A stretch of 64,000 nucleotides of DNA from positions 248,001 to 312,000 of the forward strand of contig JACQFZ010000022.1 of the NCBI GenBank assembly GCA_016199745.1, in the 5' to 3' direction. The stretch comes from Gammaproteobacteria bacterium. Its GTDB lineage: Bacteria > Pseudomonadota > Gammaproteobacteria > Acidiferrobacterales > Sulfurifustaceae. Position 1 is the stretch's first letter. The number at the start of each line of letters is the position of its first letter. Both the position numbers and the translations under genes were made by a program. The notes below the pieces were generated by a model, which was not told the origin of the DNA, ran no database searches, and saw nothing but the letters and a program-made list of their open reading frames with translations. Below, one piece after another: positions 1 through 64,000 of this stretch.

Positions 1-497
1 ACGGAATTTTAAAAGCGGCGCGTGCACTGCGTGACGATTCGGCGTTCGCCTTCGAACAACTCATCGATGTCTGCGGCGTGGATTACGCGACTTATCGCGC
101 GGAATCGCGCGAAGGCGTCAAAGCCGGCCCACGCTTCGCCGTTGTCTACCATCTGTTGTCGATCAAGCACAACCGCCGAGTACGGGTACGAGTGTTACTC
201 GACGACGACATGCCGCGCGTCGATTCGGTGAGCGAGATTTGGAGCGCGGCCGATTGGTTCGAGCGCGAGGCGTTCGATCTATTCGGCATTATCTTTGAAG
301 GGCATCCGGATCTGCGTCGATTACTGACCGACTACGGTTTCATCGGCCACCCGTTCCGCAAAGATTTCCCGCTGATCGGCAATGTCGAAATGCGTTACGA
401 CGAGACCAAACGGCGTGTTGTCTACCAACCGGTGTCGATCGAGCCGCGCGTGTTGGTGCCGCGCGTAATTCGTGACGAAGGATTCGCCCGTGGCTGA
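1..497 (+). CDS. nuoC: NADH-quinone oxidoreductase subunit C, 5' truncated
   Basis: Partial gene: the reading frame is open from the window edge (first whole codon at base 3), so the N-terminus lies upstream. The product is the 30-kDa-type subunit of complex I, in the hydrophilic arm, where it packs against NuoD. The visible 164 residues carry the family hallmark ending: the segment [20 protein letters not shown], then RRLLTDYGF and HPFRKDFPL, close to the end of the protein. It overlaps the start of nuoD by 8 bases, which implies translational coupling. It is a separate gene and not a NuoCD fusion as in E. coli. nuoA and nuoB are expected just upstream, outside the window. Confidence 0.96.
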
Positions 498-1743
498 GAT
501 CCGTAACTACACCATGAACTTCGGGCCGCAACATCCGGCGGCGCACGGTGTGTTGCGCCTGGTGATGGAGCTCGACGGCGAAGTCATTCAGCGGATCGAT
601 CCGCATATCGGTTTACTGCATCGCGGCACTGAAAAGCTGGCCGAGAGCAAGCCATACAACCAATCGATCGGTTACATGGATCGGCTCGATTACGTATCGA
701 TGATGTGCAACGAGCACGCCTACGTGCGCGCCATCGAGAAGTTACTCGGCATCGAAGCGCCGGTGCGGGCGCAATACATTCGGGTGATGTTCGACGAGAT
801 CACGCGCATCCTGAATCATTTGCTCTGGCTCGGCGCCCACGGTCTCGATATCGGTGCAATGACGGTGTTCCTGTACTGCTTCCGCGAGCGCGAAGATTTG
901 TTCGATTGCTATGAAGCGGTGTCCGGCGCGCGCATGCACGCGACCTATTACCGTCCGGGCGGCGTTTATCGCGATTTGCCGGACAGCATGCCGAAGTACC
1001 AGTCGTCCAAGTGGCACGACGAAAAAGAAGTCGCGCAGCTCAACACTAACCGCCAAGGTTCGTTACTCGATTTCGTTTGGGACTTCACCGAGCGCTTCCC
1101 CGGTTATGTCGACGAGTACGAAACGCTGTTGACCGACAATCGCATCTGGAAGCAACGCACCGTCGGTATCGGCGTCGTCAGCCCAGAGCGTGCATTGCAG
1201 CTCGGTTTTACCGGTCCGATGTTGCGCGGCAGCGGCATCGAGTGGGATTTGCGCAAGAAACAACCGTATGCCGTTTACGATCGTGTCGATTTCGATATCC
1301 CGGTCGGCGTCAATGGCGACTGCTACGACCGTTATCTCGTGCGTATTGAAGAGATGCGGCAAAGCAACCGCATTGTCCGTCAATGCGTCGATTGGTTGCG
1401 GCGCAATCCAGGCCCGGTGATGGTCGATGACCACAAGGTGGCGCCGCCGCGGCGCGAAGAAATGAAGGCCGATATGGAGGCATTGATTCACCACTTCAAA
1501 CTTTTTACCGAAGGGTACTGCGCGCCCGAAGGCGAGGTGTATGCCGCGGTCGAAGCGCCGAAGGGCGAGTTCGGTGTGTACTTGATTTCCGATGGTGCTA
1601 ATAAGCCGTATCGGGTGAAGTTGCGCGCACCGGGCTTCGCGCATTTGGCGGCGCTCGATGAAATGTGCCGCGGCCACATGATCGCCGACTTGGTAGCCAT
1701 TATCGGTACGCAGGACATCGTCTTCGGGGAGATCGATCGCTAA
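490..1743 (+). CDS. nuoD: NADH-quinone oxidoreductase subunit D
   Basis: The 49-kDa subunit of complex I, which forms the quinone-reduction cavity with NuoB in the peripheral arm. The protein (417 aa) begins [20 protein letters not shown], the usual start of the family, and contains [12 protein letters not shown] and the C-terminal DIVFGEIDR ending typical of NuoD. I chose the GTG at 490 because it follows AAGGA (479-483) with six bases between and gives the family N-terminus. A GTG at 472 would add only six unconserved residues. The stop codon overlaps the nuoE start (TAATG). Confidence 0.97.
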
Positions 1744-2249
1744 TGGCCACGTCGTCTAAGCCGCATCCAGCGCATACGCTATCGGCCGCTGCGCGCGCCG
1801 AGATCGATCGTTGGTTAACGAAATATCCGGCCGACCGCCGGCGGGCGGCGACGTTGCCGGCGCTGACGATTGTGCAGCGCGAGAACGGCGGTTATCTCAC
1901 GCCGGTGTTACTCGAGGCCGTGGCCGATTACCTCGGTATTCCGCAAGTGGCAGTGCAGGAAGTCGCTACCTTTTATAGCTTGTACGACTTGCAACCGGTC
2001 GGTCGACACAAAGTTTATGTCTGCAACAGCATCTCCTGCTGGTTGCGCGGCTCCGAAAAATTGCTCGAGCACATCAAGCAGCGTCTCGGCGTCGACATTG
2101 GCGAGACCACCGCCGACGGCCGCTGCACCTTAAAGCAGGCCGAGTGCTTGGCCGCTTGCGGTGGTGCACCGGCGTTGATGATCGACGACAAGTATCACGA
2201 GAACGTGACGCCGGAAAAATTCGACGCGTTGTTGGCGGGGTTGAAATAA
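1743..2249 (+). CDS. nuoE: NADH-quinone oxidoreductase subunit E
   Basis: The 24-kDa subunit of the NADH-oxidising module, carrying the off-pathway [2Fe-2S] cluster N1a. The protein is 168 aa. The four cluster cysteines are visible in the thioredoxin-like C-terminal half: a CNSISC pair (CX4C) and, about 38 residues on, ECLAAC (CX3C). The N-terminal helical part includes the family-like [13 protein letters not shown] and VAEVATFY-type motif ([11 protein letters not shown]). The ATG at 1743 overlaps the nuoD stop, and a GGGGAG sits just before it within nuoD. An open frame extends upstream inside nuoD but has no family similarity there. Confidence 0.96.
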
Positions 2250-2251
2250 CC

Positions 2252-3535
2252 ATGACCACCCGCGTCTGCCTGCCGGACCCCAGTCTCGACAAACCGTGGA
2301 CGCTGGCGAGCTATCGCAGCACCGGCGGTTATGAGATGTGGGAAAAGATACTGCGCGAGAAGCCCGAGCCCGCGACCATCGTCGATACGCTCAAGACGGC
2401 GGCGTTGCGCGGTCGTGGCGGTGCTGGTTTTGCTACCGGCATTAAGTGGAGCTTCATCAATCCGAAGTCGCCGGGCCAAAAATACTTGGTCTGCAACTCC
2501 GATGAAGGCGAGCCAGGCACCTTCAAAGACCGCGATATCCTGCGCTACAACCCGCATCAAGTGATCGAAGGCATGGCAATCGCCAGCTATGTCATGGGTA
2601 CGACCGTCGGTTACAACTACATGCGCGGCGAATTTATCGAGCCGTACGAGCGCTTCGAATCGGCATTGAAAGAAGCTTACGGCGCGGGTCTTTTGGGTAA
2701 GAACATTTTGGATTCGGGTGTCGATTTCGATCTATACGATCATCTCGGCGCTGGCGCTTATATCTGCGGCGAGGAAACGGCGCTGCTCGAATCGATCGAA
2801 GGCAAACGCGGTTTGCCGCGCTATAAGCCGCCGTTCCCGGCGCACTTTGGCTTGTTCGGTCGGCCGACCACGGTCAACAACACCGAGACCTTCGCCTCGG
2901 TCCCGTATATCCTGCGTCACGGTGCCCAGCACTTTCTCGGTTTGGGCAAGCCGAACAACGGCGGCGTCAAAATTTTCTCGGTGTCCGGCCACGTCAATCG
3001 CCCGGGCAACTACGAAATTCCGCTCGGCACGCCGTTCGCTGAATTACTTAAGATGGCCGGCGGCGTACGCAACGGCCATCGCGTGAAGGCGGTCATTCCC
3101 GGCGGTTCGTCGGCGAAGGTTTTGCCCGGTCGCATCATGATGGAGCTGACCATGGATTACGACTCGATCTCGAAGGCGGGGTCGATGCTCGGTTCCGGCG
3201 CCGTCATCGTCATGGACGAGACCACTTGCATGGTGCGCGCGCTACAACGCATTTCACATTTTTATTATGAAGAGTCGTGCGGCCAATGCACGCCGTGCCG
3301 CGAAGGCACCGGCTGGATGGCGCGCATGATCGATCGCATCGAAGCCGGGCAGGGCCGACCGCAGGATCTCGACCTGCTCGACGACGTCGCCTCGAAAATC
3401 GAAGGCCGCACCATCTGCGCCTTCGGCGAGGCCGCCGCCTGGCCGGTGCGTAGTTTCGTCCAGCAGTTTCGCGACGAATTCCAATACCATATCGAGCGTC
3501 GGGCATGTCTGCCCGAGACACGAGAGGATTCATGA
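2252..3535 (+). CDS. nuoF: NADH-quinone oxidoreductase subunit F (NADH/FMN-binding)
   Basis: The 51-kDa flavoprotein subunit: it oxidises NADH, holds FMN and passes electrons to the N3 [4Fe-4S] cluster. The protein (427 aa) shows the glycine-rich FMN/NADH segment [14 protein letters not shown] near residue 60, the [15 protein letters not shown] motif, and the C-terminal cluster ligands [13 protein letters not shown] with a distal cysteine in TICAFGEAA. The start ATG at 2252 is two bases after the nuoE stop. The longer frame upstream lies inside nuoE and is not conserved. The stop overlaps the nuoG start (ATGA). Confidence 0.97.
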
Positions 3536-5943
3536 GCGTGCAGCAGCCACAACCGGCACCGGCACCCGATACCGTCACGATCGAGGTCGATGGCCGTAAG
3601 CTTCAAGCCGCCAAGGGCTCGATGATCATTCAGTCGACCGACGCCGCCGGTATCTACGTTCCGCGTTTTTGCTACCACGACAAGCTGCCGATTGCCGCCA
3701 ACTGCCGCATGTGTTTGGTTGAAGTCGAGAAGTCGCCGAAGCCGCTGCCGGCCTGTGCTACACCGGTGGCCGACGGCATGAAGATCTACACGCGTTCGGC
3801 CAAGGCCAAAGACGCGCAGCAGCACGTGATGGAATTCCTGCTGCTCAATCATCCGCTCGATTGCCCGATTTGCGACCAGGGCGGCGAATGTCCGTTGCAG
3901 GACCAAGCGCTCGGCTACGGCAAAGACGATTCGCGCTACGAAGAGCGTAAGCGCGTCATTCCGGACAAAGACATCGGTCCGTTAATCACCACCTTCATGA
4001 CGCGTTGCATTCATTGCACGCGTTGCGTGCGTTTCGGTCAGGAGATCGCCGGCGTCGCCGAGTTCGGCGTGCTCGGTCGCGGCGAGCACAGCGAAATCCG
4101 CACGTTCCTCGACAAGAGCGTCGACTCCGAGCTGTCCGGCAACGTCATCGACATCTGCCCAGTCGGCGCGCTGACGTCGAAGCCGTTCCAATACAAAGCG
4201 CGGCCGTGGGAGCTCGATCATCACGCGTCGATCGCGCCGCACGATTGCGTCGGTTCCAACGTCGACGTGCAGACGTTGCGCGACAAAGTGATGCGCGTCT
4301 TGCCGCGTACCAACGAGTCGATCAACGAATGCTGGTTGTCGGACCGTGATCGCTTCAGCTACGAAGCGCTCAACTCCGAAGAGCGGCTGCGTCTGCCGAT
4401 GATTCATCGCAGCGGCCAATGGGAAGAAGTCGATTGGCCGACCGCGCTCGATTTCGTTGCCCAAGGCCTGCGTCGTACGATCGAGCGCCACGGCGCCGAT
4501 GCCGTCGGCGCATTGGCATCGCCGATGGCGACGGTCGAAGAGCATTATCTGTTGCAGAAGCTCATGCGCGCGCTCGGTTCGCACAATGTCGATCATCGTT
4601 TGCGTCAACTCGATTTCAGCGACGATGCGCGGACACCGTTGTATCCGGGACTCGGCATGTCGATCGCCGATCTCGAAAAGCTGGACGCGGTGCTGTTGAT
4701 CGGCGCCAACCCGCGTAAAGATCAGCCGCTGATCGGCCTACGTCTGCGTAAAGCGGCAGTCCGCGGTGCGCGCGTCATGGCCATCAATCCGGTCGACTAC
4801 GACTTTACCTACCGTTTAGCCGGCAAGGTGATCGGCCGGCCGGAAACGATGTACGCCGCTGTCGCTGAGGTCGCCAAGGCGTTGAGCGATGCGCATGGCG
4901 CGCCGACCGGTAGCGCCAGTTGGATCGATGCGCTGACGCCAGGCACCGATGCGCGTCGTATCGCTGACGTATTAACGCAGGCCTCAAATAAGATGGTGCT
5001 GCTCGGACCGTTCGCTGCCAGCCATCCGCAAGCCGCCGGCTTGCGGACATTGGCGCAGCGTATTGCCGAGTTGTCCGGCGCTACGCTCGGCTTTTTACCG
5101 GAAGCCAATGCCGTCGGTGCTTGCGTTGCCGGTTGTTTACCGCATCGCGGGCCGCTCGGCGGTGCTGCCGGCAACGGCCGCAACACGCTGACCATGCTGC
5201 GCGAGCCGCGCAAGGCTTACTTACTATATGGCGTCGAGCCCGAGCTCGATGTGCTCGATGGCGCGTTGGCGGCAAAGGCGATGGAAGCCGCCGAGTTCGT
5301 CACCATGTTTACCCACTTCAAGCCGTCGATCTATCGCGGTGGTGCCATCGGTTATGCGCATGCTTTGTTACCGCTGGCACCGTTCACCGAGACTGCCGGC
5401 AGCTTCGTCAACGTCGAAGGTCGCGTGCAGCGGTTCGACGCGGCGGTAAAGCTGCTTGGTGAAACACGTCCTGGTTGGAAGATTCTGCGCGTACTGGGCG
5501 ACAAGCTGGGCGCCGATGGTTTTCAGTATTCGACCATCGACGAAGTACGGGCCGAGCTCAATCTGCCGACGCAAATCAGTGCCGGCGTGTTGGAGAAGGG
5601 AACGATTCCATCGCCGGTGCGCGTGCCGCTCACCGATGGCCAACTGTATCGTTTGGCCGAAGTGCCGCTCTACGCCGCCGATCCGTTGGTTCGGCGTGCG
5701 CCCGCGTTGCAGCATACGGCCGACAATCCGCCGCCGGCGTTGCGCGTGAACGCATCGGTCGCGGCGCAGTTGCACCTGACCGAAGGCGAAATGGTGATGG
5801 TGCGGACGATCGCCGGTGAGGCACGTCTCAATGTTGCTATCGACGCGCGTATCGCCGACGGCTGCGCGTTGGTTCCATCCGGTTACTTCGAGACCGCGGC
5901 GCTCGGTGCGCACGGCGCCGCCAGCGTGGTGCGCGAGCGATGA
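3532..5943 (+). CDS. nuoG: NADH-quinone oxidoreductase subunit G
   Basis: The 75-kDa iron-sulfur subunit, which carries most of the cluster chain in the peripheral arm. The protein is 803 aa. The N-terminal ferredoxin-like domain shows [16 protein letters not shown] with a distal cysteine in PACATPV ([2Fe-2S]). The His-ligated cluster region is [18 protein letters not shown], and [16 protein letters not shown] begins the next [4Fe-4S] site. The rest is a molybdopterin-oxidoreductase-like fold without catalytic need. The ATG at 3532 follows GAGAGGA (3522-3528) and overlaps the nuoF stop. The final TGA overlaps the nuoH start (ATGA at 5940). Confidence 0.97.
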
Positions 5944-7016
5944 ACGAGACCGGTCTGGCAATCTTGGATGGCCTGCCGCCGTGGCTGCAGGTCACGGCAT
6001 GGACGCTGGCGAAGATCGTCGCGATCCTATTGCCGTTGATCCTCAGCGTCGCTTATCTCACGTTCGCCGAACGCAAAATTATCGGCTACATGCAGGTCCG
6101 TATCGGCCCGAATCGCGTCGGACCGCGCGGCTGGCTGCAGCCAATCGCCGACGTGCTGAAGATGCTGTTGAAGGAAGTCATCATCCCGGCCAAAGCGAAC
6201 CGTTATCTGTTCGTTATTGCACCGCTGTTGGCGTTGGCGCCGGCGTTCACCGCCTGGGCGGTGATTCCGTTCACCGACGAGCTGGTGTTGGCCAACGTCG
6301 ACGCCAGCCTATTGTTCATCCTGGCGCTGACATCGATGGGCGTTTACGGCGTCATCATCGCCGGCTGGGCGTCGAATTCGAAGTACGCATTCTTGGGCAG
6401 TATGCGCTCGGCGGCGCAGATCGTGGCGTACGAAATTGCCATGGGTTTTGCTCTGGTCGGCGTGCTGATGGCGGCCGGCAGTCTCAACCTGCGCGAGATC
6501 GTGCTGCATCAGGCGGGTGACTACGGTGTGCTTGAGTGGTACGTCTGGCCGCTGTTTCCGTTGTTTGTCGTTTACTTCATCGCCGGCGTCGCCGAAACCA
6601 ACCGCGCGCCGTTCGATGTCGCCGAAGGCGAGTCGGAACTGGTCGCCGGCTTTCACGTCGAATACTCCGGCATCGGTTTTGCGTTGTTCTTCCTGGCCGA
6701 ATACGCCAACATGATTTTGATTGCGGCGCTGGCGGCGCTCATGTTCCTCGGCGGCTGGTTGTCGCCGCTGCCGCCGTCGTGGGTGCCGGATGTGCCGGTG
6801 CTAAAGTCGATCCTTGGCAACGGGCTGCATTGGTTCCTGTTCAAGGTCAGTTTCATGCTGTTTTGGTTTCTCTGGTTCCGCGCGACGTTCCCGCGCTATC
6901 GCTACGACCAGATCATGCGCCTCGGCTGGAAGGTATTTATTCCGGTGACGCTAGTGTGGATCGTGCTGATCGGCGCGGTGATGTTCCTGACCCCCTGGGG
7001 TTTTATCGTCCACTGA
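5940..7016 (+). CDS. nuoH: NADH-quinone oxidoreductase subunit H
   Basis: Membrane subunit (358 aa, eight or so hydrophobic segments) that forms the base of the quinone channel and links the peripheral arm to the proton-pumping arm. Family motifs are clear: [20 protein letters not shown] near the N-terminus, [10 protein letters not shown], and the acidic loop motif [20 protein letters not shown] that lines the quinone site. The start overlaps the nuoG stop by four bases. After it the tight packing of the operon breaks: 122 bases with a hairpin repeat separate it from nuoI. Confidence 0.97.
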
Positions 7017-7091
7017 TGGAGCGCTGAGATGGGGACATTGTTTATTTTTGGGAAGAGGAAGGTGGCATTAGCTGGCCCCTCTCCCCTTGCG

Positions 7092-7113
7092 CTCTCCCTC
7101 TTTCGGGGGAGAG
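7092..7113. repeat. G/C-rich hairpin repeat between nuoH and nuoI
   Basis: Arms CTCTCCCTC (7092-7100) and GGGGGAGAG (7105-7113) around TTTC pair with one mismatch. The flanks continue the C/T and G/A bias from about 7075 to 7120. The general form resembles the small extragenic palindromes seen in many gammaproteobacteria. It lies in the 122-base gap upstream of nuoI, whose likely ribosome site (AAAAGGG, 7124-7130) comes just after it. A second element of similar composition lies after nuoI. Confidence 0.6.
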
Positions 7114-7138
7114 GGGGAGTTGGAAAAGGGCTCGTCAT

Positions 7139-7627
7139 ATGAGTTCGTTCAAGCGCTACGTAAATAGTTTTCTATTGGTTGAGCTGCTCAAGGGCCTGAG
7201 TGTCACCGGTCGTCACTTGTTCAAGCGCAAGATCACGGTGCAGTACCCGGACGAGAAAACGCCGGTAAGCCCGCGCTTTCGTGGCTTGCATGCGTTGCGG
7301 CGTTATCCGAACGGCGAAGAGCGTTGTATCGCCTGTAAATTGTGCGAGGCAGTGTGCCCAGCGTTGGCAATCACCATCGAGTCGACTCAGCGTTCCGACG
7401 GCACGCGCCGCACGACGCGGTACGATATCGACCTGTTCAAGTGCATCTACTGCGGCTTCTGTGAAGAATCATGCCCGGTGGATTCGATCGTCGAAACATC
7501 GTTCAACGAATTTCATATGGAAAAGCGCGGCGAGCAGATAATCAATAAGGAACAACTGCTCGCCATGGGCGATAAATTCGAGAAGCGCATCGCTGCCGAT
7601 CGTGCAGCGGATGCGAAGTTTCGATGA
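7139..7627 (+). CDS. nuoI: NADH-quinone oxidoreductase subunit I
   Basis: The 23-kDa 8Fe ferredoxin-like subunit holding clusters N6a and N6b, which relay electrons towards N2. The protein is 162 aa, a normal length. Two classical [4Fe-4S] motifs are present, [12 protein letters not shown] and [12 protein letters not shown], about 40 residues apart, with the usual FRG(L)[13 protein letters not shown] lead-in. The ATG at 7139 follows AAAAGGG with eight bases between. Unlike the other subunits it is flanked on both sides by 110-120 base gaps with hairpin repeats, so it is not translationally coupled to its neighbours. Confidence 0.97.
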
Positions 7628-7650
7628 GAATTATCCGCCAACCTGAAATT

Positions 7651-7673
7651 CCCTCCCCCCTGAAGGGGGAGGG
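7651..7673. repeat. Perfect 9-bp hairpin repeat between nuoI and nuoJ
   Basis: Arms CCCTCCCCC (7651-7659) and GGGGGAGGG (7665-7673) enclose a five-base loop CTGAA. No T-run follows, so it does not look like a terminator. A strong terminator here would also cut off nuoJ-N. It resembles the element at 7092-7113 in composition and position, which suggests the same family of short mobile palindromes settled on both sides of nuoI. Confidence 0.65.
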
Positions 7674-7738
7674 GAGTAGGCGCGCCGCATTTGCGCGCGT
7701 GTCAGTTCTTGGGCCTTGGGCATTCGTGGCAACTAATA

Positions 7739-8347
7739 ATGTTTGAATTCAAGCAACTCATTTTCTACGTCTTCGCCGGCCTGCTGGTGTTCGCATCAGC
7801 GATGGTGATTACGTTGCGCAACCCGGTGAAATCGGCGTTGTTCCTGGTGCTGGCGTTCTTCAGTGCCGCTGGCTTGTGGTTGTTATTGTCGGCTGAATTC
7901 CTGGCGATCGTGCTGGTGCTGGTGTACGTGGGCGCGGTCATGGTGCTGTTCCTGTTCGTCGTGATGATGCTCGATATTAATTTGGCACGTTTACGCGCCG
8001 GCTTTGGCGAGTACTTGCCAATCGGCGGCATCGTTGCCGTGTTGCTGGTGTTGGAGATGTCGCTGATTTTGAGCTCCGGCAATTTCTCGCCGACACACAT
8101 GCCGGAGCCGGCAGCGGCAGTTGCCGGCCACAGCAATACACGCGAGCTTGGGCGCCTTATTTATACGTTCTACGTTTATCCATTCGAGTTGGCGGCGGTC
8201 ATTCTGTTGGTAGCGATCATTGCTGCTATCGCCTTGACCATGCGCCGGCGTAAAGATACGAAATATCTCGATCCGGCCGCGCAGATCGGTGTGCGACGCG
8301 AAGATCGCGTGCGCATCGTCAAGATGCCGGCGGAAAAGAAGTCGTGA
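7739..8347 (+). CDS. nuoJ: NADH-quinone oxidoreductase subunit J
   Basis: Membrane subunit (202 aa, five hydrophobic helices) next to NuoK in the membrane arm. It contains the family stretch VLVYVGAVMVLFLFVVMMLD, the third helix with the pi-bulge region important for coupling, preceded by NPVKSALFLVLAFFSAAGLW. The ATG at 7739 gives the normal N-terminus FEFKQLIFYVFAG. The frame is open for 16 codons upstream but those lie in the intergenic repeat region. The C-terminal tail is basic and soluble. Confidence 0.95.
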   Translation: MFEFKQLIFYVFAGLLVFASAMVITLRNPVKSALFLVLAFFSAAGLWLLLSAEFLAIVLVLVYVGAVMVLFLFVVMMLDINLARLRAGFGEYLPIGGIVAVLLVLEMSLILSSGNFSPTHMPEPAAAVAGHSNTRELGRLIYTFYVYPFELAAVILLVAIIAAIALTMRRRKDTKYLDPAAQIGVRREDRVRIVKMPAEKKS

Positions 8348-8401
8348 TTTCCCTGAAACGCTCGACGGCGTTTATTGAAAAAGAATAGTTAAGGAGAAGC
8401 G

Positions 8402-8707
8402 ATGATCCCGTTGGAACACTACCTGATCGTTGGTGCGATTCTGTTCGCGCTGAGCGTCGTCGGGATTTTTCTCAACCGGAAGAATCTCGTGATCCTGCTC
8501 ATGGCGATCGAGCTCATGTTGCTGGCAGTGAATATGAACTTCGTCGCCTTCTCGCATTACTTGGAAGACACCGCCGGCCAGGTGTTCGTGTTCTTCATTC
8601 TGACGGTCGCCGCCGCCGAGTCGGCCATCGGCCTCGCCATTCTGGTGGTACTGTTCCGTAATCGTTCCACTATCGACGTCGAAGACCTGGATACGCTGAA
8701 GGGATGA
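8402..8707 (+). CDS. nuoK: NADH-quinone oxidoreductase subunit K
   Basis: Small three-helix antiporter-like (MrpC-like) subunit, 101 aa, the usual length. The helices carry the two conserved membrane glutamates, visible in [10 protein letters not shown] and in [11 protein letters not shown], that take part in proton transfer. The start at 8402 follows a good AAGGAGA site (8390-8396). The last four bases overlap the nuoL start (ATGA), so nuoK and nuoL are translationally coupled. Confidence 0.97.
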
Positions 8708-10659
8708 GCCAAGAAACTATCTATTTGCTGATCCCGTTGTCGTGCCTCGCCGGCGCGTTGATTGCCGGCTTGCTCGGTTGGAAGATCAGCCGTGTGGCGG
8801 CGCACTGCGTAACGATTCTCGGTGTCGCTATCGCTTTCGGCCTGTCGGCATTCGTCGTGTTGCCGGATGTGTATGCCGGTCACAGCTTTAACGGCGCGAT
8901 TTATACCTGGGCGGTCGCCGGTCGCTTGCCGCTCGAAGTCGGTTTCTTAATCGATCCGTTGACGGCGGTGATGATGACCGTCGTCACTTTCGTCTCGTTG
9001 ATGGTGCATATCTACACCATCGGTTATATGCACGACGATCCGGGTTACCAGCGTTTCTTCAGTTACATCTCGTTGTTCACCTTCGCCATGTTGATGTTGG
9101 TGATGTCGAACAACTTCCTGCAGCTGTTTTTCGGCTGGGAGGCGGTCGGTTTGATGTCGTACCTGTTGATCGGCTTCTGGTATACGCGGCCGACGGCGAC
9201 GTACGCGCAGCTGAAAGCGTTTCTGATGAATCGCGTCGGCGATCTTGGCTTCCTGCTCGGTATCGCCGCGATCTTTTACTATTTCGACAGCCTCGATTAC
9301 GCCGCGGTATTCGCTATCGCGCCGCAGTTCGCCCATGAAGTGCTGCAGGTCATCCCCGGCACCGATTGGAACGCGTTGACGCTGATCTGCATCCTGTTGT
9401 TCATCGGTGCCATGGGCAAATCGGCGCAGGTACCGCTGCATGTTTGGCTGCCCGACTCGATGGAAGGTCCGACGCCGATCTCGGCGTTGATCCACGCGGC
9501 AACGATGGTGACTGCCGGCGTGTTCATGGTGGCGCGCATGTCGCCGCTGTACGAGTTGTCGGAGGTGGCGCTGTCGGTGGTGCTCGTTATCGGCGCAATT
9601 ACGGCGTTCAGCATGGCACTGGTCGGCATCGTCCAAAACGATATCAAACGCATCGTTGCGTTCTCGACGCTGTCGCAGCTCGGTTACATGATGGTGGCGC
9701 TCGGCGCGTCGGCTTACAGCGTCGGCATTTTTCATCTGGGCACGCATGCCTTTTTCAAGGCGTTGCTGTTCTTAGGCGCCGGTTCGGTGATTATCGCCAT
9801 GCATCACGAGCAAGACATCCGCAAAATGGGCGGGCTGCGCAAGTACATGCCGTGGACGTTCATTACCATGTGGGTCGGTACGCTGGCGATCATCGGTTTT
9901 CCCGGGATGTCCGGCTTTTTCTCGAAGGATTTGATTATCGAAGCGGTGCAGCACTCGACGTTGCCGGGTAGCGGTATCGCTTATGCCGCCGTGCTCTCGG
10001 GTGTACTAATTACATCGTTCTATTCTTTCCGATTGCTGTTCCTCGTGTTCCACGGCAAGCCGCGCATGGACCACGATACCGAGCACCATCTGAAGGAATC
10101 GCCGCTGGTCGTGGTAGTGCCGTTGGTGCTGTTAGCAATCCCGTCGATCGCTGCCGGTTATCTATTGCAGCCGATTGTTTTCAGTGGTTACTTCGGTGAG
10201 GCCATCAAGGTATTGCCGGCGCACGATACCGTCGGCCATATCAAGGAACATTTCCACGGTCTCGGCCCATTTATCGCTCACGGCTTCACCAGCATACCGA
10301 TGCTGCTGGCGGCAATCGGCTTTGGCCTCGCCTGGTTCTTATATATCCGTCGGCCCGATCTGCCGGAGCAAATCCGTGTGCGGGTCAATGTGTTGTACCA
10401 GGTGCTGCTGAACAAATATTACTTCGACGAGATCTATCAGTTCGTCTTCATCCGCGGCGCGCGCGGCATCGGTAAATTGTTCTGGCGCGTCGGCGATGTG
10501 AAGCTGATCGATGGTTTGGCGGTCAACGGTACGGCGCGCCTGGTAGGGTGGGTGTCGGCGGCGGTTCGGCATATCCAATCCGGCTATGTCTATCACTATG
10601 CCTTCGCCATGATCCTCGGCCTGTTCTTCCTAATAACGTTCTTAAAATATTTCCACTAA
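8704..10659 (+). CDS. nuoL: NADH-quinone oxidoreductase subunit L
   Basis: Antiporter-like proton-pumping subunit at the distal end of the membrane arm (651 aa). Recognisable features are [20 protein letters not shown] (helix 5, with the conserved Glu), [14 protein letters not shown], the helix 7-8 segment with Lys in [20 protein letters not shown], and [16 protein letters not shown]. The C-terminal part contains the long amphipathic lateral helix region and a final hydrophobic anchor. It starts inside the nuoK stop codon and is followed three bases later by nuoM. Confidence 0.97.
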
Positions 10660-10662
10660 CCG

Positions 10663-12141
10663 ATGCTCGTCGATCATTTGCTCAGTCTCTGCGTCTGGCT
10701 GCCGATCATCGGCGGCGTAGTCGTGCTTGCCACCGGTGACGACACGCGCGCGCCGCTGGCGCGCAAGCTGGCGCTGCTGTTCTCGTTGCTGTCGTTTGTC
10801 GCCACCATTCCGCTCTATCTCTATTTCGATTCGGGCACGGCGCAGATGCAGTTCGTCGAGAACTATGCGTGGATCGATGCGTTCAATATTCGTTATCGGC
10901 TCGGTATCGACGGTATTTCCCTTTGGTTGATACTGCTCACCAGTTTCAGCACGGTGCTGGTGGTGATCTCCTCCTGGGAAGTGATCGAGAAGCGCGTCGC
11001 CCAATACCTGGCGGCGTTCCTGTTCATGGAAGGTTTGATGATCGGTGTGTTCGCCGCGCTCGATGGGATTTTGTTCTACGTCTTCTGGGAAGCGATGTTG
11101 GTACCGATGTTCATCATCATCGGCCTATGGGGCGGACCGAACCGCGTGTACGCCACTATCAAGTTCTTCCTGTACACCTTCATCGGCTCGGTATTGATGT
11201 TGGTGGCGCTGCTGTATCTGTACCACAAGACCGGCAATTTCGACATTCTAGGTTTCCACGCGCAGAAGCTCGACCTGAATGAGCAGATCCTGATCTTCCT
11301 GGCGTTCTTCGCCGCGTTCGCGGTGAAGGTGCCGATGTGGCCGGTACACACGTGGTTGCCGGATGCGCACGTCGAAGCGCCGACCGGTGGCTCGGTTATT
11401 CTGGCGGCGATTATGTTGAAGCTCGGCGCCTACGGTTTCTTGCGGTTCTCGCTGCCGATCGCACCCGACGCGTCGCATCATCTCGCTTGGCTGATGATCA
11501 TGTTGTCGCTGATTGCGGTCGTGTATATCGGTCTGGTAGCGCTGGTACAAGAAGACATGAAGAAGCTGATTGCTTATTCGTCGATCGCGCACATGGGCTT
11601 CGTCACGCTCGGCTTCTTTGTCTTCAATGCCCAGGGCATCGAAGGCGGCCTGATCCAGATGATCTCGCACGGTTTCGTCTCGGGCGCGTTATTCCTGTGC
11701 GTCGGCGTGCTTTACGACCGTATGCACTCGCGCATGATCCGCGACTACGGCGGGGTGGCCAAACCGATGCCAGTGTTCGCCGCGTTCATGATGCTATTCG
11801 CTATGGCCAACAGCGGTCTGCCCGGCACGTCCGGTTTCGTCGGTGAGTTCTTGGTCATTCTCGGTGCGTTCCAGGTCAGCTTCTGGTACGCGTTGGTGGC
11901 GGGGACGACATTGATCTTCGGCGCGGCGTATTCGTTGTGGATGTACAAACGGGTGATCTTCGGCGATATCGGCAGTGCCGACGTTGCCGCGTTGACCGAT
12001 ATCAATCGTCGTGAGGCGATCTTTCTGGTCACGCTGGCCACGGCAGTATTGTTCATGGGATTGTGGCCGAATCCGTTCCTGGACGTCATGCATACCTCGG
12101 TCGAGCATTTGCTGGCCCAGGTCAACCAAACCAAGCTCTAA
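10663..12141 (+). CDS. nuoM: NADH-quinone oxidoreductase subunit M
   Basis: Second antiporter-like proton-pumping subunit (492 aa, about 14 helices). Diagnostic motifs are [20 protein letters not shown] (conserved Glu), [20 protein letters not shown] (conserved Lys in the broken helix), [20 protein letters not shown], and [14 protein letters not shown]. The start ATG is three bases after the nuoL stop. Seven bases separate the stop from the nuoN start. Confidence 0.97.
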
Positions 12142-12148
12142 CGCGACC

Positions 12149-13597
12149 ATGAATCTCGAAATGCCGAGCCTGTTCCCCGTGTTACCCGAGATCTTCGTGT
12201 TCGCGATGGCGTGCGTGATCTTGCTGGCTGACCTCTATATCGCGCCGAGTGCCCGGTCAGTGTCGTACGCGTTGACGCAGTTGACGCTGGCGGGCGCCGC
12301 CTGTCTGACGATCGCCGGTGCCGATATCTCGGGTTATTTGTTCAACCGTATGTTCGTCGCCGACCCGTTGTCGGTATTGCTCAAGCTGGCGATCTATGGC
12401 GTGACCTTCTTCGTCTTCGCCTACTCGCGCGATTATTTGCGCAGTCGTGGCTTGGATCGCAGCGAATACTACGTTCTCGGTTTGTTCGGCATCGTCGGCA
12501 TGATGGTGATGGTATCGGCCAGCCACTTCTTGACGCTGTACCTCGGTCTCGAGCTGTTGTCGTTGTCGCTCTATTCGATGGTGGCGTTCCAGCGCGATTC
12601 GGCGACTGCCACCGAGGCGGCGATGAAGTACTTCGTGCTCGGCGCTATGGCCTCCGGCATGTTGCTCTACGGCATGTCCATGCTCTACGGCGTGACCGGT
12701 AGCTTGGAGATTAGTGCGGTACGCCTAGCTGTCAGCAAAATGAACCCGAACGACATCGTGTTGATCTTCGGATTAGTTTTCGTCGTCGTCGGTATCGCGT
12801 TTAAGCTCGGCTCGGTACCGTTCCATATGTGGGTGCCCGACGTCTATCACGGTGCGCCGACGGCAGTAACGCTTTATATCAGTACCGCCCCCGAGCTGGC
12901 GGCCTTTGCCATGGTAATGCGTCTCCTGGTCGGCGGTCTCGAAGGGGTTTCCAGCTCGTGGCACGGCATGTTGGTTATCCTTGCCATTCTGTCGATGGCG
13001 CTCGGTAACCTGATTGCCATCGCCCAGACCAACATTAAGCGCATGTTGGCGTATTCGGCGATCTCGCACATGGGTTTCTTCTTGCTCGGCATTTTGAGCG
13101 CGTCGCCCAGCGGTTATAGCGCGTCGTTGTTCTACGTGCTGGTGTACGCCGTCATGAGCCTCGGTGCGTTCGGCATCGTGATCCTGCTGTCGCGTTCCGG
13201 TTTCGAGGCCGAGCGCCTGGACGACTTCAAGGGCCTTAACCAGCGTAGCCCGTGGCACGCGTTCTTGATGTTGTTGCTGATGTTTTCCATGGCCGGTGTG
13301 CCACCGACTGCTGGGTTCTATGCAAAGTTTCTTGTGATCCAATCGCTCGTTGGTAGCGGCGCGGTTTGGTTGGCAGTGTTATCTGTGCTGTTTGCCGTCA
13401 TCGGCGCTTATTACTACCTACGTATCGTCAAGCTCATGTACTTCGACGATGCGCAAGATCTGGCGCCAATCGAGGCGGGCAGGGACTTTCGCGTGTTGCT
13501 TGGCGTTAATGGGTTGCTGCTGGTCGGTATCCTGCCGTGGGTCGGCACGGTTATTGATTGGTGTAATTTCGCCATTCGCTCACTGTCTTACTCATAG
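12149..13597 (+). CDS. nuoN: NADH-quinone oxidoreductase subunit N
   Basis: Third antiporter-like subunit of the membrane arm (482 aa), last gene of the operon. It has [18 protein letters not shown] (conserved Glu), [20 protein letters not shown] (conserved Lys), and [14 protein letters not shown]. The ATG at 12149 gives [17 protein letters not shown], the normal start. An upstream frame open for 46 codons lies inside nuoM and is not conserved. The stop is at 13595-13597, and 68 bases follow before the next gene. Confidence 0.97.
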
Positions 13598-13665
13598 TGT
13601 TGTTTCCGTTTTATCTTTTCTAGTTAGAATCCGTTCTTCGGATCCTAAAAAACGGTGAGCACTCT

Positions 13666-14454
13666 ATGGTTTTAGCAAAACGCGTTATTTCGGTATTGCT
13701 GTTAGTTGCCGCTGTTAACGCTGTCCCGGTATGGGCACAGCAAAAGGGCGACTTCAGTCTCAGTTACGGCGCCGAGTACACCACCGGCAGCTACGACACC
13801 TCGCAAGACACCGACATTTGGTATTTTCCGTTCACCTTTAAATACGAAGCGGATCGCTACAGCGTATCCATGACCGCACCGTTACTCGTCGTCGATGGAC
13901 CGGGCACTATCGTCCCGGGCGGCGATGGACGCGGCATCCCCAGCGGTCGCGCGGCCGGGGAGAGCGATGCCGAAATCGGCGTCGGCGATTTGTTGCTCAA
14001 AGGGTCGGTTAATTTATGGACCGAAGATAACGAGCGTCCGCGCATCGATGTTACCGGCAAGGTTAAGTTTGGTACTGCCGACGAAGACAAGAACCTCGGC
14101 ACTGGCGAGAACGATCTGTCGATTCAGATCGATGCCGAGCGTAACTACGGCACCACTGGCTTGTTCGGTTCGCTCGGATATAAGTTCATGGGCGATCCGT
14201 CCGGTGTCGATTATGACAACGTTCCGTTTGCTTCGGCCGGCGCGGTTTTTAACGTCGGCAATACGACTACCCTGGGCGCAACGTTCGATATGCAGGATAA
14301 CGTTTTGCCGGGTACACCGTCGCAACGTGAGTTGACGTTGTTCATGAGCAGCAAGGCCGACGCGCAGACTCGCATCACGGGGTATGTGATGAAGGGGCTG
14401 AGCGATGGTAGTCCGGATTGGGGAGTGGGTGTGTTGGTGAAGGTGGCGCAGTAG
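13666..14454 (+). CDS. Putative exported outer-membrane beta-barrel protein
   Basis: Family not identified with certainty. The 262-aa product has a clear signal peptide (hydrophobic LLLVAAVNAVPVWA, cleavage likely after AWA-like VWA, residue 24). After it come alternating hydrophobic/polar strands with aromatic ends, such as FSLSYGAEYTTGSYD, IWYFPFTFKYE and YSVSMTAPLLV, and it ends in a strand-like WGVGVLVKVAQ. This is what a small transporter-like beta-barrel of the outer membrane looks like. Paralogues of this type are often annotated as phenol-degradation MetA-like or DUF porins, but I cannot choose. It is 68 bases after nuoN on the same strand, so it may be read from nuo transcripts or its own promoter. 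Confidence 0.7.
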   Translation: MVLAKRVISVLLLVAAVNAVPVWAQQKGDFSLSYGAEYTTGSYDTSQDTDIWYFPFTFKYEADRYSVSMTAPLLVVDGPGTIVPGGDGRGIPSGRAAGESDAEIGVGDLLLKGSVNLWTEDNERPRIDVTGKVKFGTADEDKNLGTGENDLSIQIDAERNYGTTGLFGSLGYKFMGDPSGVDYDNVPFASAGAVFNVGNTTTLGATFDMQDNVLPGTPSQRELTLFMSSKADAQTRITGYVMKGLSDGSPDWGVGVLVKVAQ

Positions 14455-14537
14455 GTTGGGTTGAATCGCCCCCGTTGGGGGCGATGACTGTCGATGTAAT
14501 AAATATAATCAGCGGGATGCTCTGCCCCGCAACCCAG

Positions 14538-14573
14538 GGTTCCTTTTCTTTGCTTGTGCAAAGAAAAGGAACC
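14538..14573. repeat. Long perfect hairpin repeat, 16-bp arms
   Basis: Arms GGTTCCTTTTCTTTGC (14538-14553) and their exact reverse complement (14558-14573) surround a TTGT loop. The 3' flank continues with AAAAGAAAG and a C-run. It sits after the outer-membrane protein gene and at the decayed 3' end of the MFS pseudogene. Elements of this type (TTTCTTTTG...CAAAGAAAA stem-loops) recur in many proteobacterial genomes. The stem could also act as a bidirectional transcription stop. Only one copy is in this window. Confidence 0.75.
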
Positions 14574-14639
14574 AAAAGAAAGCACCCCCCCGGGGTGGCG
14601 CAACGCCTTCCTGTGCTTCTCACTCCGCTTACCCAACGC

Positions 14640-15230
14640 ATGGTATGGCCAAGTAACGTCAATGTTGTCGGCCAACGACTGCTAATCGCACCACCGAGCA
14701 ACGCACCAATGCATACGCCGACGCTCGTGAGTAGATTGTGGATCGCCCAGTAGGGCGCGCGCCGTTCGGTTGGGACTATGTCATAAAGATAATTGCCGAT
14801 GGCGAGCGTGAAACCGGCCCAGGCGGCGCCGGATATCGCTTGGACAAATAACAGATGAAGCCGGTGACGCTCATGAACCGCGTGCGTCCACCGAAAAATC
14901 GGCCGCGCTTACGCGGCGGTACCAGATCGCCCATCAGGCTGCTCCAGAGCGGCGCTTCCAACCCGAGCCAGCCGAAGTAGAGCGCGACGCTGCTGACCAT
15001 CACCGGTATGGCGTGCGCCGGAAAGAAATATGGCAACCAGATAATCGGCAACCAGGTGAGCGCGTGCATCAATGCGCCAAACAGAATTAGCGTGCGTCGG
15101 GTGCCGACGCGCGCTTCGAGCCATGCCGCCAACAATTGCGTTAGTGCCCCGAACAATGGTGGAACCGCCGCCAATAACGATATCTGCGGCCGCGCCGGCG
15201 CGGTGGCTTGTCGTGTGGCATCTTCTGGGC
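14640..15230 (-). pseudogene. MFS transporter remnant
   Basis: Decayed major facilitator. In one minus frame, 15230 down to about 14860, the reading is PQISLLAAVPPLFGALTQ through LMHALTWLPIIWLPYFFPA to APLWSSLMGDLVPPRKRGR, a typical MFS helix 2-to-loop pattern. The frame is then lost (stop at 14776), but another frame continues the sense with LLFVQAISGAAWAGFTLAIG and RRAPYWAIHNLLTSVGV. A frameshift near 14857 explains both. The N-terminal helix is missing, and the 3' part runs into the hairpin repeat, so about half the expected 400 aa survives. Not expected to be functional. Confidence 0.8.
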
Positions 15231-15304
15231 GATAAGGCGCGCGAATCGATGGCTTTGCGTGCTAGGCTAAGGTTTTATCTGCCAGGCGTTTCTAAGCGTA
15301 GCTG

Positions 15305-16015
15305 ATGCAAACTTTTGGTGAAGGCGAGCGGCGTATTCGGGCCGCAGTACGGGCATTAATGAGTCAGGGCCTATGGTTGCTGATCGTCGCCCAGTTTTTC
15401 TTCTCGGTGTTATTGCGCCAGTTAGTCGCCGGTGAGGACAAGCCCGAGCCGTTTACACTGATGGTGCTCGGCGGCGTCGGGATCGCTGGACTGTTTTATT
15501 TAATGGCGGGGATCTCGCGTGCATTCGCGCAAAGTCGTGACGTCGTCAATATCGGCGACGCCTTGCAGGCGGGCATTCCGGTCTACGGTCCGTTCCTCTG
15601 GTTAATGACCAAGGCCGGGCTGGTCATGATCGTTATCATTCAGCTCGTGCAGTTTATCGCTCTGGGTCTTTTTGGCACTGAGCCGGGGGCGTTAACCGAG
15701 CAAACGCTGCATGCCTTTGCCTTATCCGTGCCGGCACTCGGCTTTTTGTTTGTCTATTGGTTTCCGGTGGTGTTCGTCGGATCCGACTTTCGATTGCTGC
15801 CGACGCTGCGGTCGGCGGTGTTGACGCTGTGGCAGCGTTTACCGCAATCGATGTTCCCCGCCTTGCTGACGCTGGCGCCGGCGATGGTGTTATGGGTGTT
15901 CGACGATTCGTTATCATGGGAAGGCCTGGCGGCGGTCGACGCCATTGGCACGCTCATGGGTTGGATCGCGTATATCTACTGTGCCGAACGGTTGGCCGAA
16001 ATAGGAAGTGGCTAA
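15305..16015 (+). CDS. Hypothetical inner-membrane protein
   Basis: I do not recognise the family. The 236-aa product has about six hydrophobic segments: LWLLIVAQFFFSVLL, FTLMVLGGVGIAGLFYLMAG, VYGPFLWLMTKAGLVMIVII, ALSVPALGFLFVYWFPVVFV, MFPALLTLAPAMVLWVF and IGTLMGWIAYIYCAERL. The N-terminus (GEGERRIRAAVRALMSQG) is basic and probably cytoplasmic. No catalytic motif is visible. It lies just before tRNA-fMet on the same strand. An ATG at 15305 is the first good start; the ribosome site is weak. Confidence 0.7.
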   Translation: MQTFGEGERRIRAAVRALMSQGLWLLIVAQFFFSVLLRQLVAGEDKPEPFTLMVLGGVGIAGLFYLMAGISRAFAQSRDVVNIGDALQAGIPVYGPFLWLMTKAGLVMIVIIQLVQFIALGLFGTEPGALTEQTLHAFALSVPALGFLFVYWFPVVFVGSDFRLLPTLRSAVLTLWQRLPQSMFPALLTLAPAMVLWVFDDSLSWEGLAAVDAIGTLMGWIAYIYCAERLAEIGSG

Positions 16016-16061
16016 GTTTCCTTGTATTCCGAAAGATGCGCCTGTAATATCGCGGCCCTGC

Positions 16062-16138
<77 letters not shown>

Positions 16139-16152
16139 ATCTTTAGACATTT

Positions 16153-16185
16153 CCCTCCGGCCGTGACAAGTCAACGGTCGGTGGG
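16153..16185 (+). terminator. Hairpin after tRNA-fMet, likely terminator
   Basis: Arms CCCTCCGGCCGT (16153-16164) and ACGGTCGGTGGG (16174-16185) pair over 12 positions with one T-T mismatch and one G:T pair, loop nine bases. A short T-run (GGTTTTC, 16189-16195) follows at a small distance. This fits a terminator for tRNA-fMet transcription ahead of the convergent outer-membrane factor gene. The weak T-tract keeps confidence moderate. Confidence 0.55.
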
Positions 16186-16266
16186 GATGGTTTTCTAAGC
16201 CGCGCTCGTAGTCCCCATATTTTTTCCGGTTTGTCTTAACTTCTTCGTACCAGCAAGTCGCTGAGT

Positions 16267-17703
16267 TTATGGTATTGCCGCCGCCTTCCAGCCGCCGCCG
16301 AGTGCCTTGATGAGCAGAACGCTGGCGATAAGTTGGCGGCCCAAGATCTCTGTCTGGGTGCGTTCGTTGTTAAGCGCCGCCGTTTGCACGGCGACGACGT
16401 CGAGATAGCTCACGGTCCCTGCCTTGTATTGATTAGTAATGATGGCCAAGGATTCATGCGCGCTTTTTACCGCCTCGTCCTGTACCTGCGCTTCCTGCTG
16501 AAGAATTCGCAATGCCGCTAAATTGTCTTCGACCTCTTTGAATCCATTGAGCACCGCTTGGCGATAGACCGCAACGCTGGCATCGTAGGCGGCGATCGCT
16601 TGATCGGTTTGGGAACGTCGTAGACCGCCATCGAACAGGGTTTGCGCTAGCGCCGGTCCGATCGACCAGAAGCGATTGGGTAAGCTGATCCAATCGGCGA
16701 CGCCCGTATCTTGGTAACCCCCGGTAGCGTTGAGAGTAAGCGACGGAAAGTACGCCGCCTTCGCCACGCCGATTTGGGCGTTGGCGGCGGCGACTCGTCG
16801 TTCGGCGGCGGCGATGTCGGGTCGGCGTTCGAGCAGCTCGGACGGTAAACCAACGGGGATAGCAGGTTGCGCCATCGTTGCTGCTGTCGGCGCTAGGGAG
16901 AACGCCGAAGGCGGTTTGCCGATCAGTAGCGCGATGGCGTGTTCAAGCTGCGCGCGCTGCACGCCGAGATCGATCGCCTGTGCTTGCGTCGTCTTGAGCA
17001 GCGTTTGTGCCTGAATTACGTCGGCTCTGGATACGACACCGGCGGCGTACTGGTTGTTGGCGAGTTGCAGCGATCTTTCATAGGCGGCGACCGTGTCATC
17101 CAACAATTTCTGTTGAGCGTCGATGATGCGCAACTGAAAATAACTTTGCGCCAGCGTCGCTTGTGCCAAGAGTCGCACCGCCTCCAGATCCGCGGCGCTG
17201 GCAAGGGCGCCGGCCTCGTTGGCTTCTACCGTGCGCTGTACCCGTCCCCAAACGTCTGCCTCCCAGATGACGTTGAGATTCAAGGTGTCGGTGGTGACCG
17301 GTTCGATCGCCGTTGATGATGTACTCGAGGAGGACGTTCGGGTATCCGGGGATTTTGTCCGGGTCCTCGACACTCCGCTCGTGACCGTCGGAAAGAAACT
17401 GGCGCGCGCTGCCGGCACTAACGCCGCCGCTTGCCGAAATTGTGCCGCCGCCTGCGCGAGATTTTGGTTGGAAATATTGACCTGCTGCTCGAGCGAATTC
17501 AGCAGCGGATCGCCGAACATCTCCCACCAGTTGCCGCGAAGCTCGTGGTCGCGCGGTTCGGCTTGTTTCCAACCTTGCATCTCCTTAAATGCTGTCGGCG
17601 CTTCTTGCTCGGGCCGTTTGTAATCGGGGCCGACGGCACATGCCGAAAGACTGATGAGCGCGATCACCGGAATAAATTTTTTTCTTAAGTCGGCTAATGT
17701 CAT
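16267..17703 (-). CDS. RND efflux outer-membrane lipoprotein (NodT/OprM family)
   Basis: TolC-like outer-membrane channel for the RND pump encoded upstream. The 478-aa protein has a lipoprotein signal ending LISLSAC (lipid-modified Cys22), followed by AVGPDYKRP, the usual start of mature NodT-family factors. Two repeats of the OEP fold are visible: WWEMFGDPLLNSLEQQV starts the first, and ELLERRPDIAAAERRVAAAN with IGVAKAAYFP marks the second. LNVIWEADVWGRV is also characteristic. It is last in the mdtA-B-C-OMF order, 33 bases after mdtC, and ends facing tRNA-fMet. Confidence 0.95.
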   Translation of the reverse strand: MTLADLRKKFIPVIALISLSACAVGPDYKRPEQEAPTAFKEMQGWKQAEPRDHELRGNWWEMFGDPLLNSLEQQVNISNQNLAQAAAQFRQAAALVPAARASFFPTVTSGVSRTRTKSPDTRTSSSSTSSTAIEPVTTDTLNLNVIWEADVWGRVQRTVEANEAGALASAADLEAVRLLAQATLAQSYFQLRIIDAQQKLLDDTVAAYERSLQLANNQYAAGVVSRADVIQAQTLLKTTQAQAIDLGVQRAQLEHAIALLIGKPPSAFSLAPTAATMAQPAIPVGLPSELLERRPDIAAAERRVAAANAQIGVAKAAYFPSLTLNATGGYQDTGVADWISLPNRFWSIGPALAQTLFDGGLRRSQTDQAIAAYDASVAVYRQAVLNGFKEVEDNLAALRILQQEAQVQDEAVKSAHESLAIITNQYKAGTVSYLDVVAVQTAALNNERTQTEILGRQLIASVLLIKALGGGWKAAAIP

Positions 17704-17736
17704 TGGATCTCCACAGGGATGGGTCGCATGCCGGAG

Positions 17737-20700
17737 TTAGCGGTCGATACCCGACACTGGATCGAGGCTGGCGTTGTCAGTACGGCGCGCGCCGATGCGC
17801 CGGCACCAAAGACGAAACCGGTCAAGATATAGATAAACCACCGGCGTCGTATAAAGCGTCAGCAGTTGGCTCACGAGCAGGCCGCCGACAACCGAGACGC
17901 CCAACGGACGCCGCAGCTCGGCGCCTTCGCCGAAACCGATGGCCAGGGGTAGTGCGCCCAATAGCGCCGCCAGCGTCGTCATCATGATCGGCCGGAACCG
18001 TAGCAGGCACGCCTGCAGTATGGCCGCTTCCGGACTCTTGCCTTCTTTGCGTTCGGCCTCGAGCGCGAAGTCGATCATCATGATGGCGTTTTTCTTGACG
18101 ATACCGATCAGCATGATGACGCCGATCAGCCCGATCAGATCGAAGTGAATGCCGAGAACGAGCAACGCGAGCAGGGCGCCGACACCGGCCGACGGCAGTG
18201 TTGAGAGAATGGTGATGGGATGCACGTAGCTTTCGTAGAGAACGCCGAGCACGATATAAAGCGTTATCAGCGCCGCCAGAATCAACCACACTTGGTTTCG
18301 TTGCGACTCTTGGAAAACGCGCGCCGTGCCTTGAAAGCCGCCTTGCAGCGACGCCGGCGCGTCGATGCGAGCCATGGCGGAGTTAATTTCAGCGACGGCG
18401 GCGCTCAGCGATCCTTTTAACGGAAGGTTGAAGGAAATTGTCGCCGCCGGTAGCTGGCCTTGATGATTGACCGCCAGCGCCGTGGTCGTCGTTTCGTAAC
18501 GACTAAAGCTGGAAAGCGGCACGGGCGTACCGGCGGAATTGCGCACATAGGTGTCGCGCAACGCTTCGGGATGTTGCTGGTACGGCGGTGCGACTTCCAT
18601 GACGACGTAGTATTGATTGCGCGCGGCGTAAATCGTCGATACGTGTCGTTGTCCGAACGAGCTCTGCAGTGTCGTGTCGATCATCTTCGGCGTGATGCCC
18701 AAGCGCGCGGCGGTGGAGCGATCGATAACGACCTGCGTCTGCAGGCCAGCCACGTATTGGTCAGTGTTGACGTCGGCCAGTTGCGGCACTTGCTTCAGCG
18801 CCTGTTCCAGCCGCGGTATCCACGCGCGTAGCTCGTCCAAATTATCGCTTTGCAGCGAGTACTGATACATGGCGCCGCTCTGCCGTCCGCCGCTGCCGAA
18901 GTCCGACACCGCCCGCAAGAATAGCTTCGCTCCCGGCTCCTGCGCGAGCTTATCGCGCAAGCGGGTAATGACTTCTTCCGCTGACGCGTCGCGCTGGTTG
19001 AGCGGTTTAAGCGAGATGAACATCGATCCGGTATTACGTTGGCCGCCGCCGGTGTTGCTGACGACGGTGTCGACCGCCGGATCGGTGCGGACGATGTCGC
19101 TGAAGTTCGTTAGTTTCTGCCGCATCGCCTGGAACGAAATACTCTGATCGGCCACGATCGAGCCGCTGATGCGGCCGGTATCCTGCGCCGGCAAAAATCC
19201 TTTGGGGACGATCACGTAGAGATATACGTTCAAACAGACGGTCGCCAACAGTAACGCCATAATGAAGCGTCCATGTTGCAGCGCCCAGGTGAGGCTCTCT
19301 TGGTAGCGACGTAGCATCCAATCGAAGCCACGTTCGAAGACCGCGAACGTTCGGCTCTGTGGACGGGTGGTATCGTGCCGCCGCAATCGTGCACACATCA
19401 TCGGCGTCGTCGTCAGTGACATGACAAGCGACACCAGCACGGCGGCTGTCACCGTTACGGCAGCAACGCGAAGAAACCGGCCGGGAATACCAGCCATGAA
19501 CAAGATCGGAATAAATACGGCGATCAACGACAGGCTCATGGATAGCACGGTAAAGCCGACCTCGCGAGCGCCGCGCAGTGCCGCCGGCAGCGGCGACATG
19601 CCGTGCTCGATGTGGCGCAGTGTATTTTCGAGTACGACGATGGCGTCGTCGACGACGAAGCCGGACGCGATAGTGAGCGCCATCAACGACACGATGTCCA
19701 AGCTGTAGCCGCACAAATACAATACGCCGAACGTCGCAATCAATGATACCGGTACGACCACGCTCGGAATAAGTGCCGCGCGCGGATTGCGCAGGAACAA
19801 AAACACCACCAGCACTACCAGTGCGACGGCAATCACCAGCGTGCGTTCAGTGTCGAGCAGCGATGCGCGAATCGTCGGCGTGCGGTCCATGGTGACGGAC
19901 AGATCGATAGCACGCGGAATCGATGCCCGCAGCTGCGGTAACAATGCCCGGACTTGCTCGACCGTTTCGATAATGTTGGCACCGGGTTGTCGGTGCACGA
20001 ACAACAGCACCGACGGCTTGCCATTAGTAGTTGCGTCGTTGCGGATATCCTCCACCGAATCGGTGACCTCGGCGATGTCGGACAATCGAACCGGTGCCTG
20101 CTCGCGGTGGGTGAGGATAAGCGAACGATAGTCGTCCGCCACTTGCGCTTGGTCGCGCGCGTAGATTTGCCAATGGCGGTCGTGACCTTCGATCGATCCT
20201 TTCGGACGACGCGGGTTGGCGGCGGCGATGGCGTTTCCGACTTCATCGATGCCGATGCCGTATTTATTGAGCGCGAACGGATTTAACTCGACGCGTACCG
20301 CCGGAAGCGAAGCGCCGCTGACGACGACTTGGCCGACACCCGACACTTGCGACAGCTTTTGCGCAACGATGGTGGAAGCGGCGTCGTACAGCTGGCCGCG
20401 GTTCAAGAAGTCCGAGGCCATCGTCAGGATCATCACCGGGGCGTCGGCCGGATTGACCTTGCGGTAGATCGGATTGTGCGGCAGGTTCGACGGCAGCTGA
20501 CTGCGCGCGGCATTGATTGCCGCCTGAACGTCGCGCGCGGCGCCGTCGATATCGCGCTCGAGGTCGAACTGCAACACCACACGCGTCGCGCCGAGCGAGC
20601 TCGACGAGGTTATTTCGTTCACCCCGGCGATACGCCCCAGTTGCCGTTCGAGCGGCGTGGCAACAGTCGCCGCCATGGTTTCGGGGCTGGCGCCCGGCAA

Positions 20701-20850
20701 GTTGGCGGTCACGGCGATTGTCGGGATATCGACCTGCGGCAACGGCGAGACCGGCAATTGGCTCATGGCGACCAAGCCCAGCAGGCCCAGGGCGATGGTG
20801 AGCAAAGTCGTCGCCACCGGCCGGCGAATGAACGGAGCGGAAATATTCAT
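17737..20850 (-). CDS. mdtC: RND multidrug efflux permease, MdtC-like
   Basis: Inner-membrane proton-driven drug exporter of the HAE-1 RND family, 1037 aa. It starts [20 protein letters not shown]. It has the paired aspartates of helix 4 needed for proton transfer ([13 protein letters not shown]) and a second large periplasmic loop after PKGFLPAQDTGRI. The second-half repeat ends with [19 protein letters not shown] and [18 protein letters not shown]. Like E. coli MdtC it is paired with a different second permease (MdtB-like), seven bases upstream, and the two probably form a heterotrimer. Symbol by similarity only. Confidence 0.93.
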   Translation of the reverse strand: MNISAPFIRRPVATTLLTIALGLLGLVAMSQLPVSPLPQVDIPTIAVTANLPGASPETMAATVATPLERQLGRIAGVNEITSSSSLGATRVVLQFDLERDIDGAARDVQAAINAARSQLPSNLPHNPIYRKVNPADAPVMILTMASDFLNRGQLYDAASTIVAQKLSQVSGVGQVVVSGASLPAVRVELNPFALNKYGIGIDEVGNAIAAANPRRPKGSIEGHDRHWQIYARDQAQVADDYRSLILTHREQAPVRLSDIAEVTDSVEDIRNDATTNGKPSVLLFVHRQPGANIIETVEQVRALLPQLRASIPRAIDLSVTMDRTPTIRASLLDTERTLVIAVALVVLVVFLFLRNPRAALIPSVVVPVSLIATFGVLYLCGYSLDIVSLMALTIASGFVVDDAIVVLENTLRHIEHGMSPLPAALRGAREVGFTVLSMSLSLIAVFIPILFMAGIPGRFLRVAAVTVTAAVLVSLVMSLTTTPMMCARLRRHDTTRPQSRTFAVFERGFDWMLRRYQESLTWALQHGRFIMALLLATVCLNVYLYVIVPKGFLPAQDTGRISGSIVADQSISFQAMRQKLTNFSDIVRTDPAVDTVVSNTGGGQRNTGSMFISLKPLNQRDASAEEVITRLRDKLAQEPGAKLFLRAVSDFGSGGRQSGAMYQYSLQSDNLDELRAWIPRLEQALKQVPQLADVNTDQYVAGLQTQVVIDRSTAARLGITPKMIDTTLQSSFGQRHVSTIYAARNQYYVVMEVAPPYQQHPEALRDTYVRNSAGTPVPLSSFSRYETTTTALAVNHQGQLPAATISFNLPLKGSLSAAVAEINSAMARIDAPASLQGGFQGTARVFQESQRNQVWLILAALITLYIVLGVLYESYVHPITILSTLPSAGVGALLALLVLGIHFDLIGLIGVIMLIGIVKKNAIMMIDFALEAERKEGKSPEAAILQACLLRFRPIMMTTLAALLGALPLAIGFGEGAELRRPLGVSVVGGLLVSQLLTLYTTPVVYLYLDRFRLWCRRIGARRTDNASLDPVSGIDR

Positions 20851-20857
20851 CGCCGAA

Positions 20858-23800
20858 TCACGACGCCTCGCTTTCCCAAGCGGCGCCGGCCGCTACATCG
20901 CGCTTCGAGGCGAAACGCCGCGCCAATCGGTCGAACGCGAGATAGATGACCGGGGTTGTGAACAAGGTCAGCACCTGACTGACGATCAGTCCACCGACGA
21001 TGGTCACGCCCAACGGATGGCGCAGTTCCGAGCCGACGCCGGTGCCCAACATTAATGGCAACGCGCCGAGTAATGCCGCCATCGTCGTCATCATGATCGG
21101 TCGAAAACGCAACAAACTCGCTTCGAAGATCGCCACGCGTGGCGATTTGTTTTCTTTGCGCTCGGCCTCGAGCGCGAAATCGATCATCATGATCGCGTTT
21201 TTCTTGACGATGCCGATCAGCAGCAAGATGCCGATGACGGCGATCACGTCCAGCTCCAGGCCGGCCAGCATCAGCGCCAGTAGCGCGCCGATCCCGGCCG
21301 ACGGTAACGTCGACAGAATAGTGATCGGATGGATATAACTTTCGTACAACACGCCGAGAACGATATAGACCGTTACGATCGCCGCCAGGATCAGCAACAG
21401 CTCATTCGATAGCGCCGAACGAAACGCCTGCGCCGCGCCTTGGAAACTGGTGTGCATGCTCGGCGGTAGCGCCAGGGTTCGTTGCGCCGCTTCGATCGCG
21501 TGCACCGCGTCGCCGAGCGCGGCGCCCGGAGCGAGGTTGAAGGAAATGGTTGCCGCCGGGAATTGTCCGAGGTGGTTCGTGACCAAGGATGCCGGTTGTT
21601 CGGAAATTTTCGTGATCGACGCCAGTGGCACTTGCGTGCCTTCGGCGGATTTCACATAGATGTCCTGCAGTGCGTCTAGGCCTTTTTGGAATTCCGGCTT
21701 GGCTTCCAGCACCACGCGGTACTGGTTGGTTTGAGTAAAGATTGTCGATACTAGGCGTTGGCCGAAGGCGTTGTAGAGCGCGTTGTCGATATCGGCCGTG
21801 GTAATTCCGAGGCGCGAGGCGGAGTCGCGATCGATATCGATGTAGGCTTGCAGCCCTTGATCTTGCAGATCGGCGGTAACGTACTGCAACTGCGGAAGTT
21901 GTTGCAGCCGTTCGACCAGCCGCGGCACCCATTGACTCAATTGCCCGGGGTCGGCATCTTCGACCATGAATTGATACTGCGTGCGGCTGACACGGGTTTC
22001 GATCGTCAGGTCCTGCACCGGCTGCATGAACAACGAAATCCCGGCGACATTCGCCGCCCGTTGTTGCAACCGCCGCATCACTTCCGTCACCGACGCGCCA
22101 CGGCGTTTTGCCAACGGTTTGAGATTGATCAGCAAGCGACCGCTATTCAACGTGCTGTTAGTGCCATCGACGCCGATGAACGACGATAGGCTCGCCACCG
22201 CCGGTTCCTGGAGAATCGCTTGCGCCAGGGCTTGCTGGCGTTCAGCCATCGCGCTAAAGGAAACCGACGGCGGTGCTTCGGTCATACCTTGAATCGCGCC
22301 GGTATCTTGCAGTGGAAAAAATCCTTTGGGTACGAGTATGTAAAGCAACACCGTGAGCACCAGCGTACTGATGGTGACGCCCAACGTTAGACCTTGGTGG
22401 TCCAGCACCCACGTGAGCATGCGTCCATAACGCTCGATAGCGCTGTCAAACAAACGGCCGGTAGTGCGATAGAAATTGCTTTGCTGAGATTCCGGCTTAT
22501 GGCGCAGCAGCCTGGCGCACATCATCGGCGTCAACGTCAGCGACACGACGGCGGAGATAAGAATCGTTACCGCCAGCGTAATCGCAAATTCGCGGAACAG
22601 CCGGCCGACGACGTCGCCCATGAACAACAGCGGTATCAGTACAGCGATGAGCGATACCGTGAGCGATACGATGGTGAAGCTAATTTGTTTCGCGCCCTTG
22701 AGCGCCGCTTGCAACGGCGACGCGCCGGCCTCGATATGGCGCGAGATGTTCTCGATCATGACGATGGCGTCATCGACCACGAAGCCGGTGGCGATGGTGA
22801 GCGCCATCAACGACAGGTTGTTGACGCTGAATCCTGCCAGGTACATCACCCCGAAAGTACCCACCAGCGACAGCGGCACGGCCACGCTCGGAATGTAGGT
22901 CGCGGCCGCGTTTCGCAGAAACAGAAAAATCACCAGTACCACCAGCGCCACCGCGAACGCGAGCTCGAACTGCACGTCCTTGACCGATGCGCGAATAGTG
23001 GTGGTGCGGTCGGTCAACACCGCAACGTCGATGGTTGCCGGCAAATGCGTCTGTAGTTGCGGCAACTGCCGTTTGATGCGGTCGACCACGTCGATGACGT
23101 TGGCGCCCGGTTGCCGTTGAATATTGAGAATGACGGCCGGCACTTGGTTCATCCACGCGGCGAGCCGAACGTTCTCGGCGGCGTCGACGATGTCGGCGAC
23201 ATCGCTGAGATAGATCGGTGCGCCATTGCGATAAGCGACGACTAGCGATCGGTACTCGGCGGCCGATTTAAGTTGATCGTTGGCGTCGATGGTGTAGGCC
23301 CGGCTCGGACCGTCGAAGCTGCCCTTGGGTTGATTGACGTTGCCATTGCCGATGGCAGTGCGGACGTCTTCAAGATTGAGGCCGTAGGCGGCCAATGCCG
23401 TCGGATTGGCTTGTACCCGCACCGCCGGTCGTTGACCGCCGCTGATGCTGACTAGGCCAACGCCGGTGAGCTGCGAGATTTTTTGCGCCAAGCGCGTGTC
23501 GGCCAAATCTTGGACTCGCGTTAACGGCAGCGTTTTCGACGTCAACGCCAGCGTCATGATCGGCGCGTCGGCTGGGTTCACCTTGCTGTAGATCGGCGGG
23601 CTCGGCAGATCGAACGGCAGAAACGTGCTGGCGGCGTTGATCGCTGCCTGCACTTCCTGCTCGGCCACGTCCAGACTCAGCTTGAGGGTGAACTGTAGTG
23701 TGATCACCGACGCGCCGGCGGAGCTGGCCGAGGACATTTGTGTCAGCCCGGGCATTTGTCCGAATTGACGCTCGAGCGGTGCGGTGATCGACGACGTGAT

Positions 23801-23974
23801 CACGTCGGGACTGGCGCCTGGATAAAGCGTAACGATCTGGATCGTCGGGTAATCCACTTCCGGCAACGCCGAAATCGGTAACAGCCGATAAGCGAGAATA
23901 CCGGTCAGCAGAATTGCGATCATCAACAGCGTGGTCGCCACCGGACGCAAAATAAAGGGACGCGAAATATTCAT
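20858..23974 (-). CDS. mdtB: RND multidrug efflux permease, MdtB-like
   Basis: Second RND permease of the pump, 1038 aa. N-terminus [20 protein letters not shown] followed by [16 protein letters not shown] is typical of MdtB. Helix 4 carries the proton-relay aspartates ([13 protein letters not shown]), and the segments [14 protein letters not shown] and [19 protein letters not shown] mirror those of its neighbour. It is clearly paralogous to the adjacent mdtC-like gene but diverged. This argues for an old MdtBC-type duplication and not a recent copy. It lies 33 bases after the adaptor gene in one operon. Confidence 0.93.
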
Positions 23975-24007
23975 GAGGCCGGCGCGGTTTGTTAGTGATC
24001 GGTGTTG

Positions 24008-25345
24008 TTATGGCGAGCCGGTCGCGGTACCGGAAAGCTCGACCGCTGTTCCGTCGCGCAACTTGTCGGTGCCGTCGACAACGACCAGGTCGCCTGGTGC
24101 GATGCCGCTGGTAACGGCGACACGGTTGACATCGACCGGGCCCAGGCTTACCGGTTGAACTTTAACCGTGTGATCCGTCTGTACCCGGTAGACGAACGAC
24201 GCTTCGCCGTTGCGTTTGACGGCTGCTGTCGGAATTAGGGTGGCATTGTTCAAGGTGTTGAGCAGTAGGCGAACGTTCACGAACTGGTTGGGAAAGAGAA
24301 CGGTGTTGCTGTTGTCGTTGTTGAACTGTGCCTTCAGCTTGATCGTGCCGCTACTGACATCGATTTGATTGTCGACCGTCAGCAATTGGCCGGTAGCTAG
24401 CTTGATGGTGCGATCGCGGCTATACGCCTCGACCGGCAATACTGCGCCGGCCTGCAGGCGCTGCATCAACGCCGGCACATTGTCTTCTGGGATACTGAAA
24501 ATAACCGTGATCGGATTGAGTTGGGTGATAACGACCAGCCCGTCTTGATCGTTGGCATGGACCATGTTGCCGGGATCGACCTTGCGCAGTCCCACGCGTC
24601 CGCCGAGCGGTGCGGTCACGCGGGTGTAGGACAGTTGCAACTTGGCGTTGTCCACTTGCGCACGATCGGCTTTGACGGTGCCTTCGTACTGTTGCACCAG
24701 CGCTTCTTGGGTATCGAGCTGTTGCTTGGCGATGGAGTCCTGTTTGTACAAATCGCGATAGCGTTCGACGTCGAGCTGAGCATTTCGAAGCAACGCTTGA
24801 TCGCGATCCATTTGTCCCTGTGCCTGCGCGAGTTGTACCTCCAACGGACGTGGATCGATCTCGGCTAGCAGATCGCCGGGGTTGACCGTTTGGCCTTCGC
24901 GGAAGAGCACCTTGATCAATTGTCCATCAACGCGCGGCCTGATAGTCACCGAGTTGATAGCGGTGACGCTGCCCAGCGCGTTGAGCGTGATCTTGAGATC
25001 GCCGGTTTGTGCCGCCGCCGCTGTAACCGCGATCGGCTGTGAAACGTTGGCTGCCGGCCCCGCTGTCCGCAACGCCCGGCGGTGATGCCGCAACAGGCCG
25101 ATCGATATCAGCAGCGCCAACGACAGAACCAGCAACACCGCCCACAACTTGTGTCGCCGTAGCCATTGGGGGAAATTTCCGTTCGGCGGCGATGCGTTGG
25201 GGGTATCGCCGGCCGCGGTTTTCGCGGGAGAGTCATTCTTCGTAGGAGGGGAATTGATCTCTGCTCGGCGACCGGTAGCGGGCGAAAGCTGTACGGATTT
25301 CCGGCCGCGCGCATCGGCGCTGTCCCTGCGTCGTTCCAAAATCAT
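24008..25345 (-). CDS. mdtA: RND periplasmic adaptor, MdtA-like
   Basis: Membrane-fusion protein linking the permeases to the outer-membrane channel; 445 aa from the chosen start. After a basic/proline-rich cytoplasmic lead comes one membrane anchor (KLWAVLLVLSLALLISIGLL). Then follow the lipoyl half-motif VTIRPRVDGQLIKVLFREGQ, a coiled-coil hairpin (QLAQAQGQMDRDQALLRNAQ) and the second lipoyl half (YTRVTAPLGGRVGLRKVDPG). The ATG at 25345 follows GGGAGAAG, whereas the open frame continues 47 unconserved codons upstream. It is the first gene of the efflux operon and divergent from the response regulator gene, 194 bases apart. Confidence 0.92.
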   Translation of the reverse strand: MILERRRDSADARGRKSVQLSPATGRRAEINSPPTKNDSPAKTAAGDTPNASPPNGNFPQWLRRHKLWAVLLVLSLALLISIGLLRHHRRALRTAGPAANVSQPIAVTAAAAQTGDLKITLNALGSVTAINSVTIRPRVDGQLIKVLFREGQTVNPGDLLAEIDPRPLEVQLAQAQGQMDRDQALLRNAQLDVERYRDLYKQDSIAKQQLDTQEALVQQYEGTVKADRAQVDNAKLQLSYTRVTAPLGGRVGLRKVDPGNMVHANDQDGLVVITQLNPITVIFSIPEDNVPALMQRLQAGAVLPVEAYSRDRTIKLATGQLLTVDNQIDVSSGTIKLKAQFNNDNSNTVLFPNQFVNVRLLLNTLNNATLIPTAAVKRNGEASFVYRVQTDHTVKVQPVSLGPVDVNRVAVTSGIAPGDLVVVDGTDKLRDGTAVELSGTATGSP

Positions 25346-25539
25346 GTCGCTTCTCCCGAGGTATCGGTGATGGGTGGCGCACGAGCGATCACCCAGGTGG
25401 CTCATATCAACCCTCGAACGTGTCGGGCGTGTGTCTGTACAGTGGATTTTTGCAACAGCGTGTATCGGCGTTCGCTTTAGATACATGCGGATACAAAAGA
25501 GTGGGCGATACCGACCGAAATCGGCTATAAAACGCCACT
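25346..25539. promoter_or_regulatory. Divergent control region between efflux operon and its two-component pair
   Basis: These 194 bases must hold the promoters for mdtA (left) and the response regulator (right). A TATAAA at 25526-25531 lies only nine bases before the regulator ATG, so if it is a -10 the regulator message would be nearly leaderless. An eight-base palindrome CTGTACAG is at 25435-25442. I see no clear direct repeats that would identify the regulator's own binding sites. Assignment is by position. Confidence 0.5.
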
Positions 25540-26280
25540 ATGGAACGACCTGACCATATTTTGGTTGTCGACGACGACGTCGAAATTCGCGAGTTGTTGA
25601 CCGAATACCTACAGAAGAACGGTTTCGCCGTGACCGCCGCCGGCGACGGCCGGCAAATGCGCGCGGCCCTCGCGGTCACCCCGGTCGACTTGATCGTGCT
25701 CGATTTGATGTTGCCCGGCGAAGACGGGTTGATGTTGTGCCGCGATCTGCGGGCGACCGGAGCGAGTGCCGTGCCGATCCTCATGCTCACCGCCCGCGGC
25801 GAAGAGACCGACCGCATTGTCGGCTTGGAGATGGGCGCCGACGATTACTTGGCGAAGCCGTTTGCCGCGCGCGAGCTGTTGGCGCGTATACGCACGGTAC
25901 TGCGCCGAACGCGCATGCTTCCGCCCAATCTCCGATCCAGCGAGCCGGCACGTTGGTTTGCGTTCGGCGAGTGGATGTTGGATACGACTGCGCGGCATTT
26001 GCTCGACGCCACCGGCACGGTGATCTCGCTCAGCGGTGCCGAGTATCGATTGTTACGCGTGTTCCTCGACCATCCACAGCGGGTGTTGAACCGCGATCAG
26101 TTGTTAAACCTGACACAGGGCCGGGAAGCGGATATCTTCGATCGATCGATCGATCTGCTAGTGAGCCGTTTGCGGCAGCGTCTGGGAGACGGCGCGCGTG
26201 AGCCGCGCTACATCAAGACGGTGCGCAATGAAGGCTATGTGTTTGCCGCGGTCGTTGAAGCGCGTAAGGATGGCCGGTGA
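25540..26280 (+). CDS. OmpR-family response regulator
   Basis: DNA-binding response regulator (246 aa). The receiver domain has the acidic triad DDD at residues 11-13, phospho-acceptor Asp55 in LIVLDLMLPGEDG, Thr in LMLTARGEETD and Lys in DDYLAKPFAAREL. The C-terminal winged-helix domain has SLSGAEYRLLRVFLDHPQRV and RSIDLLVSRLRQRLGD, ending YIKTVRNEGYVF. It lies divergent to the mdtABC-OMF operon and overlaps the sensor kinase by four bases, so it is most likely the local efflux regulator, analogous in layout to BaeR. The signal is not predictable. Confidence 0.95.
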   Translation: MERPDHILVVDDDVEIRELLTEYLQKNGFAVTAAGDGRQMRAALAVTPVDLIVLDLMLPGEDGLMLCRDLRATGASAVPILMLTARGEETDRIVGLEMGADDYLAKPFAARELLARIRTVLRRTRMLPPNLRSSEPARWFAFGEWMLDTTARHLLDATGTVISLSGAEYRLLRVFLDHPQRVLNRDQLLNLTQGREADIFDRSIDLLVSRLRQRLGDGAREPRYIKTVRNEGYVFAAVVEARKDGR

Positions 26281-27602
26281 GGTTGCTTACCTTAGGACGT
26301 CTATGGCCGCGCTCGTTGTTCGGGCGCTTGGCCTTGATCTTATTCCTGGGTCTTGCAGTCGCGCATGTGCTTTCGTTCTGGCTCATATTGCATGAGCGAG
26401 CGGAAGTGGCGCGTGCGGTATTGTTATCCAACTTTTCCAAAGACCTCGCGACCACCGTCGCCGTCCTCGAACACGTGCCGGCGGCCGAGCGCGCCGAGTG
26501 GCTGACACGGTTCGAGCGCAGGAGTTACCGGTACTTCTTGGGCCCGTTGCCGAAGGGCCGGCCGGCGCAATCGGAGTTGGCGAACGAGCTAGTGGTCGCA
26601 ACCGCAAGCACATTGGCCGATGGTTACCGCGTTACCGCGACCGAACCACCGAACGCGGTCGATACGGCGCAGCTACGCTTGCACGTCAACTTGGCGGACG
26701 GCACGCCGCTCACGGTTGAGTTGCTATCGCCGCGCCGCGAGATCGTCGCCTGGATGCCGCTGGTGCTATTGCTACAGCTGGCGTTGTTGGCCGTTTTTAC
26801 CTGGGTCGCGGTTCGCTTGGCGACGCGTCCACTAACGCAACTGGCGGACGCGGCCGATGCGCTCGGGCCCGATCTGCGCGGCAACCCGTTGCCCGAGGGG
26901 GGGCCGTGGGAAGTCGCGCGGGCAGCGGCGGCGTTCAACGCCATGCAGCGCCGTATTACCGATCACCTAGCCGAGCGCTTGCAAATCCTGGCGGCGGTTT
27001 CGCACGATTTGCAAACGCCGATCACGCGCATGCGCTTACGCGCCGACCTGTCGGACAACACCGCATTGCGCGACAAACTGCACAGCGATTTGAATGTCAT
27101 GCAGGCGCTGGTAGAAGAGGGGCTGGCTTATGCGCGCAGCGCGCACGCGGTCACCGAAGCCTCTTGTCGCATCGACTTGAACGCGCTACTGGATAGTCTC
27201 GTTTGTGATTATGCCGACGCCGGTCGGTCGGTTCATCTCAGCGGCCGCTGCAACGGTCCACTGGTAACGCGTCCGCACACATTACGGCGGATCATCGGCA
27301 ATCTCGTCGACAACGCCCTCAAGTTTGCAAAAGCAGCGGAGATTACCATCGGCACCGAGTCATCCGGTCGTATTGTTATCGCGATACTCGACCGCGGACC
27401 CGGGATCCCAGCGGCCGAGCTGAAAGCGGTATTGCGGCCGTTTTATCGACTCGAAAGTTCGCGTAGTCGCGAAACCGGTGGTACCGGTCTCGGACTTGCG
27501 GTCGCACAGCAGTTGACGCTCGCGTTAGGAGGATCGTTGGATCTTTCGAACCGAGACGGCGGCGGGCTCGAAGCGCGCCTATCGTTACCGCCGACCATTT
27601 GA
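26277..27602 (+). CDS. Sensor histidine kinase
   Basis: Membrane sensor kinase partner of the preceding regulator (441 aa). One N-terminal helix (LFGRLALILFLGLAVAHVLS) and a second (VAWMPLVLLLQLALLAVFTWVAV) flank a periplasmic domain of about 115 residues. A HAMP region follows (RPLTQLADAADALG). The phospho-acceptor is His243 in AVSHDLQTPITRMRL. ATP-binding boxes are NLVDNALKFA (N), DRGPGIP (G1) and GGTGLGLAVA (G2). It starts at GTG 26277 inside the regulator's stop codon (GTGA). The stop is directly adjacent to the convergent mipA-like stop. Confidence 0.95.
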   Translation: MRLLTLGRLWPRSLFGRLALILFLGLAVAHVLSFWLILHERAEVARAVLLSNFSKDLATTVAVLEHVPAAERAEWLTRFERRSYRYFLGPLPKGRPAQSELANELVVATASTLADGYRVTATEPPNAVDTAQLRLHVNLADGTPLTVELLSPRREIVAWMPLVLLLQLALLAVFTWVAVRLATRPLTQLADAADALGPDLRGNPLPEGGPWEVARAAAAFNAMQRRITDHLAERLQILAAVSHDLQTPITRMRLRADLSDNTALRDKLHSDLNVMQALVEEGLAYARSAHAVTEASCRIDLNALLDSLVCDYADAGRSVHLSGRCNGPLVTRPHTLRRIIGNLVDNALKFAKAAEITIGTESSGRIVIAILDRGPGIPAAELKAVLRPFYRLESSRSRETGGTGLGLAVAQQLTLALGGSLDLSNRDGGGLEARLSLPPTI

Positions 27603-28481
27603 TTAGAAATGCCACACGCCGCCGACAAGCACGGACAAGGTTTTGTCGTCGACGGCAATTGGGCTGTCGGCGACACCGGAACCGAAGCGGGTCAAGCCGA
27701 CGCTACCGATCAGCGACCAATCGCGTGCTAGCCGAAAACGCGCCATGGCACCCACCCGCAGATTAACCGCGCTCTTGCCTTGATACTCGGGGCGGGCCGC
27801 GGTCGCTTCGTTCGATCTGACTCCGTAATAGTAGTTGACCACTTCAGCACTGAGCCATTCGGCAGACAACGTCGGCGTAAGGCTCCAGCGATCGTTTAAG
27901 CGCAACGGATGCGACAACGTCAAGGTGGCGGAGTCGCCGTCGCTTTTATTGGAAACATCGGTGTAATAGGCGGCAGCGACAGTCAGCGGCCGGGTGATCC
28001 ACTGACCGTTAACGCCGGCCTCGATCGACGTATCGCGTTGCTCCATGCCGGCAAGCTCATCGACCGTATCCGGGTCATAGGTGCCCCGGGCCTTCACCAC
28101 CAGGCCCAAGCGCGCGTTGCGGTCATCGTTCTTCAGCAACCACACGCCGCCGCGAGCCGCTTGCCAATAAAGAGTGTCCCGGTATGAGACCGAGATCAGC
28201 GGCACCAGCGTTTTGCGGGTGTCGCCTATCACGCGTTGTGCGCGTACGACGCCGATGCCTAGATGTCCGCGCCAATCGGCGGCGCTTGGGCTCACGTCTG
28301 ATGCTGCCGGCGGATCGACATACAGCTGATCCAATTCTGTGGCAACGTCTTGCGCGAATACCGACGTGCTGAACGCACCGGCAACGGCGAGAACGCAACG
28401 GATGACGGTCGGTGCTAGCGCTCGTATGGTTTCGGTTGGCGGTTGGGTGACGTTGCTGAGCGATTTATGCGACGTATTCAT
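27603..28481 (-). CDS. MipA/OmpV-family outer-membrane protein
   Basis: Outer-membrane beta-barrel of the MltA-interacting/OmpV family, a scaffold or porin-like protein. The product is about 292 aa, with a signal region IRCVLAVAGAFSTSVFA. The mature part shows the family pattern: HLGIGVVRAQRVIGDTRKTL, VPLISVSYRDTLYWQAARGG, NDDRNARLGLVVKARG and a terminal barrel strand with Phe (LSVLVGGVWHF), the usual signal for outer-membrane insertion. I chose the ATG at 28481 because CCAGGGA precedes it; another ATG lies six codons upstream at 28499. Its stop abuts that of the sensor kinase. Such porins are often under two-component control, but no link is shown here. Confidence 0.85.
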   Translation of the reverse strand: MNTSHKSLSNVTQPPTETIRALAPTVIRCVLAVAGAFSTSVFAQDVATELDQLYVDPPAASDVSPSAADWRGHLGIGVVRAQRVIGDTRKTLVPLISVSYRDTLYWQAARGGVWLLKNDDRNARLGLVVKARGTYDPDTVDELAGMEQRDTSIEAGVNGQWITRPLTVAAAYYTDVSNKSDGDSATLTLSHPLRLNDRWSLTPTLSAEWLSAEVVNYYYGVRSNEATAARPEYQGKSAVNLRVGAMARFRLARDWSLIGSVGLTRFGSGVADSPIAVDDKTLSVLVGGVWHF

Positions 28482-28571
28482 TGTTGTCCCTGGTTCCAAT
28501 CATTTTGTTGTTCCGCGCGCGCATCAACAGATATTCCGAGTGGCGCGCGCTGCAGTAGCGCCGGTGTTTTA

Positions 28572-28943
28572 CTATCCGGTGGCCTGTTGCAGTTGGTTTT
28601 TACAAGCCGGCGTTAGCTGCGATTGCTTGCTTTTTAAACACTGCGCCATGCGACCGCCACCGGGGGCGATGTTGGCGCAGTGCGTAGCAATATCGTTTTG
28701 ACAAGCGTGCGATACTTCATCGATTTTCTTTTGCCGTGCTTGTCTGAATTGTTGGCACGCCGATGACAGCTCCGCGGCATGTTGCGTCAAGCATTGTGCT
28801 ATCCGGTGGTCGCCGGGCTTTACGTCATGACAGAATTTCTTGGCGTCGTCCCGACAGGGGTTGTTGCCGGCGGCGAAAGCACCGCCGATCCATAGATTCG
28901 ACACGAGCAAAAGACTGAGGGAAAAGAATTTGGACAAGCGCAC
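28572..28943 (-). CDS. Small exported cysteine-rich repeat protein
   Basis: A 123-aa product starting at a GTG (28943) with a good AGGAGA site. The signal peptide is FFSLSLLLVSNLWIGGAFA, then a short mature protein with two similar blocks, NPCRDDAKKFCHDVKPGDHR-IAQC...SSAC and HACQNDIATHCANIAPGGGR-MAQC...TPAC. Each has four cysteines in a C-x7-C-x12-C-type layout, like the Golgi-protein-1 Cys-rich repeat found in some bacterial exported proteins. Function unknown. The frame stays open 69 codons further upstream without conservation. Its start faces the palindromic lux box at 29040-29059, about 97 bases away, so it may belong to the LuxR regulon. Confidence 0.75.
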   Translation of the reverse strand: MRLSKFFSLSLLLVSNLWIGGAFAAGNNPCRDDAKKFCHDVKPGDHRIAQCLTQHAAELSSACQQFRQARQKKIDEVSHACQNDIATHCANIAPGGGRMAQCLKSKQSQLTPACKNQLQQATG

Positions 28944-29039
28944 GGCTATCTCCTGCAGTTGATATTGTAAAATGAACGGCGGCGGTACAGGGGCAGTAAC
29001 TCGCCGCATCATATTGGTTCCAACCGGCCTCGTTCGTGA

Positions 29040-29059
29040 AGCTGTACGATCGTACAGTT
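29040..29059. promoter_or_regulatory. Candidate lux box 1 (LuxR operator)
   Basis: The 20-mer AGCTGTACGATCGTACAGTT contains a perfect 16-bp palindrome (29042-29057). I count 17 of 20 matches to the Vibrio lux box ACCTGTAGGATCGTACAGGT quoted from memory. It lies between the divergent Cys-rich protein gene and the decayed luxI-type gene, with an intact luxR gene 1.1 kb away. On the plus strand an A-rich AAAAAT follows at the -10 distance. On the minus strand CAATAT does, so it may serve either direction. Confidence 0.75.
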
Positions 29060-29210
29060 CCATTGTCCACTGGCTCATCAAAAAAATGAACGTTAGGTAA
29101 TAACGGTGCGACCTAACATAGGCGTATTGATTACTTACCCATGCATTCAATATGGGGCAGGGTTATAAGTAGTTGCACCAACATTATTCGAAATTGAGCA
29201 GGGAGGGCCG

Positions 29211-29973
29211 GTGGCTTCTGCAAAAACGGCGCCGTGCCTGCCATATGGTGCCCGGCAAGATTATTGCGGGGTTGCCGATAGCGGCGGGGCGCGCGACCTC
29301 ATTATTACTAAACCCGAGGTCGATGTATGGGACAGGATTGAGCGGCATCCGCCGCCGTGGCACGAAGACGGATACCTTATCGATTTGGCGCAAACGGATT
29401 CCGAGCGGGCCGAGATATATCGGCTACGAGCCAGGGTGTTTTGCCAGGAACTCGGTTGAGCTCGTGGCGACGCGAGTGGAATGGAGCGGGATGAATTCGA
29501 CCTGAATTGCACGCATCTTGCGGTCTTTGCGCCGACGCGGGCGCTTATAGTGACCGTTCGTATTGCCGCCGCTCTACAACCGTGGATGCTCGACCGGTGT
29601 TTCTAGAGGCTCGTACCGGCGCACGGCGATGTGCTGCAGCGCGCGCACTAACGAGATCTCTCGGTTGGCGCCGGATCTGCGAGTACGAAACCGCCGCGTG
29701 TCTGCAGGATTTTTCGTCGCCGATCTAATTTATAAGTCGTTGTTTAATTTTTGCCTGCTTCACGACGTTCGCTTCAGTTGCGCGGTTGTGTCGTTAGCCA
29801 TGTGGCGGCATATGCACATGAGAGGTTTATTCTGCACGCCGGTGGGCGGCTTCCGACGCGTGGAAGATGGGCATGAAGCGAGCTTGGTGAGAATCGATTG
29901 GCAATCTTTCCTGGTGAGGAGCCGTTGGTATAACCCCAGCTTGCTGAAGTGGTACACCACCTGCGGCGACTAG
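29211..29973 (+). pseudogene. LuxI-type N-acyl signal synthase (GNAT fold), inactivated
   Basis: Conceptual translation from the GTG at 29211 (GGGAGGG ribosome site) reads YLIDLAQTDSERAEIYRLRA-RVFCQELG and stops at TGA 29457-29459, where family members have Trp. The same frame goes on with GMERDEFDLNCTHLAVFAP and ALIVTVRIAAALQPWMLDRC. A TAG follows at 29604, and then a frameshift near 29647 leads to TNEISRLAPDLRV and LIYKSLFNFCLLHDV to the stop at 29973. The core LuxI signature residues (Arg...Phe, Trp, Asp-x2-Asp, Arg, Glu-x2-Arg) are all traceable apart from the Trp. FeeM-like or PEP-CTERM-associated acyltransferases share this pattern, so the exact signal class is open. Two stops plus a frameshift make it dead. 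Confidence 0.8.
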
Positions 29974-30147
29974 CCGTGCGTCTGAAAGTTTCGTGCGGAA
30001 ATAGCCGCCCGCATCACAGGCATACTTCTGTATGACTAGCCGTATACCCGAAAGGGGATAGTATCGCACCTATTGGTGATATGCGGATATCGGACGTTCG
30101 TACGATTGTTCAACTCGAAGCGATAGTTGAAAATTTTTCTGTCATCG

Positions 30148-30170
30148 AGTGATGCAATGATTGCATCACT
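30148..30170. promoter_or_regulatory. Perfect palindrome upstream of luxR
   Basis: Arms AGTGATGCAA (30148-30157) and TTGCATCACT (30161-30170) are exact reverse complements around TGA. It ends 24 bases before the probable luxR start and has no T-run, so an operator is more likely than a terminator. It does not match the lux-box layout. Its binding protein is unknown, and autoregulation is one possibility. Confidence 0.6.
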
Positions 30171-30193
30171 ATGAAGCAAAAAGGGTGGCTGTG

Positions 30194-30997
30194 ATGTCGC
30201 CCTTTGTCAGGGAGTGGTGCATGGAAGAGGTTTATTCTTTAACGAAGTGCGATTTGCAGAGCTTACTTGCATTGGTGGATGGTTGTCTGCGTGCCCATAC
30301 CGTTGCCGAGCTTGTACCGTTGCTCGATTTGCTCCAGCGCGTGATTCCGTTCGAGCGTGCAACTATTTGCATCGTTTCGTCGTCCTCGCTCGATTCGGAT
30401 TTCTTTCGAAGTGTCGTTAATCACAGCTACGACCGAAGTTGGGTCGATGCATATCTGGCAAACGGTTACCAAACGGTCGATCCGGTTATCCAGGAAGCAT
30501 TGCGGCGCAATCGCCCGGTCTCGTGGGATTCGGCGTTCAATTCGGTGCGGGTACCAAACGTACGCAGCAGTAGATTCTTCGAGGAAGCTACCGAGTATGG
30601 ATTGATAAACGGCGTGACCTGCTTATCGGACAGAGATGACGCCTGTAATCGAACGTTGTTATCGCTGTCGTTGCCATCGGATATCGGCGCGCAACGTTTT
30701 GCCCCGATTATCCAGACCGCCGTTGCCCATTTGCACGATGCGTTGACGCGCATCAATCAAGGCGAGGACGGCGTCCGGACCGTGCGTCACGATGCGCCGG
30801 TCGCGCTCACATTACGCGAATCGGAAGTGTTGAAGTGGGCAAGCAACGGCAAGACGTGCTGGGAGATTGCCAAGATACTCAATATCTCCGAGCGCACCGT
30901 GAAATTTCATTTCGGCAATGCGTTCGTCAAATTGAACGTCGTTAATCGCTCGCAGGCGGTCGCCAAGGCGCTATATCTCGGTTTGATGTCGCACTGA
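30194..30997 (+). CDS. LuxR-family quorum-sensing transcriptional regulator
   Basis: Autoinducer-binding regulator, 267 aa from the chosen ATG. The N-terminal ligand domain keeps the acyl-homoserine-lactone pocket residues: Trp and Tyr in SWVDAYLANGYQ, Asp-Pro in TVDPVI, Trp in PVSWDSAF and Gly in LINGVTC. The C-terminal helix-turn-helix is LTLRESEVLKWASNGKTCWE followed by IAKILNISERTVKFHFGNAF, with the invariant Glu, Leu and Gly of GerE-type domains. The start could also be the ATG at 30221 (AGGGA before it) or a TTG at 30161. It sits between the broken synthase gene and the biosynthetic cluster, and lux boxes flank it on both sides. The pocket looks intact, so it is probably a functional receptor lacking its own synthase. 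Confidence 0.93.
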   Translation: MSPFVREWCMEEVYSLTKCDLQSLLALVDGCLRAHTVAELVPLLDLLQRVIPFERATICIVSSSSLDSDFFRSVVNHSYDRSWVDAYLANGYQTVDPVIQEALRRNRPVSWDSAFNSVRVPNVRSSRFFEEATEYGLINGVTCLSDRDDACNRTLLSLSLPSDIGAQRFAPIIQTAVAHLHDALTRINQGEDGVRTVRHDAPVALTLRESEVLKWASNGKTCWEIAKILNISERTVKFHFGNAFVKLNVVNRSQAVAKALYLGLMSH

Positions 30998-31202
30998 CGT
31001 AGCCCTCCGCGCTACTCGTTGAGCAGGCTGACGGTGGTCGGCAAGTTCAACGTCGACAGCGCCCGCGTCTAATCGCCATCGAATGTCGCCGTCTACCGTT
31101 GTGGCGATGCCGTGTCGTTCATAAGACCGAAACGAGCGATCGTCTTCCGGCGACCGTTTTATATCCCGCCTATTTTTTTTCACATGCGCGAATGTTGTCA
31201 CT

Positions 31203-31249
31203 GCCTGTTCGAAGATACAGGTTTCGTGCGCGTCGCATTCTTGCAGAAT
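31203..31249 (+). promoter_or_regulatory. Lux-box promoter A, upstream of ligase 1
   Basis: Box GCCTGTTCGAAGATACAGGT (31203-31222) has the CCTGT-N8-ACAGG arms of a lux box. CAGAAT, a fair -10, is at 31244-31249, starting 22 bases after the box. This places the box centre near -42, the class II layout of lux promoters. Box core, 18-base spacing and TTGCAGAATG are repeated in promoter B (36209-36255). The rest of the 393 bases between luxR and the ligase gene (30998-31390) shows an eight-T run at 31173-31180 and nothing else I can name. Confidence 0.75.
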
Positions 31250-31390
31250 GTCGGCACCGAGTGTTGTTGCATGAAGGGTGATTGATGCCGCACCCATGGA
31301 TTGGTCAACCCAGGGACTGGACATAATTGCAATGCTGATACTTCGATTTGATTTTGCAGCACAACGGCTTTGGTTGGTTGGAGTCGGCTG

Positions 31391-33202
31391 ATGGAAGCCG
31401 CAATCCTTGGCGAACGCACAGATGTTGAAGAAACGGAATATGTTCATCGTTTCGTCGGCGACCGCGCGGCTACGATCGTCGACGTGTTGCAACGGCGGGC
31501 GCGGCACAGTGCTGGCGATGTCGCGCTAACTTTTTTACGAAACGGCATTGACGATGTCGTCTCCTGGACCTACGCCGATCTTGCGCAGCGTGCGTCGAGC
31601 ATTGCCGCAGCGTTCACCGAGATTGGCATCGCCGGTAAGCGCGTCGTTCTGCTCTATGAGCCGGGTCTTGAGTATGTCGCCGCGTTTTTCGCTGTACTAC
31701 AAGCGGGTGCGATCGCGGTTCCGTCGTTTACGCCGGCCGGCACGCGCGGGTTCGAGCGTATCGTGGCAATTATCAACGATGCAACGCCAGACGTTATCTT
31801 GAGTACCGGGCGCATGCGCGCGGCCGTGGATCGCTTACGTCAGCGCGGCAAAGCGGGCGATTTTCACTGGATTGCCACCGACGAGTTGACGTCACCGGCG
31901 GCGATCGAATTTTCGTCAGCGGCCTCCACGCAAGCGCTGGCGTTACTTCAGTACACCTCCGGTTCGACCGGTAATCCCAAGGGCGTGATGATCGATCACG
32001 CCAACCTCATGAGTAACTGCGCGACGCTGGCCCAGTGGATGGGGCCGGTCAACGGCTGGATGGGGTGCACGTGGTTGCCGCCGTATCACGATATGGGCTT
32101 GATGGGCGGAATTCTGCAGCCGATTTATGCCGGATTTCCGGTCGTCATTTTGGCGCCCGCGCATTTCGTACAAAACCCAGCGCGTTGGTTACGGGCAATA
32201 ACCCAGTATCGCGTGACCACCACGGTGGCGCCAAACTTCGCGCTGGACCTGTGTTCGACCAGTATCGGCGACGACGAGCTCGAGGAAATCGATTTGTCGT
32301 CGCTCAATAATGTATTTTGCGGTGCCGAGCCGATACGGGTGAGCACGCTGCAGAACTTTTATCGCCGATTCGCGCGCTGTGGTTTCCGTTATGAAGCATT
32401 TAATCCCTGTTACGGGCTGGCGGAAGCGACGCTTTTTGTTTCCGGCAAGCCGGCGAATACGGCGCCGACGGGTTGTTGCTTGGATCAGCAAGCACTGGAT
32501 GCCAATCGCGTTTCCGAAATTGCGATGGACAATTCGCGCGCACGTGTACTGATCGGTTGCGGCACGGTCGCCGAACGGCATCAGCTGCGCATTGTCGATC
32601 CGTTGAGCCTGCAGCCAATCGACGCAGAGCATATCGGTGAGATTTGGGTCGCTGGGCCGAACGTAGCGCAGGGTTATTGGCAACGCGAGCCGGAGACGCG
32701 GGCGAGCTTTGGCGCGGTATTGAGCGGCGACGACGATCGTACGTATCTTCGCACCGGCGATCTGGGCTTCATGCGCGACGGCGAGCTGTTCGTCACCGGT
32801 CGTCTCAAGGATGTCATCATCATCGCCGGCCGGAATCATTATCCGCAAGACATCGAGCTTACTGCACAGAACGCACACACCGATCTGCGCACGAATGGTG
32901 TTGTTGCCTTCGGCATCGATAGTGAGCAAGGCGAGGCGCTGGTGATCGTGGCCGAGGTGCGTCGTTTCAGTAAACGTTCGCCGGTAGATGTCGGTGCAGT
33001 GCGGGAAGCGATCGTGCGCGAGGTGGCGGCGATGCACGGCGTGCGGCCGCAGGCGGTGCATGTCGGCTCCGTCGGTACCGTTCCGACGACCACCAGCGGC
33101 AAGGTGCAACGACGTTTGTGCCGGCAAATGTATTTGAATGCAACGTTGCCGGTGTTGCCGGCGCTATCCGCCAAGGAAGAGCTTCGCCATGTCGACGCCT
33201 GA
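31391..33202 (+). CDS. Stand-alone fatty acyl-AMP ligase (FAAL)
   Basis: Activates a fatty acid as acyl-AMP and hands it to an acyl carrier protein; 603 aa. It has the P-loop YTSGSTGNPKGVMIDHANLM (from residue 188) and WLPPYHDMGLMGGILQPIY, the form of this motif seen in FAALs and not in ordinary acyl-CoA ligases. YGLAEATLFVSG, YLRTGDLGFMRDGELF and VTGRLKDVIIIAGRNHYPQD are also present. No carrier domain is fused. Start ATG 31391 follows TGGAG; a TTG seven codons upstream is possible. The next gene overlaps it. With two desaturases and a free ACP downstream it forms a JamABC-like set, so its acceptor is probably the ACP at 35189. Confidence 0.93.
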   Translation: MEAAILGERTDVEETEYVHRFVGDRAATIVDVLQRRARHSAGDVALTFLRNGIDDVVSWTYADLAQRASSIAAAFTEIGIAGKRVVLLYEPGLEYVAAFFAVLQAGAIAVPSFTPAGTRGFERIVAIINDATPDVILSTGRMRAAVDRLRQRGKAGDFHWIATDELTSPAAIEFSSAASTQALALLQYTSGSTGNPKGVMIDHANLMSNCATLAQWMGPVNGWMGCTWLPPYHDMGLMGGILQPIYAGFPVVILAPAHFVQNPARWLRAITQYRVTTTVAPNFALDLCSTSIGDDELEEIDLSSLNNVFCGAEPIRVSTLQNFYRRFARCGFRYEAFNPCYGLAEATLFVSGKPANTAPTGCCLDQQALDANRVSEIAMDNSRARVLIGCGTVAERHQLRIVDPLSLQPIDAEHIGEIWVAGPNVAQGYWQREPETRASFGAVLSGDDDRTYLRTGDLGFMRDGELFVTGRLKDVIIIAGRNHYPQDIELTAQNAHTDLRTNGVVAFGIDSEQGEALVIVAEVRRFSKRSPVDVGAVREAIVREVAAMHGVRPQAVHVGSVGTVPTTTSGKVQRRLCRQMYLNATLPVLPALSAKEELRHVDA

Positions 33203-34130
33203 CGTTAAATACAAGCAACACGCTGTGGTGAGCGAGCATACGAGTGGACTCGAGCGCCGATTGGCGTACCTGACCGTCGGTGTCCCCGCCATCGGCTTTG
33301 TCGCCGCGGTCAGTATCGCTGCGGTCGCGGGCGTGACCTGGTTGGAGCTCGGCTTGCTGCTCGGCATGTATTTCGCCACCGCCTGCGGTGTCGAGGCCGG
33401 GCTGCACCGATTCTTTTCGCATCGGGCGTTTCGCGCCGGCCCGGTGCTGACGGCGCTGCTCGCTATCCTCGGCTCTATGGCAGCGCAGGGCCCGGTTTTG
33501 TTCTGGACGGCAACCCATCGGGCGCACCATGCCTTCACCGATAAGCCGGGTGATCCGCACTCACCGTTGTTGCACGGGCCGGGTTTCATGGGGAAATTAC
33601 GCGGCCTATGGCATTCGCATATCGGCTGGCTGTTTTCGCTCAACCATAAAGACTGGATCAAGTACGTGCCGGACCTCATTCGCGATCCGTTCGTGTTTCG
33701 TCTCAATCAGTATTACTTCCTGTGGGTCGTGCTGGGTTTGCTAATTCCGGCGTTGCTCGGCGGAATCATCGGCCGAACCTGGCAGGGCGCCGGCATGGGA
33801 TTTCTTTGGGGCGGCTTGGTGCGCATTTTTTTGCTCGACCAAGCCACTTGGGGCGTGAACTCGTTGGCGCATTTGTTCGGTAGCCGGCCGCACGCGACGC
33901 GCGATAACAGTCGCAATCTTGCCTGGCTCGCGCCGTTTTCCGTCGGTGGCTCATGGCACAACAATCACCACGCTTATCCAACCTCGGCGCGCAACGATCA
34001 GAAGATTTGGCAGATCGATCCGGCCGGTTGGTTTATCGAGCTAATGGCGGTGCTCGGTTTGGCATGGGATGTCAAACGCTATTCTGCGGCGCGTCCTACG
34101 AAGGCAACCCCTTCGAGAGAGCAGAAGTGA
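33189..34130 (+). CDS. Membrane fatty acyl desaturase 1
   Basis: Di-iron membrane desaturase of the stearoyl-CoA desaturase type, 313 aa, with four predicted helices. The three histidine boxes are complete: HRFFSH (73-78), HRAHH (110-114) and HNNHH (257-261). Start ATG 33189 lies within the end of the ligase gene and follows AAGGAAGAG. In JamABC-like cassettes the equivalent enzyme acts on the ACP-bound acyl chain, making a double or triple bond. Whether this one works on acyl-ACP, acyl-CoA or lipid cannot be read from the sequence. After it 89 bases separate it from the second desaturase. Confidence 0.93.
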   Translation: MSTPDVKYKQHAVVSEHTSGLERRLAYLTVGVPAIGFVAAVSIAAVAGVTWLELGLLLGMYFATACGVEAGLHRFFSHRAFRAGPVLTALLAILGSMAAQGPVLFWTATHRAHHAFTDKPGDPHSPLLHGPGFMGKLRGLWHSHIGWLFSLNHKDWIKYVPDLIRDPFVFRLNQYYFLWVVLGLLIPALLGGIIGRTWQGAGMGFLWGGLVRIFLLDQATWGVNSLAHLFGSRPHATRDNSRNLAWLAPFSVGGSWHNNHHAYPTSARNDQKIWQIDPAGWFIELMAVLGLAWDVKRYSAARPTKATPSREQK

Positions 34131-34219
34131 TATCGATTTTAGTCGTTCTGCCAATGCCGACGTTCCTGAAAGCGTTGACGTTTTAGTTTGGAACTCTATT
34201 GAGCGAAGGAGAGCATGCG

Positions 34220-35185
34220 ATGAAGACGCTAGCCGTCAGCCAACCGAAGTCGCCGCCGGAAATTCGGGACGGCATTACGCTGCTGGATGACAACAGCGCG
34301 CGCTTGAAGCGCGTTATCGCTCTGACGATGATGATTGTACCGTTCTGCGGATTCATCGAAGCGATCCGACTCATGCTAATAGGCCGCTTCAGCCAAACCG
34401 ATCTGTGGTTGTTCACCGCTATGTATTTCGTCCACATGGGCGGTATCACCATGGGTTTTCATCGACTGATGGCGCATCGCACGTTTATTGCCGTTCCCGG
34501 ATTTCGCGCGTTGCTATTGATCGCCGGCTCTATGGGAGCGCAAGGGCCGCTGCTCGATTGGGTGGCAACGCATCGGCGGCATCACGCCTACAGCGACGAG
34601 CAGGGCGACCCGCATTCGCCGAATATGATCGGCGACGATTTCCTATCCAAGATCAAAGGGTTGTGGTACGCGCATATGCCATGGATGTTGGCGAAGGATA
34701 TGTCGAGCTGGTCGCGTTTTGCGCGCGATGTGTTGAGCGATCGTAAGCTGTTCTTCTTTCATCGCACCTATTTTATTTGGGTGGTCGCCGGTCTGGCGCT
34801 ACCAGCGGTGATTGGTGGCATCGGCGGCGGTTGGCAGGGCGCCTGGTCTGGATTTATTTTTGGCGGGCTGGCACGGATATTCGTCGCCAATCAGTTCGCC
34901 TGGGCGGTCGGCTCGGTATGTCACCGCTACGGCAGTCGCCCGTTCGATACCGGCGACAACAGTGCCAATAACTGGTGGGTCGCGATCATGACTTTCGGTG
35001 AAGGTCTGCAGAACAATCATCATGCGTTTTCGTCGTGGTATCGACACGGCGTTGCATGGTGGGAACCCGATCTAAGCGGTTGGTTGCTTACGTTGTTCGG
35101 GAAACTCGGCATCGTGCGCGAGCTGCGGCGTCCATCGGCCGCCGACGTTACACGCATGCGCAAACCGTCAGGGGATTCGATCTAA
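34220..35185 (+). CDS. Membrane fatty acyl desaturase 2, altered third His box
   Basis: Second di-iron desaturase, 321 aa, related to but well diverged from the first. His boxes one and two are normal: HRLMAH (81-86) and HRRHH (118-122). The third reads QNNHH (264-268), so glutamine replaces the first histidine. The equivalent His is an iron ligand in SCD-type enzymes, and a Gln is known in front-end desaturases (QxxHH). It starts at ATG 34220 after GAAGGAGA; the TTG at 34199 is less likely. It ends three bases before the ACP gene. Two desaturases in one cassette fit a poly-unsaturated or alkyne-type acyl chain. Confidence 0.92.
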   Translation: MKTLAVSQPKSPPEIRDGITLLDDNSARLKRVIALTMMIVPFCGFIEAIRLMLIGRFSQTDLWLFTAMYFVHMGGITMGFHRLMAHRTFIAVPGFRALLLIAGSMGAQGPLLDWVATHRRHHAYSDEQGDPHSPNMIGDDFLSKIKGLWYAHMPWMLAKDMSSWSRFARDVLSDRKLFFFHRTYFIWVVAGLALPAVIGGIGGGWQGAWSGFIFGGLARIFVANQFAWAVGSVCHRYGSRPFDTGDNSANNWWVAIMTFGEGLQNNHHAFSSWYRHGVAWWEPDLSGWLLTLFGKLGIVRELRRPSAADVTRMRKPSGDSI

Positions 35186-35188
35186 TCC

Positions 35189-35506
35189 ATGAAAGATGAA
35201 AATTTGGCGCAATCGGTATTGGCTTCAAGAACGTCTCTGCTAACCGAGGATGTCATCCGTGAGTGGTTGATCCGGCGTGTTGCCGATCAAGCCGACGTGG
35301 ATGTGTCGGCAATCGATACCGCAGCGCCGTTTGATTCTTACGGCCTCAATTCGATCGTCACCGTCAAGATCGCCGGTGACGTGGAAAAATTCGTCAAACG
35401 GACTTTATCGCCGGCGCTGTTGTTCGAGCATACGTCGATAGATGAACTCGCGTCGTATCTCGCGAGCGAGCTGGAAAACGGCGAGCCGGCGGTCGTCACC
35501 GATTGA
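35189..35506 (+). CDS. Free-standing acyl carrier protein
   Basis: A 105-aa ACP with the phosphopantetheine attachment site Ser55 in FDSYGLNSIVTVKIAGDVEK, followed by the helix III region TLSPALLFEHTSIDELASYL. The N-terminal 20 residues are extra to the fold. It ends the first biosynthetic unit (ligase 1, desaturase 1, desaturase 2, ACP) and is the expected carrier of the modified acyl chain. Its last 11 bases overlap the antisense capA-like fragment. Confidence 0.93.
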   Translation: MKDENLAQSVLASRTSLLTEDVIREWLIRRVADQADVDVSAIDTAAPFDSYGLNSIVTVKIAGDVEKFVKRTLSPALLFEHTSIDELASYLASELENGEPAVVTD

Positions 35507-36050
35507 TCGTTGTTGTTCCCGAGTCAATAGTCGGTGGTCCATTCTTGACGTCGAAGAACGCCGGCGTGCGTGCGTCGGCAAGATTCTCGCCGGCACCGGT
35601 GTAGTGGATGCCGGCGCGCTGCAGCCCTTGGCGGGTGTCGTACAGTCCCTCGTCTCCATAGTCGAGCACATGGTTATTGGCTAACGAAAGGAAATCGAAG
35701 CCGGTGCGCGCCAGTGCCGGCGCAACCCGCTCCGGCGGTGAACGGAAGGTGTAGTTCTTGAACCAAACCGCCGAACCGCGTTGCGTCAGCGGTCCTTCGA
35801 GATTGCCGAAAGCGATGTCAGCGGAACGCAACATATCGCCGACTTGCACGAACGGGTGGTCATAACCGCCGGCGGTCTGCTCCAACTCGGAATCGCCGCC
35901 TAGCATGATGTCGCCGACGGCGACAATGCGCAGTTCGTGCGGCGACGGATTTTTCTTTTGGGCGGCATTGGCCGGCGCAATTGCACCCCATAGGAGCACT
36001 GCCAGCACTGACATGAGCCAACGATCTCGGGCTCGCAGCAAGCGGATCAT
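35496..36050 (-). pseudogene. Truncated CapA-family (poly-gamma-glutamate synthesis-type) protein
   Basis: The N-terminal half of a CapA metallophosphatase-like protein on the opposite strand inside the cluster. A signal peptide (SVLAVLLWGAIAPANA) is followed by IVAVGDIMLGGD, AFGNLEGPLTQRG and LSLANNHVLDYGDEGL, all good family motifs. The family is normally about 350-400 aa. Here the frame stops after 184 residues, and the last dozen codons are antisense to the ACP gene end. The region with the later His motifs is missing, so the gene is broken at the junction with the ACP gene. It separates the two transcription units and looks like a relic of the earlier locus. Confidence 0.8.
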
Positions 36051-36208
36051 TCAAACCTCCTCGATTGACGTAGCGATAATTCAGAACAGCTTGAATTTTT
36101 ATTTCGCCGTGTTGCCCAGGCGTCGAGCGATATTTTTTTTGGCTGCGGCTTTCCCTATCAGCGGTAACGCAACGTGTTACACCATGACCCGCCGCGGACA
36201 GGTGTTGT

Positions 36209-36255
36209 ACCTGTTCGAAGAGACAGGTTCGAAAGATGCGTTTGTTTTGCAGAAT
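36209..36255 (+). promoter_or_regulatory. Lux-box promoter B, upstream of ligase 2
   Basis: Box ACCTGTTCGAAGAGACAGGT (36209-36228) has six-base perfect arms ACCTGT/ACAGGT. CAGAAT is at 36250-36255, at the same offset as in promoter A. Sixteen of the central bases of both boxes agree (CCTGTTCGAAGA-ACAGGT). A further ACAGGT half-site just upstream (36198-36203) forms a second inverted repeat with the box's left arm. The rest of the gap from 36051 to 36364 is untranslated leader and shows no other feature. Confidence 0.78.
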
Positions 36256-36364
36256 GCCGAACCGAATCTGCTCGGTGCCGTTGTTGCGATTAATCGCGCG
36301 GCGATGCTCCGGAAGAACAGGTCATAACGAAATGAATCGCAACGATCAGCAGGGCGAGTTGGTA

Positions 36365-38515
36365 ATGGGAAAAGTGCTCACGGTAGTCGACGCGATCGAT
36401 CAGTGGGTCGAACGCGCACCCGACAAAATCGCATTTCGCTTTCTCAAAGAAGACGGTTTGTACGACGTCGTCAGTTACGCCGAGCTGCACCGTTGGGCGC
36501 GCGTAATCGGTAGTGCTTTGCGACGCGAGTACGCCGCCGGATCGCGGGCGATTCTGTTGTTCCCGCCGGGACTTGATTTCGTCGCGGCGTTTCTCGGTTG
36601 TCTTTACGCCGGCATCGTTGCGGTTCCGGTTTGCTCACCGAGGTTGAACCGTCCGTCTACACCGTTGACGGCGATCATTCGCAATTGTCGGCCGCAGCTA
36701 TCGCTGACCACCGCCGACTACGCCAAAAGGCGTAGCAAAATTTTTAGCCAAATTCCGGAACTGTTGTCGTTGTCGTGGATGTCGACGGAAGTTCACCGCG
36801 GTGCACCGATCACCGGTGGCGCAGTGACCAGCGCCGAATCGGCGCTCGCGTTACTGCAGTACACGTCGGGTTCCACCGGCGTCGCCAAGGGTGTGATGGT
36901 GACGCGTGCGAACCTCGCGCATAACTCGTGGCTGATTCAAACGGCGTTCGGAACAAGCCCAGAGACGCGCGGTGTGTTCTGGTTGCCGCACTACCACGAT
37001 ATGGGATTAATCGGCGGAATCCTCGGCACGCTCTATTCCGGCGGCAGTAGCGTGCTGATGTCGCCGTTGGCGCTGATTCGCCGACCGTTGTCCTGGCTCG
37101 AGATGATTAGTAAAACGCAAGCCACGATTACCGGTGGACCGGATTTTAGTTACGCGTTGTGTACCGAAAAAGTATCGCCGGCGCAGCGCGAACACCTCGA
37201 CTTAAGTTCGTTGGAAGTTGCTTTTAGTGGCGCCGAACCGGTGCGACTCGAAACGATCGATAGGTTCAGCAAAACATTCGGCGCCTGCGGCTTTCAGCGC
37301 GAGGCGTTCGTTCCGTGTTACGGCCTGGCCGAAGCGACGTTGATGGTTTCGAGTCGACTACGATCGACGGCGATCGACTGGTTAGAGCTCGACGCCGTTG
37401 CACTCGAGCGTGACTTGGCGCTGGAGTCGAACGACAGTCAGAACCGCCGCCGTGTCGTAAGTTGCGGAACCCTGTTACCGCAGCAGCAGGTCAAGATCGT
37501 GGATCCGTCGTCGGGCCGCCAGTGTGCCGACGATCAAATCGGTGAAATTTGGGTGTGTGGGCCGAGCGTTGCTCGTGGCTATTGGGACAATGTCGACGCG
37601 ACCCGCGCAACTTTCCATGAGCAACGTGACAATACCGGCGCTATGCCGCGAACTTATTTGCGTACCGGCGATCTCGGCTTCGTCCATAACGGCGAGTTGT
37701 ATGTCACCGGCCGTATCAAAGATCTCATCATTGTGCGCGGTCGCAATCTCTATCCGCAGGATATTGAATGGACCGCGCAGTGCAGCAGCGCGTCGCTAAA
37801 GGGTGCAATCGCCGCCGCATTTTCGCTCGAAGTCGACGGGCGCGAAGAGTTGGCAATCGTGCTGGAGCTCGAGCGGCGCATGCGCGGCGAGGAGTACGAA
37901 CCGTTGATTCAGGCGGTGCGGCAGGCGGTTGGCGCCGAACATGAAGTCTCGGTGCACGCGGTAGTACTGGTGCGCGCGGGAATTATTCCGCGCACGTCGA
38001 GTGGCAAGTTGCGCCGCGGCGCCTGTCGCGAGGCCTATCTCGCCGGCGCTCTGGATGTGTTGCATGCATGGGTCGGCAACACCAGTGACGGCTGGTCGGA
38101 CGAACCGCGGGCGACTAACGACGCGACGTCGGCGAATGCGCCCGATGCCGTGGCGATTCGCTGCTGGCTAGTGACTAAGATCAGCGGGTTGACGTCGTTG
38201 CCCGAAGACCGCGTGAACGTTGCCGCGCCATTTGCCTCGTTCGGCCTCAGCTCACTGCAGGGCGTCATGTTGGTCGAGCAGTTGCAAACATTTGTTGGGC
38301 GCGAGATTCCGGCGACCTGGTTTTACAACTACCCGTCAATCGCCGAATTGACACATCGTCTTACCGGTGACGACGACACAGCGGTCGTTAAGACCACGGC
38401 GCGCGATGACACACGATTGTGGAATGAAGTCAGCGAACTTTCTGCTGCCGAGCTCGAGACATTAGTCGCCGAGCAAATGACAAACGAGTCTTACATAGTT
38501 ACCGAACGGAGATAG
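36365..38515 (+). CDS. Fatty acyl-AMP ligase fused to an ACP (loading protein)
   Basis: Loader of the assembly line, 716 aa. The ligase part begins KVLTVVDAIDQWVERAPDKI and has YTSGSTGVAKGVMVTRANLA, FWLPHYHDMGLIGGILGTLY, YGLAEATLMVS and YLRTGDLGFVHNGELYVTGR, all FAAL-type. The C-terminal ACP has Ser630 in FASFGLSSLQGVMLVEQLQT. The tail VSELSAAELETLVAEQM resembles the tails of the two PKS proteins and is probably a docking element for the next protein. I chose the ATG at 36365 (AGGGCGAG before it; family-like N-terminus). An ATG 11 codons upstream at 36332 lacks a ribosome site. The PKS starts three bases after its stop. Confidence 0.92.
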   Translation: MGKVLTVVDAIDQWVERAPDKIAFRFLKEDGLYDVVSYAELHRWARVIGSALRREYAAGSRAILLFPPGLDFVAAFLGCLYAGIVAVPVCSPRLNRPSTPLTAIIRNCRPQLSLTTADYAKRRSKIFSQIPELLSLSWMSTEVHRGAPITGGAVTSAESALALLQYTSGSTGVAKGVMVTRANLAHNSWLIQTAFGTSPETRGVFWLPHYHDMGLIGGILGTLYSGGSSVLMSPLALIRRPLSWLEMISKTQATITGGPDFSYALCTEKVSPAQREHLDLSSLEVAFSGAEPVRLETIDRFSKTFGACGFQREAFVPCYGLAEATLMVSSRLRSTAIDWLELDAVALERDLALESNDSQNRRRVVSCGTLLPQQQVKIVDPSSGRQCADDQIGEIWVCGPSVARGYWDNVDATRATFHEQRDNTGAMPRTYLRTGDLGFVHNGELYVTGRIKDLIIVRGRNLYPQDIEWTAQCSSASLKGAIAAAFSLEVDGREELAIVLELERRMRGEEYEPLIQAVRQAVGAEHEVSVHAVVLVRAGIIPRTSSGKLRRGACREAYLAGALDVLHAWVGNTSDGWSDEPRATNDATSANAPDAVAIRCWLVTKISGLTSLPEDRVNVAAPFASFGLSSLQGVMLVEQLQTFVGREIPATWFYNYPSIAELTHRLTGDDDTAVVKTTARDDTRLWNEVSELSAAELETLVAEQMTNESYIVTERR

Positions 38516-38517
38516 TT

Positions 38518-41500
38518 ATGGATACGCCCAGCAACAATCTTGAGGCGCCGTTACGCAACGCTGTTTATCTGCTCAAGCGCTGCCAAGCACGAACGGAAGA
38601 GCTGGAGAACGCCGCCCACGAACCCATTGCTATCGTCGGTACGGCATTGCGTTTCCCCGGCGGCGCCGATACGCCAGCGGCGTTCTGGCGCAATCTGTGC
38701 GACGGTGTCGACGCGATTCGCGAGATACCGGCAGATCGTTGGGATGTCGATGCTTACTTCGACCCGCGGCCGCTGAGTCCAGGCAAGATGAATACCCGCT
38801 GGGGCGGATTTCTCGGCAACATCGACAAGTTCGATCCCGAATTCTTCGGCATCTCGCCGCGCGAAGCGACCCAGACCGATCCGCAGCAGCGCATGTTGCT
38901 GGAGGTTGCGTGGGAGGCATTAGAGAGCGCCGGATTGCCGCCGCCGCGGTTAGCGGGTACCAAAGGCGGCGTGTACGTTGGTGTCATCGGCAATGACTAC
39001 GCATTTCTACAGGCGCAAGCCGGTGTCGCGCTCGACGGATTCATGGGCACGGGTAACGCGCACTCGATCGCCGCGAACCGCTTGTCCTACGTGTTCGATC
39101 TGCGTGGGCCGAGCGTTGCACTCGACACCGCTTGTTCCAGCTCACTGGTTACGGTGCATCTCGCTTGTCAAAGTTTGCGCCGCGGTGAAATTGACTTCGC
39201 GGTTGCCGGCGGCGTCAACCTAATCATGCATCCGGAAATGACGATCGTGTTGTCGCAAGCACAGATGCTGTCGCCGGATGGACGCTGTAAGACCTTCGAC
39301 GCCGGCGCCAACGGCTATGTGCGCGGTGAAGGTTGCGGCGTTGTCGTTCTCAAGCGGTTGCGCGACGCGGAGGCCAACGGCGATCGCATCTTGGCGGTTA
39401 TTCGCGGCACCGCCGTTAATCAAGATGGACGCAGCAATGGAATATCCGCGCCCAACGGCCCGGCGCAGGAAGCGGTAATCCGCGCTGCACTCGCGGACGC
39501 GCGTGTGGCGCCGACCGACATCGGCTATGTCGAAACCCATGGTACCGGCACGTCGCTCGGTGATCCGATCGAGGTAGAAGCGTTACGCAACGTGCTCGGC
39601 GAGCGCCGCGACCCGGAGCGTCCGCTGGTTCTCGGTGCGGTGAAAACCAACATCGGTCATTTGGAAAGCGCCGCCGGCATTGTTGCGCTCATCAAGGCGA
39701 CATTGGCGCTGCACAACGAGGCGATTCCGCCCAATCTGCATTTGGCGACACCGAATCCGAAGCTGCCGCTCGGTAACGGCGTATTCAAGCTACCGGACGA
39801 ATTGTTGCCATGGCCACGCGGCGAACGTCCGCGTTTGGCCGGCGTAAGCTCCTTCGGCTTCGGCGGCACCAATGCGCACATCATTGTCGGTGAAGCACCG
39901 GCACCAACGCCGCCGCCGAGCGTGCCCGCGATCGAGCGCGCGCGGCACATTCTAACGTTGTCGGCGCGTAACGAACCGGCACTGAAAGAAATGGCCGGAC
40001 GTTATCTAACGCAGCTCGAATCGAATCCAGAATGCGTCGTCGCCGATCTCGCTTATAGCGCCAACACACTGCGGGCGCACTTCGGTGAGCGCGCGGCGAT
40101 AGTGATCAAAGCGGACGCGCCCGCGAGTCATGAGGTGTTGCGCCAAGGTCTCGAAGCGTTGCAGCAAGAGAACGCGCTGCCATTTGTCCGCAGCAGCCGG
40201 CAGAGCGAGGTGCGCAGCAAGGATGTCGTGTTCCTGTTCACCGGACAGGGATCGCAGTATGCGCAAATGGGTATGTCGCTGTACGACACCCAGCCGCTAT
40301 TCCGCGATGTGCTGCAACGTTGCGACCAGCTGCTGCAACAGCATGCCGGCTTTTCGTTGTTGTCGCTGCTGGGTGCTGCGGCGGACGTGAACGCCGATCT
40401 CCATCAAACGCAGTACACGCAACCGGCGTTGTTCGCGTTGGAGTATGCGTTGGCGCAGTTATGGATGAGTTGGGGCGTTCGGCCGACGGCGGTAATGGGA
40501 CACAGCGTCGGTGAATACGTGGCCGCGTGTGTCGCCGGGGTTTACAGCCTCGAAGACGGTATCCGACTCATCGCCGAGCGCGCTCGCTTGATGCAGGCGT
40601 TGCCGCACGACGGCCGCATGGTGGCGGTATCGACGACGCCGGAAAAATTAACCGAGTTGCTGGCGGCCTATCCGCAGCAGTTGGCGCTGGCGGCGGTCAA
40701 CGGTCCGCACAGTTGCGTGATTTCCGGTCACACCAGCGCCATCGACGCGGCCGTTGCCCAGTTGCAGGCGGACGGCGTAACGACGCAAGTATTGGCGACG
40801 TCGCATGCGTTCCATTCGCCACTGATGGAACCGATGTTGGATGAGTTCGAACGTTTCGTTGCCGCTATTCCGCTGGCCGCGCCGAGCGTGCCGTTGATTT
40901 CCAATCTGACCGGCGCGAGCGTAGAACCCAACGTGGTCACTACGGCTTCCTACTGGCGCCGTCATATTCGCGAAGCCGTGAAATTCAAGGACGGCATCGA
41001 CGGCTTGTGGCAACAAGGTCGGCGCATGTTCCTCGAAGTCGGTCCCAGTGCGACCTTGATCGGTTTGGGACGGCAATGCGTTGGTCGCGGCGAGAGTGGG
41101 ATATGGCTTTCGTCGCTACGCAAGGGACGCAATGAATGGGAAACGATTCTTGAAAGTCTGGCGGCAGTCTACACCGCGGGTGTCGATGTCGACTGGGCGG
41201 CGTTTGACGCGCCTTATGCGCGCCAGCGATTGGACACGCCGAGCTATCCGTTCCAGCGTCAACGTTTCTGGTCGGTGGAGCCGGGTGCGGGTACGACGCG
41301 CGCCGAGGTGACGCACCAAGCCAGCGCCACCGGCTACCCACTGCTTGGCAGCAAGTTACGGCTGGCACTGAACGGGCAAGAAATTTTCGAAGCGCGGCTT
41401 ACGCCTGACCAACCGGCAGTGCTGCGCGATCATGTCATCTACGGGCGTGTCGTCATGCCGGGTATGGCCTACCTCGAACAAGCGCTGGCGGCAGCAGCGA

Positions 41501-44500
41501 CGCTCAGCGACGGCGACTGGATGCTGGAAGACGTCAGTTTAGCTCGACCGCTGGTGTTGGATCCGAAGCGCCCGGTTACGGTGCAGACGATCGTAACGGC
41601 AGAGCGATTCGACAGTTATCAATTCAAAATTGTCAGCCTGGTCGAAGCCGACGAAACGCGGCCGGCTTACTTCGTTACGCACGCGTTCGGTCGCATTCGG
41701 CTCGATGCCGATGCGCACTCGGCGGCGCAAACCACGGTCGATTTGCAACAGCTACGCAATCGCTTCGACGGTACAGCCTATGACGATGAATGGCGCCGTG
41801 CGATCTTGCGCAAGTCGGGCATGCAGATGGGCCCTGGCTTCACGTGGATGACTGAGCATTGGTACAGCGGCGACAACGAAAGTATCGGCCATATGCGTCC
41901 GGCGCGGGCGGCGGACAACGTCGCTGGCTTCGTGTTCCATCCCGGCGCGATGGACTGCGGCATACAGCTCGCGGGGTCGATGCTGCCCGGCGCCGGCATA
42001 GACGCCATCGTCCCGGTAGCGATAAAGCGCGTGCGCGTGTTGAAAAAGTTCGAAGCCGATGCGTGGTATCACAGTTCCATCACCGCTAAAAACGGTTCGA
42101 CCGCGGAAGCGGAGGTCAGGATGTACTCACCGGCCGGCGAGCCGCTCCTCGCGCTCGACGGTGTGAAGTTGCAGCGTGTCACCAGCGAATGGGTCAGGCG
42201 CGCGCTTGGTGAACGGCATCCGCAGTGGCTGTACAAACTTCAGTGGCAGACGGCGGCACTACCGCCACGCGAGCCCGCTTCAGCGGAAAGCGGCGGTTGG
42301 TTGGTGTTGGATGACGAGCGCGGTGTCGGTGCTGCGGTAGCCGGTCTTTTGCGTGCACACGGCGAGCATTGTGATGTGGTCGCCGCCGCCGAGACGTCTG
42401 ACGAGGTATGCGCACGAGTGCGGGCGGCGATCGACGCCGACACGGTCCCTTGTCGCGGTGTCATCCATTGTTCGAGCCTCGATGCCGGCCGTGCCGGGGA
42501 ATGCTTGCCGAAACACATCGCGCTGGCGCGCGAACGGGCATGGGGCCGTACGCTGGATGTTGTGCAAGCGTTGACCGACGACACGAGTGCGAAGCTACGA
42601 CTGTACTTAGTGACGCGTGCTGCGCAGACGCTGGACGGAAGCACCGCCGGCGTTGCGCTCGCGCAGTCGCCGTTGTGGGGTTTGGCACGTGTCATCGCTG
42701 CCGAGCATCCAGAGTTGAATTGCACGCGCATCGATCTCGACCCGAACGCATCGGTGGCGGACGACGCGCGCACGTTGGTACAGGAAATACTTGCCGCCGA
42801 TCGCGAGGACCAAATCCTTTACCGCGACGACGCCCGCTACGTGGCGCGTTTGACGGCGCTCGAGGACGGCGCCGGCTCGAGGCTCGAGGTACCGGACGGA
42901 CAGCCGTATCGTCTGGAGATCACCAGTCGCGGCGAGCTCGAACATGTGCAGCTGCGGCCGGTAGCGCGCCGCACGCCGGGCGCCGGAGAAGTTGAGATCG
43001 AAGTGAGAGCAACCGGGCTCAATTTCCGCGATGTGTTGAACGTGCTCGGTCTTTATCCCGGTAATCCCGGTCCGCTGGGCGGCGAGTGCGCCGGCGTGAT
43101 AACGGCGGTTGGCGACGGCGTGCAGAACTTGTCGGTCGGCGATTCGGTGTTCGGCTTAGTGCCGGCGAGCTTCGCTAGTCACGCGGTCACGTCCGCTCGG
43201 TTCGTCGCGCGTACGCCGCAATCGTTAAGCGATGCCGAAGCGGCAACATTGCCGATCGCGTTTTTGACCGCGCATCATGCGTTGCGTCGATTGGGCGAAA
43301 TATCGCCAGGCGATCGCGTGTTAATCCATGCCGCCTCGGGTGGCGTAGGTTTAGCAGCGGTGCAGATCGCACAACGCGCCGGTGCCGAGATTTTTGCGAC
43401 TGCCGGCAGCGACGAGAAGCGTCAGTTCTTGCGCGACCTCGGCATTACGCACGTGCTGGATTCGCGTTCGCTCGAGTTTGCCGATCAGGTGAAGGCGCTG
43501 ACGCAAGGACACGGCGTTAAGCTAGTGCTCAACTCGCTCACCGGCGAATCGATCGCCGGCAGTCTTTCGGTGATGGCCGATCATGGCCACTTCTTGGAAC
43601 TCGGCAAGACCGATCTTTGGAACCAGGAGCGCGTCGCGGCGGTCAATCCGACGCTGCGTTTCCACGCCATCGCGCTCGATAACATGATGGCGACCGTTCC
43701 GGAATACGTCGAAGCTTTGCTGCAGGAGTTGCTGCCGGAGATTGCCGACGCCCGCCTCAAGCCGTTACCGCTCAAGATTTATCCGATCCAGCAAACGGTC
43801 GCCGCCTTCCGTCACATGGCGCGCGCTAAACACATCGGCAAAGTGGTGGTTAGCTCTGCTAGCGCCGTCGATGCGCATGCATTGCGTGGTCCGATCCGCG
43901 AAGACGGCGCTTACCTCATTACCGGTGGTTTGGGCGGTCTAGGTCTGAAGTTCGCCAAATGGTTGGTGGACAAGGGTGCGCGCCACTTAGTACTGACGGG
44001 TCGTTCCGGCGCCAACGAGAACGCACTCGCGTCGATCGATGAGCTGCGATTGCTCGGTGCTGAGATCGACGTCGTCAAAGCGGACATCAGCCGCCGCGAT
44101 GATGTGCAACGTCTACTTGCTGCCATTAAGCCGCCGCTGCGCGGCGTGTTGCACGCCGCCGGCACGCTCGACGACGGCATCATTCGCGAGCAAACGCGCG
44201 AACGATTCGACACGGTCATGGCGTCGAAGGTATTGGGTGCATTACATCTGCACGAGCTCACGCGCGGTTCCACGCTCGATCTGTTCGTGCTGTTCTCTTC
44301 AGCGGCGTCGCTGCTGGGTTCACCGGGGCAAGCGAACTATGCCGCGGCCAATGCCTTTCTCGATGCGCTCGCGCATGAACGTCGTCGCCAAGGGTTGGCG
44401 GCGCTCAGCATTAATTGGGGCGCTTGGGCGGAAGTCGGTATGGCGGCGGAACTTGATCGCGCCAAAGGTAATCGACTCGAAGGTGCCGGCGTCGAACGTA

Positions 44501-45087
44501 TCGATCTCGAACGCGGACTCGAGACCTTCGGTCATCTGCTCGAATGTGACGAACCGCAGGTGGCGGTGTTGCCGCTCGATTGGGGCAAGTTACTGGGACG
44601 ACTGCCGCAGGGAATGGAGCCGCCGTGGTTACTGACGATTGCCGCGGCGACGCGCACGCAAAAGCAGGACGGCGCCAGACCGGATTTGAAAAAGCGCTTG
44701 GCGGAAATGGAAATGGGCGGGCAGGTCGATGTCGTGCTGGCGTTCGTGCGCGAACAAGCGGCGCTGGTAATGGGCAGCAGCGCCAATCTGCCGGATCCGC
44801 AGCGGCCGATCAATGAACTTGGTTTCGATTCGCTTATGGGTGTGGAGTTGTGTAATGCCTTGAGTAACGCCGTCGGCCGGCACTTACCGCCGACGATACT
44901 GTTCGATCATCCGACGCTCGAGAAGTTATCGCTGCATTTGGCCTACGAGGTATTGGGGCTGGCACCGCCGGAACCGACGCCGCCGAAGGCGACCGATCAC
45001 GCGGTAGATCGCGTGTTGGCCGACGTGAAAGAGATGTCCGAGCAAGAAATGGACGCGCTCGTCACCAAAGAACTGCAAGCGTCGTAA
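38518..45087 (+). CDS. Type I polyketide synthase, fully reducing module (KS-AT-DH-ER-KR-ACP)
   Basis: One extension module in 2189 aa. An N-terminal coiled segment (LLKRCQARTEELENAAHEPI) leads into KS with Cys206 in DTACSSSLVTVH and the histidines of VETHGTGTSLGDP and KTNIGHLESAAG. AT has Ser663 in GHSVGEYVAAC and HAFHSPLM, the malonyl-type signature. DH has His972 in HVIYGRVVMPGMAY (HxxxGxxxxP). ER shows GLNFRDVLNVLGLYPGN and HAASGGVGLAAVQIAQRAG. KR shows TGGLGGLGLKFAKWLVDKGA, and LDD in HAAGTLDDGII points to a B-type ketoreductase. ACP Ser2105 is in ELGFDSLMGVEL. The C-terminal EMSEQEMDALVTKEL is a likely docking tail. It should add one fully reduced two-carbon unit to the acyl chain. Confidence 0.95.
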   Translation: MDTPSNNLEAPLRNAVYLLKRCQARTEELENAAHEPIAIVGTALRFPGGADTPAAFWRNLCDGVDAIREIPADRWDVDAYFDPRPLSPGKMNTRWGGFLGNIDKFDPEFFGISPREATQTDPQQRMLLEVAWEALESAGLPPPRLAGTKGGVYVGVIGNDYAFLQAQAGVALDGFMGTGNAHSIAANRLSYVFDLRGPSVALDTACSSSLVTVHLACQSLRRGEIDFAVAGGVNLIMHPEMTIVLSQAQMLSPDGRCKTFDAGANGYVRGEGCGVVVLKRLRDAEANGDRILAVIRGTAVNQDGRSNGISAPNGPAQEAVIRAALADARVAPTDIGYVETHGTGTSLGDPIEVEALRNVLGERRDPERPLVLGAVKTNIGHLESAAGIVALIKATLALHNEAIPPNLHLATPNPKLPLGNGVFKLPDELLPWPRGERPRLAGVSSFGFGGTNAHIIVGEAPAPTPPPSVPAIERARHILTLSARNEPALKEMAGRYLTQLESNPECVVADLAYSANTLRAHFGERAAIVIKADAPASHEVLRQGLEALQQENALPFVRSSRQSEVRSKDVVFLFTGQGSQYAQMGMSLYDTQPLFRDVLQRCDQLLQQHAGFSLLSLLGAAADVNADLHQTQYTQPALFALEYALAQLWMSWGVRPTAVMGHSVGEYVAACVAGVYSLEDGIRLIAERARLMQALPHDGRMVAVSTTPEKLTELLAAYPQQLALAAVNGPHSCVISGHTSAIDAAVAQLQADGVTTQVLATSHAFHSPLMEPMLDEFERFVAAIPLAAPSVPLISNLTGASVEPNVVTTASYWRRHIREAVKFKDGIDGLWQQGRRMFLEVGPSATLIGLGRQCVGRGESGIWLSSLRKGRNEWETILESLAAVYTAGVDVDWAAFDAPYARQRLDTPSYPFQRQRFWSVEPGAGTTRAEVTHQASATGYPLLGSKLRLALNGQEIFEARLTPDQPAVLRDHVIYGRVVMPGMAYLEQALAAAATLSDGDWMLEDVSLARPLVLDPKRPVTVQTIVTAERFDSYQFKIVSLVEADETRPAYFVTHAFGRIRLDADAHSAAQTTVDLQQLRNRFDGTAYDDEWRRAILRKSGMQMGPGFTWMTEHWYSGDNESIGHMRPARAADNVAGFVFHPGAMDCGIQLAGSMLPGAGIDAIVPVAIKRVRVLKKFEADAWYHSSITAKNGSTAEAEVRMYSPAGEPLLALDGVKLQRVTSEWVRRALGERHPQWLYKLQWQTAALPPREPASAESGGWLVLDDERGVGAAVAGLLRAHGEHCDVVAAAETSDEVCARVRAAIDADTVPCRGVIHCSSLDAGRAGECLPKHIALARERAWGRTLDVVQALTDDTSAKLRLYLVTRAAQTLDGSTAGVALAQSPLWGLARVIAAEHPELNCTRIDLDPNASVADDARTLVQEILAADREDQILYRDDARYVARLTALEDGAGSRLEVPDGQPYRLEITSRGELEHVQLRPVARRTPGAGEVEIEVRATGLNFRDVLNVLGLYPGNPGPLGGECAGVITAVGDGVQNLSVGDSVFGLVPASFASHAVTSARFVARTPQSLSDAEAATLPIAFLTAHHALRRLGEISPGDRVLIHAASGGVGLAAVQIAQRAGAEIFATAGSDEKRQFLRDLGITHVLDSRSLEFADQVKALTQGHGVKLVLNSLTGESIAGSLSVMADHGHFLELGKTDLWNQERVAAVNPTLRFHAIALDNMMATVPEYVEALLQELLPEIADARLKPLPLKIYPIQQTVAAFRHMARAKHIGKVVVSSASAVDAHALRGPIREDGAYLITGGLGGLGLKFAKWLVDKGARHLVLTGRSGANENALASIDELRLLGAEIDVVKADISRRDDVQRLLAAIKPPLRGVLHAAGTLDDGIIREQTRERFDTVMASKVLGALHLHELTRGSTLDLFVLFSSAASLLGSPGQANYAAANAFLDALAHERRRQGLAALSINWGAWAEVGMAAELDRAKGNRLEGAGVERIDLERGLETFGHLLECDEPQVAVLPLDWGKLLGRLPQGMEPPWLLTIAAATRTQKQDGARPDLKKRLAEMEMGGQVDVVLAFVREQAALVMGSSANLPDPQRPINELGFDSLMGVELCNALSNAVGRHLPPTILFDHPTLEKLSLHLAYEVLGLAPPEPTPPKATDHAVDRVLADVKEMSEQEMDALVTKELQAS

Positions 45088-45122
45088 GTTAATTTTTTAT
45101 TATTCTTAATTATGGAGTGTTT

Positions 45123-48100
45123 ATGACGAAGCTTTCGGATCGCTTCAGTGGGTTAACCCCGTTGCAGCGCGCAGTGTTCGCGTTGAAGGAAAAAACCGCG
45201 CGCGTGGAGGCGCTGGAACGCGCCGCCAACGAGCCGATCGCCATCGTCGGTATCGCTTGCCGTTTTCCCGGCGGCGCCAATGATCCGGCATCGTATTGGA
45301 AGTTGCTGTGCGACAAACGCGAGGCCATCAGTAACGTGCCGGGCGATCGTTGGGATGCCGATGCCTTTTACGATCCCAATCCGCAGGCCCCTGGCAAGAT
45401 GAACACACGCCGCGGTGGCTTTCTCGAGCAGGTCGATCTGTTCGACAACGAGTTCTTCGGAGTTTCCGAACGCGAGGCTTGCAGCATCGATCCGCAACAG
45501 CGGTTGTTGCTGGAGCTCGCCTGGGAAGCGTTGGAAGACGCTGGCATTCCGCCGAGCTCGGTACGCGGTTCGGACGCCGGTGTGTTTATCGGTATCTGCG
45601 GTAGCGACTATGGCCTGCTGTTGTCGAGCGATCTGCGGATGGCCGATGCCTTTGTCGGTACCGGCAGCTCGCTCAGCATCGCCGCCAACCGTCTGTCGTT
45701 CGCTTTCGATCTGCATGGTCCGAGCATGGCGGTCGACACCGCTTGCTCATCGTCACTGGTCGCGACCCATCTCGCCTGCCGCAGTTTGCGCAGCGGTGAG
45801 TCGAGCGTTGCGCTGGTGGGCGGCGTCAATGTGATTTTGTCGCCGACCTACGGCGTTAATATTACCAAGGTCGGCTTCTCGTCGGCGGACGGTTGCGTGC
45901 GGGCGTTTGATGCTGCGGCCGCCGGCTTCGTGCGTGGCGAGGGCGCCGGCATCGTCGTGCTCAAAACATTGTCGAAGGCGCGCGCCGACGGCGATTCGAT
46001 CTACGCCGTGATTCGCGGCAGTGCCATCAACGAAGACGGTTTCAGCAACGGTTTGACCGCGCCCAACCGGCAGTCGCAAGAGGCGGTAATACGCGCCGCT
46101 TGCCGGCAGGCGCAGGTGGTGCCGAATGAAGTGCAATACGTCGAGTGTCACGGTACCGGTACACTGCTGGGCGACACGATCGAGGCGATGGCATTGTCGA
46201 ATGTCGTCGGCGTCGGCAGCGGTCGCAGTCAGCCGTGTCTGCTCAGCGCCGTCAAGACCAATCTCGGACACATGGAAGCCGCGGCCGGCATCGCCAGCTT
46301 GATCAAAGCAGCGCTGGCATTAAAGCATCGGCAGATACCACCGACGGTACACTACGAGAAGCCGAATCCGAATATTCCGTTCCCGAGTCTCGGCTTGCAG
46401 GTCGCAACCGAGCTTACGCCGTGGCCAGAGGCGGCGACGGCGGTCGCCGGCGTCAGTGCCTTCGGCTTCGGCGGTAGCAATGCGCATTTGATCTTGGCGG
46501 AAGCGGCGACGCCCGATGTCAATGATCAAACGCCGGCAGGTTTGCGCCAACCGATGTTGTGCTTGTCGGCGCGTAGCCCTGAGGCGCTAAAGACACTGGC
46601 GCAGACTTATCGCCATTTTCTGGCCGATGCTGCGGTCGAGCTCACCGACGTTTGTTATGCCGCTGGTGCAAAGCGCGATCATCACGATCAGCGGTTAGTC
46701 CTCATTCCTGCCACACGCGAGCAGACGATCAAGCAGCTCAACGCCTATATCGACGATCAATCGGCCGATGGGTTGCATCAGGGCGTCAAGCCCTATGGTC
46801 GGCGCCCACGCACAGTATTCGTTTTCGCCGATGATGCATCGGCATGGTCGGCATTCGCGCCGCGCTTTACCGCCGAGGTCAATGTGTTCGGCGGACGTCT
46901 GCGCGAGTGGGACCAACGATTGCAGGCATTGACAGCGTTTTCGCCGATGGCGGCGATTATGGCGGGTGCTACCGCCAAGCTCGCGCTCGGGCATGAAAAT
47001 AAATTGTTGTTCGCGCTGCAAGCGGCGCTTGCCGACACCCTGCGCGATATCGGCGTGGCCGTTGACACCGTCGTTGGTTTCGGTAAGGGCGACTTGGCCG
47101 CGGCTTATGTCGCACGGGCGTTAGAACCGGAACATGCCATTTCAATTGCCGCGTTTCGCGATGAGTCGAGCACGCCGACGGACGCCACCCGCGATCACAT
47201 GAGTAAGATTCGTAGTGCCAGTGCTGCCTTGCCGTTCATCTGTGCCAGTCGCGGCGAGGTGCGCAATGGTAGGGTGTTGGATGTGTCGTACTGGCAGCAA
47301 GGATCGTTGGGTGCATTGCCGGACATCGCCGCGGTATTGAAGGTATTGCGCGATGGTTTGCCAGACTGCCTGTTGGAGATCGGTCCGGCGTCGCTCGCCC
47401 GCCAGTTGCAACCGCAGTTTGCAGCACTCAACCCGCATGGTCGGGTCGTTGCCCTCGGTGCCGACGGCTCGGCAGTGTCGTTCGCGGAGACGATCGCCCA
47501 CTTATATGTATCCGGACATGCGCTGCAGTGGTCGCGGTTGCAGTCGGCGCCGCAACGGCGCGTATCGTTGCCGACCTATCCATGGCAGCGGCGGCGTTTC
47601 TGGATCAAGACCGCGCTGCCGCAACCACCGGTCGAGAATAGCACGGTAGCCGATGCCGTACCGACGCCGACAGCGGCCGAGATTGTGCCGTCGGCGGCGC
47701 CAGCCACAGTGGATGGCATACGCCCGCGGCCGAATTTGAGCGTGCCGTACGAGCCGCCGCGTACCGAACTTGAACATCTCGTTGTCGGTCGGTTGCAGGA
47801 CATTCTGAAGATCGACCGCATCGGCCTGTGTGACAACTTCTTTGAACTCGGCGGCGAGTCGCTGCAAGCGGCGACGCTGATCAATCAAATTCAGAAGCAG
47901 CTCGAAGAGACCATTCACATCCTCGCCATCTTTGAGGCGCAGACGGTCGCGGAATTGAGTGAGTACTTACGGCGACACTACCCGGCTGCGGTCAAGCGGT
48001 TGTGTCCGAGCGAGGTCGTCGGTGAAACCGAGTTCGTCGATCCCGATTGGCCGACGAGCATCACTGATGAGGAAGTGTCGAAGGCGCGGGCGTTGGTGGA

Positions 48101-49190
48101 GAGCTACATCGTGCGCGAAGAGGGCAAGATCTCGCCCAAGCGCAAGAAGAATCCACGAGCGATCTTCATTTTGTCGCCGCCGCGTTGTGGCACGACGTTA
48201 CTGCGGGTCATGTTGGCGGGCAACTCGAAATTATTCGCACCGCCGGAACTGGAGTTGTTGCCGTTCGATGATCTGGGTCAACGGCGCGAGGCCTATGCCG
48301 GGATGGCTGGCCTCTGGCTGGAAGGCACGACGCGGGCGTTGATGGAAGCGCTTGATTGCTCCAATGAGGAGGCGAGTACGGCGATGCGGAAATATGAGAC
48401 CGAGCGCATGTCGACCGCTGATCTATATCGATTGATGCAGGAGCCGATTGGCGATCGCATCTTGGTGGATAAGACGCCGAGCTATGCATCGCAAATCCAG
48501 ATTCTGCGGCGCGCCGAAATGATTTTCGATAAGCCGTTGTACGTACATCTGCTGCGCCACCCGTGCGGCATGATCCGGTCGTTCCTGGATTACAAGATGG
48601 ATCAGACCTATCGCGTGCGTTACAGCGTCAAGCAGAAATTTCCGTATTCGGCGCGGCAGATCGCCGAGCTGGTCTGGACCATTAGTCACCAGAACGTGCT
48701 GGATTTCCTATCGTCGATTCCGGCATCGCGGCACACACGCCTGTCGTTCGAGGATCTGGTGCGGCAGCCAGAACGGAGCATGCAGGCGCTGTCGGAGTTT
48801 TGCGAGATCCCCTACGACGAGGCGATGGCCGATCCGTACCGCGACATGCACAAGCGCATGGTCGATGCCACCGTCAGTGAGGGTCGCATGCAGGGCGATC
48901 AGAATTTTCTGGTTAAGCATAAGAAGATCGATCCAAGCGTTGCCGATCGCTGGGCGCGGGTGATGACGAGCGAATTTCTCGGTGCGCCCACCCGCGAACT
49001 GGCGCGTGAACTCGGTTATCCCGATGTCGACGGTTCACTGGCGCCGAATGTGCCGATGCCGTCGCTGGTTACCGAGACCGAGCTGCAGGCGGTCGACGGT
49101 GTACCGGACCTGTTACAGCAAATGAACGCGTTGTCGGACACCGAGGTCGATTCGTTGCTGGAGAAGATGTTAGTGGAGTACCAGCGGTGA
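45123..49190 (+). CDS. Type I PKS with degenerate AT and C-terminal sulfotransferase (KS-AT0-ACP-ST)
   Basis: 1355 aa. The N-terminal helix (RAVFALKEKTARVEALERAA) resembles that of the previous PKS. KS looks active: Cys208 in DTACSSSLVATH, VECHGTGTLLGDT and KTNLGHMEAAAG. The AT-sized region after it has lost its motifs. FVFADDASAWSAF stands where FLFTGQGSQ belongs, GFGKG (652-656) replaces GHSxG so that the nucleophile position is Gly654, and no HAFH is seen. The carrier has Ser913 in NFFELGGESLQAAT. A PAPS-dependent sulfotransferase follows: 5'-phosphosulfate loop FILSPPRCGTTLLRVML (from about residue 1015), then LVDKTPSYASQI and HLLRHPCGMIRSFLDY. The tail NALSDTEVDSLLEKML is a docking-like helix. 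Its stop overlaps the NRPS start. Confidence 0.92.
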   Translation: MTKLSDRFSGLTPLQRAVFALKEKTARVEALERAANEPIAIVGIACRFPGGANDPASYWKLLCDKREAISNVPGDRWDADAFYDPNPQAPGKMNTRRGGFLEQVDLFDNEFFGVSEREACSIDPQQRLLLELAWEALEDAGIPPSSVRGSDAGVFIGICGSDYGLLLSSDLRMADAFVGTGSSLSIAANRLSFAFDLHGPSMAVDTACSSSLVATHLACRSLRSGESSVALVGGVNVILSPTYGVNITKVGFSSADGCVRAFDAAAAGFVRGEGAGIVVLKTLSKARADGDSIYAVIRGSAINEDGFSNGLTAPNRQSQEAVIRAACRQAQVVPNEVQYVECHGTGTLLGDTIEAMALSNVVGVGSGRSQPCLLSAVKTNLGHMEAAAGIASLIKAALALKHRQIPPTVHYEKPNPNIPFPSLGLQVATELTPWPEAATAVAGVSAFGFGGSNAHLILAEAATPDVNDQTPAGLRQPMLCLSARSPEALKTLAQTYRHFLADAAVELTDVCYAAGAKRDHHDQRLVLIPATREQTIKQLNAYIDDQSADGLHQGVKPYGRRPRTVFVFADDASAWSAFAPRFTAEVNVFGGRLREWDQRLQALTAFSPMAAIMAGATAKLALGHENKLLFALQAALADTLRDIGVAVDTVVGFGKGDLAAAYVARALEPEHAISIAAFRDESSTPTDATRDHMSKIRSASAALPFICASRGEVRNGRVLDVSYWQQGSLGALPDIAAVLKVLRDGLPDCLLEIGPASLARQLQPQFAALNPHGRVVALGADGSAVSFAETIAHLYVSGHALQWSRLQSAPQRRVSLPTYPWQRRRFWIKTALPQPPVENSTVADAVPTPTAAEIVPSAAPATVDGIRPRPNLSVPYEPPRTELEHLVVGRLQDILKIDRIGLCDNFFELGGESLQAATLINQIQKQLEETIHILAIFEAQTVAELSEYLRRHYPAAVKRLCPSEVVGETEFVDPDWPTSITDEEVSKARALVESYIVREEGKISPKRKKNPRAIFILSPPRCGTTLLRVMLAGNSKLFAPPELELLPFDDLGQRREAYAGMAGLWLEGTTRALMEALDCSNEEASTAMRKYETERMSTADLYRLMQEPIGDRILVDKTPSYASQIQILRRAEMIFDKPLYVHLLRHPCGMIRSFLDYKMDQTYRVRYSVKQKFPYSARQIAELVWTISHQNVLDFLSSIPASRHTRLSFEDLVRQPERSMQALSEFCEIPYDEAMADPYRDMHKRMVDATVSEGRMQGDQNFLVKHKKIDPSVADRWARVMTSEFLGAPTRELARELGYPDVDGSLAPNVPMPSLVTETELQAVDGVPDLLQQMNALSDTEVDSLLEKMLVEYQR

Positions 49191-52100
49191 GTGATCTGGC
49201 GAGTGAGATGCAGCAGTTGTCCGCGCAGGAGAAGCGCAAGTTGCTCGCGCAACTGCTGCAGCAGCGCGCGCGGGTTAAACCGACACACTATCCGTTGTCG
49301 CTGGTCCAGGAGCCGCTGTGGTTTATCGACAGAATGTTGCAGGGCCGCCCGGTCTATCACCAACATGGTGGTTTTCGCATCGTCGGCCAGTTGGATATCA
49401 GTGCGTTCGAACGTGCGTTCGATGAAATCGTCCAGCGTCACGAAGTGATGCGTACCGTCCTGCCAGCGGTAGACGGCCAACCCGTGCAACAAGTGTTGTC
49501 CGATATGCGATTTCAGTTACCGCTGGAGGATCTTTCGGCGTTGACGCCGGACGAGCGCGAGAGTCAGATCAAGACGCTATGCGCTCGTGAGGCCCACGTT
49601 CCGATCGACTTGGAAACAGGACCGCTATGGCGTGCGCGATTATTTCGCCTTGCCGACGATGAATACCTGATTTATCTCAAAATTCACCACATTATTTCCG
49701 ACGGTTGGTCGATCAATGTGGTGATGCAAGAGCTGCTCGCGCTATACCAAAATTTTTCCCAGGACTTGCCGTCGCCGCTGGCGCCGCTGACCCTACAGTA
49801 TCGGGACTATGCCGTTTGGCAACGACAGCGGCTGCAAGGCGCGCGTCTGGAAGAATTGTTGTCGTATTGGCGGCGCAAGCTGGCGCCGCCAATAGCGGCG
49901 ATAGAGTTGCCGCTCAAGGGTCCGCGTCCGGCGATGCAGACGCATCGCGGCGCACATCGACGCATTCATCTGCCGCTCGAGTTGATCGATCGCGCGCGGA
50001 CGTTGGCTCGCACGGAACGGTCGACGTTGTTCATGTTATTGCTGGCGGTATTCAAGCTACTGCTGTCACGTTATTCGTCGCAGAACGACATCGTCGTCGG
50101 TGCGCCGGTGGCCAACCGGTCGCGGCCGGAGTTCGAGCCGCTGGTGGGTTATTTCGCCAGCATGACCGTGTTGCGTACCGATCTTAATGGCGAGCCGACG
50201 TTTCGCCAGTTGTTGCAGCGCGTCCGGGAGACGGTAACGGACGCATTCAAATATCAAGAATTGCCGCTCGAGACGTTGGTCAAAGAGTTGCGGCCGGAAC
50301 GCGATCCCAGTCGGCATCCGCTGTTCCAAGTCATGTTCGTGCTGCAAGCGGGGCGCGGCAACCTGTCGCGTGAAGTACCCGGGGTTAAATTCACGCCGCT
50401 TAAATCCGGCACCGGTTCGTCTAAATTCGATTTGCAACTGGTAGGGGTCAGGCACGCCGATTATTTCAAATTGGCGTTGGGCTACAACTGCGATCTTCTG
50501 GAGAAGGAGGTCGCCGAGCGTATGCTCGATCACTATCAAACCGCGCTTGAGGCGGTTATCGCCGACCCCGACCTACCGATCTCGCGTGTGCCGTTGATGG
50601 GCGCAGACGAGATCCAACGGATATCGGCGCTCGGTTCAGGAGCGTCGTTGCCACTCGTCGAAAATGCGTGTGTGCATCGCCGGTTCGAGCAACAGGCAGC
50701 GGCGACACCCGACACGTTAGCGGTGGAATGCGCCGGCGTACGATTGACCTACGCCGAACTTAATGCACGAGCCAATGGTTTGGCGCGACGCTTGCGTGCA
50801 CTGGGTGTAGCGGCCGATGATCGGGTCGCCGTGTTGTTGGAACGTTCGCCGGCATTCATCGTATCCATCCTTGCCGTCCTCAAAGCGGGTGCCGCTTATG
50901 TGCCGCTCGATACGCAGACGCCGTCGGCACGTTTGCATGAGATCGTGTCGCAGTGTGGTGCACGGGTGCTTATCAGCAGCGTGGTATCGAACCGATTATT
51001 ACCGGTGTTACCGGCCGCCGTGGAGCGCATGGTCATCGAGCGACTCGACGATCTGCCTGCTGACGACGTAAATCTGGTGGCGATAACGCATGCGCACAAT
51101 CTGGCGTACGTCATCTACACCTCGGGTTCGACGGGTAAACCTAAGGGCGTGATGATTGAGCATCGCGCGCTGATGAACTACATCCAGGCGGTCACCGATG
51201 CGTATCAGCTGTGTCCGTCTGATCGCGTGCTGCAATTCGCCTCGCTCAGTTTCGATGCCCACATCGAGGAAATCTTCCCGACACTCTGCGTCGGTGCGGC
51301 GGTGGTGCTGCGTACCGATGCCATGCTCGATAGTTTTTCCGGATTTTCCGAGGCCTGTACCGCAGCTGGTATCACGGTATTGAGCTTGCCGACGGCTTAT
51401 TGGCATGAATGGGTAGCGACATTGACGGCGCACGAGCAGAGGGCACCGCTGCCGTTGCGGCTATTGGTGATCGGCGGCGAACGGGCATTGCCGGAACGGG
51501 TCGCGTCGTGGATCCAGCAGGTTGGTCATGGTGTGTGCCTGCTCAATACCTACGGGCCGACCGAGTCGACCGTAATTGCGACGTGTCACGAGGCGCGGGA
51601 TCCGACATGCGACGACCGGCTGATGCCGGTACCTATCGGTCGACCCATTGCTAACGTACGAGCACGGGTGCTGGACGCGTTCATGCAGTTGGTGCCGGTT
51701 GGCATCATTGGTGAGCTCTATCTGGGCGGCGAAGGCTTGGCGCGCGGTTACCTGGGAGATCCGGCGCTGACAGAGCAACGTTTTGTGCAGGATCCTTTCC
51801 AGAGGGATTCCCAGGTGCGGTTATACCGTACCGGTGACTTGGCGCGCTGGCGCCCGGATGGTGAGCTTGAGTTCATGGGCCGGGTCGACATGCAGGTGAA
51901 GTTGCGCGGATTCCGCGTCGAGCCAGAAGAGATCGAGGCAGTACTGAACGAACATCCCGGTGTCATCCAGGCGGCGGTGGTGACGTGCGTGGGCGCCGTT
52001 GGTTCACCGCGGTTGGTCGCTTGTGTTGTCGGCGGCACTGATGCGCCGTCGCCGTCCGAGCTCAGGGAATTTCTGAGTGAGCAGCTGCCGAAATTTATGG

Positions 52101-53335
52101 TTCCGTCGGCGTTCGTCACGGTATCTGAGTTACCGCTGACGGTGACGGGAAAGATCGATCGTAAGCTGTTAGCCAACGAGGTCGGGCGGCGAGCGGTCGA
52201 GCTGCAAACCGCGTACGAATCGCCGGTCACGGAGACGGAACGGCGCGTGGCCGATATTTTTGGCGAGACGCTGAACGTTCCAAGGGTCGGTCGGCGCGAT
52301 AATTTTTTCGATCTCGGCGGTCACTCGTTGCTGGCCGTGCGCTTAATGACACGGATTCGTGCGGAATTCTCGGTCGAATTGCCATTGGTAGCATTGTTTG
52401 CAAAACCGACGGTAGCGGAACTGGCGATAGCGATCGATGGCCGCCAATCGTCGCTCGAACCGGTCGACACCGGAACGTCGTCGGAGATGGTCCGTATCGT
52501 CGAGAAACTATTCGTCCCCGATTCGGACTCACCACTCGTCGAGTTGGCAGCCGCCGGTAACAGCGAGCGCCCGATGTTTCTGGTGCATGGATTGGGTGGG
52601 CATGTGGCGATTTACGCTGATCTTGCTCGCCGCTTAGGCGAACGTTTGCCGATCTATGGCCTGCAGGCGGCCGGTATTGACGGCAAGCGGGCCGCGCACG
52701 GTGATTTAACGGAGATGGCCTCTTACTATCTGGCGGCAATCCGCGAACGGCAGCCCCGAGGTCCATACCGCCTTGGTGGTTGGTCCATGGGTGGGATGTT
52801 GGTGCTCGAGATGGCGCAGCAGCTGCGCACCCAAGGGCAATCTGTTGAGTTGCTTGCGATGTTCGATACGCACTTACCGAAATCGCAGGAGCCGTCGGCG
52901 GTGCTCGACGATGACGCGGCGATCAAATGGATTGCCGCCCGCTTCGGTGTGCCGGCGCAGATGTTGTTGGCGTTGCCGAAGCGGATGCGCTGGCGGGCGG
53001 TGCTGCAACGTGCGCGCAAGACATTGATTTTACCGCCGGAAATCGGTGAGGAGCAGTTGGAGAATCTCGCGCGAATTTGTCAGCTGCATGTCCAGGCGCT
53101 TACCCGTTACCAGCCGCTGCCTTATGACGGTGAGGTGTTGCTGTTTCGTGCCCATAATCCGACCGCGAAGGCGTCAAGGCGCGCGCGCCGCCACTTTGAT
53201 ACGGCCGAGCGTTGGCAGTCACTTTTTACAAAGCTGACAGAACATCCGGTTCGCGGCAACCACTATGCCATCATGCGTGAGCCTAACATCGAAAATATTG
53301 AACACGCGTTGCTCGAGCGGCTGACCGATCGGTAA
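49187..53335 (+). CDS. Non-ribosomal peptide synthetase, terminal module (C-A-PCP-TE)
   Basis: Single module, 1382 aa, starting at GTG 49187 within the PKS stop. The C domain has HHIISDGWS (His167-Gly173). The A domain has YTSGSTGKPKGVMIEHRALM, NTYGPTESTVIAT, YRTGDLARWRPDG and the catalytic Lys in LTVTGKIDRKLL. Aligned by eye to GrsA, the ten pocket positions read D-A-E-S-V-G-T-V-I-K, close to the lysine code of bacitracin synthetase (DAESIGSVCK), so lysine or a similar basic residue is the best guess. PCP Ser1047 is in DNFFDLGGHSLLAV. TE has Ser1200 in GGWSMGGMLVLE. It would condense the polyketide acyl chain with the amino acid and release the product by hydrolysis or cyclisation. Confidence 0.94.
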   Translation: MSDLASEMQQLSAQEKRKLLAQLLQQRARVKPTHYPLSLVQEPLWFIDRMLQGRPVYHQHGGFRIVGQLDISAFERAFDEIVQRHEVMRTVLPAVDGQPVQQVLSDMRFQLPLEDLSALTPDERESQIKTLCAREAHVPIDLETGPLWRARLFRLADDEYLIYLKIHHIISDGWSINVVMQELLALYQNFSQDLPSPLAPLTLQYRDYAVWQRQRLQGARLEELLSYWRRKLAPPIAAIELPLKGPRPAMQTHRGAHRRIHLPLELIDRARTLARTERSTLFMLLLAVFKLLLSRYSSQNDIVVGAPVANRSRPEFEPLVGYFASMTVLRTDLNGEPTFRQLLQRVRETVTDAFKYQELPLETLVKELRPERDPSRHPLFQVMFVLQAGRGNLSREVPGVKFTPLKSGTGSSKFDLQLVGVRHADYFKLALGYNCDLLEKEVAERMLDHYQTALEAVIADPDLPISRVPLMGADEIQRISALGSGASLPLVENACVHRRFEQQAAATPDTLAVECAGVRLTYAELNARANGLARRLRALGVAADDRVAVLLERSPAFIVSILAVLKAGAAYVPLDTQTPSARLHEIVSQCGARVLISSVVSNRLLPVLPAAVERMVIERLDDLPADDVNLVAITHAHNLAYVIYTSGSTGKPKGVMIEHRALMNYIQAVTDAYQLCPSDRVLQFASLSFDAHIEEIFPTLCVGAAVVLRTDAMLDSFSGFSEACTAAGITVLSLPTAYWHEWVATLTAHEQRAPLPLRLLVIGGERALPERVASWIQQVGHGVCLLNTYGPTESTVIATCHEARDPTCDDRLMPVPIGRPIANVRARVLDAFMQLVPVGIIGELYLGGEGLARGYLGDPALTEQRFVQDPFQRDSQVRLYRTGDLARWRPDGELEFMGRVDMQVKLRGFRVEPEEIEAVLNEHPGVIQAAVVTCVGAVGSPRLVACVVGGTDAPSPSELREFLSEQLPKFMVPSAFVTVSELPLTVTGKIDRKLLANEVGRRAVELQTAYESPVTETERRVADIFGETLNVPRVGRRDNFFDLGGHSLLAVRLMTRIRAEFSVELPLVALFAKPTVAELAIAIDGRQSSLEPVDTGTSSEMVRIVEKLFVPDSDSPLVELAAAGNSERPMFLVHGLGGHVAIYADLARRLGERLPIYGLQAAGIDGKRAAHGDLTEMASYYLAAIRERQPRGPYRLGGWSMGGMLVLEMAQQLRTQGQSVELLAMFDTHLPKSQEPSAVLDDDAAIKWIAARFGVPAQMLLALPKRMRWRAVLQRARKTLILPPEIGEEQLENLARICQLHVQALTRYQPLPYDGEVLLFRAHNPTAKASRRARRHFDTAERWQSLFTKLTEHPVRGNHYAIMREPNIENIEHALLERLTDR

Positions 53336-53358
53336 CGCGAAGGAAGAAGAGAGGAATT

Positions 53359-55023
53359 ATGGGGCTCATATTGTTTCTGCTTAAGGCGTCACGCCGCGTC
53401 GTGCTATTGGCGACGCTTATCGGCGTCATTAGTGGTGTAGCCAGCGTGGCGTTGATAGGACTGATTCATCGCGTGTTACGCGAGCCGGATTCGGCAGCGT
53501 CTATCAATATGTGGCTGTTTATCGGTCTTTGCGTCGTCATTTTAATATCGCGCATTATTTCGCAGTCGTTGTTGACACGGTTATCGCAGCATTCGGTGTC
53601 GGAGCTGATCAAACACCTGTGTGAGCGAATCATGGACGCGCCGCTGCGGCAAATCGAACAACTCGGCGCCGGCCGACTCTATGCCACGCTGACGACCGAT
53701 GTCATCGCGGTCGCCCATGCGTTGAACGCGTTGCCGACGGTATTCGTCAGTGTCATCATCATGCTCTCTGGCATTTTATATCTCGGCTGGTTATCACCGA
53801 TAGCGTTCGTGCCGACGCTGGTGTTCTTGTGCATCGGCGTGCTGAGTTACCGAATGGTCTCGCGCCGTGCACACGTCTATCTGCAACGAGGTCGCGAATA
53901 TCTCGACCAATTGATGCATCACATCGACACCTTAATCAGCGGCGTCAAGGAATTAAAGGTGCATGCCGGTCGCCGGCGGGCGTTTATGGTCGAGCTGTTG
54001 GCGCCGGCTGATGCCAAGGTGCGCGAACAACAGATCGCCGGATTCTCGATTCAAAACACGGCGGCGACGCTCGGGCGATTGCTGTTCTTCGTCGCCATCG
54101 GTTTGTTGATATTCGCGCGGCCGGCGTCGTTTCCGTTGAGTCATGCGACGCTGGTCGCGTATGTGCTGGTGATCCTTTACCTGACAGCGCCGCTGGAACG
54201 CATCATGGCGTGGTTGCCGCTAATGTCACGTGCCCGCGTCGCTTTACGCAAGATCGGTGAATTGCGTTTGACGTTGGAACACGGCGAGGGACTTAATGCG
54301 GCAGCATTGGTGCCGCAATGGCAACGGTTGGAGCTGCGGGGTGTGTGCTACAGCTACGGCGGAAAGTCGGACGCCCATCCATTTGAATTAGGACCGATTG
54401 ATCTCATGCTGTCGCCGGGCGAGTTGGTTTTTATCGTCGGTGGCAACGGCAGCGGCAAGACCACCTTAGCAAAATTGCTGGCCGGTCTATATCTGCCTGA
54501 CAGCGGGCAGCTGTTGCTCGATGGGGTGCCGGTCAACGACGAGAATCGCGCAGTATTTCGGCAATTGTTCAGCCTGGTATTTGCCGATACTCCGGTGTTC
54601 GACGGTCTTATCGGACTTAATCGCGATCGTGTCGAACAACATGCACAGCGCTATCTGGAAACGCTGGAGATCGACGACAAGGTGCGTATTCGCGAGGGGA
54701 TGTTCTCGACGGTTGATCTCTCCCGCGGACAACGAAAACGCTTGGCCTTGCTGACTGCCTATTTAGAAGATCGCCCCATTTACGTTCTGGACGAATGGGC
54801 AGCAGATCAAGACCCCGTGTTCCGACGCGTGTTCTATCAGATGTTACTGCCGGAGCTCAAAGCCCAAGGTAAGACTGCCATCGTGATTAGTCACGATGAC
54901 CGGTACTTCGATATTGCCGATCGCATCGTCACTCTCGATGAGGGACGCATTCGCGACAACGTGACGACCGGGCGAGATTCGCCAACGATTTCCAAGCTAA
55001 CGGCGGAAGAGACGCTGTCGTAG
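53359..55023 (+). CDS. Cyclic-peptide/siderophore-type ABC exporter (SyrD/PvdE family)
   Basis: Half-transporter with fused membrane and ATPase domains, 554 aa. Six hydrophobic segments in the first 300 residues include VVLLATLIGVISGVASVALI and TVFVSVIIMLSGILYLGWL. The nucleotide-binding domain has Walker A GGNGSGKTT (361-369), a signature variant DLSRGQRKRLALL, and Walker B/D-loop in YVLDEWAADQDP. The DEWAADQDP form is characteristic of the cyclic-peptide transporter family. It is 23 bases downstream of the NRPS after AAGAAGAGAGGA. It probably moves the finished product out across the inner membrane. Confidence 0.93.
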   Translation: MGLILFLLKASRRVVLLATLIGVISGVASVALIGLIHRVLREPDSAASINMWLFIGLCVVILISRIISQSLLTRLSQHSVSELIKHLCERIMDAPLRQIEQLGAGRLYATLTTDVIAVAHALNALPTVFVSVIIMLSGILYLGWLSPIAFVPTLVFLCIGVLSYRMVSRRAHVYLQRGREYLDQLMHHIDTLISGVKELKVHAGRRRAFMVELLAPADAKVREQQIAGFSIQNTAATLGRLLFFVAIGLLIFARPASFPLSHATLVAYVLVILYLTAPLERIMAWLPLMSRARVALRKIGELRLTLEHGEGLNAAALVPQWQRLELRGVCYSYGGKSDAHPFELGPIDLMLSPGELVFIVGGNGSGKTTLAKLLAGLYLPDSGQLLLDGVPVNDENRAVFRQLFSLVFADTPVFDGLIGLNRDRVEQHAQRYLETLEIDDKVRIREGMFSTVDLSRGQRKRLALLTAYLEDRPIYVLDEWAADQDPVFRRVFYQMLLPELKAQGKTAIVISHDDRYFDIADRIVTLDEGRIRDNVTTGRDSPTISKLTAEETLS

Positions 55024-55064
55024 CAAACCAAGGCTGACTAGAAACGATCAAGGGAAAAACGATC

Positions 55065-55829
55065 ATGAACGTACTGAAGGAAACGATCAAGGAGACAGGG
55101 TATTCCTCGCTATTTCGGATCAGTTGGTCGACCGAGGAGTTGGCGGCCTTGCGGATCGAAGGCGCCGAAAAGTTGCAAACGGCAACATATAGCCGAGCCG
55201 CCCAATTCGATTTACATCTATCCTGGCCGAGGTTGATGAACTTGGTGACGGATAAAGCAATTACCGCTCGGCTTAGTGAAGTCTTCGAGGAAGACTCGTT
55301 GCAACTGGTCGAGACCCGGTTGTATCCGAAACTGCCGCAATCGGGCGTCAATTGGCATATTGATATTGATCAATTGCAATATTTTGAGCCCAGCCTGCTT
55401 AGCGATGGATCGGGTGACTTTCACTCGATTACGACGTGGTTGGCGCTCGGTGATGTTCCGGTCGAGATGGGCGCGCTTCAGGCCGTGCATTATCGGCATA
55501 TCGATCTACATCGTCTGGTCGAGACCAACCGCAGCCAGCAATTGTCTGCAGCCGGTGGAAAACCATCCCGCCGCTATCAGGAAATTTGCGCCGAGGAAGC
55601 ACAGCGGCTGCGCGACCATATCAAAATTTTTCCGATGAAGGCGGGAGAATTTTGTCTGTTTGATCCGCGCAATCTGCACACGGGTGGCGCTAATGTCACT
55701 AATCAGATTCGGCTAGGGATGGTCCTTCGGTACTGTGCCAGCCGGGTCAAGGTTAATCCGAAATTCTCTAAAAAGAGAAAATTGCAGATTACTCCGATCA
55801 ATTGCGGCAGCGTGGAATCCTTGCAATAA
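55065..55829 (+). CDS. Fe(II)/2-oxoglutarate dioxygenase, PhyH-like
   Basis: Probable tailoring hydroxylase, 254 aa. Iron ligands are His98-x-Asp100 in NWHIDIDQ and the distal His205 in DPRNLHTGGANVT. The 2-oxoglutarate-binding Arg is Arg216 in NQIRLGMVLRYC. This HxD...H...R arrangement is that of phytanoyl-CoA dioxygenase-like enzymes. Candidates for its substrate are the amino-acid residue or the acyl chain; a hydroxyl put in here could be the target of the sulfotransferase domain. It follows the exporter by 41 bases with AAGGGA upstream. The gene looks more A/T-rich than the PKS genes. Confidence 0.85.
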   Translation: MNVLKETIKETGYSSLFRISWSTEELAALRIEGAEKLQTATYSRAAQFDLHLSWPRLMNLVTDKAITARLSEVFEEDSLQLVETRLYPKLPQSGVNWHIDIDQLQYFEPSLLSDGSGDFHSITTWLALGDVPVEMGALQAVHYRHIDLHRLVETNRSQQLSAAGGKPSRRYQEICAEEAQRLRDHIKIFPMKAGEFCLFDPRNLHTGGANVTNQIRLGMVLRYCASRVKVNPKFSKKRKLQITPINCGSVESLQ

Positions 55830-55962
55830 ATTTATCGCGGTTTTAACTGTGTCTGTTTGTCATCGGCCGAAGATCGGTGGTGATGTCGTGCTTTGCCGTT
55901 TTACGGCAACTGCATGGGGGATCCCCGCAGAACTATCAGTTTCCCAGGGAGGCTATCGGACG

Positions 55963-57036
55963 ATGTTTGGAACATATCGAATACTGTTGGCGTTGATGGT
56001 GCTTTCTGGTCATTTGGCGGGTGTCAAAGGTATAGGGACCTATGCCGTTTTCGGGTTCTACACGCTAAGCGGCTATTTAATGACGCTGATTGTTCAGGAG
56101 AGCTACGGATACTCGCGTCGGGGACTATTCAGGTATGGGATGAATCGGATTTTGCGGATCTATCCGATGTATTGGGCGGCGTGCGTCGTATCGATTGTGA
56201 TCATTCTATGGGTGGGGAAGAGTTTTTCCGTCACGCTCCACCCCGGTCTGTACCCGCCGGAGAATGTATTATCGAGTTTAAAAAATGCCTTTATCTTCTT
56301 TCCTACGGGTGGTTACCCGCGTCTGGTTCCTCCCTCGTGGGCGCTCACGGTTGAGTTAGCTTTTTATGCCCTCATCGGACTGGGTCTGTCCAAAAATAGA
56401 CGCAGGGTATTAATGTGGCTTTTGCTTGGGGTCATTTATCACGTTGCCATCAACGTCTTGGGCCTGGGATGGAAATATAAGTACAACGTCCTTCCGGCGG
56501 CATCGCTGCCGTTTTCTTTGGGCGCCTTAATTTACTTTTACAAAGCCGATTTGCTGCGGTTATGGAAAGGGCTCGACCATGGTTTTGCGCCGCCAGTTCT
56601 TATTCTTCTAATATTGTTGAATTGGTACGTCGGCGACATAACCGGTCTAGTCTTTAATTTGTCTTTTTATGTAAACCTGTTGCTCAATGCGATCCTCATC
56701 CTATCGCTGACCAACAATCGCGCCTTACTTTCGATGCCCACACGGTTGGATAAGCGACTGGGAGACTACAGTTACCCAATCTACCTCCTGCATTATCAAA
56801 GCGGATTACTGATCATGGGAGTATGCGCGACGTTGGGTGTCAATATAGGGCGGCCGGATTGGCGATTGGCACTTCTGGCGATTCCGGTTGCCTGCATTCT
56901 GGCCTGGATCTTGATAACAGCAATAGAGCGACCGATCGAAATTATTCGGGACCGGGTCAAAAAAGGCGCGCGGCAGCTGCGCTATCAGGCGATTCCCAAC
57001 GAAGCTGTCGTTCGAAAGGGGTTGAAGGCCGAATAA
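55963..57036 (+). CDS. Membrane acyltransferase 3 (OafA-like)
   Basis: Integral membrane O-acyltransferase, 357 aa, about ten hydrophobic helices. It begins FGTYRILLALMVLSGHLAGV, with the conserved His of the family, followed by FGFYTLSGYLMTLIVQESYG and the basic RYGMNRILRIYPMYWA. DYSYPIYLLHYQSG near the C-terminus is another family hallmark (usually YxIYLxH). It likely transfers an acetyl or other acyl group to the product or to a glycan. I chose the ATG at 55963 after CAGGGAGG; the open frame runs 76 unconserved codons further up. Base composition looks lower in G+C than the cluster core. It is the last intact gene before the rimP operon. Confidence 0.88.
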   Translation: MFGTYRILLALMVLSGHLAGVKGIGTYAVFGFYTLSGYLMTLIVQESYGYSRRGLFRYGMNRILRIYPMYWAACVVSIVIILWVGKSFSVTLHPGLYPPENVLSSLKNAFIFFPTGGYPRLVPPSWALTVELAFYALIGLGLSKNRRRVLMWLLLGVIYHVAINVLGLGWKYKYNVLPAASLPFSLGALIYFYKADLLRLWKGLDHGFAPPVLILLILLNWYVGDITGLVFNLSFYVNLLLNAILILSLTNNRALLSMPTRLDKRLGDYSYPIYLLHYQSGLLIMGVCATLGVNIGRPDWRLALLAIPVACILAWILITAIERPIEIIRDRVKKGARQLRYQAIPNEAVVRKGLKAE

Positions 57037-57056
57037 TCGCTAGAGAAGGAACTCAT

Positions 57057-57083
57057 ATGTTGTTATTATGGCAGCGAATTTAG
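57057..57083 (+). other. Eight-codon mini-ORF with good ribosome site at the cluster edge
   Basis: GAGAAGGA precedes an ATG at 57057 that opens MLLLWQRI and then stops. This looks like the start of a gene lost by deletion at the right edge of the cluster, or a leader peptide. The 148 bases from the acyltransferase stop to the rimP promoter contain it, a weak five-base hairpin (57087-57099) and nothing else I can identify. Confidence 0.35.
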
Positions 57084-57184
57084 CGGCCTACGCTGTAGGA
57101 ATTTAGTCCCCCTACCTAGTTCATTATTTGCTGTTTAGTCTTAGTCAGCGGTGTGCGTCCCTCGGCAAATAAAGTCCTGGGGGC

Positions 57185-57213
57185 TTTCCGCTTTGCCGTT
57201 TGGTGCTTATAAT
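57185..57213 (+). promoter_or_regulatory. Promoter of the rimP-nusA-infB operon
   Basis: TTTCCG (57185-57190) and a perfect TATAAT (57208-57213) are 17 bases apart. A G+C-rich stretch CCCGCCCG just downstream of the -10 is reminiscent of a stringent discriminator. The position, about 115 bases upstream of rimP, fits the leader of this operon in relatives. Confidence 0.75.
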
Positions 57214-57243
57214 TCCCGCCCGTTGTTATTGGGGTGTAACGAG

Positions 57244-57264
57244 AAGTGGGCCGCGCGCCCACTT
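57244..57264 (+). terminator. Leader hairpin (attenuator-like) of rimP operon
   Basis: Stem AAGTGGGC (57244-57251) with GCCCACTT (57257-57264), loop CGCGC, then TTGTGTTT. It is a typical intrinsic-terminator shape in the leader between the promoter and rimP. A similar G/C hairpin with a T-tract is known in leaders of this operon in enterobacteria. Attenuation that responds to NusA level is plausible. Confidence 0.7.
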
Positions 57265-57329
57265 TTGTGTTTATAGATTTTCCGAAAAAAGTTCTTCCAT
57301 GAACTTTTTTCCTGGTGGAACAAAGGGTT

Positions 57330-57788
57330 ATGAGCCGCGTGCATCCCGCCCTTCGAGGGCTTATTGAGTCGGGCGTGCAGGCGCTCGGGTTCGAATTGGT
57401 CGATGTCGAGCTTGCCGGTGGTCGTGAGCATCGGTTATTGCGCGTATATATAGATAGCCCGCGCGGCATAACGGTCGACAACTGCGCCAAGGTTAGCCGC
57501 CAGCTGTCGGCGATTCTCGACGTCGAGGATCCGTTTCCCGGAAGTTACCTGCTTGAGGTGTCTTCGCCGGGGCTCGATCGGCCGTTGGTGACACCGGCGG
57601 ATTATCACCGGTTTCAGGGTGAGACGATCAAGGTGCGGTTGCTGCAAGCGTTGGCCAGTGGCCGGCGTAATTTTACCGGACGCCTGTTAGAGGTGGCGAA
57701 CGATCACATCGTGATCGACGTCGACAGCGAACGTTTTGACTTGCCGTTCGATGCGATCGATCGGGCGAAACTTGTGCCCCAGGTGTAA
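57330..57788 (+). CDS. rimP: Ribosome maturation factor RimP
   Basis: 30S assembly factor, 152 aa from the ATG at 57330. It matches the family along its length: LIESGVQALGFELVDVELAG, LRVYIDSPRGITVDNCAKVS, LDVEDPFPGSYLLEVSSPGL, DRPLVTPADYHRF, and the C-terminal IDRAKLVPQV of the SH3-like domain. A GTG at 57315 is in frame but has no ribosome site and adds five residues. GGTGGA at 57314-57319 suits the ATG. It heads the rimP-nusA-infB operon. Confidence 0.96.
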   Translation: MSRVHPALRGLIESGVQALGFELVDVELAGGREHRLLRVYIDSPRGITVDNCAKVSRQLSAILDVEDPFPGSYLLEVSSPGLDRPLVTPADYHRFQGETIKVRLLQALASGRRNFTGRLLEVANDHIVIDVDSERFDLPFDAIDRAKLVPQV

Positions 57789-57814
57789 ACGACGTACGTT
57801 GACGGAAATTCGAT

Positions 57815-59332
57815 ATGGGCAATGAAGTATTGATGGTGGTCGATGCGGTCTCGCGCGAAAAAGGCGTCGAGAAAGAAACCATCTTCCAAGCAATCGAAGC
57901 GGCGCTCGCTACGGCGACGCGCAAACGCTATACGCAAGATGTCGACGCGCGTGTACACATCCACCGTGACACCGGCAATTACGACGCCTTTCGTCGCTGG
58001 GAAATCGTGCCTGACGACATCGATCCGTTCGAGTTTCCTGATCGGCAAGTTCGCCTAAGCGACGCCCTGCAGCGCGACCCGAAAGCACAGGTCGGCGGTT
58101 TCATCGAAGAGTCGCTCGAAGCGGTCGAGTTCGGCCGCATCGCCGCGCAAGCGGCAAAACAAGTCATCATGCAGAAAGTGCGTGAGGCTGAGCGTGAGCA
58201 AATCGTGCACCAGTACTCGCCGCGTAAGGGCGAGATGGTGACGGGTGTGGTTAAACGTCTGGAGCGTGGCGACGCCGTGATCGATCTCGGCAATGCCGAA
58301 GCGTTGTTGTCGAAGAGCTCTATGATCCCCCGCGAAGGTCTGCGTCCCGGCGATCGCATTCGGGCGTTGCTCGAAGACGTGCGTTCGGTACCGCGGGGCC
58401 CGCAGCTTTTCCTGTCCCGTACCGCGCCGGCGCTGCTCATCGAGCTGTTCAAGCTCGAAGTGCCGGAAGCGAGCGAAGGCCTGATTCAAATCCACGCCGC
58501 CGCACGCGATGCCGGTTTGCGTGCCAAAATCGCTGTCAGTTCTAAAGATCAACGCATCGATCCGATCGGCGCCTGTGTCGGTATGCGCGGTTCGCGTGTG
58601 CAGAGCGTGTCGAATGAGCTCGCCGGCGAACGCGTCGATATCATTCTTTGGTCCGATAATCCGGCGCAGTTTGTGATCAATGCCTTGGCGCCGGCCGAGG
58701 TCGTGTCGATCGTGGTCGACGAAGAGACTCATAGCATGGACGTCATCGTCGACGAGAAGCAGTTGTCGCAGGCGATCGGTCGTGGCGGTCAAAACGTGCG
58801 TCTTGCTTCCGAGCTGACCGGTTGGGAGCTGAACGTCATGACCGAGCAGGCAGCCACCGAGAAGGGCGCGAACGAAACGGCCAACGCCGTTAAGCTCTTT
58901 ATCGACTGCCTCGACGTCGACGAGAACGTCGCCAATATTTTGGTCCAGGAGGGTTTCACCAACCTGGATGAAGTGGCCTATGTGCCGAAGCAGGAATTGC
59001 TCGCGATCGAAGAGTTCGACGATGAATTGATCGAGGAGTTGCGCAATCGTGCGCGCGATGTGTTGCTGACACGGGCGATCGCCCAAGAAGAGAAAATTAA
59101 TATGGCTGAGCCATCGTCAGATCTGCTCACTATGGAAGGCATGGACGAGCATACCGCGCGGTTGTTGGCGAGTTCCGGTATCAAGACGCGCGAAGAATTG
59201 GCCGAGCAATCGGTCGACGAGCTGCTTGTCGTCGAAGGTATGACGGAAGAGCGCGCGAAGGAATTGATCATGACGGCACGTGCGATTTGGTTCGACGAGC
59301 CGAGTGATGACAGGGCGGGCAATACCGCCTAA
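57815..59332 (+). CDS. nusA: Transcription termination/antitermination factor NusA
   Basis: RNA polymerase-associated elongation factor, 505 aa, about the length of E. coli NusA. The N-terminal polymerase-binding domain starts [20 protein letters not shown]. An S1 domain covers [22 protein letters not shown]1 has [20 protein letters not shown] and KH2 has [19 protein letters not shown]. Two acidic helix-hairpin-helix repeats at the C-terminus ([16 protein letters not shown] and [16 protein letters not shown]) mark the gammaproteobacterial/betaproteobacterial type. It follows rimP by 26 bases. Confidence 0.97.
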
Positions 59333-59360
59333 GGCAGTACTAGCGGCAGCGAAAGGTTAC

Positions 59361-61850
59361 ATGGCAAATACCACTATTGAAGGCTTTGCGCAGCAAATCG
59401 GCGTTCCGCCGGACACGTTGCTGCGACAACTCGTCGCCGCCGGCATTCCCGGGAAAAATCCTGGCGATGAGCTGAACGACGAAGAGAAGCTGACGCTGCT
59501 TTCGTATCTGCGCGGCAATCACACCGGCAACGACACCGATACCTCCGGCCGCAAGAAAATTACGCTCAAGCGTAAATCGACCAGCCAGGTAACGCAGTCG
59601 TCGCGTACCGGGCCGGCACGTACCGTGCAGGTCGAAGTGCGCAAGAAGCGCACATTCGTCAAGCGCAGCTCCATCGAAGGTCCGGCAGCGTCGCCGGAAG
59701 AGGAAGAGCAACCGGAGTCGCAAGAAGAAGTGGTTGAATTGGTGCCGACCGTACCCGAGATAGTTGTCGAGGTAGCGCCTGAACCGGCACCAGTCCCCGA
59801 GCCGGTCGTGATCGCTCCGGTTGCGCCAGTTGCGCCCCCGGTCGAGACGCGTGCGCCCGCCCCAGCGCCGGCGCCCGAAGTCAAAAAGCCGCCGGTCAAA
59901 GAAAAAGAGAAGCACGATAAGCACGGCAAGAAAGATCGGCACGGCAACAAGATCAACGACAAAGACCGTGGCGGCGGTTCGCTGCATCTTGCCGAAGGCA
60001 AAAAGATGCGCCGCAAGACCCGCGGCCCACAGCCGCGGTCGGTAGTGACGAGCATGTCCGGCCAGCACGCATTCGAACGGCCGACAGCGCCGATCGTGCA
60101 CGAGGTCGCGCTGCCCGAAACAATTACCGTCGCTGAACTCGCGCAGAAGATGTCGGTCAAGGCCGCCGAAGTCATCAAGAGCTTGATGAAGCTCGGCATG
60201 ATGGTGACTATCAACCAGGTACTCGATCGCGACACTGCCACGATTGTCGTCGAAGAAATGGGCCACGTCGCCAAGGCCGCACAATCGACCGATCCCGAGG
60301 CGCTACTCGCCGATGCCGGCGGGGTTGCTGCTATCGATGCTGAGCCGCGCCCGCCGGTAGTAACAGTTATGGGTCACGTCGATCACGGCAAGACATCGTT
60401 GCTCGATTACATCCGTAAGGCCAAAGTCGCCGCCGGCGAAGCCGGTGGTATCACCCAGCATATCGGCGCGTATCATGTTGAAACGCCGAGGGGCGTAGTG
60501 ACGTTCCTCGATACGCCGGGTCACGAGGCGTTCACCGCCATGCGTGCCCGTGGTGCCAAGGCAACCGATATCGTCATTCTCGTGGTCGCGGCTGACGACG
60601 GCGTCATGCCGCAGACGGTCGAAGCGGTCCATCATGCGCGTACCGCTAAGGTGCCGCTGGTGGTTGCGGTCAACAAGGTTGATAAGCCGGAAGCGCAGCC
60701 CGACCGCGTTCGCCAAGAATTGACCAAGCACGAGGTCGTTGCCGAAGAGTGGGGCGGTTCGGAAATATTCGTCGATGTTTCCGCCAAAACCGGTGCCGGT
60801 ATCGATAAATTGCTCGAGGCCGTATTGTTACAGGCGGAAGTGCTCGAATTGAAAGCACCGAAGACCGGTCCGGCGTCCGGCCTCGTGGTTGAAGCGCGTT
60901 TGGACAAGGGCCGTGGCCCGGTTGCCACCGTACTGGTCCAGCGCGGTACCTTGCATAAAGGCGATATCGTTCTTGCCGGCCGCGAATTCGGCCGCGTACG
61001 CGCCATGCTCGACGAGAAAGGTCGGCCAGTGAAGGAAGCGGGGCCATCGATCCCGGTGGAGATTCAAGGTCTCGCCGGTGTGCCGAGCGCGGGCGACGAA
61101 GTGGTGGTGGTTGAAAGCGAACGCAAAGCACGCGAGATCGCGCTGTATCGTCAGGGCAAGTTTAAAGATGTTCAGCTCGCGGCCCGCAGTACCAAGCTGA
61201 CAAATGTCTTCGAGCAGCTGCAAGAAAACGCCGATGCAAAGGCGCTCAATCTCATCATCAAGGCCGACGTGCAGGGATCGGTTGAAGCACTGACGGCGTC
61301 GTTGGAGAAGCTGTCGACCAGTGAGGTAAAGGTCAAGGTCATCCACGGCATGGTCGGTGGTATCAGCGAATCCGACGTCAATCTGGCGAGCGCTTCGAGC
61401 GCCATTATCATGGGTTTCAACGTCCGTGCCGATGCGTCGGCGCGTCGTCTGATCGAGACCCATGGCGTCGACGTGCATTACTACAGCGTCATTTACGACG
61501 CCGTCAACGAAGTGAAGGCGGCCATCAGCGGTATGTTGAAGCCGCAGATCAAAGAGCAGTTCCTTGGCCTGGCCGAGGTGCGGCAAGTATTTCGCGCACC
61601 GCGTATCGGCATCGTTGCCGGTTGCTTCGTTACCGAAGGTGTGGTCAAACGCAATCGACCGATCCGCGTGTTGCGTGACAACGTCGTCATTTTCGAAGGC
61701 GAGCTCGAATCGTTGCGCCGCTTCAAGGACGATGCCGGCGAGGTAAAGGCTGGCCTCGAGTGCGGCATCTCGGTGAAGAATTATAGCGACGTGAAGGAAG
61801 GCGACCAGATCGAAGTCTTCGAACGGGTCGAAGTCGCGCGCACCGTCTAA
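59361..61850 (+). CDS. infB: Translation initiation factor IF-2
   Basis: GTPase that places fMet-tRNA on the ribosome; 829 aa. It has the N-terminal IF2-N fold ([20 protein letters not shown]), a long charged and proline-rich linker (about residues 60-240), and a second IF2-N-like domain ([20 protein letters not shown]). GTPase boxes are [29 protein letters not shown] and the SAK box, followed by the C-terminal fMet-tRNA-binding domain. Start ATG 59361 follows GAAAGG; an open frame begins inside nusA but is not conserved. In most relatives rbfA, truB and rpsO follow. Here a hairpin and unrelated genes follow instead. Confidence 0.97.
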
Positions 61851-61870
61851 CGCTTCGCCTAAGCGAAGCG
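61851..61870 (+). terminator. Terminator-like hairpin directly after infB
   Basis: Perfect stem CGCTTCGC (61851-61858) with GCGAAGCG (61863-61870), loop CTAA, beginning at the first base after the infB stop. It is followed by GGATTTCTCTCCTCTTT, a loose pyrimidine tract. Its position suggests that the rimP operon ends here. Confidence 0.65.
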
Positions 61871-61909
61871 GGATTTCTCTCCTCTTTCAATCGATAAATC
61901 TGTCCAAAG

Positions 61910-61936
61910 TGGTGTGGCCATTTATTGGCCACACCA
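61910..61936. repeat. Perfect 11-bp inverted repeat downstream of infB
   Basis: TGGTGTGGCCA (61910-61920) and TGGCCACACCA (61926-61936) are exact complements around TTTAT. No T-run follows, so it may be a second stop signal, an operator for the exopolysaccharide genes, or an RNA structural element. The interval 61851-62087 otherwise shows only the terminator hairpin. Confidence 0.6.
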
Positions 61937-62087
61937 ACATCGTCCGTTTGCTTTCAGCTGCCAAACTACACCGCCGCTCGGTTATGCGTTGTGCTGTTGT
62001 CGCGTGCGCGCGTAGGTTCGACGTTGTAACAGAATTGTAATCCGTAGTTTTACAAGGAAGAATTTTAACAATAAGGGAAGCGTCGGG

Positions 62088-62345
62088 ATGAATATCCTCA
62101 TCATCCTTTTGCTGAAGTTGTGTCACAGCGTGACGCGCTCAATCTTTTTCTCTGTTGCCGCGATGTATGGAACGCACGCGGGGCACGATCATGTCCATTC
62201 TAGTAAGCATAACATTGCTGTCCGCGAGTGTGAGCCGCCCGTATCGCTAAACGCGCCGGTGACGCCGGCCGATGTTGCAGTCGTTTTCGTCTGGCAGCGT
62301 TTAGTGAACTCGATCGTCGTGTTCACCGTCGTGGCCGCGCGCTGA
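62088..62345 (+). CDS. Small hypothetical protein
   Basis: An 85-codon frame beginning ILIILLLKLCHSVTRSIFFS, with a possible membrane segment at the start, a His-rich patch (THAGHDHVHSSKH) and a hydrophobic end (LVNSIVVFTVVAAR). AAGGGAAG lies 13-20 bases upstream of the ATG. I recognise no family. The coding quality is uncertain, but it fills the gap before the barrel gene and shares its strand. Confidence 0.35.
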   Translation: MNILIILLLKLCHSVTRSIFFSVAAMYGTHAGHDHVHSSKHNIAVRECEPPVSLNAPVTPADVAVVFVWQRLVNSIVVFTVVAAR

Positions 62346-62355
62346 AACACATTCA

Positions 62356-63627
62356 ATGAAAAATAATCGACATCGGCGCCGCCTGACCTGGACCTCGTGC
62401 ACCGCCTACGCCATCACAAGCGGATTGGTGTTGGGCGACGGCTTGCTCGCCTCGGCCCATGCCGCCGGCTTGTCGCCTTACCTGTTTATCGGCGTCACGC
62501 ATGACGACAATGTCTTTCGTCTAGCTGACAACGCGGATACGCAAGCGCTCTTAGGTACTGACGAGCGCGGTGACGTTTATCGCGTGTTCGAGGCCGGTGT
62601 CGACCTTCAGGGACAGGCGGCGCGACAGGTGTTCAACCTGCATGGTGCGGTGGATCAAACGCGTTTTGCTCGGTTCACCGCGCTGAATAGCGACGGCGGC
62701 TCGGCGCGCGGCCGTTGGGACTGGGTCGTCGGCAATCGCTGGAACGGAAAACTGGGTTATGACTACGACCGCTCGCTCGCGAATCTGGAGACCCAGATCG
62801 CCGACGAACGCAATTTACGGGGTGATCAACGCGGCTATGTTGAGGCCAACTATTTAATGTTATCGCGCTGGCGTGTGCAGGGCGACGCCGAACGGCGCGA
62901 GGTCGACAACAGCCTGGAAGAACGCCGGGTGCTCGATACGGCGGCCGTATCCACCGCGCTTGCGTTGCACTATTTGAGTGTGCCTGCCGGGACGGCGACG
63001 GATGAACCGATGTCGGAGCCCAACTATTTCGGCCTGCAACAGCGGTTCATCCACGGCGATTACGAGCAATCGCAGGATGTTGCCGGCGTGGCGGTCGACA
63101 ACGATTACGACGAAAGCGAGACCGCCTGGGTCGCGGATTGGCGTTTCCCCGCAGGGTCGCACGCGCAGCTAAGACTGGGGCACACCCATCGTCGCTACCT
63201 AGATGTCACGCAACGGGATTTCTCCGGTGGCACTGGGCGCGCGACGTTCGACTGGCCACTGAGTGGCAAGACGACGTTGGCCATGGCGGCGTGGCGCGAA
63301 CTGACGCAGGCCGACGATCAGAGTGCAAGTTACGTGGTCTCGCAAGGCACGAACCTCGGACCGAGCTGGGCGATGACATACAAGCTCAAACTCTCCGCGA
63401 CCTTGATCAACGAGCGGCGCGATTATCGCGGCGATCCCACGCCGATATTGACCTCGGCGCCAAAGCGCGTCGATCGACTCGATTCGGTGCGCGTCACATT
63501 GGGTTATGCGTTGGTCGATTATGTTCACCTCGATCTCGCTTGGAAGACCGGCACGCGCGATTCGAACACCGACAACGGCGATTATCGTTACCACAGCGTC
63601 AGTGCCACGCTGCGTGCGAGTTTTTGA
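62356..63627 (+). CDS. EpsL-like exopolysaccharide outer-membrane beta-barrel
   Basis: A 423-aa exported protein with a long basic signal peptide ending SAHA-AGLSPYLF. The mature part consists of repeated amphipathic strands: ISPYLFIGVTHDDNVFRLAD-like start, then RWDWVVGNRWNGKLGYDYDR, ANYLMLSRWRVQGDAERREV, AQLRLGHTHRRYLDV, and a final strand YRYHSVSATLRASF ending in Phe. The layout and the next gene match EpsL of exopolysaccharide/PEP-CTERM-type operons, thought to help polymer passage through the outer membrane. Eleven bases separate it from the export gene. The assignment rests on pattern and context. Confidence 0.75.
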   Translation: MKNNRHRRRLTWTSCTAYAITSGLVLGDGLLASAHAAGLSPYLFIGVTHDDNVFRLADNADTQALLGTDERGDVYRVFEAGVDLQGQAARQVFNLHGAVDQTRFARFTALNSDGGSARGRWDWVVGNRWNGKLGYDYDRSLANLETQIADERNLRGDQRGYVEANYLMLSRWRVQGDAERREVDNSLEERRVLDTAAVSTALALHYLSVPAGTATDEPMSEPNYFGLQQRFIHGDYEQSQDVAGVAVDNDYDESETAWVADWRFPAGSHAQLRLGHTHRRYLDVTQRDFSGGTGRATFDWPLSGKTTLAMAAWRELTQADDQSASYVVSQGTNLGPSWAMTYKLKLSATLINERRDYRGDPTPILTSAPKRVDRLDSVRVTLGYALVDYVHLDLAWKTGTRDSNTDNGDYRYHSVSATLRASF

Positions 63628-63637
63628 GAGGCTGACG

Positions 63638-64000
63638 ATGGAAATTGGGAATCCATTCATGAGAGCGGCGGTGTTAATTCGTTGCGTCATGCTGGCAGGG
63701 TGCCTCGTGTTCACGCTGCCGGCGGTGGCCGCCAAGGACTACAAATTGGGAACGGGCGACGTCGTAAAGATCACGGTCTACAACCATGCGGATCTTACGA
63801 CCGAGGCGCGCATCAACGAATCGGGCAAGCTGAGTTTCCCGTTGCTGGGAGAAGTCGAGATCGCAAACTTATCGACCGAGGAGGCGAGCACGCGGCTCGC
63901 GACCCTGCTGAGCGTGGGCGGGTTGGTGCAACGGCCGCAGGTCAATATTCAAGTCGTACGTTTCCGCAGCCCGTTGGTGTCGATCTTGGGCGAGGTCGCG
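63638..64000 (+). CDS. Polysaccharide export protein, Wza/EpsE-like (3' truncated by window)
   Basis: Partial: 121 codons are visible and the frame runs off the end. Start ATG 63638 follows GAGAGG; a second ATG is at 63659. The signal region contains LAGC, a lipobox candidate (Cys22), and a possible signal-peptidase I site at AVAA just after. The mature start KDYKLGTGDVVKITVYNHAD with INESGKLSFPLLGEVEIANL is the Poly_export domain, and QPRPQVNIQVV-like LVQRPQVNIQVVRFRSPLVS leads to the first SLBB domain. It forms the outer-membrane channel for capsule or exopolysaccharide export. More eps genes are expected beyond the window. Confidence 0.9.
   Translation, partial: MEIGNPFMRAAVLIRCVMLAGCLVFTLPAVAAKDYKLGTGDVVKITVYNHADLTTEARINESGKLSFPLLGEVEIANLSTEEASTRLATLLSVGGLVQRPQVNIQVVRFRSPLVSILGEVA

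Follow-up and report, generated by a model that had tools for sequence, protein, structure and literature searches.

A quorum-sensing-type gene set with a polyyne-type desaturase cassette and a PKS-NRPS assembly line carrying a mid-line sulfotransferase

The window, by which we mean the whole stretch of 64,000 nucleotides that was analysed, carries a quorum-sensing-type gene set in which a hybrid PKS-NRPS line with an internal sulfotransferase (ST) lies beside an alkyne/polyyne-type desaturase cassette (Table 1). We propose, as a reading whose chances we judge to be evenly balanced, that a single modified lipo-amino acid is built by two co-regulated operons together and then exported. The locus extends beyond the four core genes, with a LuxR-type regulator and the desaturase cassette upstream and an exporter, an oxygenase and an acyltransferase downstream.

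Table 1. Features of the window (positions are those of the window)
Feature	Coordinates	Strand	Basis or remarks
LuxI (Autoind_synth) remnant	29400..29615 (G000:C22:277400-277615)	+	PF00765, E 2.8e-7; one TGA and one TAG in frame
LuxR-type regulator (Autoind_bind + GerE)	30161..30997	+	Pfam
lux-box-like palindrome, 5' of FAAL1 operon	31203..31222	+	one mismatch to ACCTG-N10-CAGGT
Shared TTGCAGAATG (-10-like), FAAL1 operon	31241..31250	+	18 nt past box
Free fatty acyl-AMP ligase FAAL1	31370..33202	+	Pfam/NCBIfam; 44% to ligase of polyyne-type cassette L145
Desaturase DES1	33138..34130	+	likely start 33189; PF00487, three His boxes; 60% to L145 desaturase a
Desaturase DES2	34199..35185	+	PF00487; 57% to L145 desaturase b
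Free carrier protein ACP1	35189..35506	+	PF00550; 49% to L145 ACP
lux-box-like palindrome, 5' of FAAL2 operon	36209..36228	+	exact ACCTG-N10-CAGGT
Shared TTGCAGAATG (-10-like), FAAL2 operon	36247..36256	+	18 nt past box
FAAL2-ACP2 didomain	36365..38515	+	Pfam/NCBIfam
PKS1: KS-AT-DH-ER-KR-ACP	38518..45087	+	malonyl-type AT (HAFH), B-type KR (LDD)
PKS2 KS	45231..46535	+	retains Cys and both His residues; falls within the KS0 adaptor clade
PKS2 AT0	46815..47696	+	catalytic motif lost, small subdomain deleted
PKS2 NRPS-type carrier	47781..47969	+	LGGESL motif
PKS2 sulfotransferase domain	48069..49046	+	CurM/OLS family; PAPS motifs conserved apart from Cys in place of the usual Ser in PPRSGTT
NRPS: C-A-PCP-TE	49187..53335	+	Pfam; A code DAESVGTVI(K)
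ABC exporter, cyclic peptide type	53359..55023	+	TIGR01194, over cut-off
PhyH/SyrB2-like Fe(II)/2OG oxygenase	55065..55829	+	HxD...H...R
Membrane acyltransferase (Acyl_transf_3)	55735..57036	+	real start probably 55963

The gene and domain content of the locus is established by sequence. Four intact core ORFs run head-to-tail (36236-38515, 38518-45087, 45117-49190 and 49187-53335), and Pfam assigned to them AMP-binding and carrier; KS-AT-DH-ER-KR-carrier; KS-AT fragment-carrier-Sulfotransfer_3; and Condensation-AMP-binding-carrier-Thioesterase, with E-values from 4e-9 for the AT fragment up to 2.5e-106. The resulting order over four neighbouring genes, FAAL-ACP / KS-AT-DH-ER-KR-ACP / KS-AT0-PCP-ST / C-A-PCP-TE, bears out a preliminary description of the line as FAAL-ACP, reducing PKS, KS-AT0-(carrier)-ST and C-A-PCP-TE. 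That description named the third gene KS-AT0-ACP-ST; the AT0 stands, as GFGKGD takes the place of GHSxGE and the domain has lost its small subdomain, but the carrier is of the NRPS type and not an ACP. The first ORF opens at 36236, and position 36365 is an in-frame ATG downstream of the putative promoter. For the FAAL2-ACP2 ligase, a giant NRPS/PKS model scored highest in NCBIfam, followed by fatty acyl-AMP ligase models, with every score below cut-off. In PKS1, every active-site motif that was checked is present, and inspection of the motifs revealed no decayed reductive domain as a candidate hydroxyl source, with DH and ER both appearing competent; we count against our main explanation that no decayed PKS1 domain accounts for a surviving beta-hydroxyl. 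The NRPS A-domain code is presumably Lys-like, by comparison with the BacB Lys code, and none of six A-domain code strings looked for in the open-licence literature was found there.

Two separate acyl-activation systems had also been described, and FAAL1 and ACP1 do lie apart from FAAL2-ACP2. The free ligase and free ACP are present as claimed, but rather than a simple loading pair they are part of the desaturase cassette. FAAL1, DES1, DES2 and ACP1 are, in order, the best matches to the first four genes of the polyyne-type cassette L145 (44, 60, 57 and 49% identity), so that synteny with this cassette is evident from alignment, and neighbouring FAAL, fatty acid desaturase and ACP genes homologous to jamABC are present. 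No homologs of the third desaturase, hydrolase, rubredoxin or P450 of L145 were detected in the window at E<=0.01, and operon 1 thus has no evident release step; the rubredoxin was also without a homolog in locus L152 at this threshold, and the best match to the hydrolase in the genome is only 28% identical. A third polyyne-type desaturase (57% identity) lies alone on another contig of the genome. Genes like DES1 (E<=1e-70) were found in 1 of 369 sampled genomes of the class, and genes like the third desaturase (E<=1e-60) in 1 of 143, in both cases this genome only.

A LuxR gene is accompanied by putative boxes of the ACCTG-N10-CAGGT type at the starts of both operons, as in a LuxR/lux-box regulon. 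The 20-bp box, a pattern derived from these two copies, matched twice in the 64 kb with up to three mismatches, and 0 of 100 shuffles contained two matches; the bare ACCTG-N10-CAGGT motif, with one mismatch allowed, occurred at least twice in 14 of 100 shuffles. In both operons GCAGAATG follows at an equal spacing of 18 nt, with no further similarity within 200 bases. These shared promoter elements are directly readable in the DNA, and because the box and the -10-like element are common to both operon starts, the two ligase systems probably belong to one regulon. General scans for sigma-70 promoters and terminators returned 2 and 13 sites, compared to 3.5 and 11.3 in shuffles. A lux box was looked for at the unlinked third desaturase and was not found, which we count against the main explanation. 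The near-identity of the boxes and -10-like elements, together with the lack of an evident release step in operon 1 (the genome's nearest hydrolase being the distant one noted above), also argues against the unlikely alternative that only the regulator is shared, with operon 1 making its own alkynyl or polyunsaturated lipid and operon 2 a separate lipo-amino acid. That alternative would fit the truncated PGA_cap gene that separates the operons, as at a recombination junction, as well as two related loci, L048 and L049, in which operon 2 occurs without adjoining desaturases; BLAST found no PhyH or desaturase homologs flanking either within the stretches fetched, a result that likewise counts against a single product.

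Under the single-product reading, PKS2 is the point at which the polyketide chain would pass to the NRPS. We read this module, in which the AT is dead by its motifs, as a PKS-to-NRPS hand-over unit with an optional sulfotransferase. Three homologs with the order KS-AT0-PCP-ST were found in Planctomycetota/Verrucomicrobiota, along with two further modules lacking the ST (G406:C468, L137, and G568, L142), placing a related module in other phyla by sequence comparison; G663, an ordinary KS-AT-DH-KR protein with HGTGT, was excluded from the adaptor count. L048 and L049 share the identical order FAAL-ACP, KS-AT-DH-ER-KR-ACP, KS-AT0-PCP-ST, NRPS, with PKS2 of L049 split over two frames, the pieces of which were analysed separately, and L048 has an ABC exporter behind the line that is 52% identical to that of the window. 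A KS-AT0-PCP profile (A2) matched the window's PKS2 at 4.8e-224, the window itself being one of its five rows. In a tree of 40 KSs, the PKS2 KS and the five KS0s form one clade with support of 100/100, and the PKS1 KS groups weakly with its counterparts in the relatives (93/42). PKS2 was matched by 1349 plasmid records, of which two, from cyanobacteria and 38% identical, cover 80% or more of its length; no pattern match was obtained among viral contigs, and a search of the open-licence literature on planctomycetes found nothing.

Replacement of the HGTGT His by Gln is a mark of a non-elongating KS, and it is seen in all five module relatives. We infer that PKS2 of the window does not elongate either; however, its KS retains this His, a feature that we count against the main explanation and with which the KS might yet extend the chain. 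If PKS2 were a real extension module, malonate would be supplied in trans by the PKS1 AT or FabD, KS2 would condense it to a beta-keto chain, and the ST would act on the enol, act on a hydroxyl elsewhere, or be idle. Dead-AT modules served in trans are known from colibactin, and the Cys, HGTGT His and NxGH His of KS2 are all in place. We nevertheless regard this as rather unlikely, given that KS2 is nested in a fully supported clade whose other five members carry Gln, that a separate AT gene was not found among the scanned cluster ORFs, and that the module is without a KR to produce the hydroxyl used by the ST family.

Among PDB entries, the window ST matched only the OLS and CurM STs (E 2.9e-58 for 4gox and 8.2e-56 for 4gbm). 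With this structural family and a FAAL-ACP start, a terminal-alkene line of the olefin synthase/CurM type might be considered, but the ST is followed by C-A-PCP and not TE, its module has no KR, and in a tree of 41 of 99 STs it clusters with the three other AT0-linked STs (100/100), apart from another four-member group (100/100) that includes the ST-TE lines L043, L044 and L019. Based on module order and ST clade, we rejected this highly improbable reading. Alone among the 99 STs, that of the window has Cys in place of the usual Ser in the PAPS loop. The DGxH His, present in OLS, CurM and 40 of 69 A-linked STs, is absent from the AT0-linked STs (V, V, T, V), and given both substitutions, the ST chemistry may differ. 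An APS kinase is present, which we count in favour of the main explanation.

The window ST belongs to a broad, mostly mid-line family. For comparison we used those 80 of 405 loci that most resembled the PCP-ST query, a choice that biases the mid-line share upwards; record titles place them in more than ten phyla, and since L073 gave no ST-bearing frame, the 89 STs derive from 79 loci. The preliminary description knew of no described cluster with this exact set and an ST at the PKS/NRPS junction. The view that an ST at such a junction is unparalleled is not supported, since three other genomes have KS-AT0-PCP-ST followed by an NRPS and a condensation domain follows 62 of the 89 STs from these best-matching loci. 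In the same best 80 of 405 loci, A domains immediately upstream of carrier-ST were Ser/Thr-type in 26 of 53 readable cases compared to 8 of 90 others, leaving 27 of 53 that were not, which we count against the main explanation; alignments of 330 residues or fewer were left out, as were unreadable cases (3 of 56 before an ST, 8 of 98 others). Because the loci are not independent, they were thinned at 55% identity, after which the bias persisted (14/37 compared to 7/69, p 0.0016). This preference suggests that the ST targets a carrier-bound beta-hydroxyl.

According to the excerpted account in PMC3903477, CurM/OLS STs sulfate beta-hydroxyacyl chains, activating the hydroxyl, with sulfate lost later. 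Sulfate might likewise be a leaving group here, the ST activating a beta-hydroxyl for elimination to an alpha,beta-unsaturated acyl chain (dehydro-residues in the NRPS relatives) before condensation, and the placement of relatives after Ser/Thr modules and ahead of C domains in the best 80 of 405 loci is consistent with this. On the other hand, Pfam revealed no eliminating domain in the core genes, Planktothrix cyanopeptolin synthetases combine sulfotransferase with glyceric acid loading domains in the available portion of PMC2533009, and cyanopeptolin glyceric acid can be sulfated, i.e., the sulfate stays, in that of PMC6070996; we consider loss of the sulfate possible but doubtful. Equally tentative is a wider proposal, that sulfation of carrier-bound beta-hydroxyls is a general, unrecognised assembly-line tailoring across many phyla, at Ser/Thr modules and on reduced PKS chains, possibly activating for dehydration or ring closure. 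The window would then hold a special form of it, on a PKS-to-NRPS hand-over module that does not elongate, fed by half a polyyne cassette and yielding an alkynyl lipo-amino acid that is either sulfated or dehydrated.

Under the favoured reading of one modified lipo-amino acid, FAAL1 would activate a fatty acid and load ACP1, and DES1 and DES2, possibly with the unlinked third desaturase, would desaturate the bound chain, probably to an alkyne- or enyne-type product. Because the releasing hydrolase of the cassette is missing, this chain may enter PKS1 directly from ACP1. FAAL2-ACP2 and PKS1 would load the acyl chain, extend it with malonate and reduce it; the PKS2 KS would accept the PKS1 chain and, with the AT dead, pass it to the NRPS-type carrier, where the ST would move sulfate from PAPS onto a hydroxyl, most likely the beta-hydroxyl of a last PKS1 cycle halted at the ketoreduced stage. 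The NRPS would append one amino acid, presumably a basic, Lys-like one by its code, the TE would release the product, PhyH and the acyltransferase would decorate it, and the ABC transporter would export it. The hydroxyl used, the fate of the sulfate, the amino acid and the entry of the desaturated chain are parts of this scheme that we infer. Among NCBIfam models the PhyH protein comes nearest to one for a chlorinating enzyme, with a score under the cut-off, and the nearest solved structure is SyrB2 (E 4e-4); halogenases carry HxA/G, and a halogenase assignment was rejected because this protein keeps HxD.

Several known systems resemble parts of the window. As in the Planktothrix cyanopeptolin oci synthetase, the ST would serve tailoring and not release, but the excerpt of PMC2533009 has a glyceric acid loading domain where the window has FAAL/PKS, its ST being preceded by KS-AT0-PCP. 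In the jamaicamide-type FAAL/desaturase/ACP start, a desaturated fatty acyl-ACP feeds a PKS-NRPS, whereas a second FAAL-ACP and an ST hand-over module are not mentioned in the excerpt of that source (PMC11837247). The jamABC alkyne cassette and the bacterial polyyne cassettes, for which the portion of PMC8406139 names caryoynencin, protegencin, cepacin, collimonin and the ergoynes, are matched by the FAAL, desaturase, desaturase, ACP genes of the window, whose order is that of L145 (44-60% identity). Of the two desaturases that polyyne cassettes have beyond their jamABC homologs, however, one lies in the cassette of the window and the other is unlinked; hydrolase and rubredoxin homologs are absent from the window and a PKS-NRPS follows. 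With olefin synthase/CurM (4gox, 4gbm) the window shares ST sequence family, PAPS motifs and a FAAL-ACP starter, and differs from their KR-ACP-ST-TE order in its mid-line ST, module without KR, lack of a TE behind the ST and different ST clade. The Planctomycetota/Verrucomicrobiota operons (L047-L049, L136/L137, L142/L143) have the same module composition, membership of the 100/100 KS and ST clades and the same gene order in four of five, L047 having a glycosyltransferase gene ahead of the module; they differ in Gln for the KS His, in NRPSs with at least two condensation domains and in that a desaturase cassette was not seen. To our knowledge, FAAL-ACP / reducing PKS / KS0-AT0-PCP(-ST) / NRPS operons have no published name, and no described cluster with the exact gene set of the window was found in the open-licence literature. 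With the comparison set (best 80 of 405 loci), the role of a mid-line ST can be addressed directly by using small PCP-ST didomains, and terminal-alkyne or polyunsaturated lipopeptides, if produced, would be detectable by click reagents. The open-licence literature searched showed no other combination of a polyyne-type desaturase cassette, a multi-phylum PKS-to-NRPS hand-over module and an ST placed mid-line rather than at release.

The four genes of the hybrid assembly line named in the preliminary description were all found in the window, intact and arranged head-to-tail, as judged by open reading frames and domain content. The window occupies positions 248001-312000 of a 376-kb contig from a genome of 4.26 Mb. 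Operon 1, upstream of the line, consists of a free FAAL (FAAL1), two desaturases (DES1 and DES2) and a free ACP (ACP1), with a LuxR gene (30161-30997) ahead of it. The line itself (operon 2) is followed in the same direction by an ABC exporter, scoring above the NCBIfam cut-off as a cyclic-peptide type, by a PhyH-type oxygenase, by a membrane acyltransferase and then by rimP, nusA and infB. The truncated PGA_cap gene that separates the two operons looks like a recombination scar.

Features located in the window
Feature	Position	Strand	Basis or remark
LuxI remnant with stops	29400-29615		before intact LuxR gene
Truncated PGA_cap (CapA-like) gene	35496-36050	-	profile positions 2-131 of 255; between both operons
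FAAL-ACP	36365-38515		ORF and domain search
PKS1, KS-AT-DH-ER-KR-ACP	38518-45087		ORF and domain search
PKS2, KS-AT0-carrier-sulfotransferase	45117-49190		ORF and domain search
NRPS, C-A-PCP-TE	49187-53335		ORF and domain search

All PKS1 motifs examined are present (GHSVGE and HAFH in the AT, HxxxGxxxxP and DxxxQ in the DH, the ER, and a KR with LDD). The KS of PKS2 (KS2) retains its Cys and both His residues, the motif of the dead AT (AT0) reads GFGKGD with approximately 100 residues of the small subdomain missing, and the carrier is of the NRPS type (LGGESL). Full-length PKS2 was confined to its own genome among 41 genomes, comprising this one and 40 relatives. Multidomain or long KS proteins are encoded at no fewer than four further loci of this genome (contigs C43, C35, C4 and C50; L021-L024), one of which begins FAAL-ACP-KS-AT-DH-KR.

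A PCP-sulfotransferase (PCP-ST) alignment scanned against one genome each of 84,980 species returned 405 relatives, of which the best 80 were kept. The nearest three of these, from one Verrucomicrobiia and two Planctomycetaceae genomes (L047-L049; 50-52% over PCP-ST), encode KS-AT0-PCP-ST followed by an NRPS, in two frames in L049. L048 and L049 share with the window the order in which a FAAL-ACP and a KS-AT-DH-ER-KR-ACP protein precede the module; an ABC exporter (52% identity) follows the line in L048, and a glycosyltransferase gene precedes the module in L047. A second locus in the L047 genome encodes FAAL-ACP, a similar PKS and KS-AT0-PCP fused directly to C-A, without an ST, and another genome (G568) encodes the module as a separate protein lacking the ST, followed by C-A-PCP-C-A-PCP-TE and ABC exporters. 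KS2 and five module relatives formed one clade with 100/100 support; the His of HGTGT is replaced by Gln in all five relatives and kept in KS2. We conclude that the module passes the PKS chain to the NRPS carrier without extension, and that it can exist with or without the ST, which is optional; the absence of extension is well founded in the relatives but no more than likely in the window module. Among 397 sampled genomes of the class to which G407 belongs (G407 being counted), 2 had true adaptors, and one more match was rejected as an ordinary PKS; in the phylum of the window it was 1 of 398 sampled genomes, namely its own.

The only PDB matches of the window ST were the sulfotransferases of OLS and CurM, for which one study describes sulfation of a beta-hydroxyacyl chain, after which the TE drives the loss of sulfate and CO2 (PMC3903477). 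The window ST keeps the invariant PAPS-site positions among those examined in 99 STs, and in the PPRSGTT loop it alone carries Cys, with Ser in 96 of the 99. Phylogenetically, it groups with the three other AT0-linked STs (100/100), and this clade is distinct from a second group of four (also 100/100) made up of the ST-TE lines L043, L044 and L019 and one ST of L070, which argues that the window ST is not of the release type. The DGxH His is replaced by V, V, T and V in the AT0-linked STs and is present in 40 of 69 A-linked STs. The ST-TE loci L043 and L044 (G233) and L019 (G020) belong to the class and order of the window, outside the cyanobacteria, and their PKS lines end in carrier-ST-TE; a KR was recognized before this carrier in L043 and L044, and all three are candidate terminal-alkene lines. 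L070 (Anaerolineae) encodes three carrier-ST proteins in a row and then a C-A-PCP-TE protein.

In total, 89 STs were read from 79 loci among the best 80 of 405. In these loci, the element before the carrier of the ST was A in 66 cases, the frame start in 16, AT0 in 3, KR in 2, and FAAL and ST in 1 each, and the ST was followed by C (62), the frame end (17), TE (5), KS (3) or a carrier (2). By standard codes, Thr/Ser A domains made up 26 of 53 before carrier-ST versus 8 of 90 others in the same loci (p = 1e-7), and 14 of 37 versus 7 of 69 after thinning at 55% identity (p = 0.0016). This enrichment implies that the family often meets carrier-bound beta-hydroxy residues, accounting for about half of the A domains. 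A C-A(Thr)-PCP-ST-C-A-PCP-TE synthetase recurs across several phyla (L074, L075 from Thalassomonas sp. RHCl1, L085, L096, L101, L103, L111, L034 and L037, with the L034 and L085 copies cut at the first A). All seven second A domains that were read carry a Gly-like DILQ code, and a KS-KR protein precedes the synthetase in L074, L075, L096 and L101. In three Saprospiraceae loci (L109, L120, L124), A-carrier-ST is fused directly to KS-AT. Planktothrix cyanopeptolin synthetases combine a glyceric acid loading domain with a sulfotransferase domain (PMC2533009), and cyanopeptolins may contain sulfated glyceric acid (PMC6070996), which is a precedent for sulfate retention. A Nostoc locus (L053), the only one of its kind covered by the Pfam scan, has an FkbM methyltransferase domain before carrier-ST-C and may be of the cyanopeptolin type.

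Most likely, the PKS1 chain would stop at the hydroxy stage in its final cycle, cross KS2 onto the PKS2 carrier, be sulfated there, and then be condensed with one amino acid and released by the TE. Alternatively, the PhyH enzyme might supply the hydroxyl; its closest relative of solved structure, SyrB2, acts on carrier-bound amino acids. The A code of the NRPS, DAESVGTVI, resembles the Lys code of BacB; similar codes in the nearest A domains of the set, DAESIGTVV and DAEDIGTVV, were not named in the literature searched.

The free ligase system was compared with three cassettes, and the best match for each of FAAL1, DES1, DES2 and ACP1 was a Streptomyces plasmid locus (L145) with the order FAAL, desaturase, desaturase, ACP, desaturase, alpha/beta hydrolase, rubredoxin, P450. 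The four genes share the order of the first four of L145, with 44, 60, 57 and 49% identity, respectively. A survey lists seven genes common to bacterial polyyne clusters (PMC8406139), and L145 holds all seven if its hydrolase is equated, as we do, with the thioesterase. Judged by sequence, the free ligase system is half a polyyne cassette. At E<=0.01 the window contained no homologs of the remaining L145 genes (third desaturase, hydrolase, rubredoxin, P450). A third-desaturase homolog (57%) stands alone on contig C38 of the same genome; the 20 kb examined there contained no homolog of the hydrolase, the rubredoxin or the P450. DES1-like genes (E<=1e-70) and third-desaturase-like genes (E<=1e-60) occurred in 1 of 369 and 1 of 143 sampled genomes of the class, respectively, in both cases this genome. 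According to the same survey, polyynes are no longer made when any one of three desaturases is lost (PMC8406139), so operon 1 could yield a polyyne or an alkyne, or alkenes alone. The L145 hydrolase has no close counterpart in this genome (best 28%), which fits a chain that is handed to the PKS instead of being released. A Polaromonas plasmid cluster (L146) encodes a FAAL, a desaturase, an ACP, a cyclopropane-synthase-like gene, a second desaturase and a KS, with insertion-sequence genes inside and alongside.

The two operons have a putative promoter element in common. A repeat search of the window, listing 20 direct-repeat families of which many are surely chance, included CCTGTTCGAAGATACAGGTT at 31204 and CCTGTTCGAAGAGACAGGTT at 36210. 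Both are ACCTG-N10-CAGGT palindromes (1 and 0 mismatches, respectively) resembling lux boxes; the first lies 147 bases ahead of the FAAL1 frame, the second 136 bases ahead of the FAAL2 ATG. TTGCAGAATG lies 18 bases behind both, and the two upstream regions are otherwise dissimilar. The shared-repeat pattern, with up to 3 mismatches, matched only these two sites in 64 kb and gave two matches in 0 of 100 shuffles, a test made after the fact with a pattern built from its two copies. The bare palindrome, with one mismatch allowed, matched at least twice in 14 of 100 shuffles, so the strength rests on the shared core and the places. An intact LuxI is encoded on contig C52, with an exact, lux-box-like ACCTG-N10-CAGGT near its start; no such palindrome was present at the unlinked third desaturase.

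As to how the desaturated chain on ACP1 and the FAAL2 chain relate, PKS1 may be loaded directly by ACP1, the two chains may enter one product via the acyltransferase, or they may yield separate products. No description of this set of parts was found in the open-licence literature searched; the individual parts of the locus are already known.
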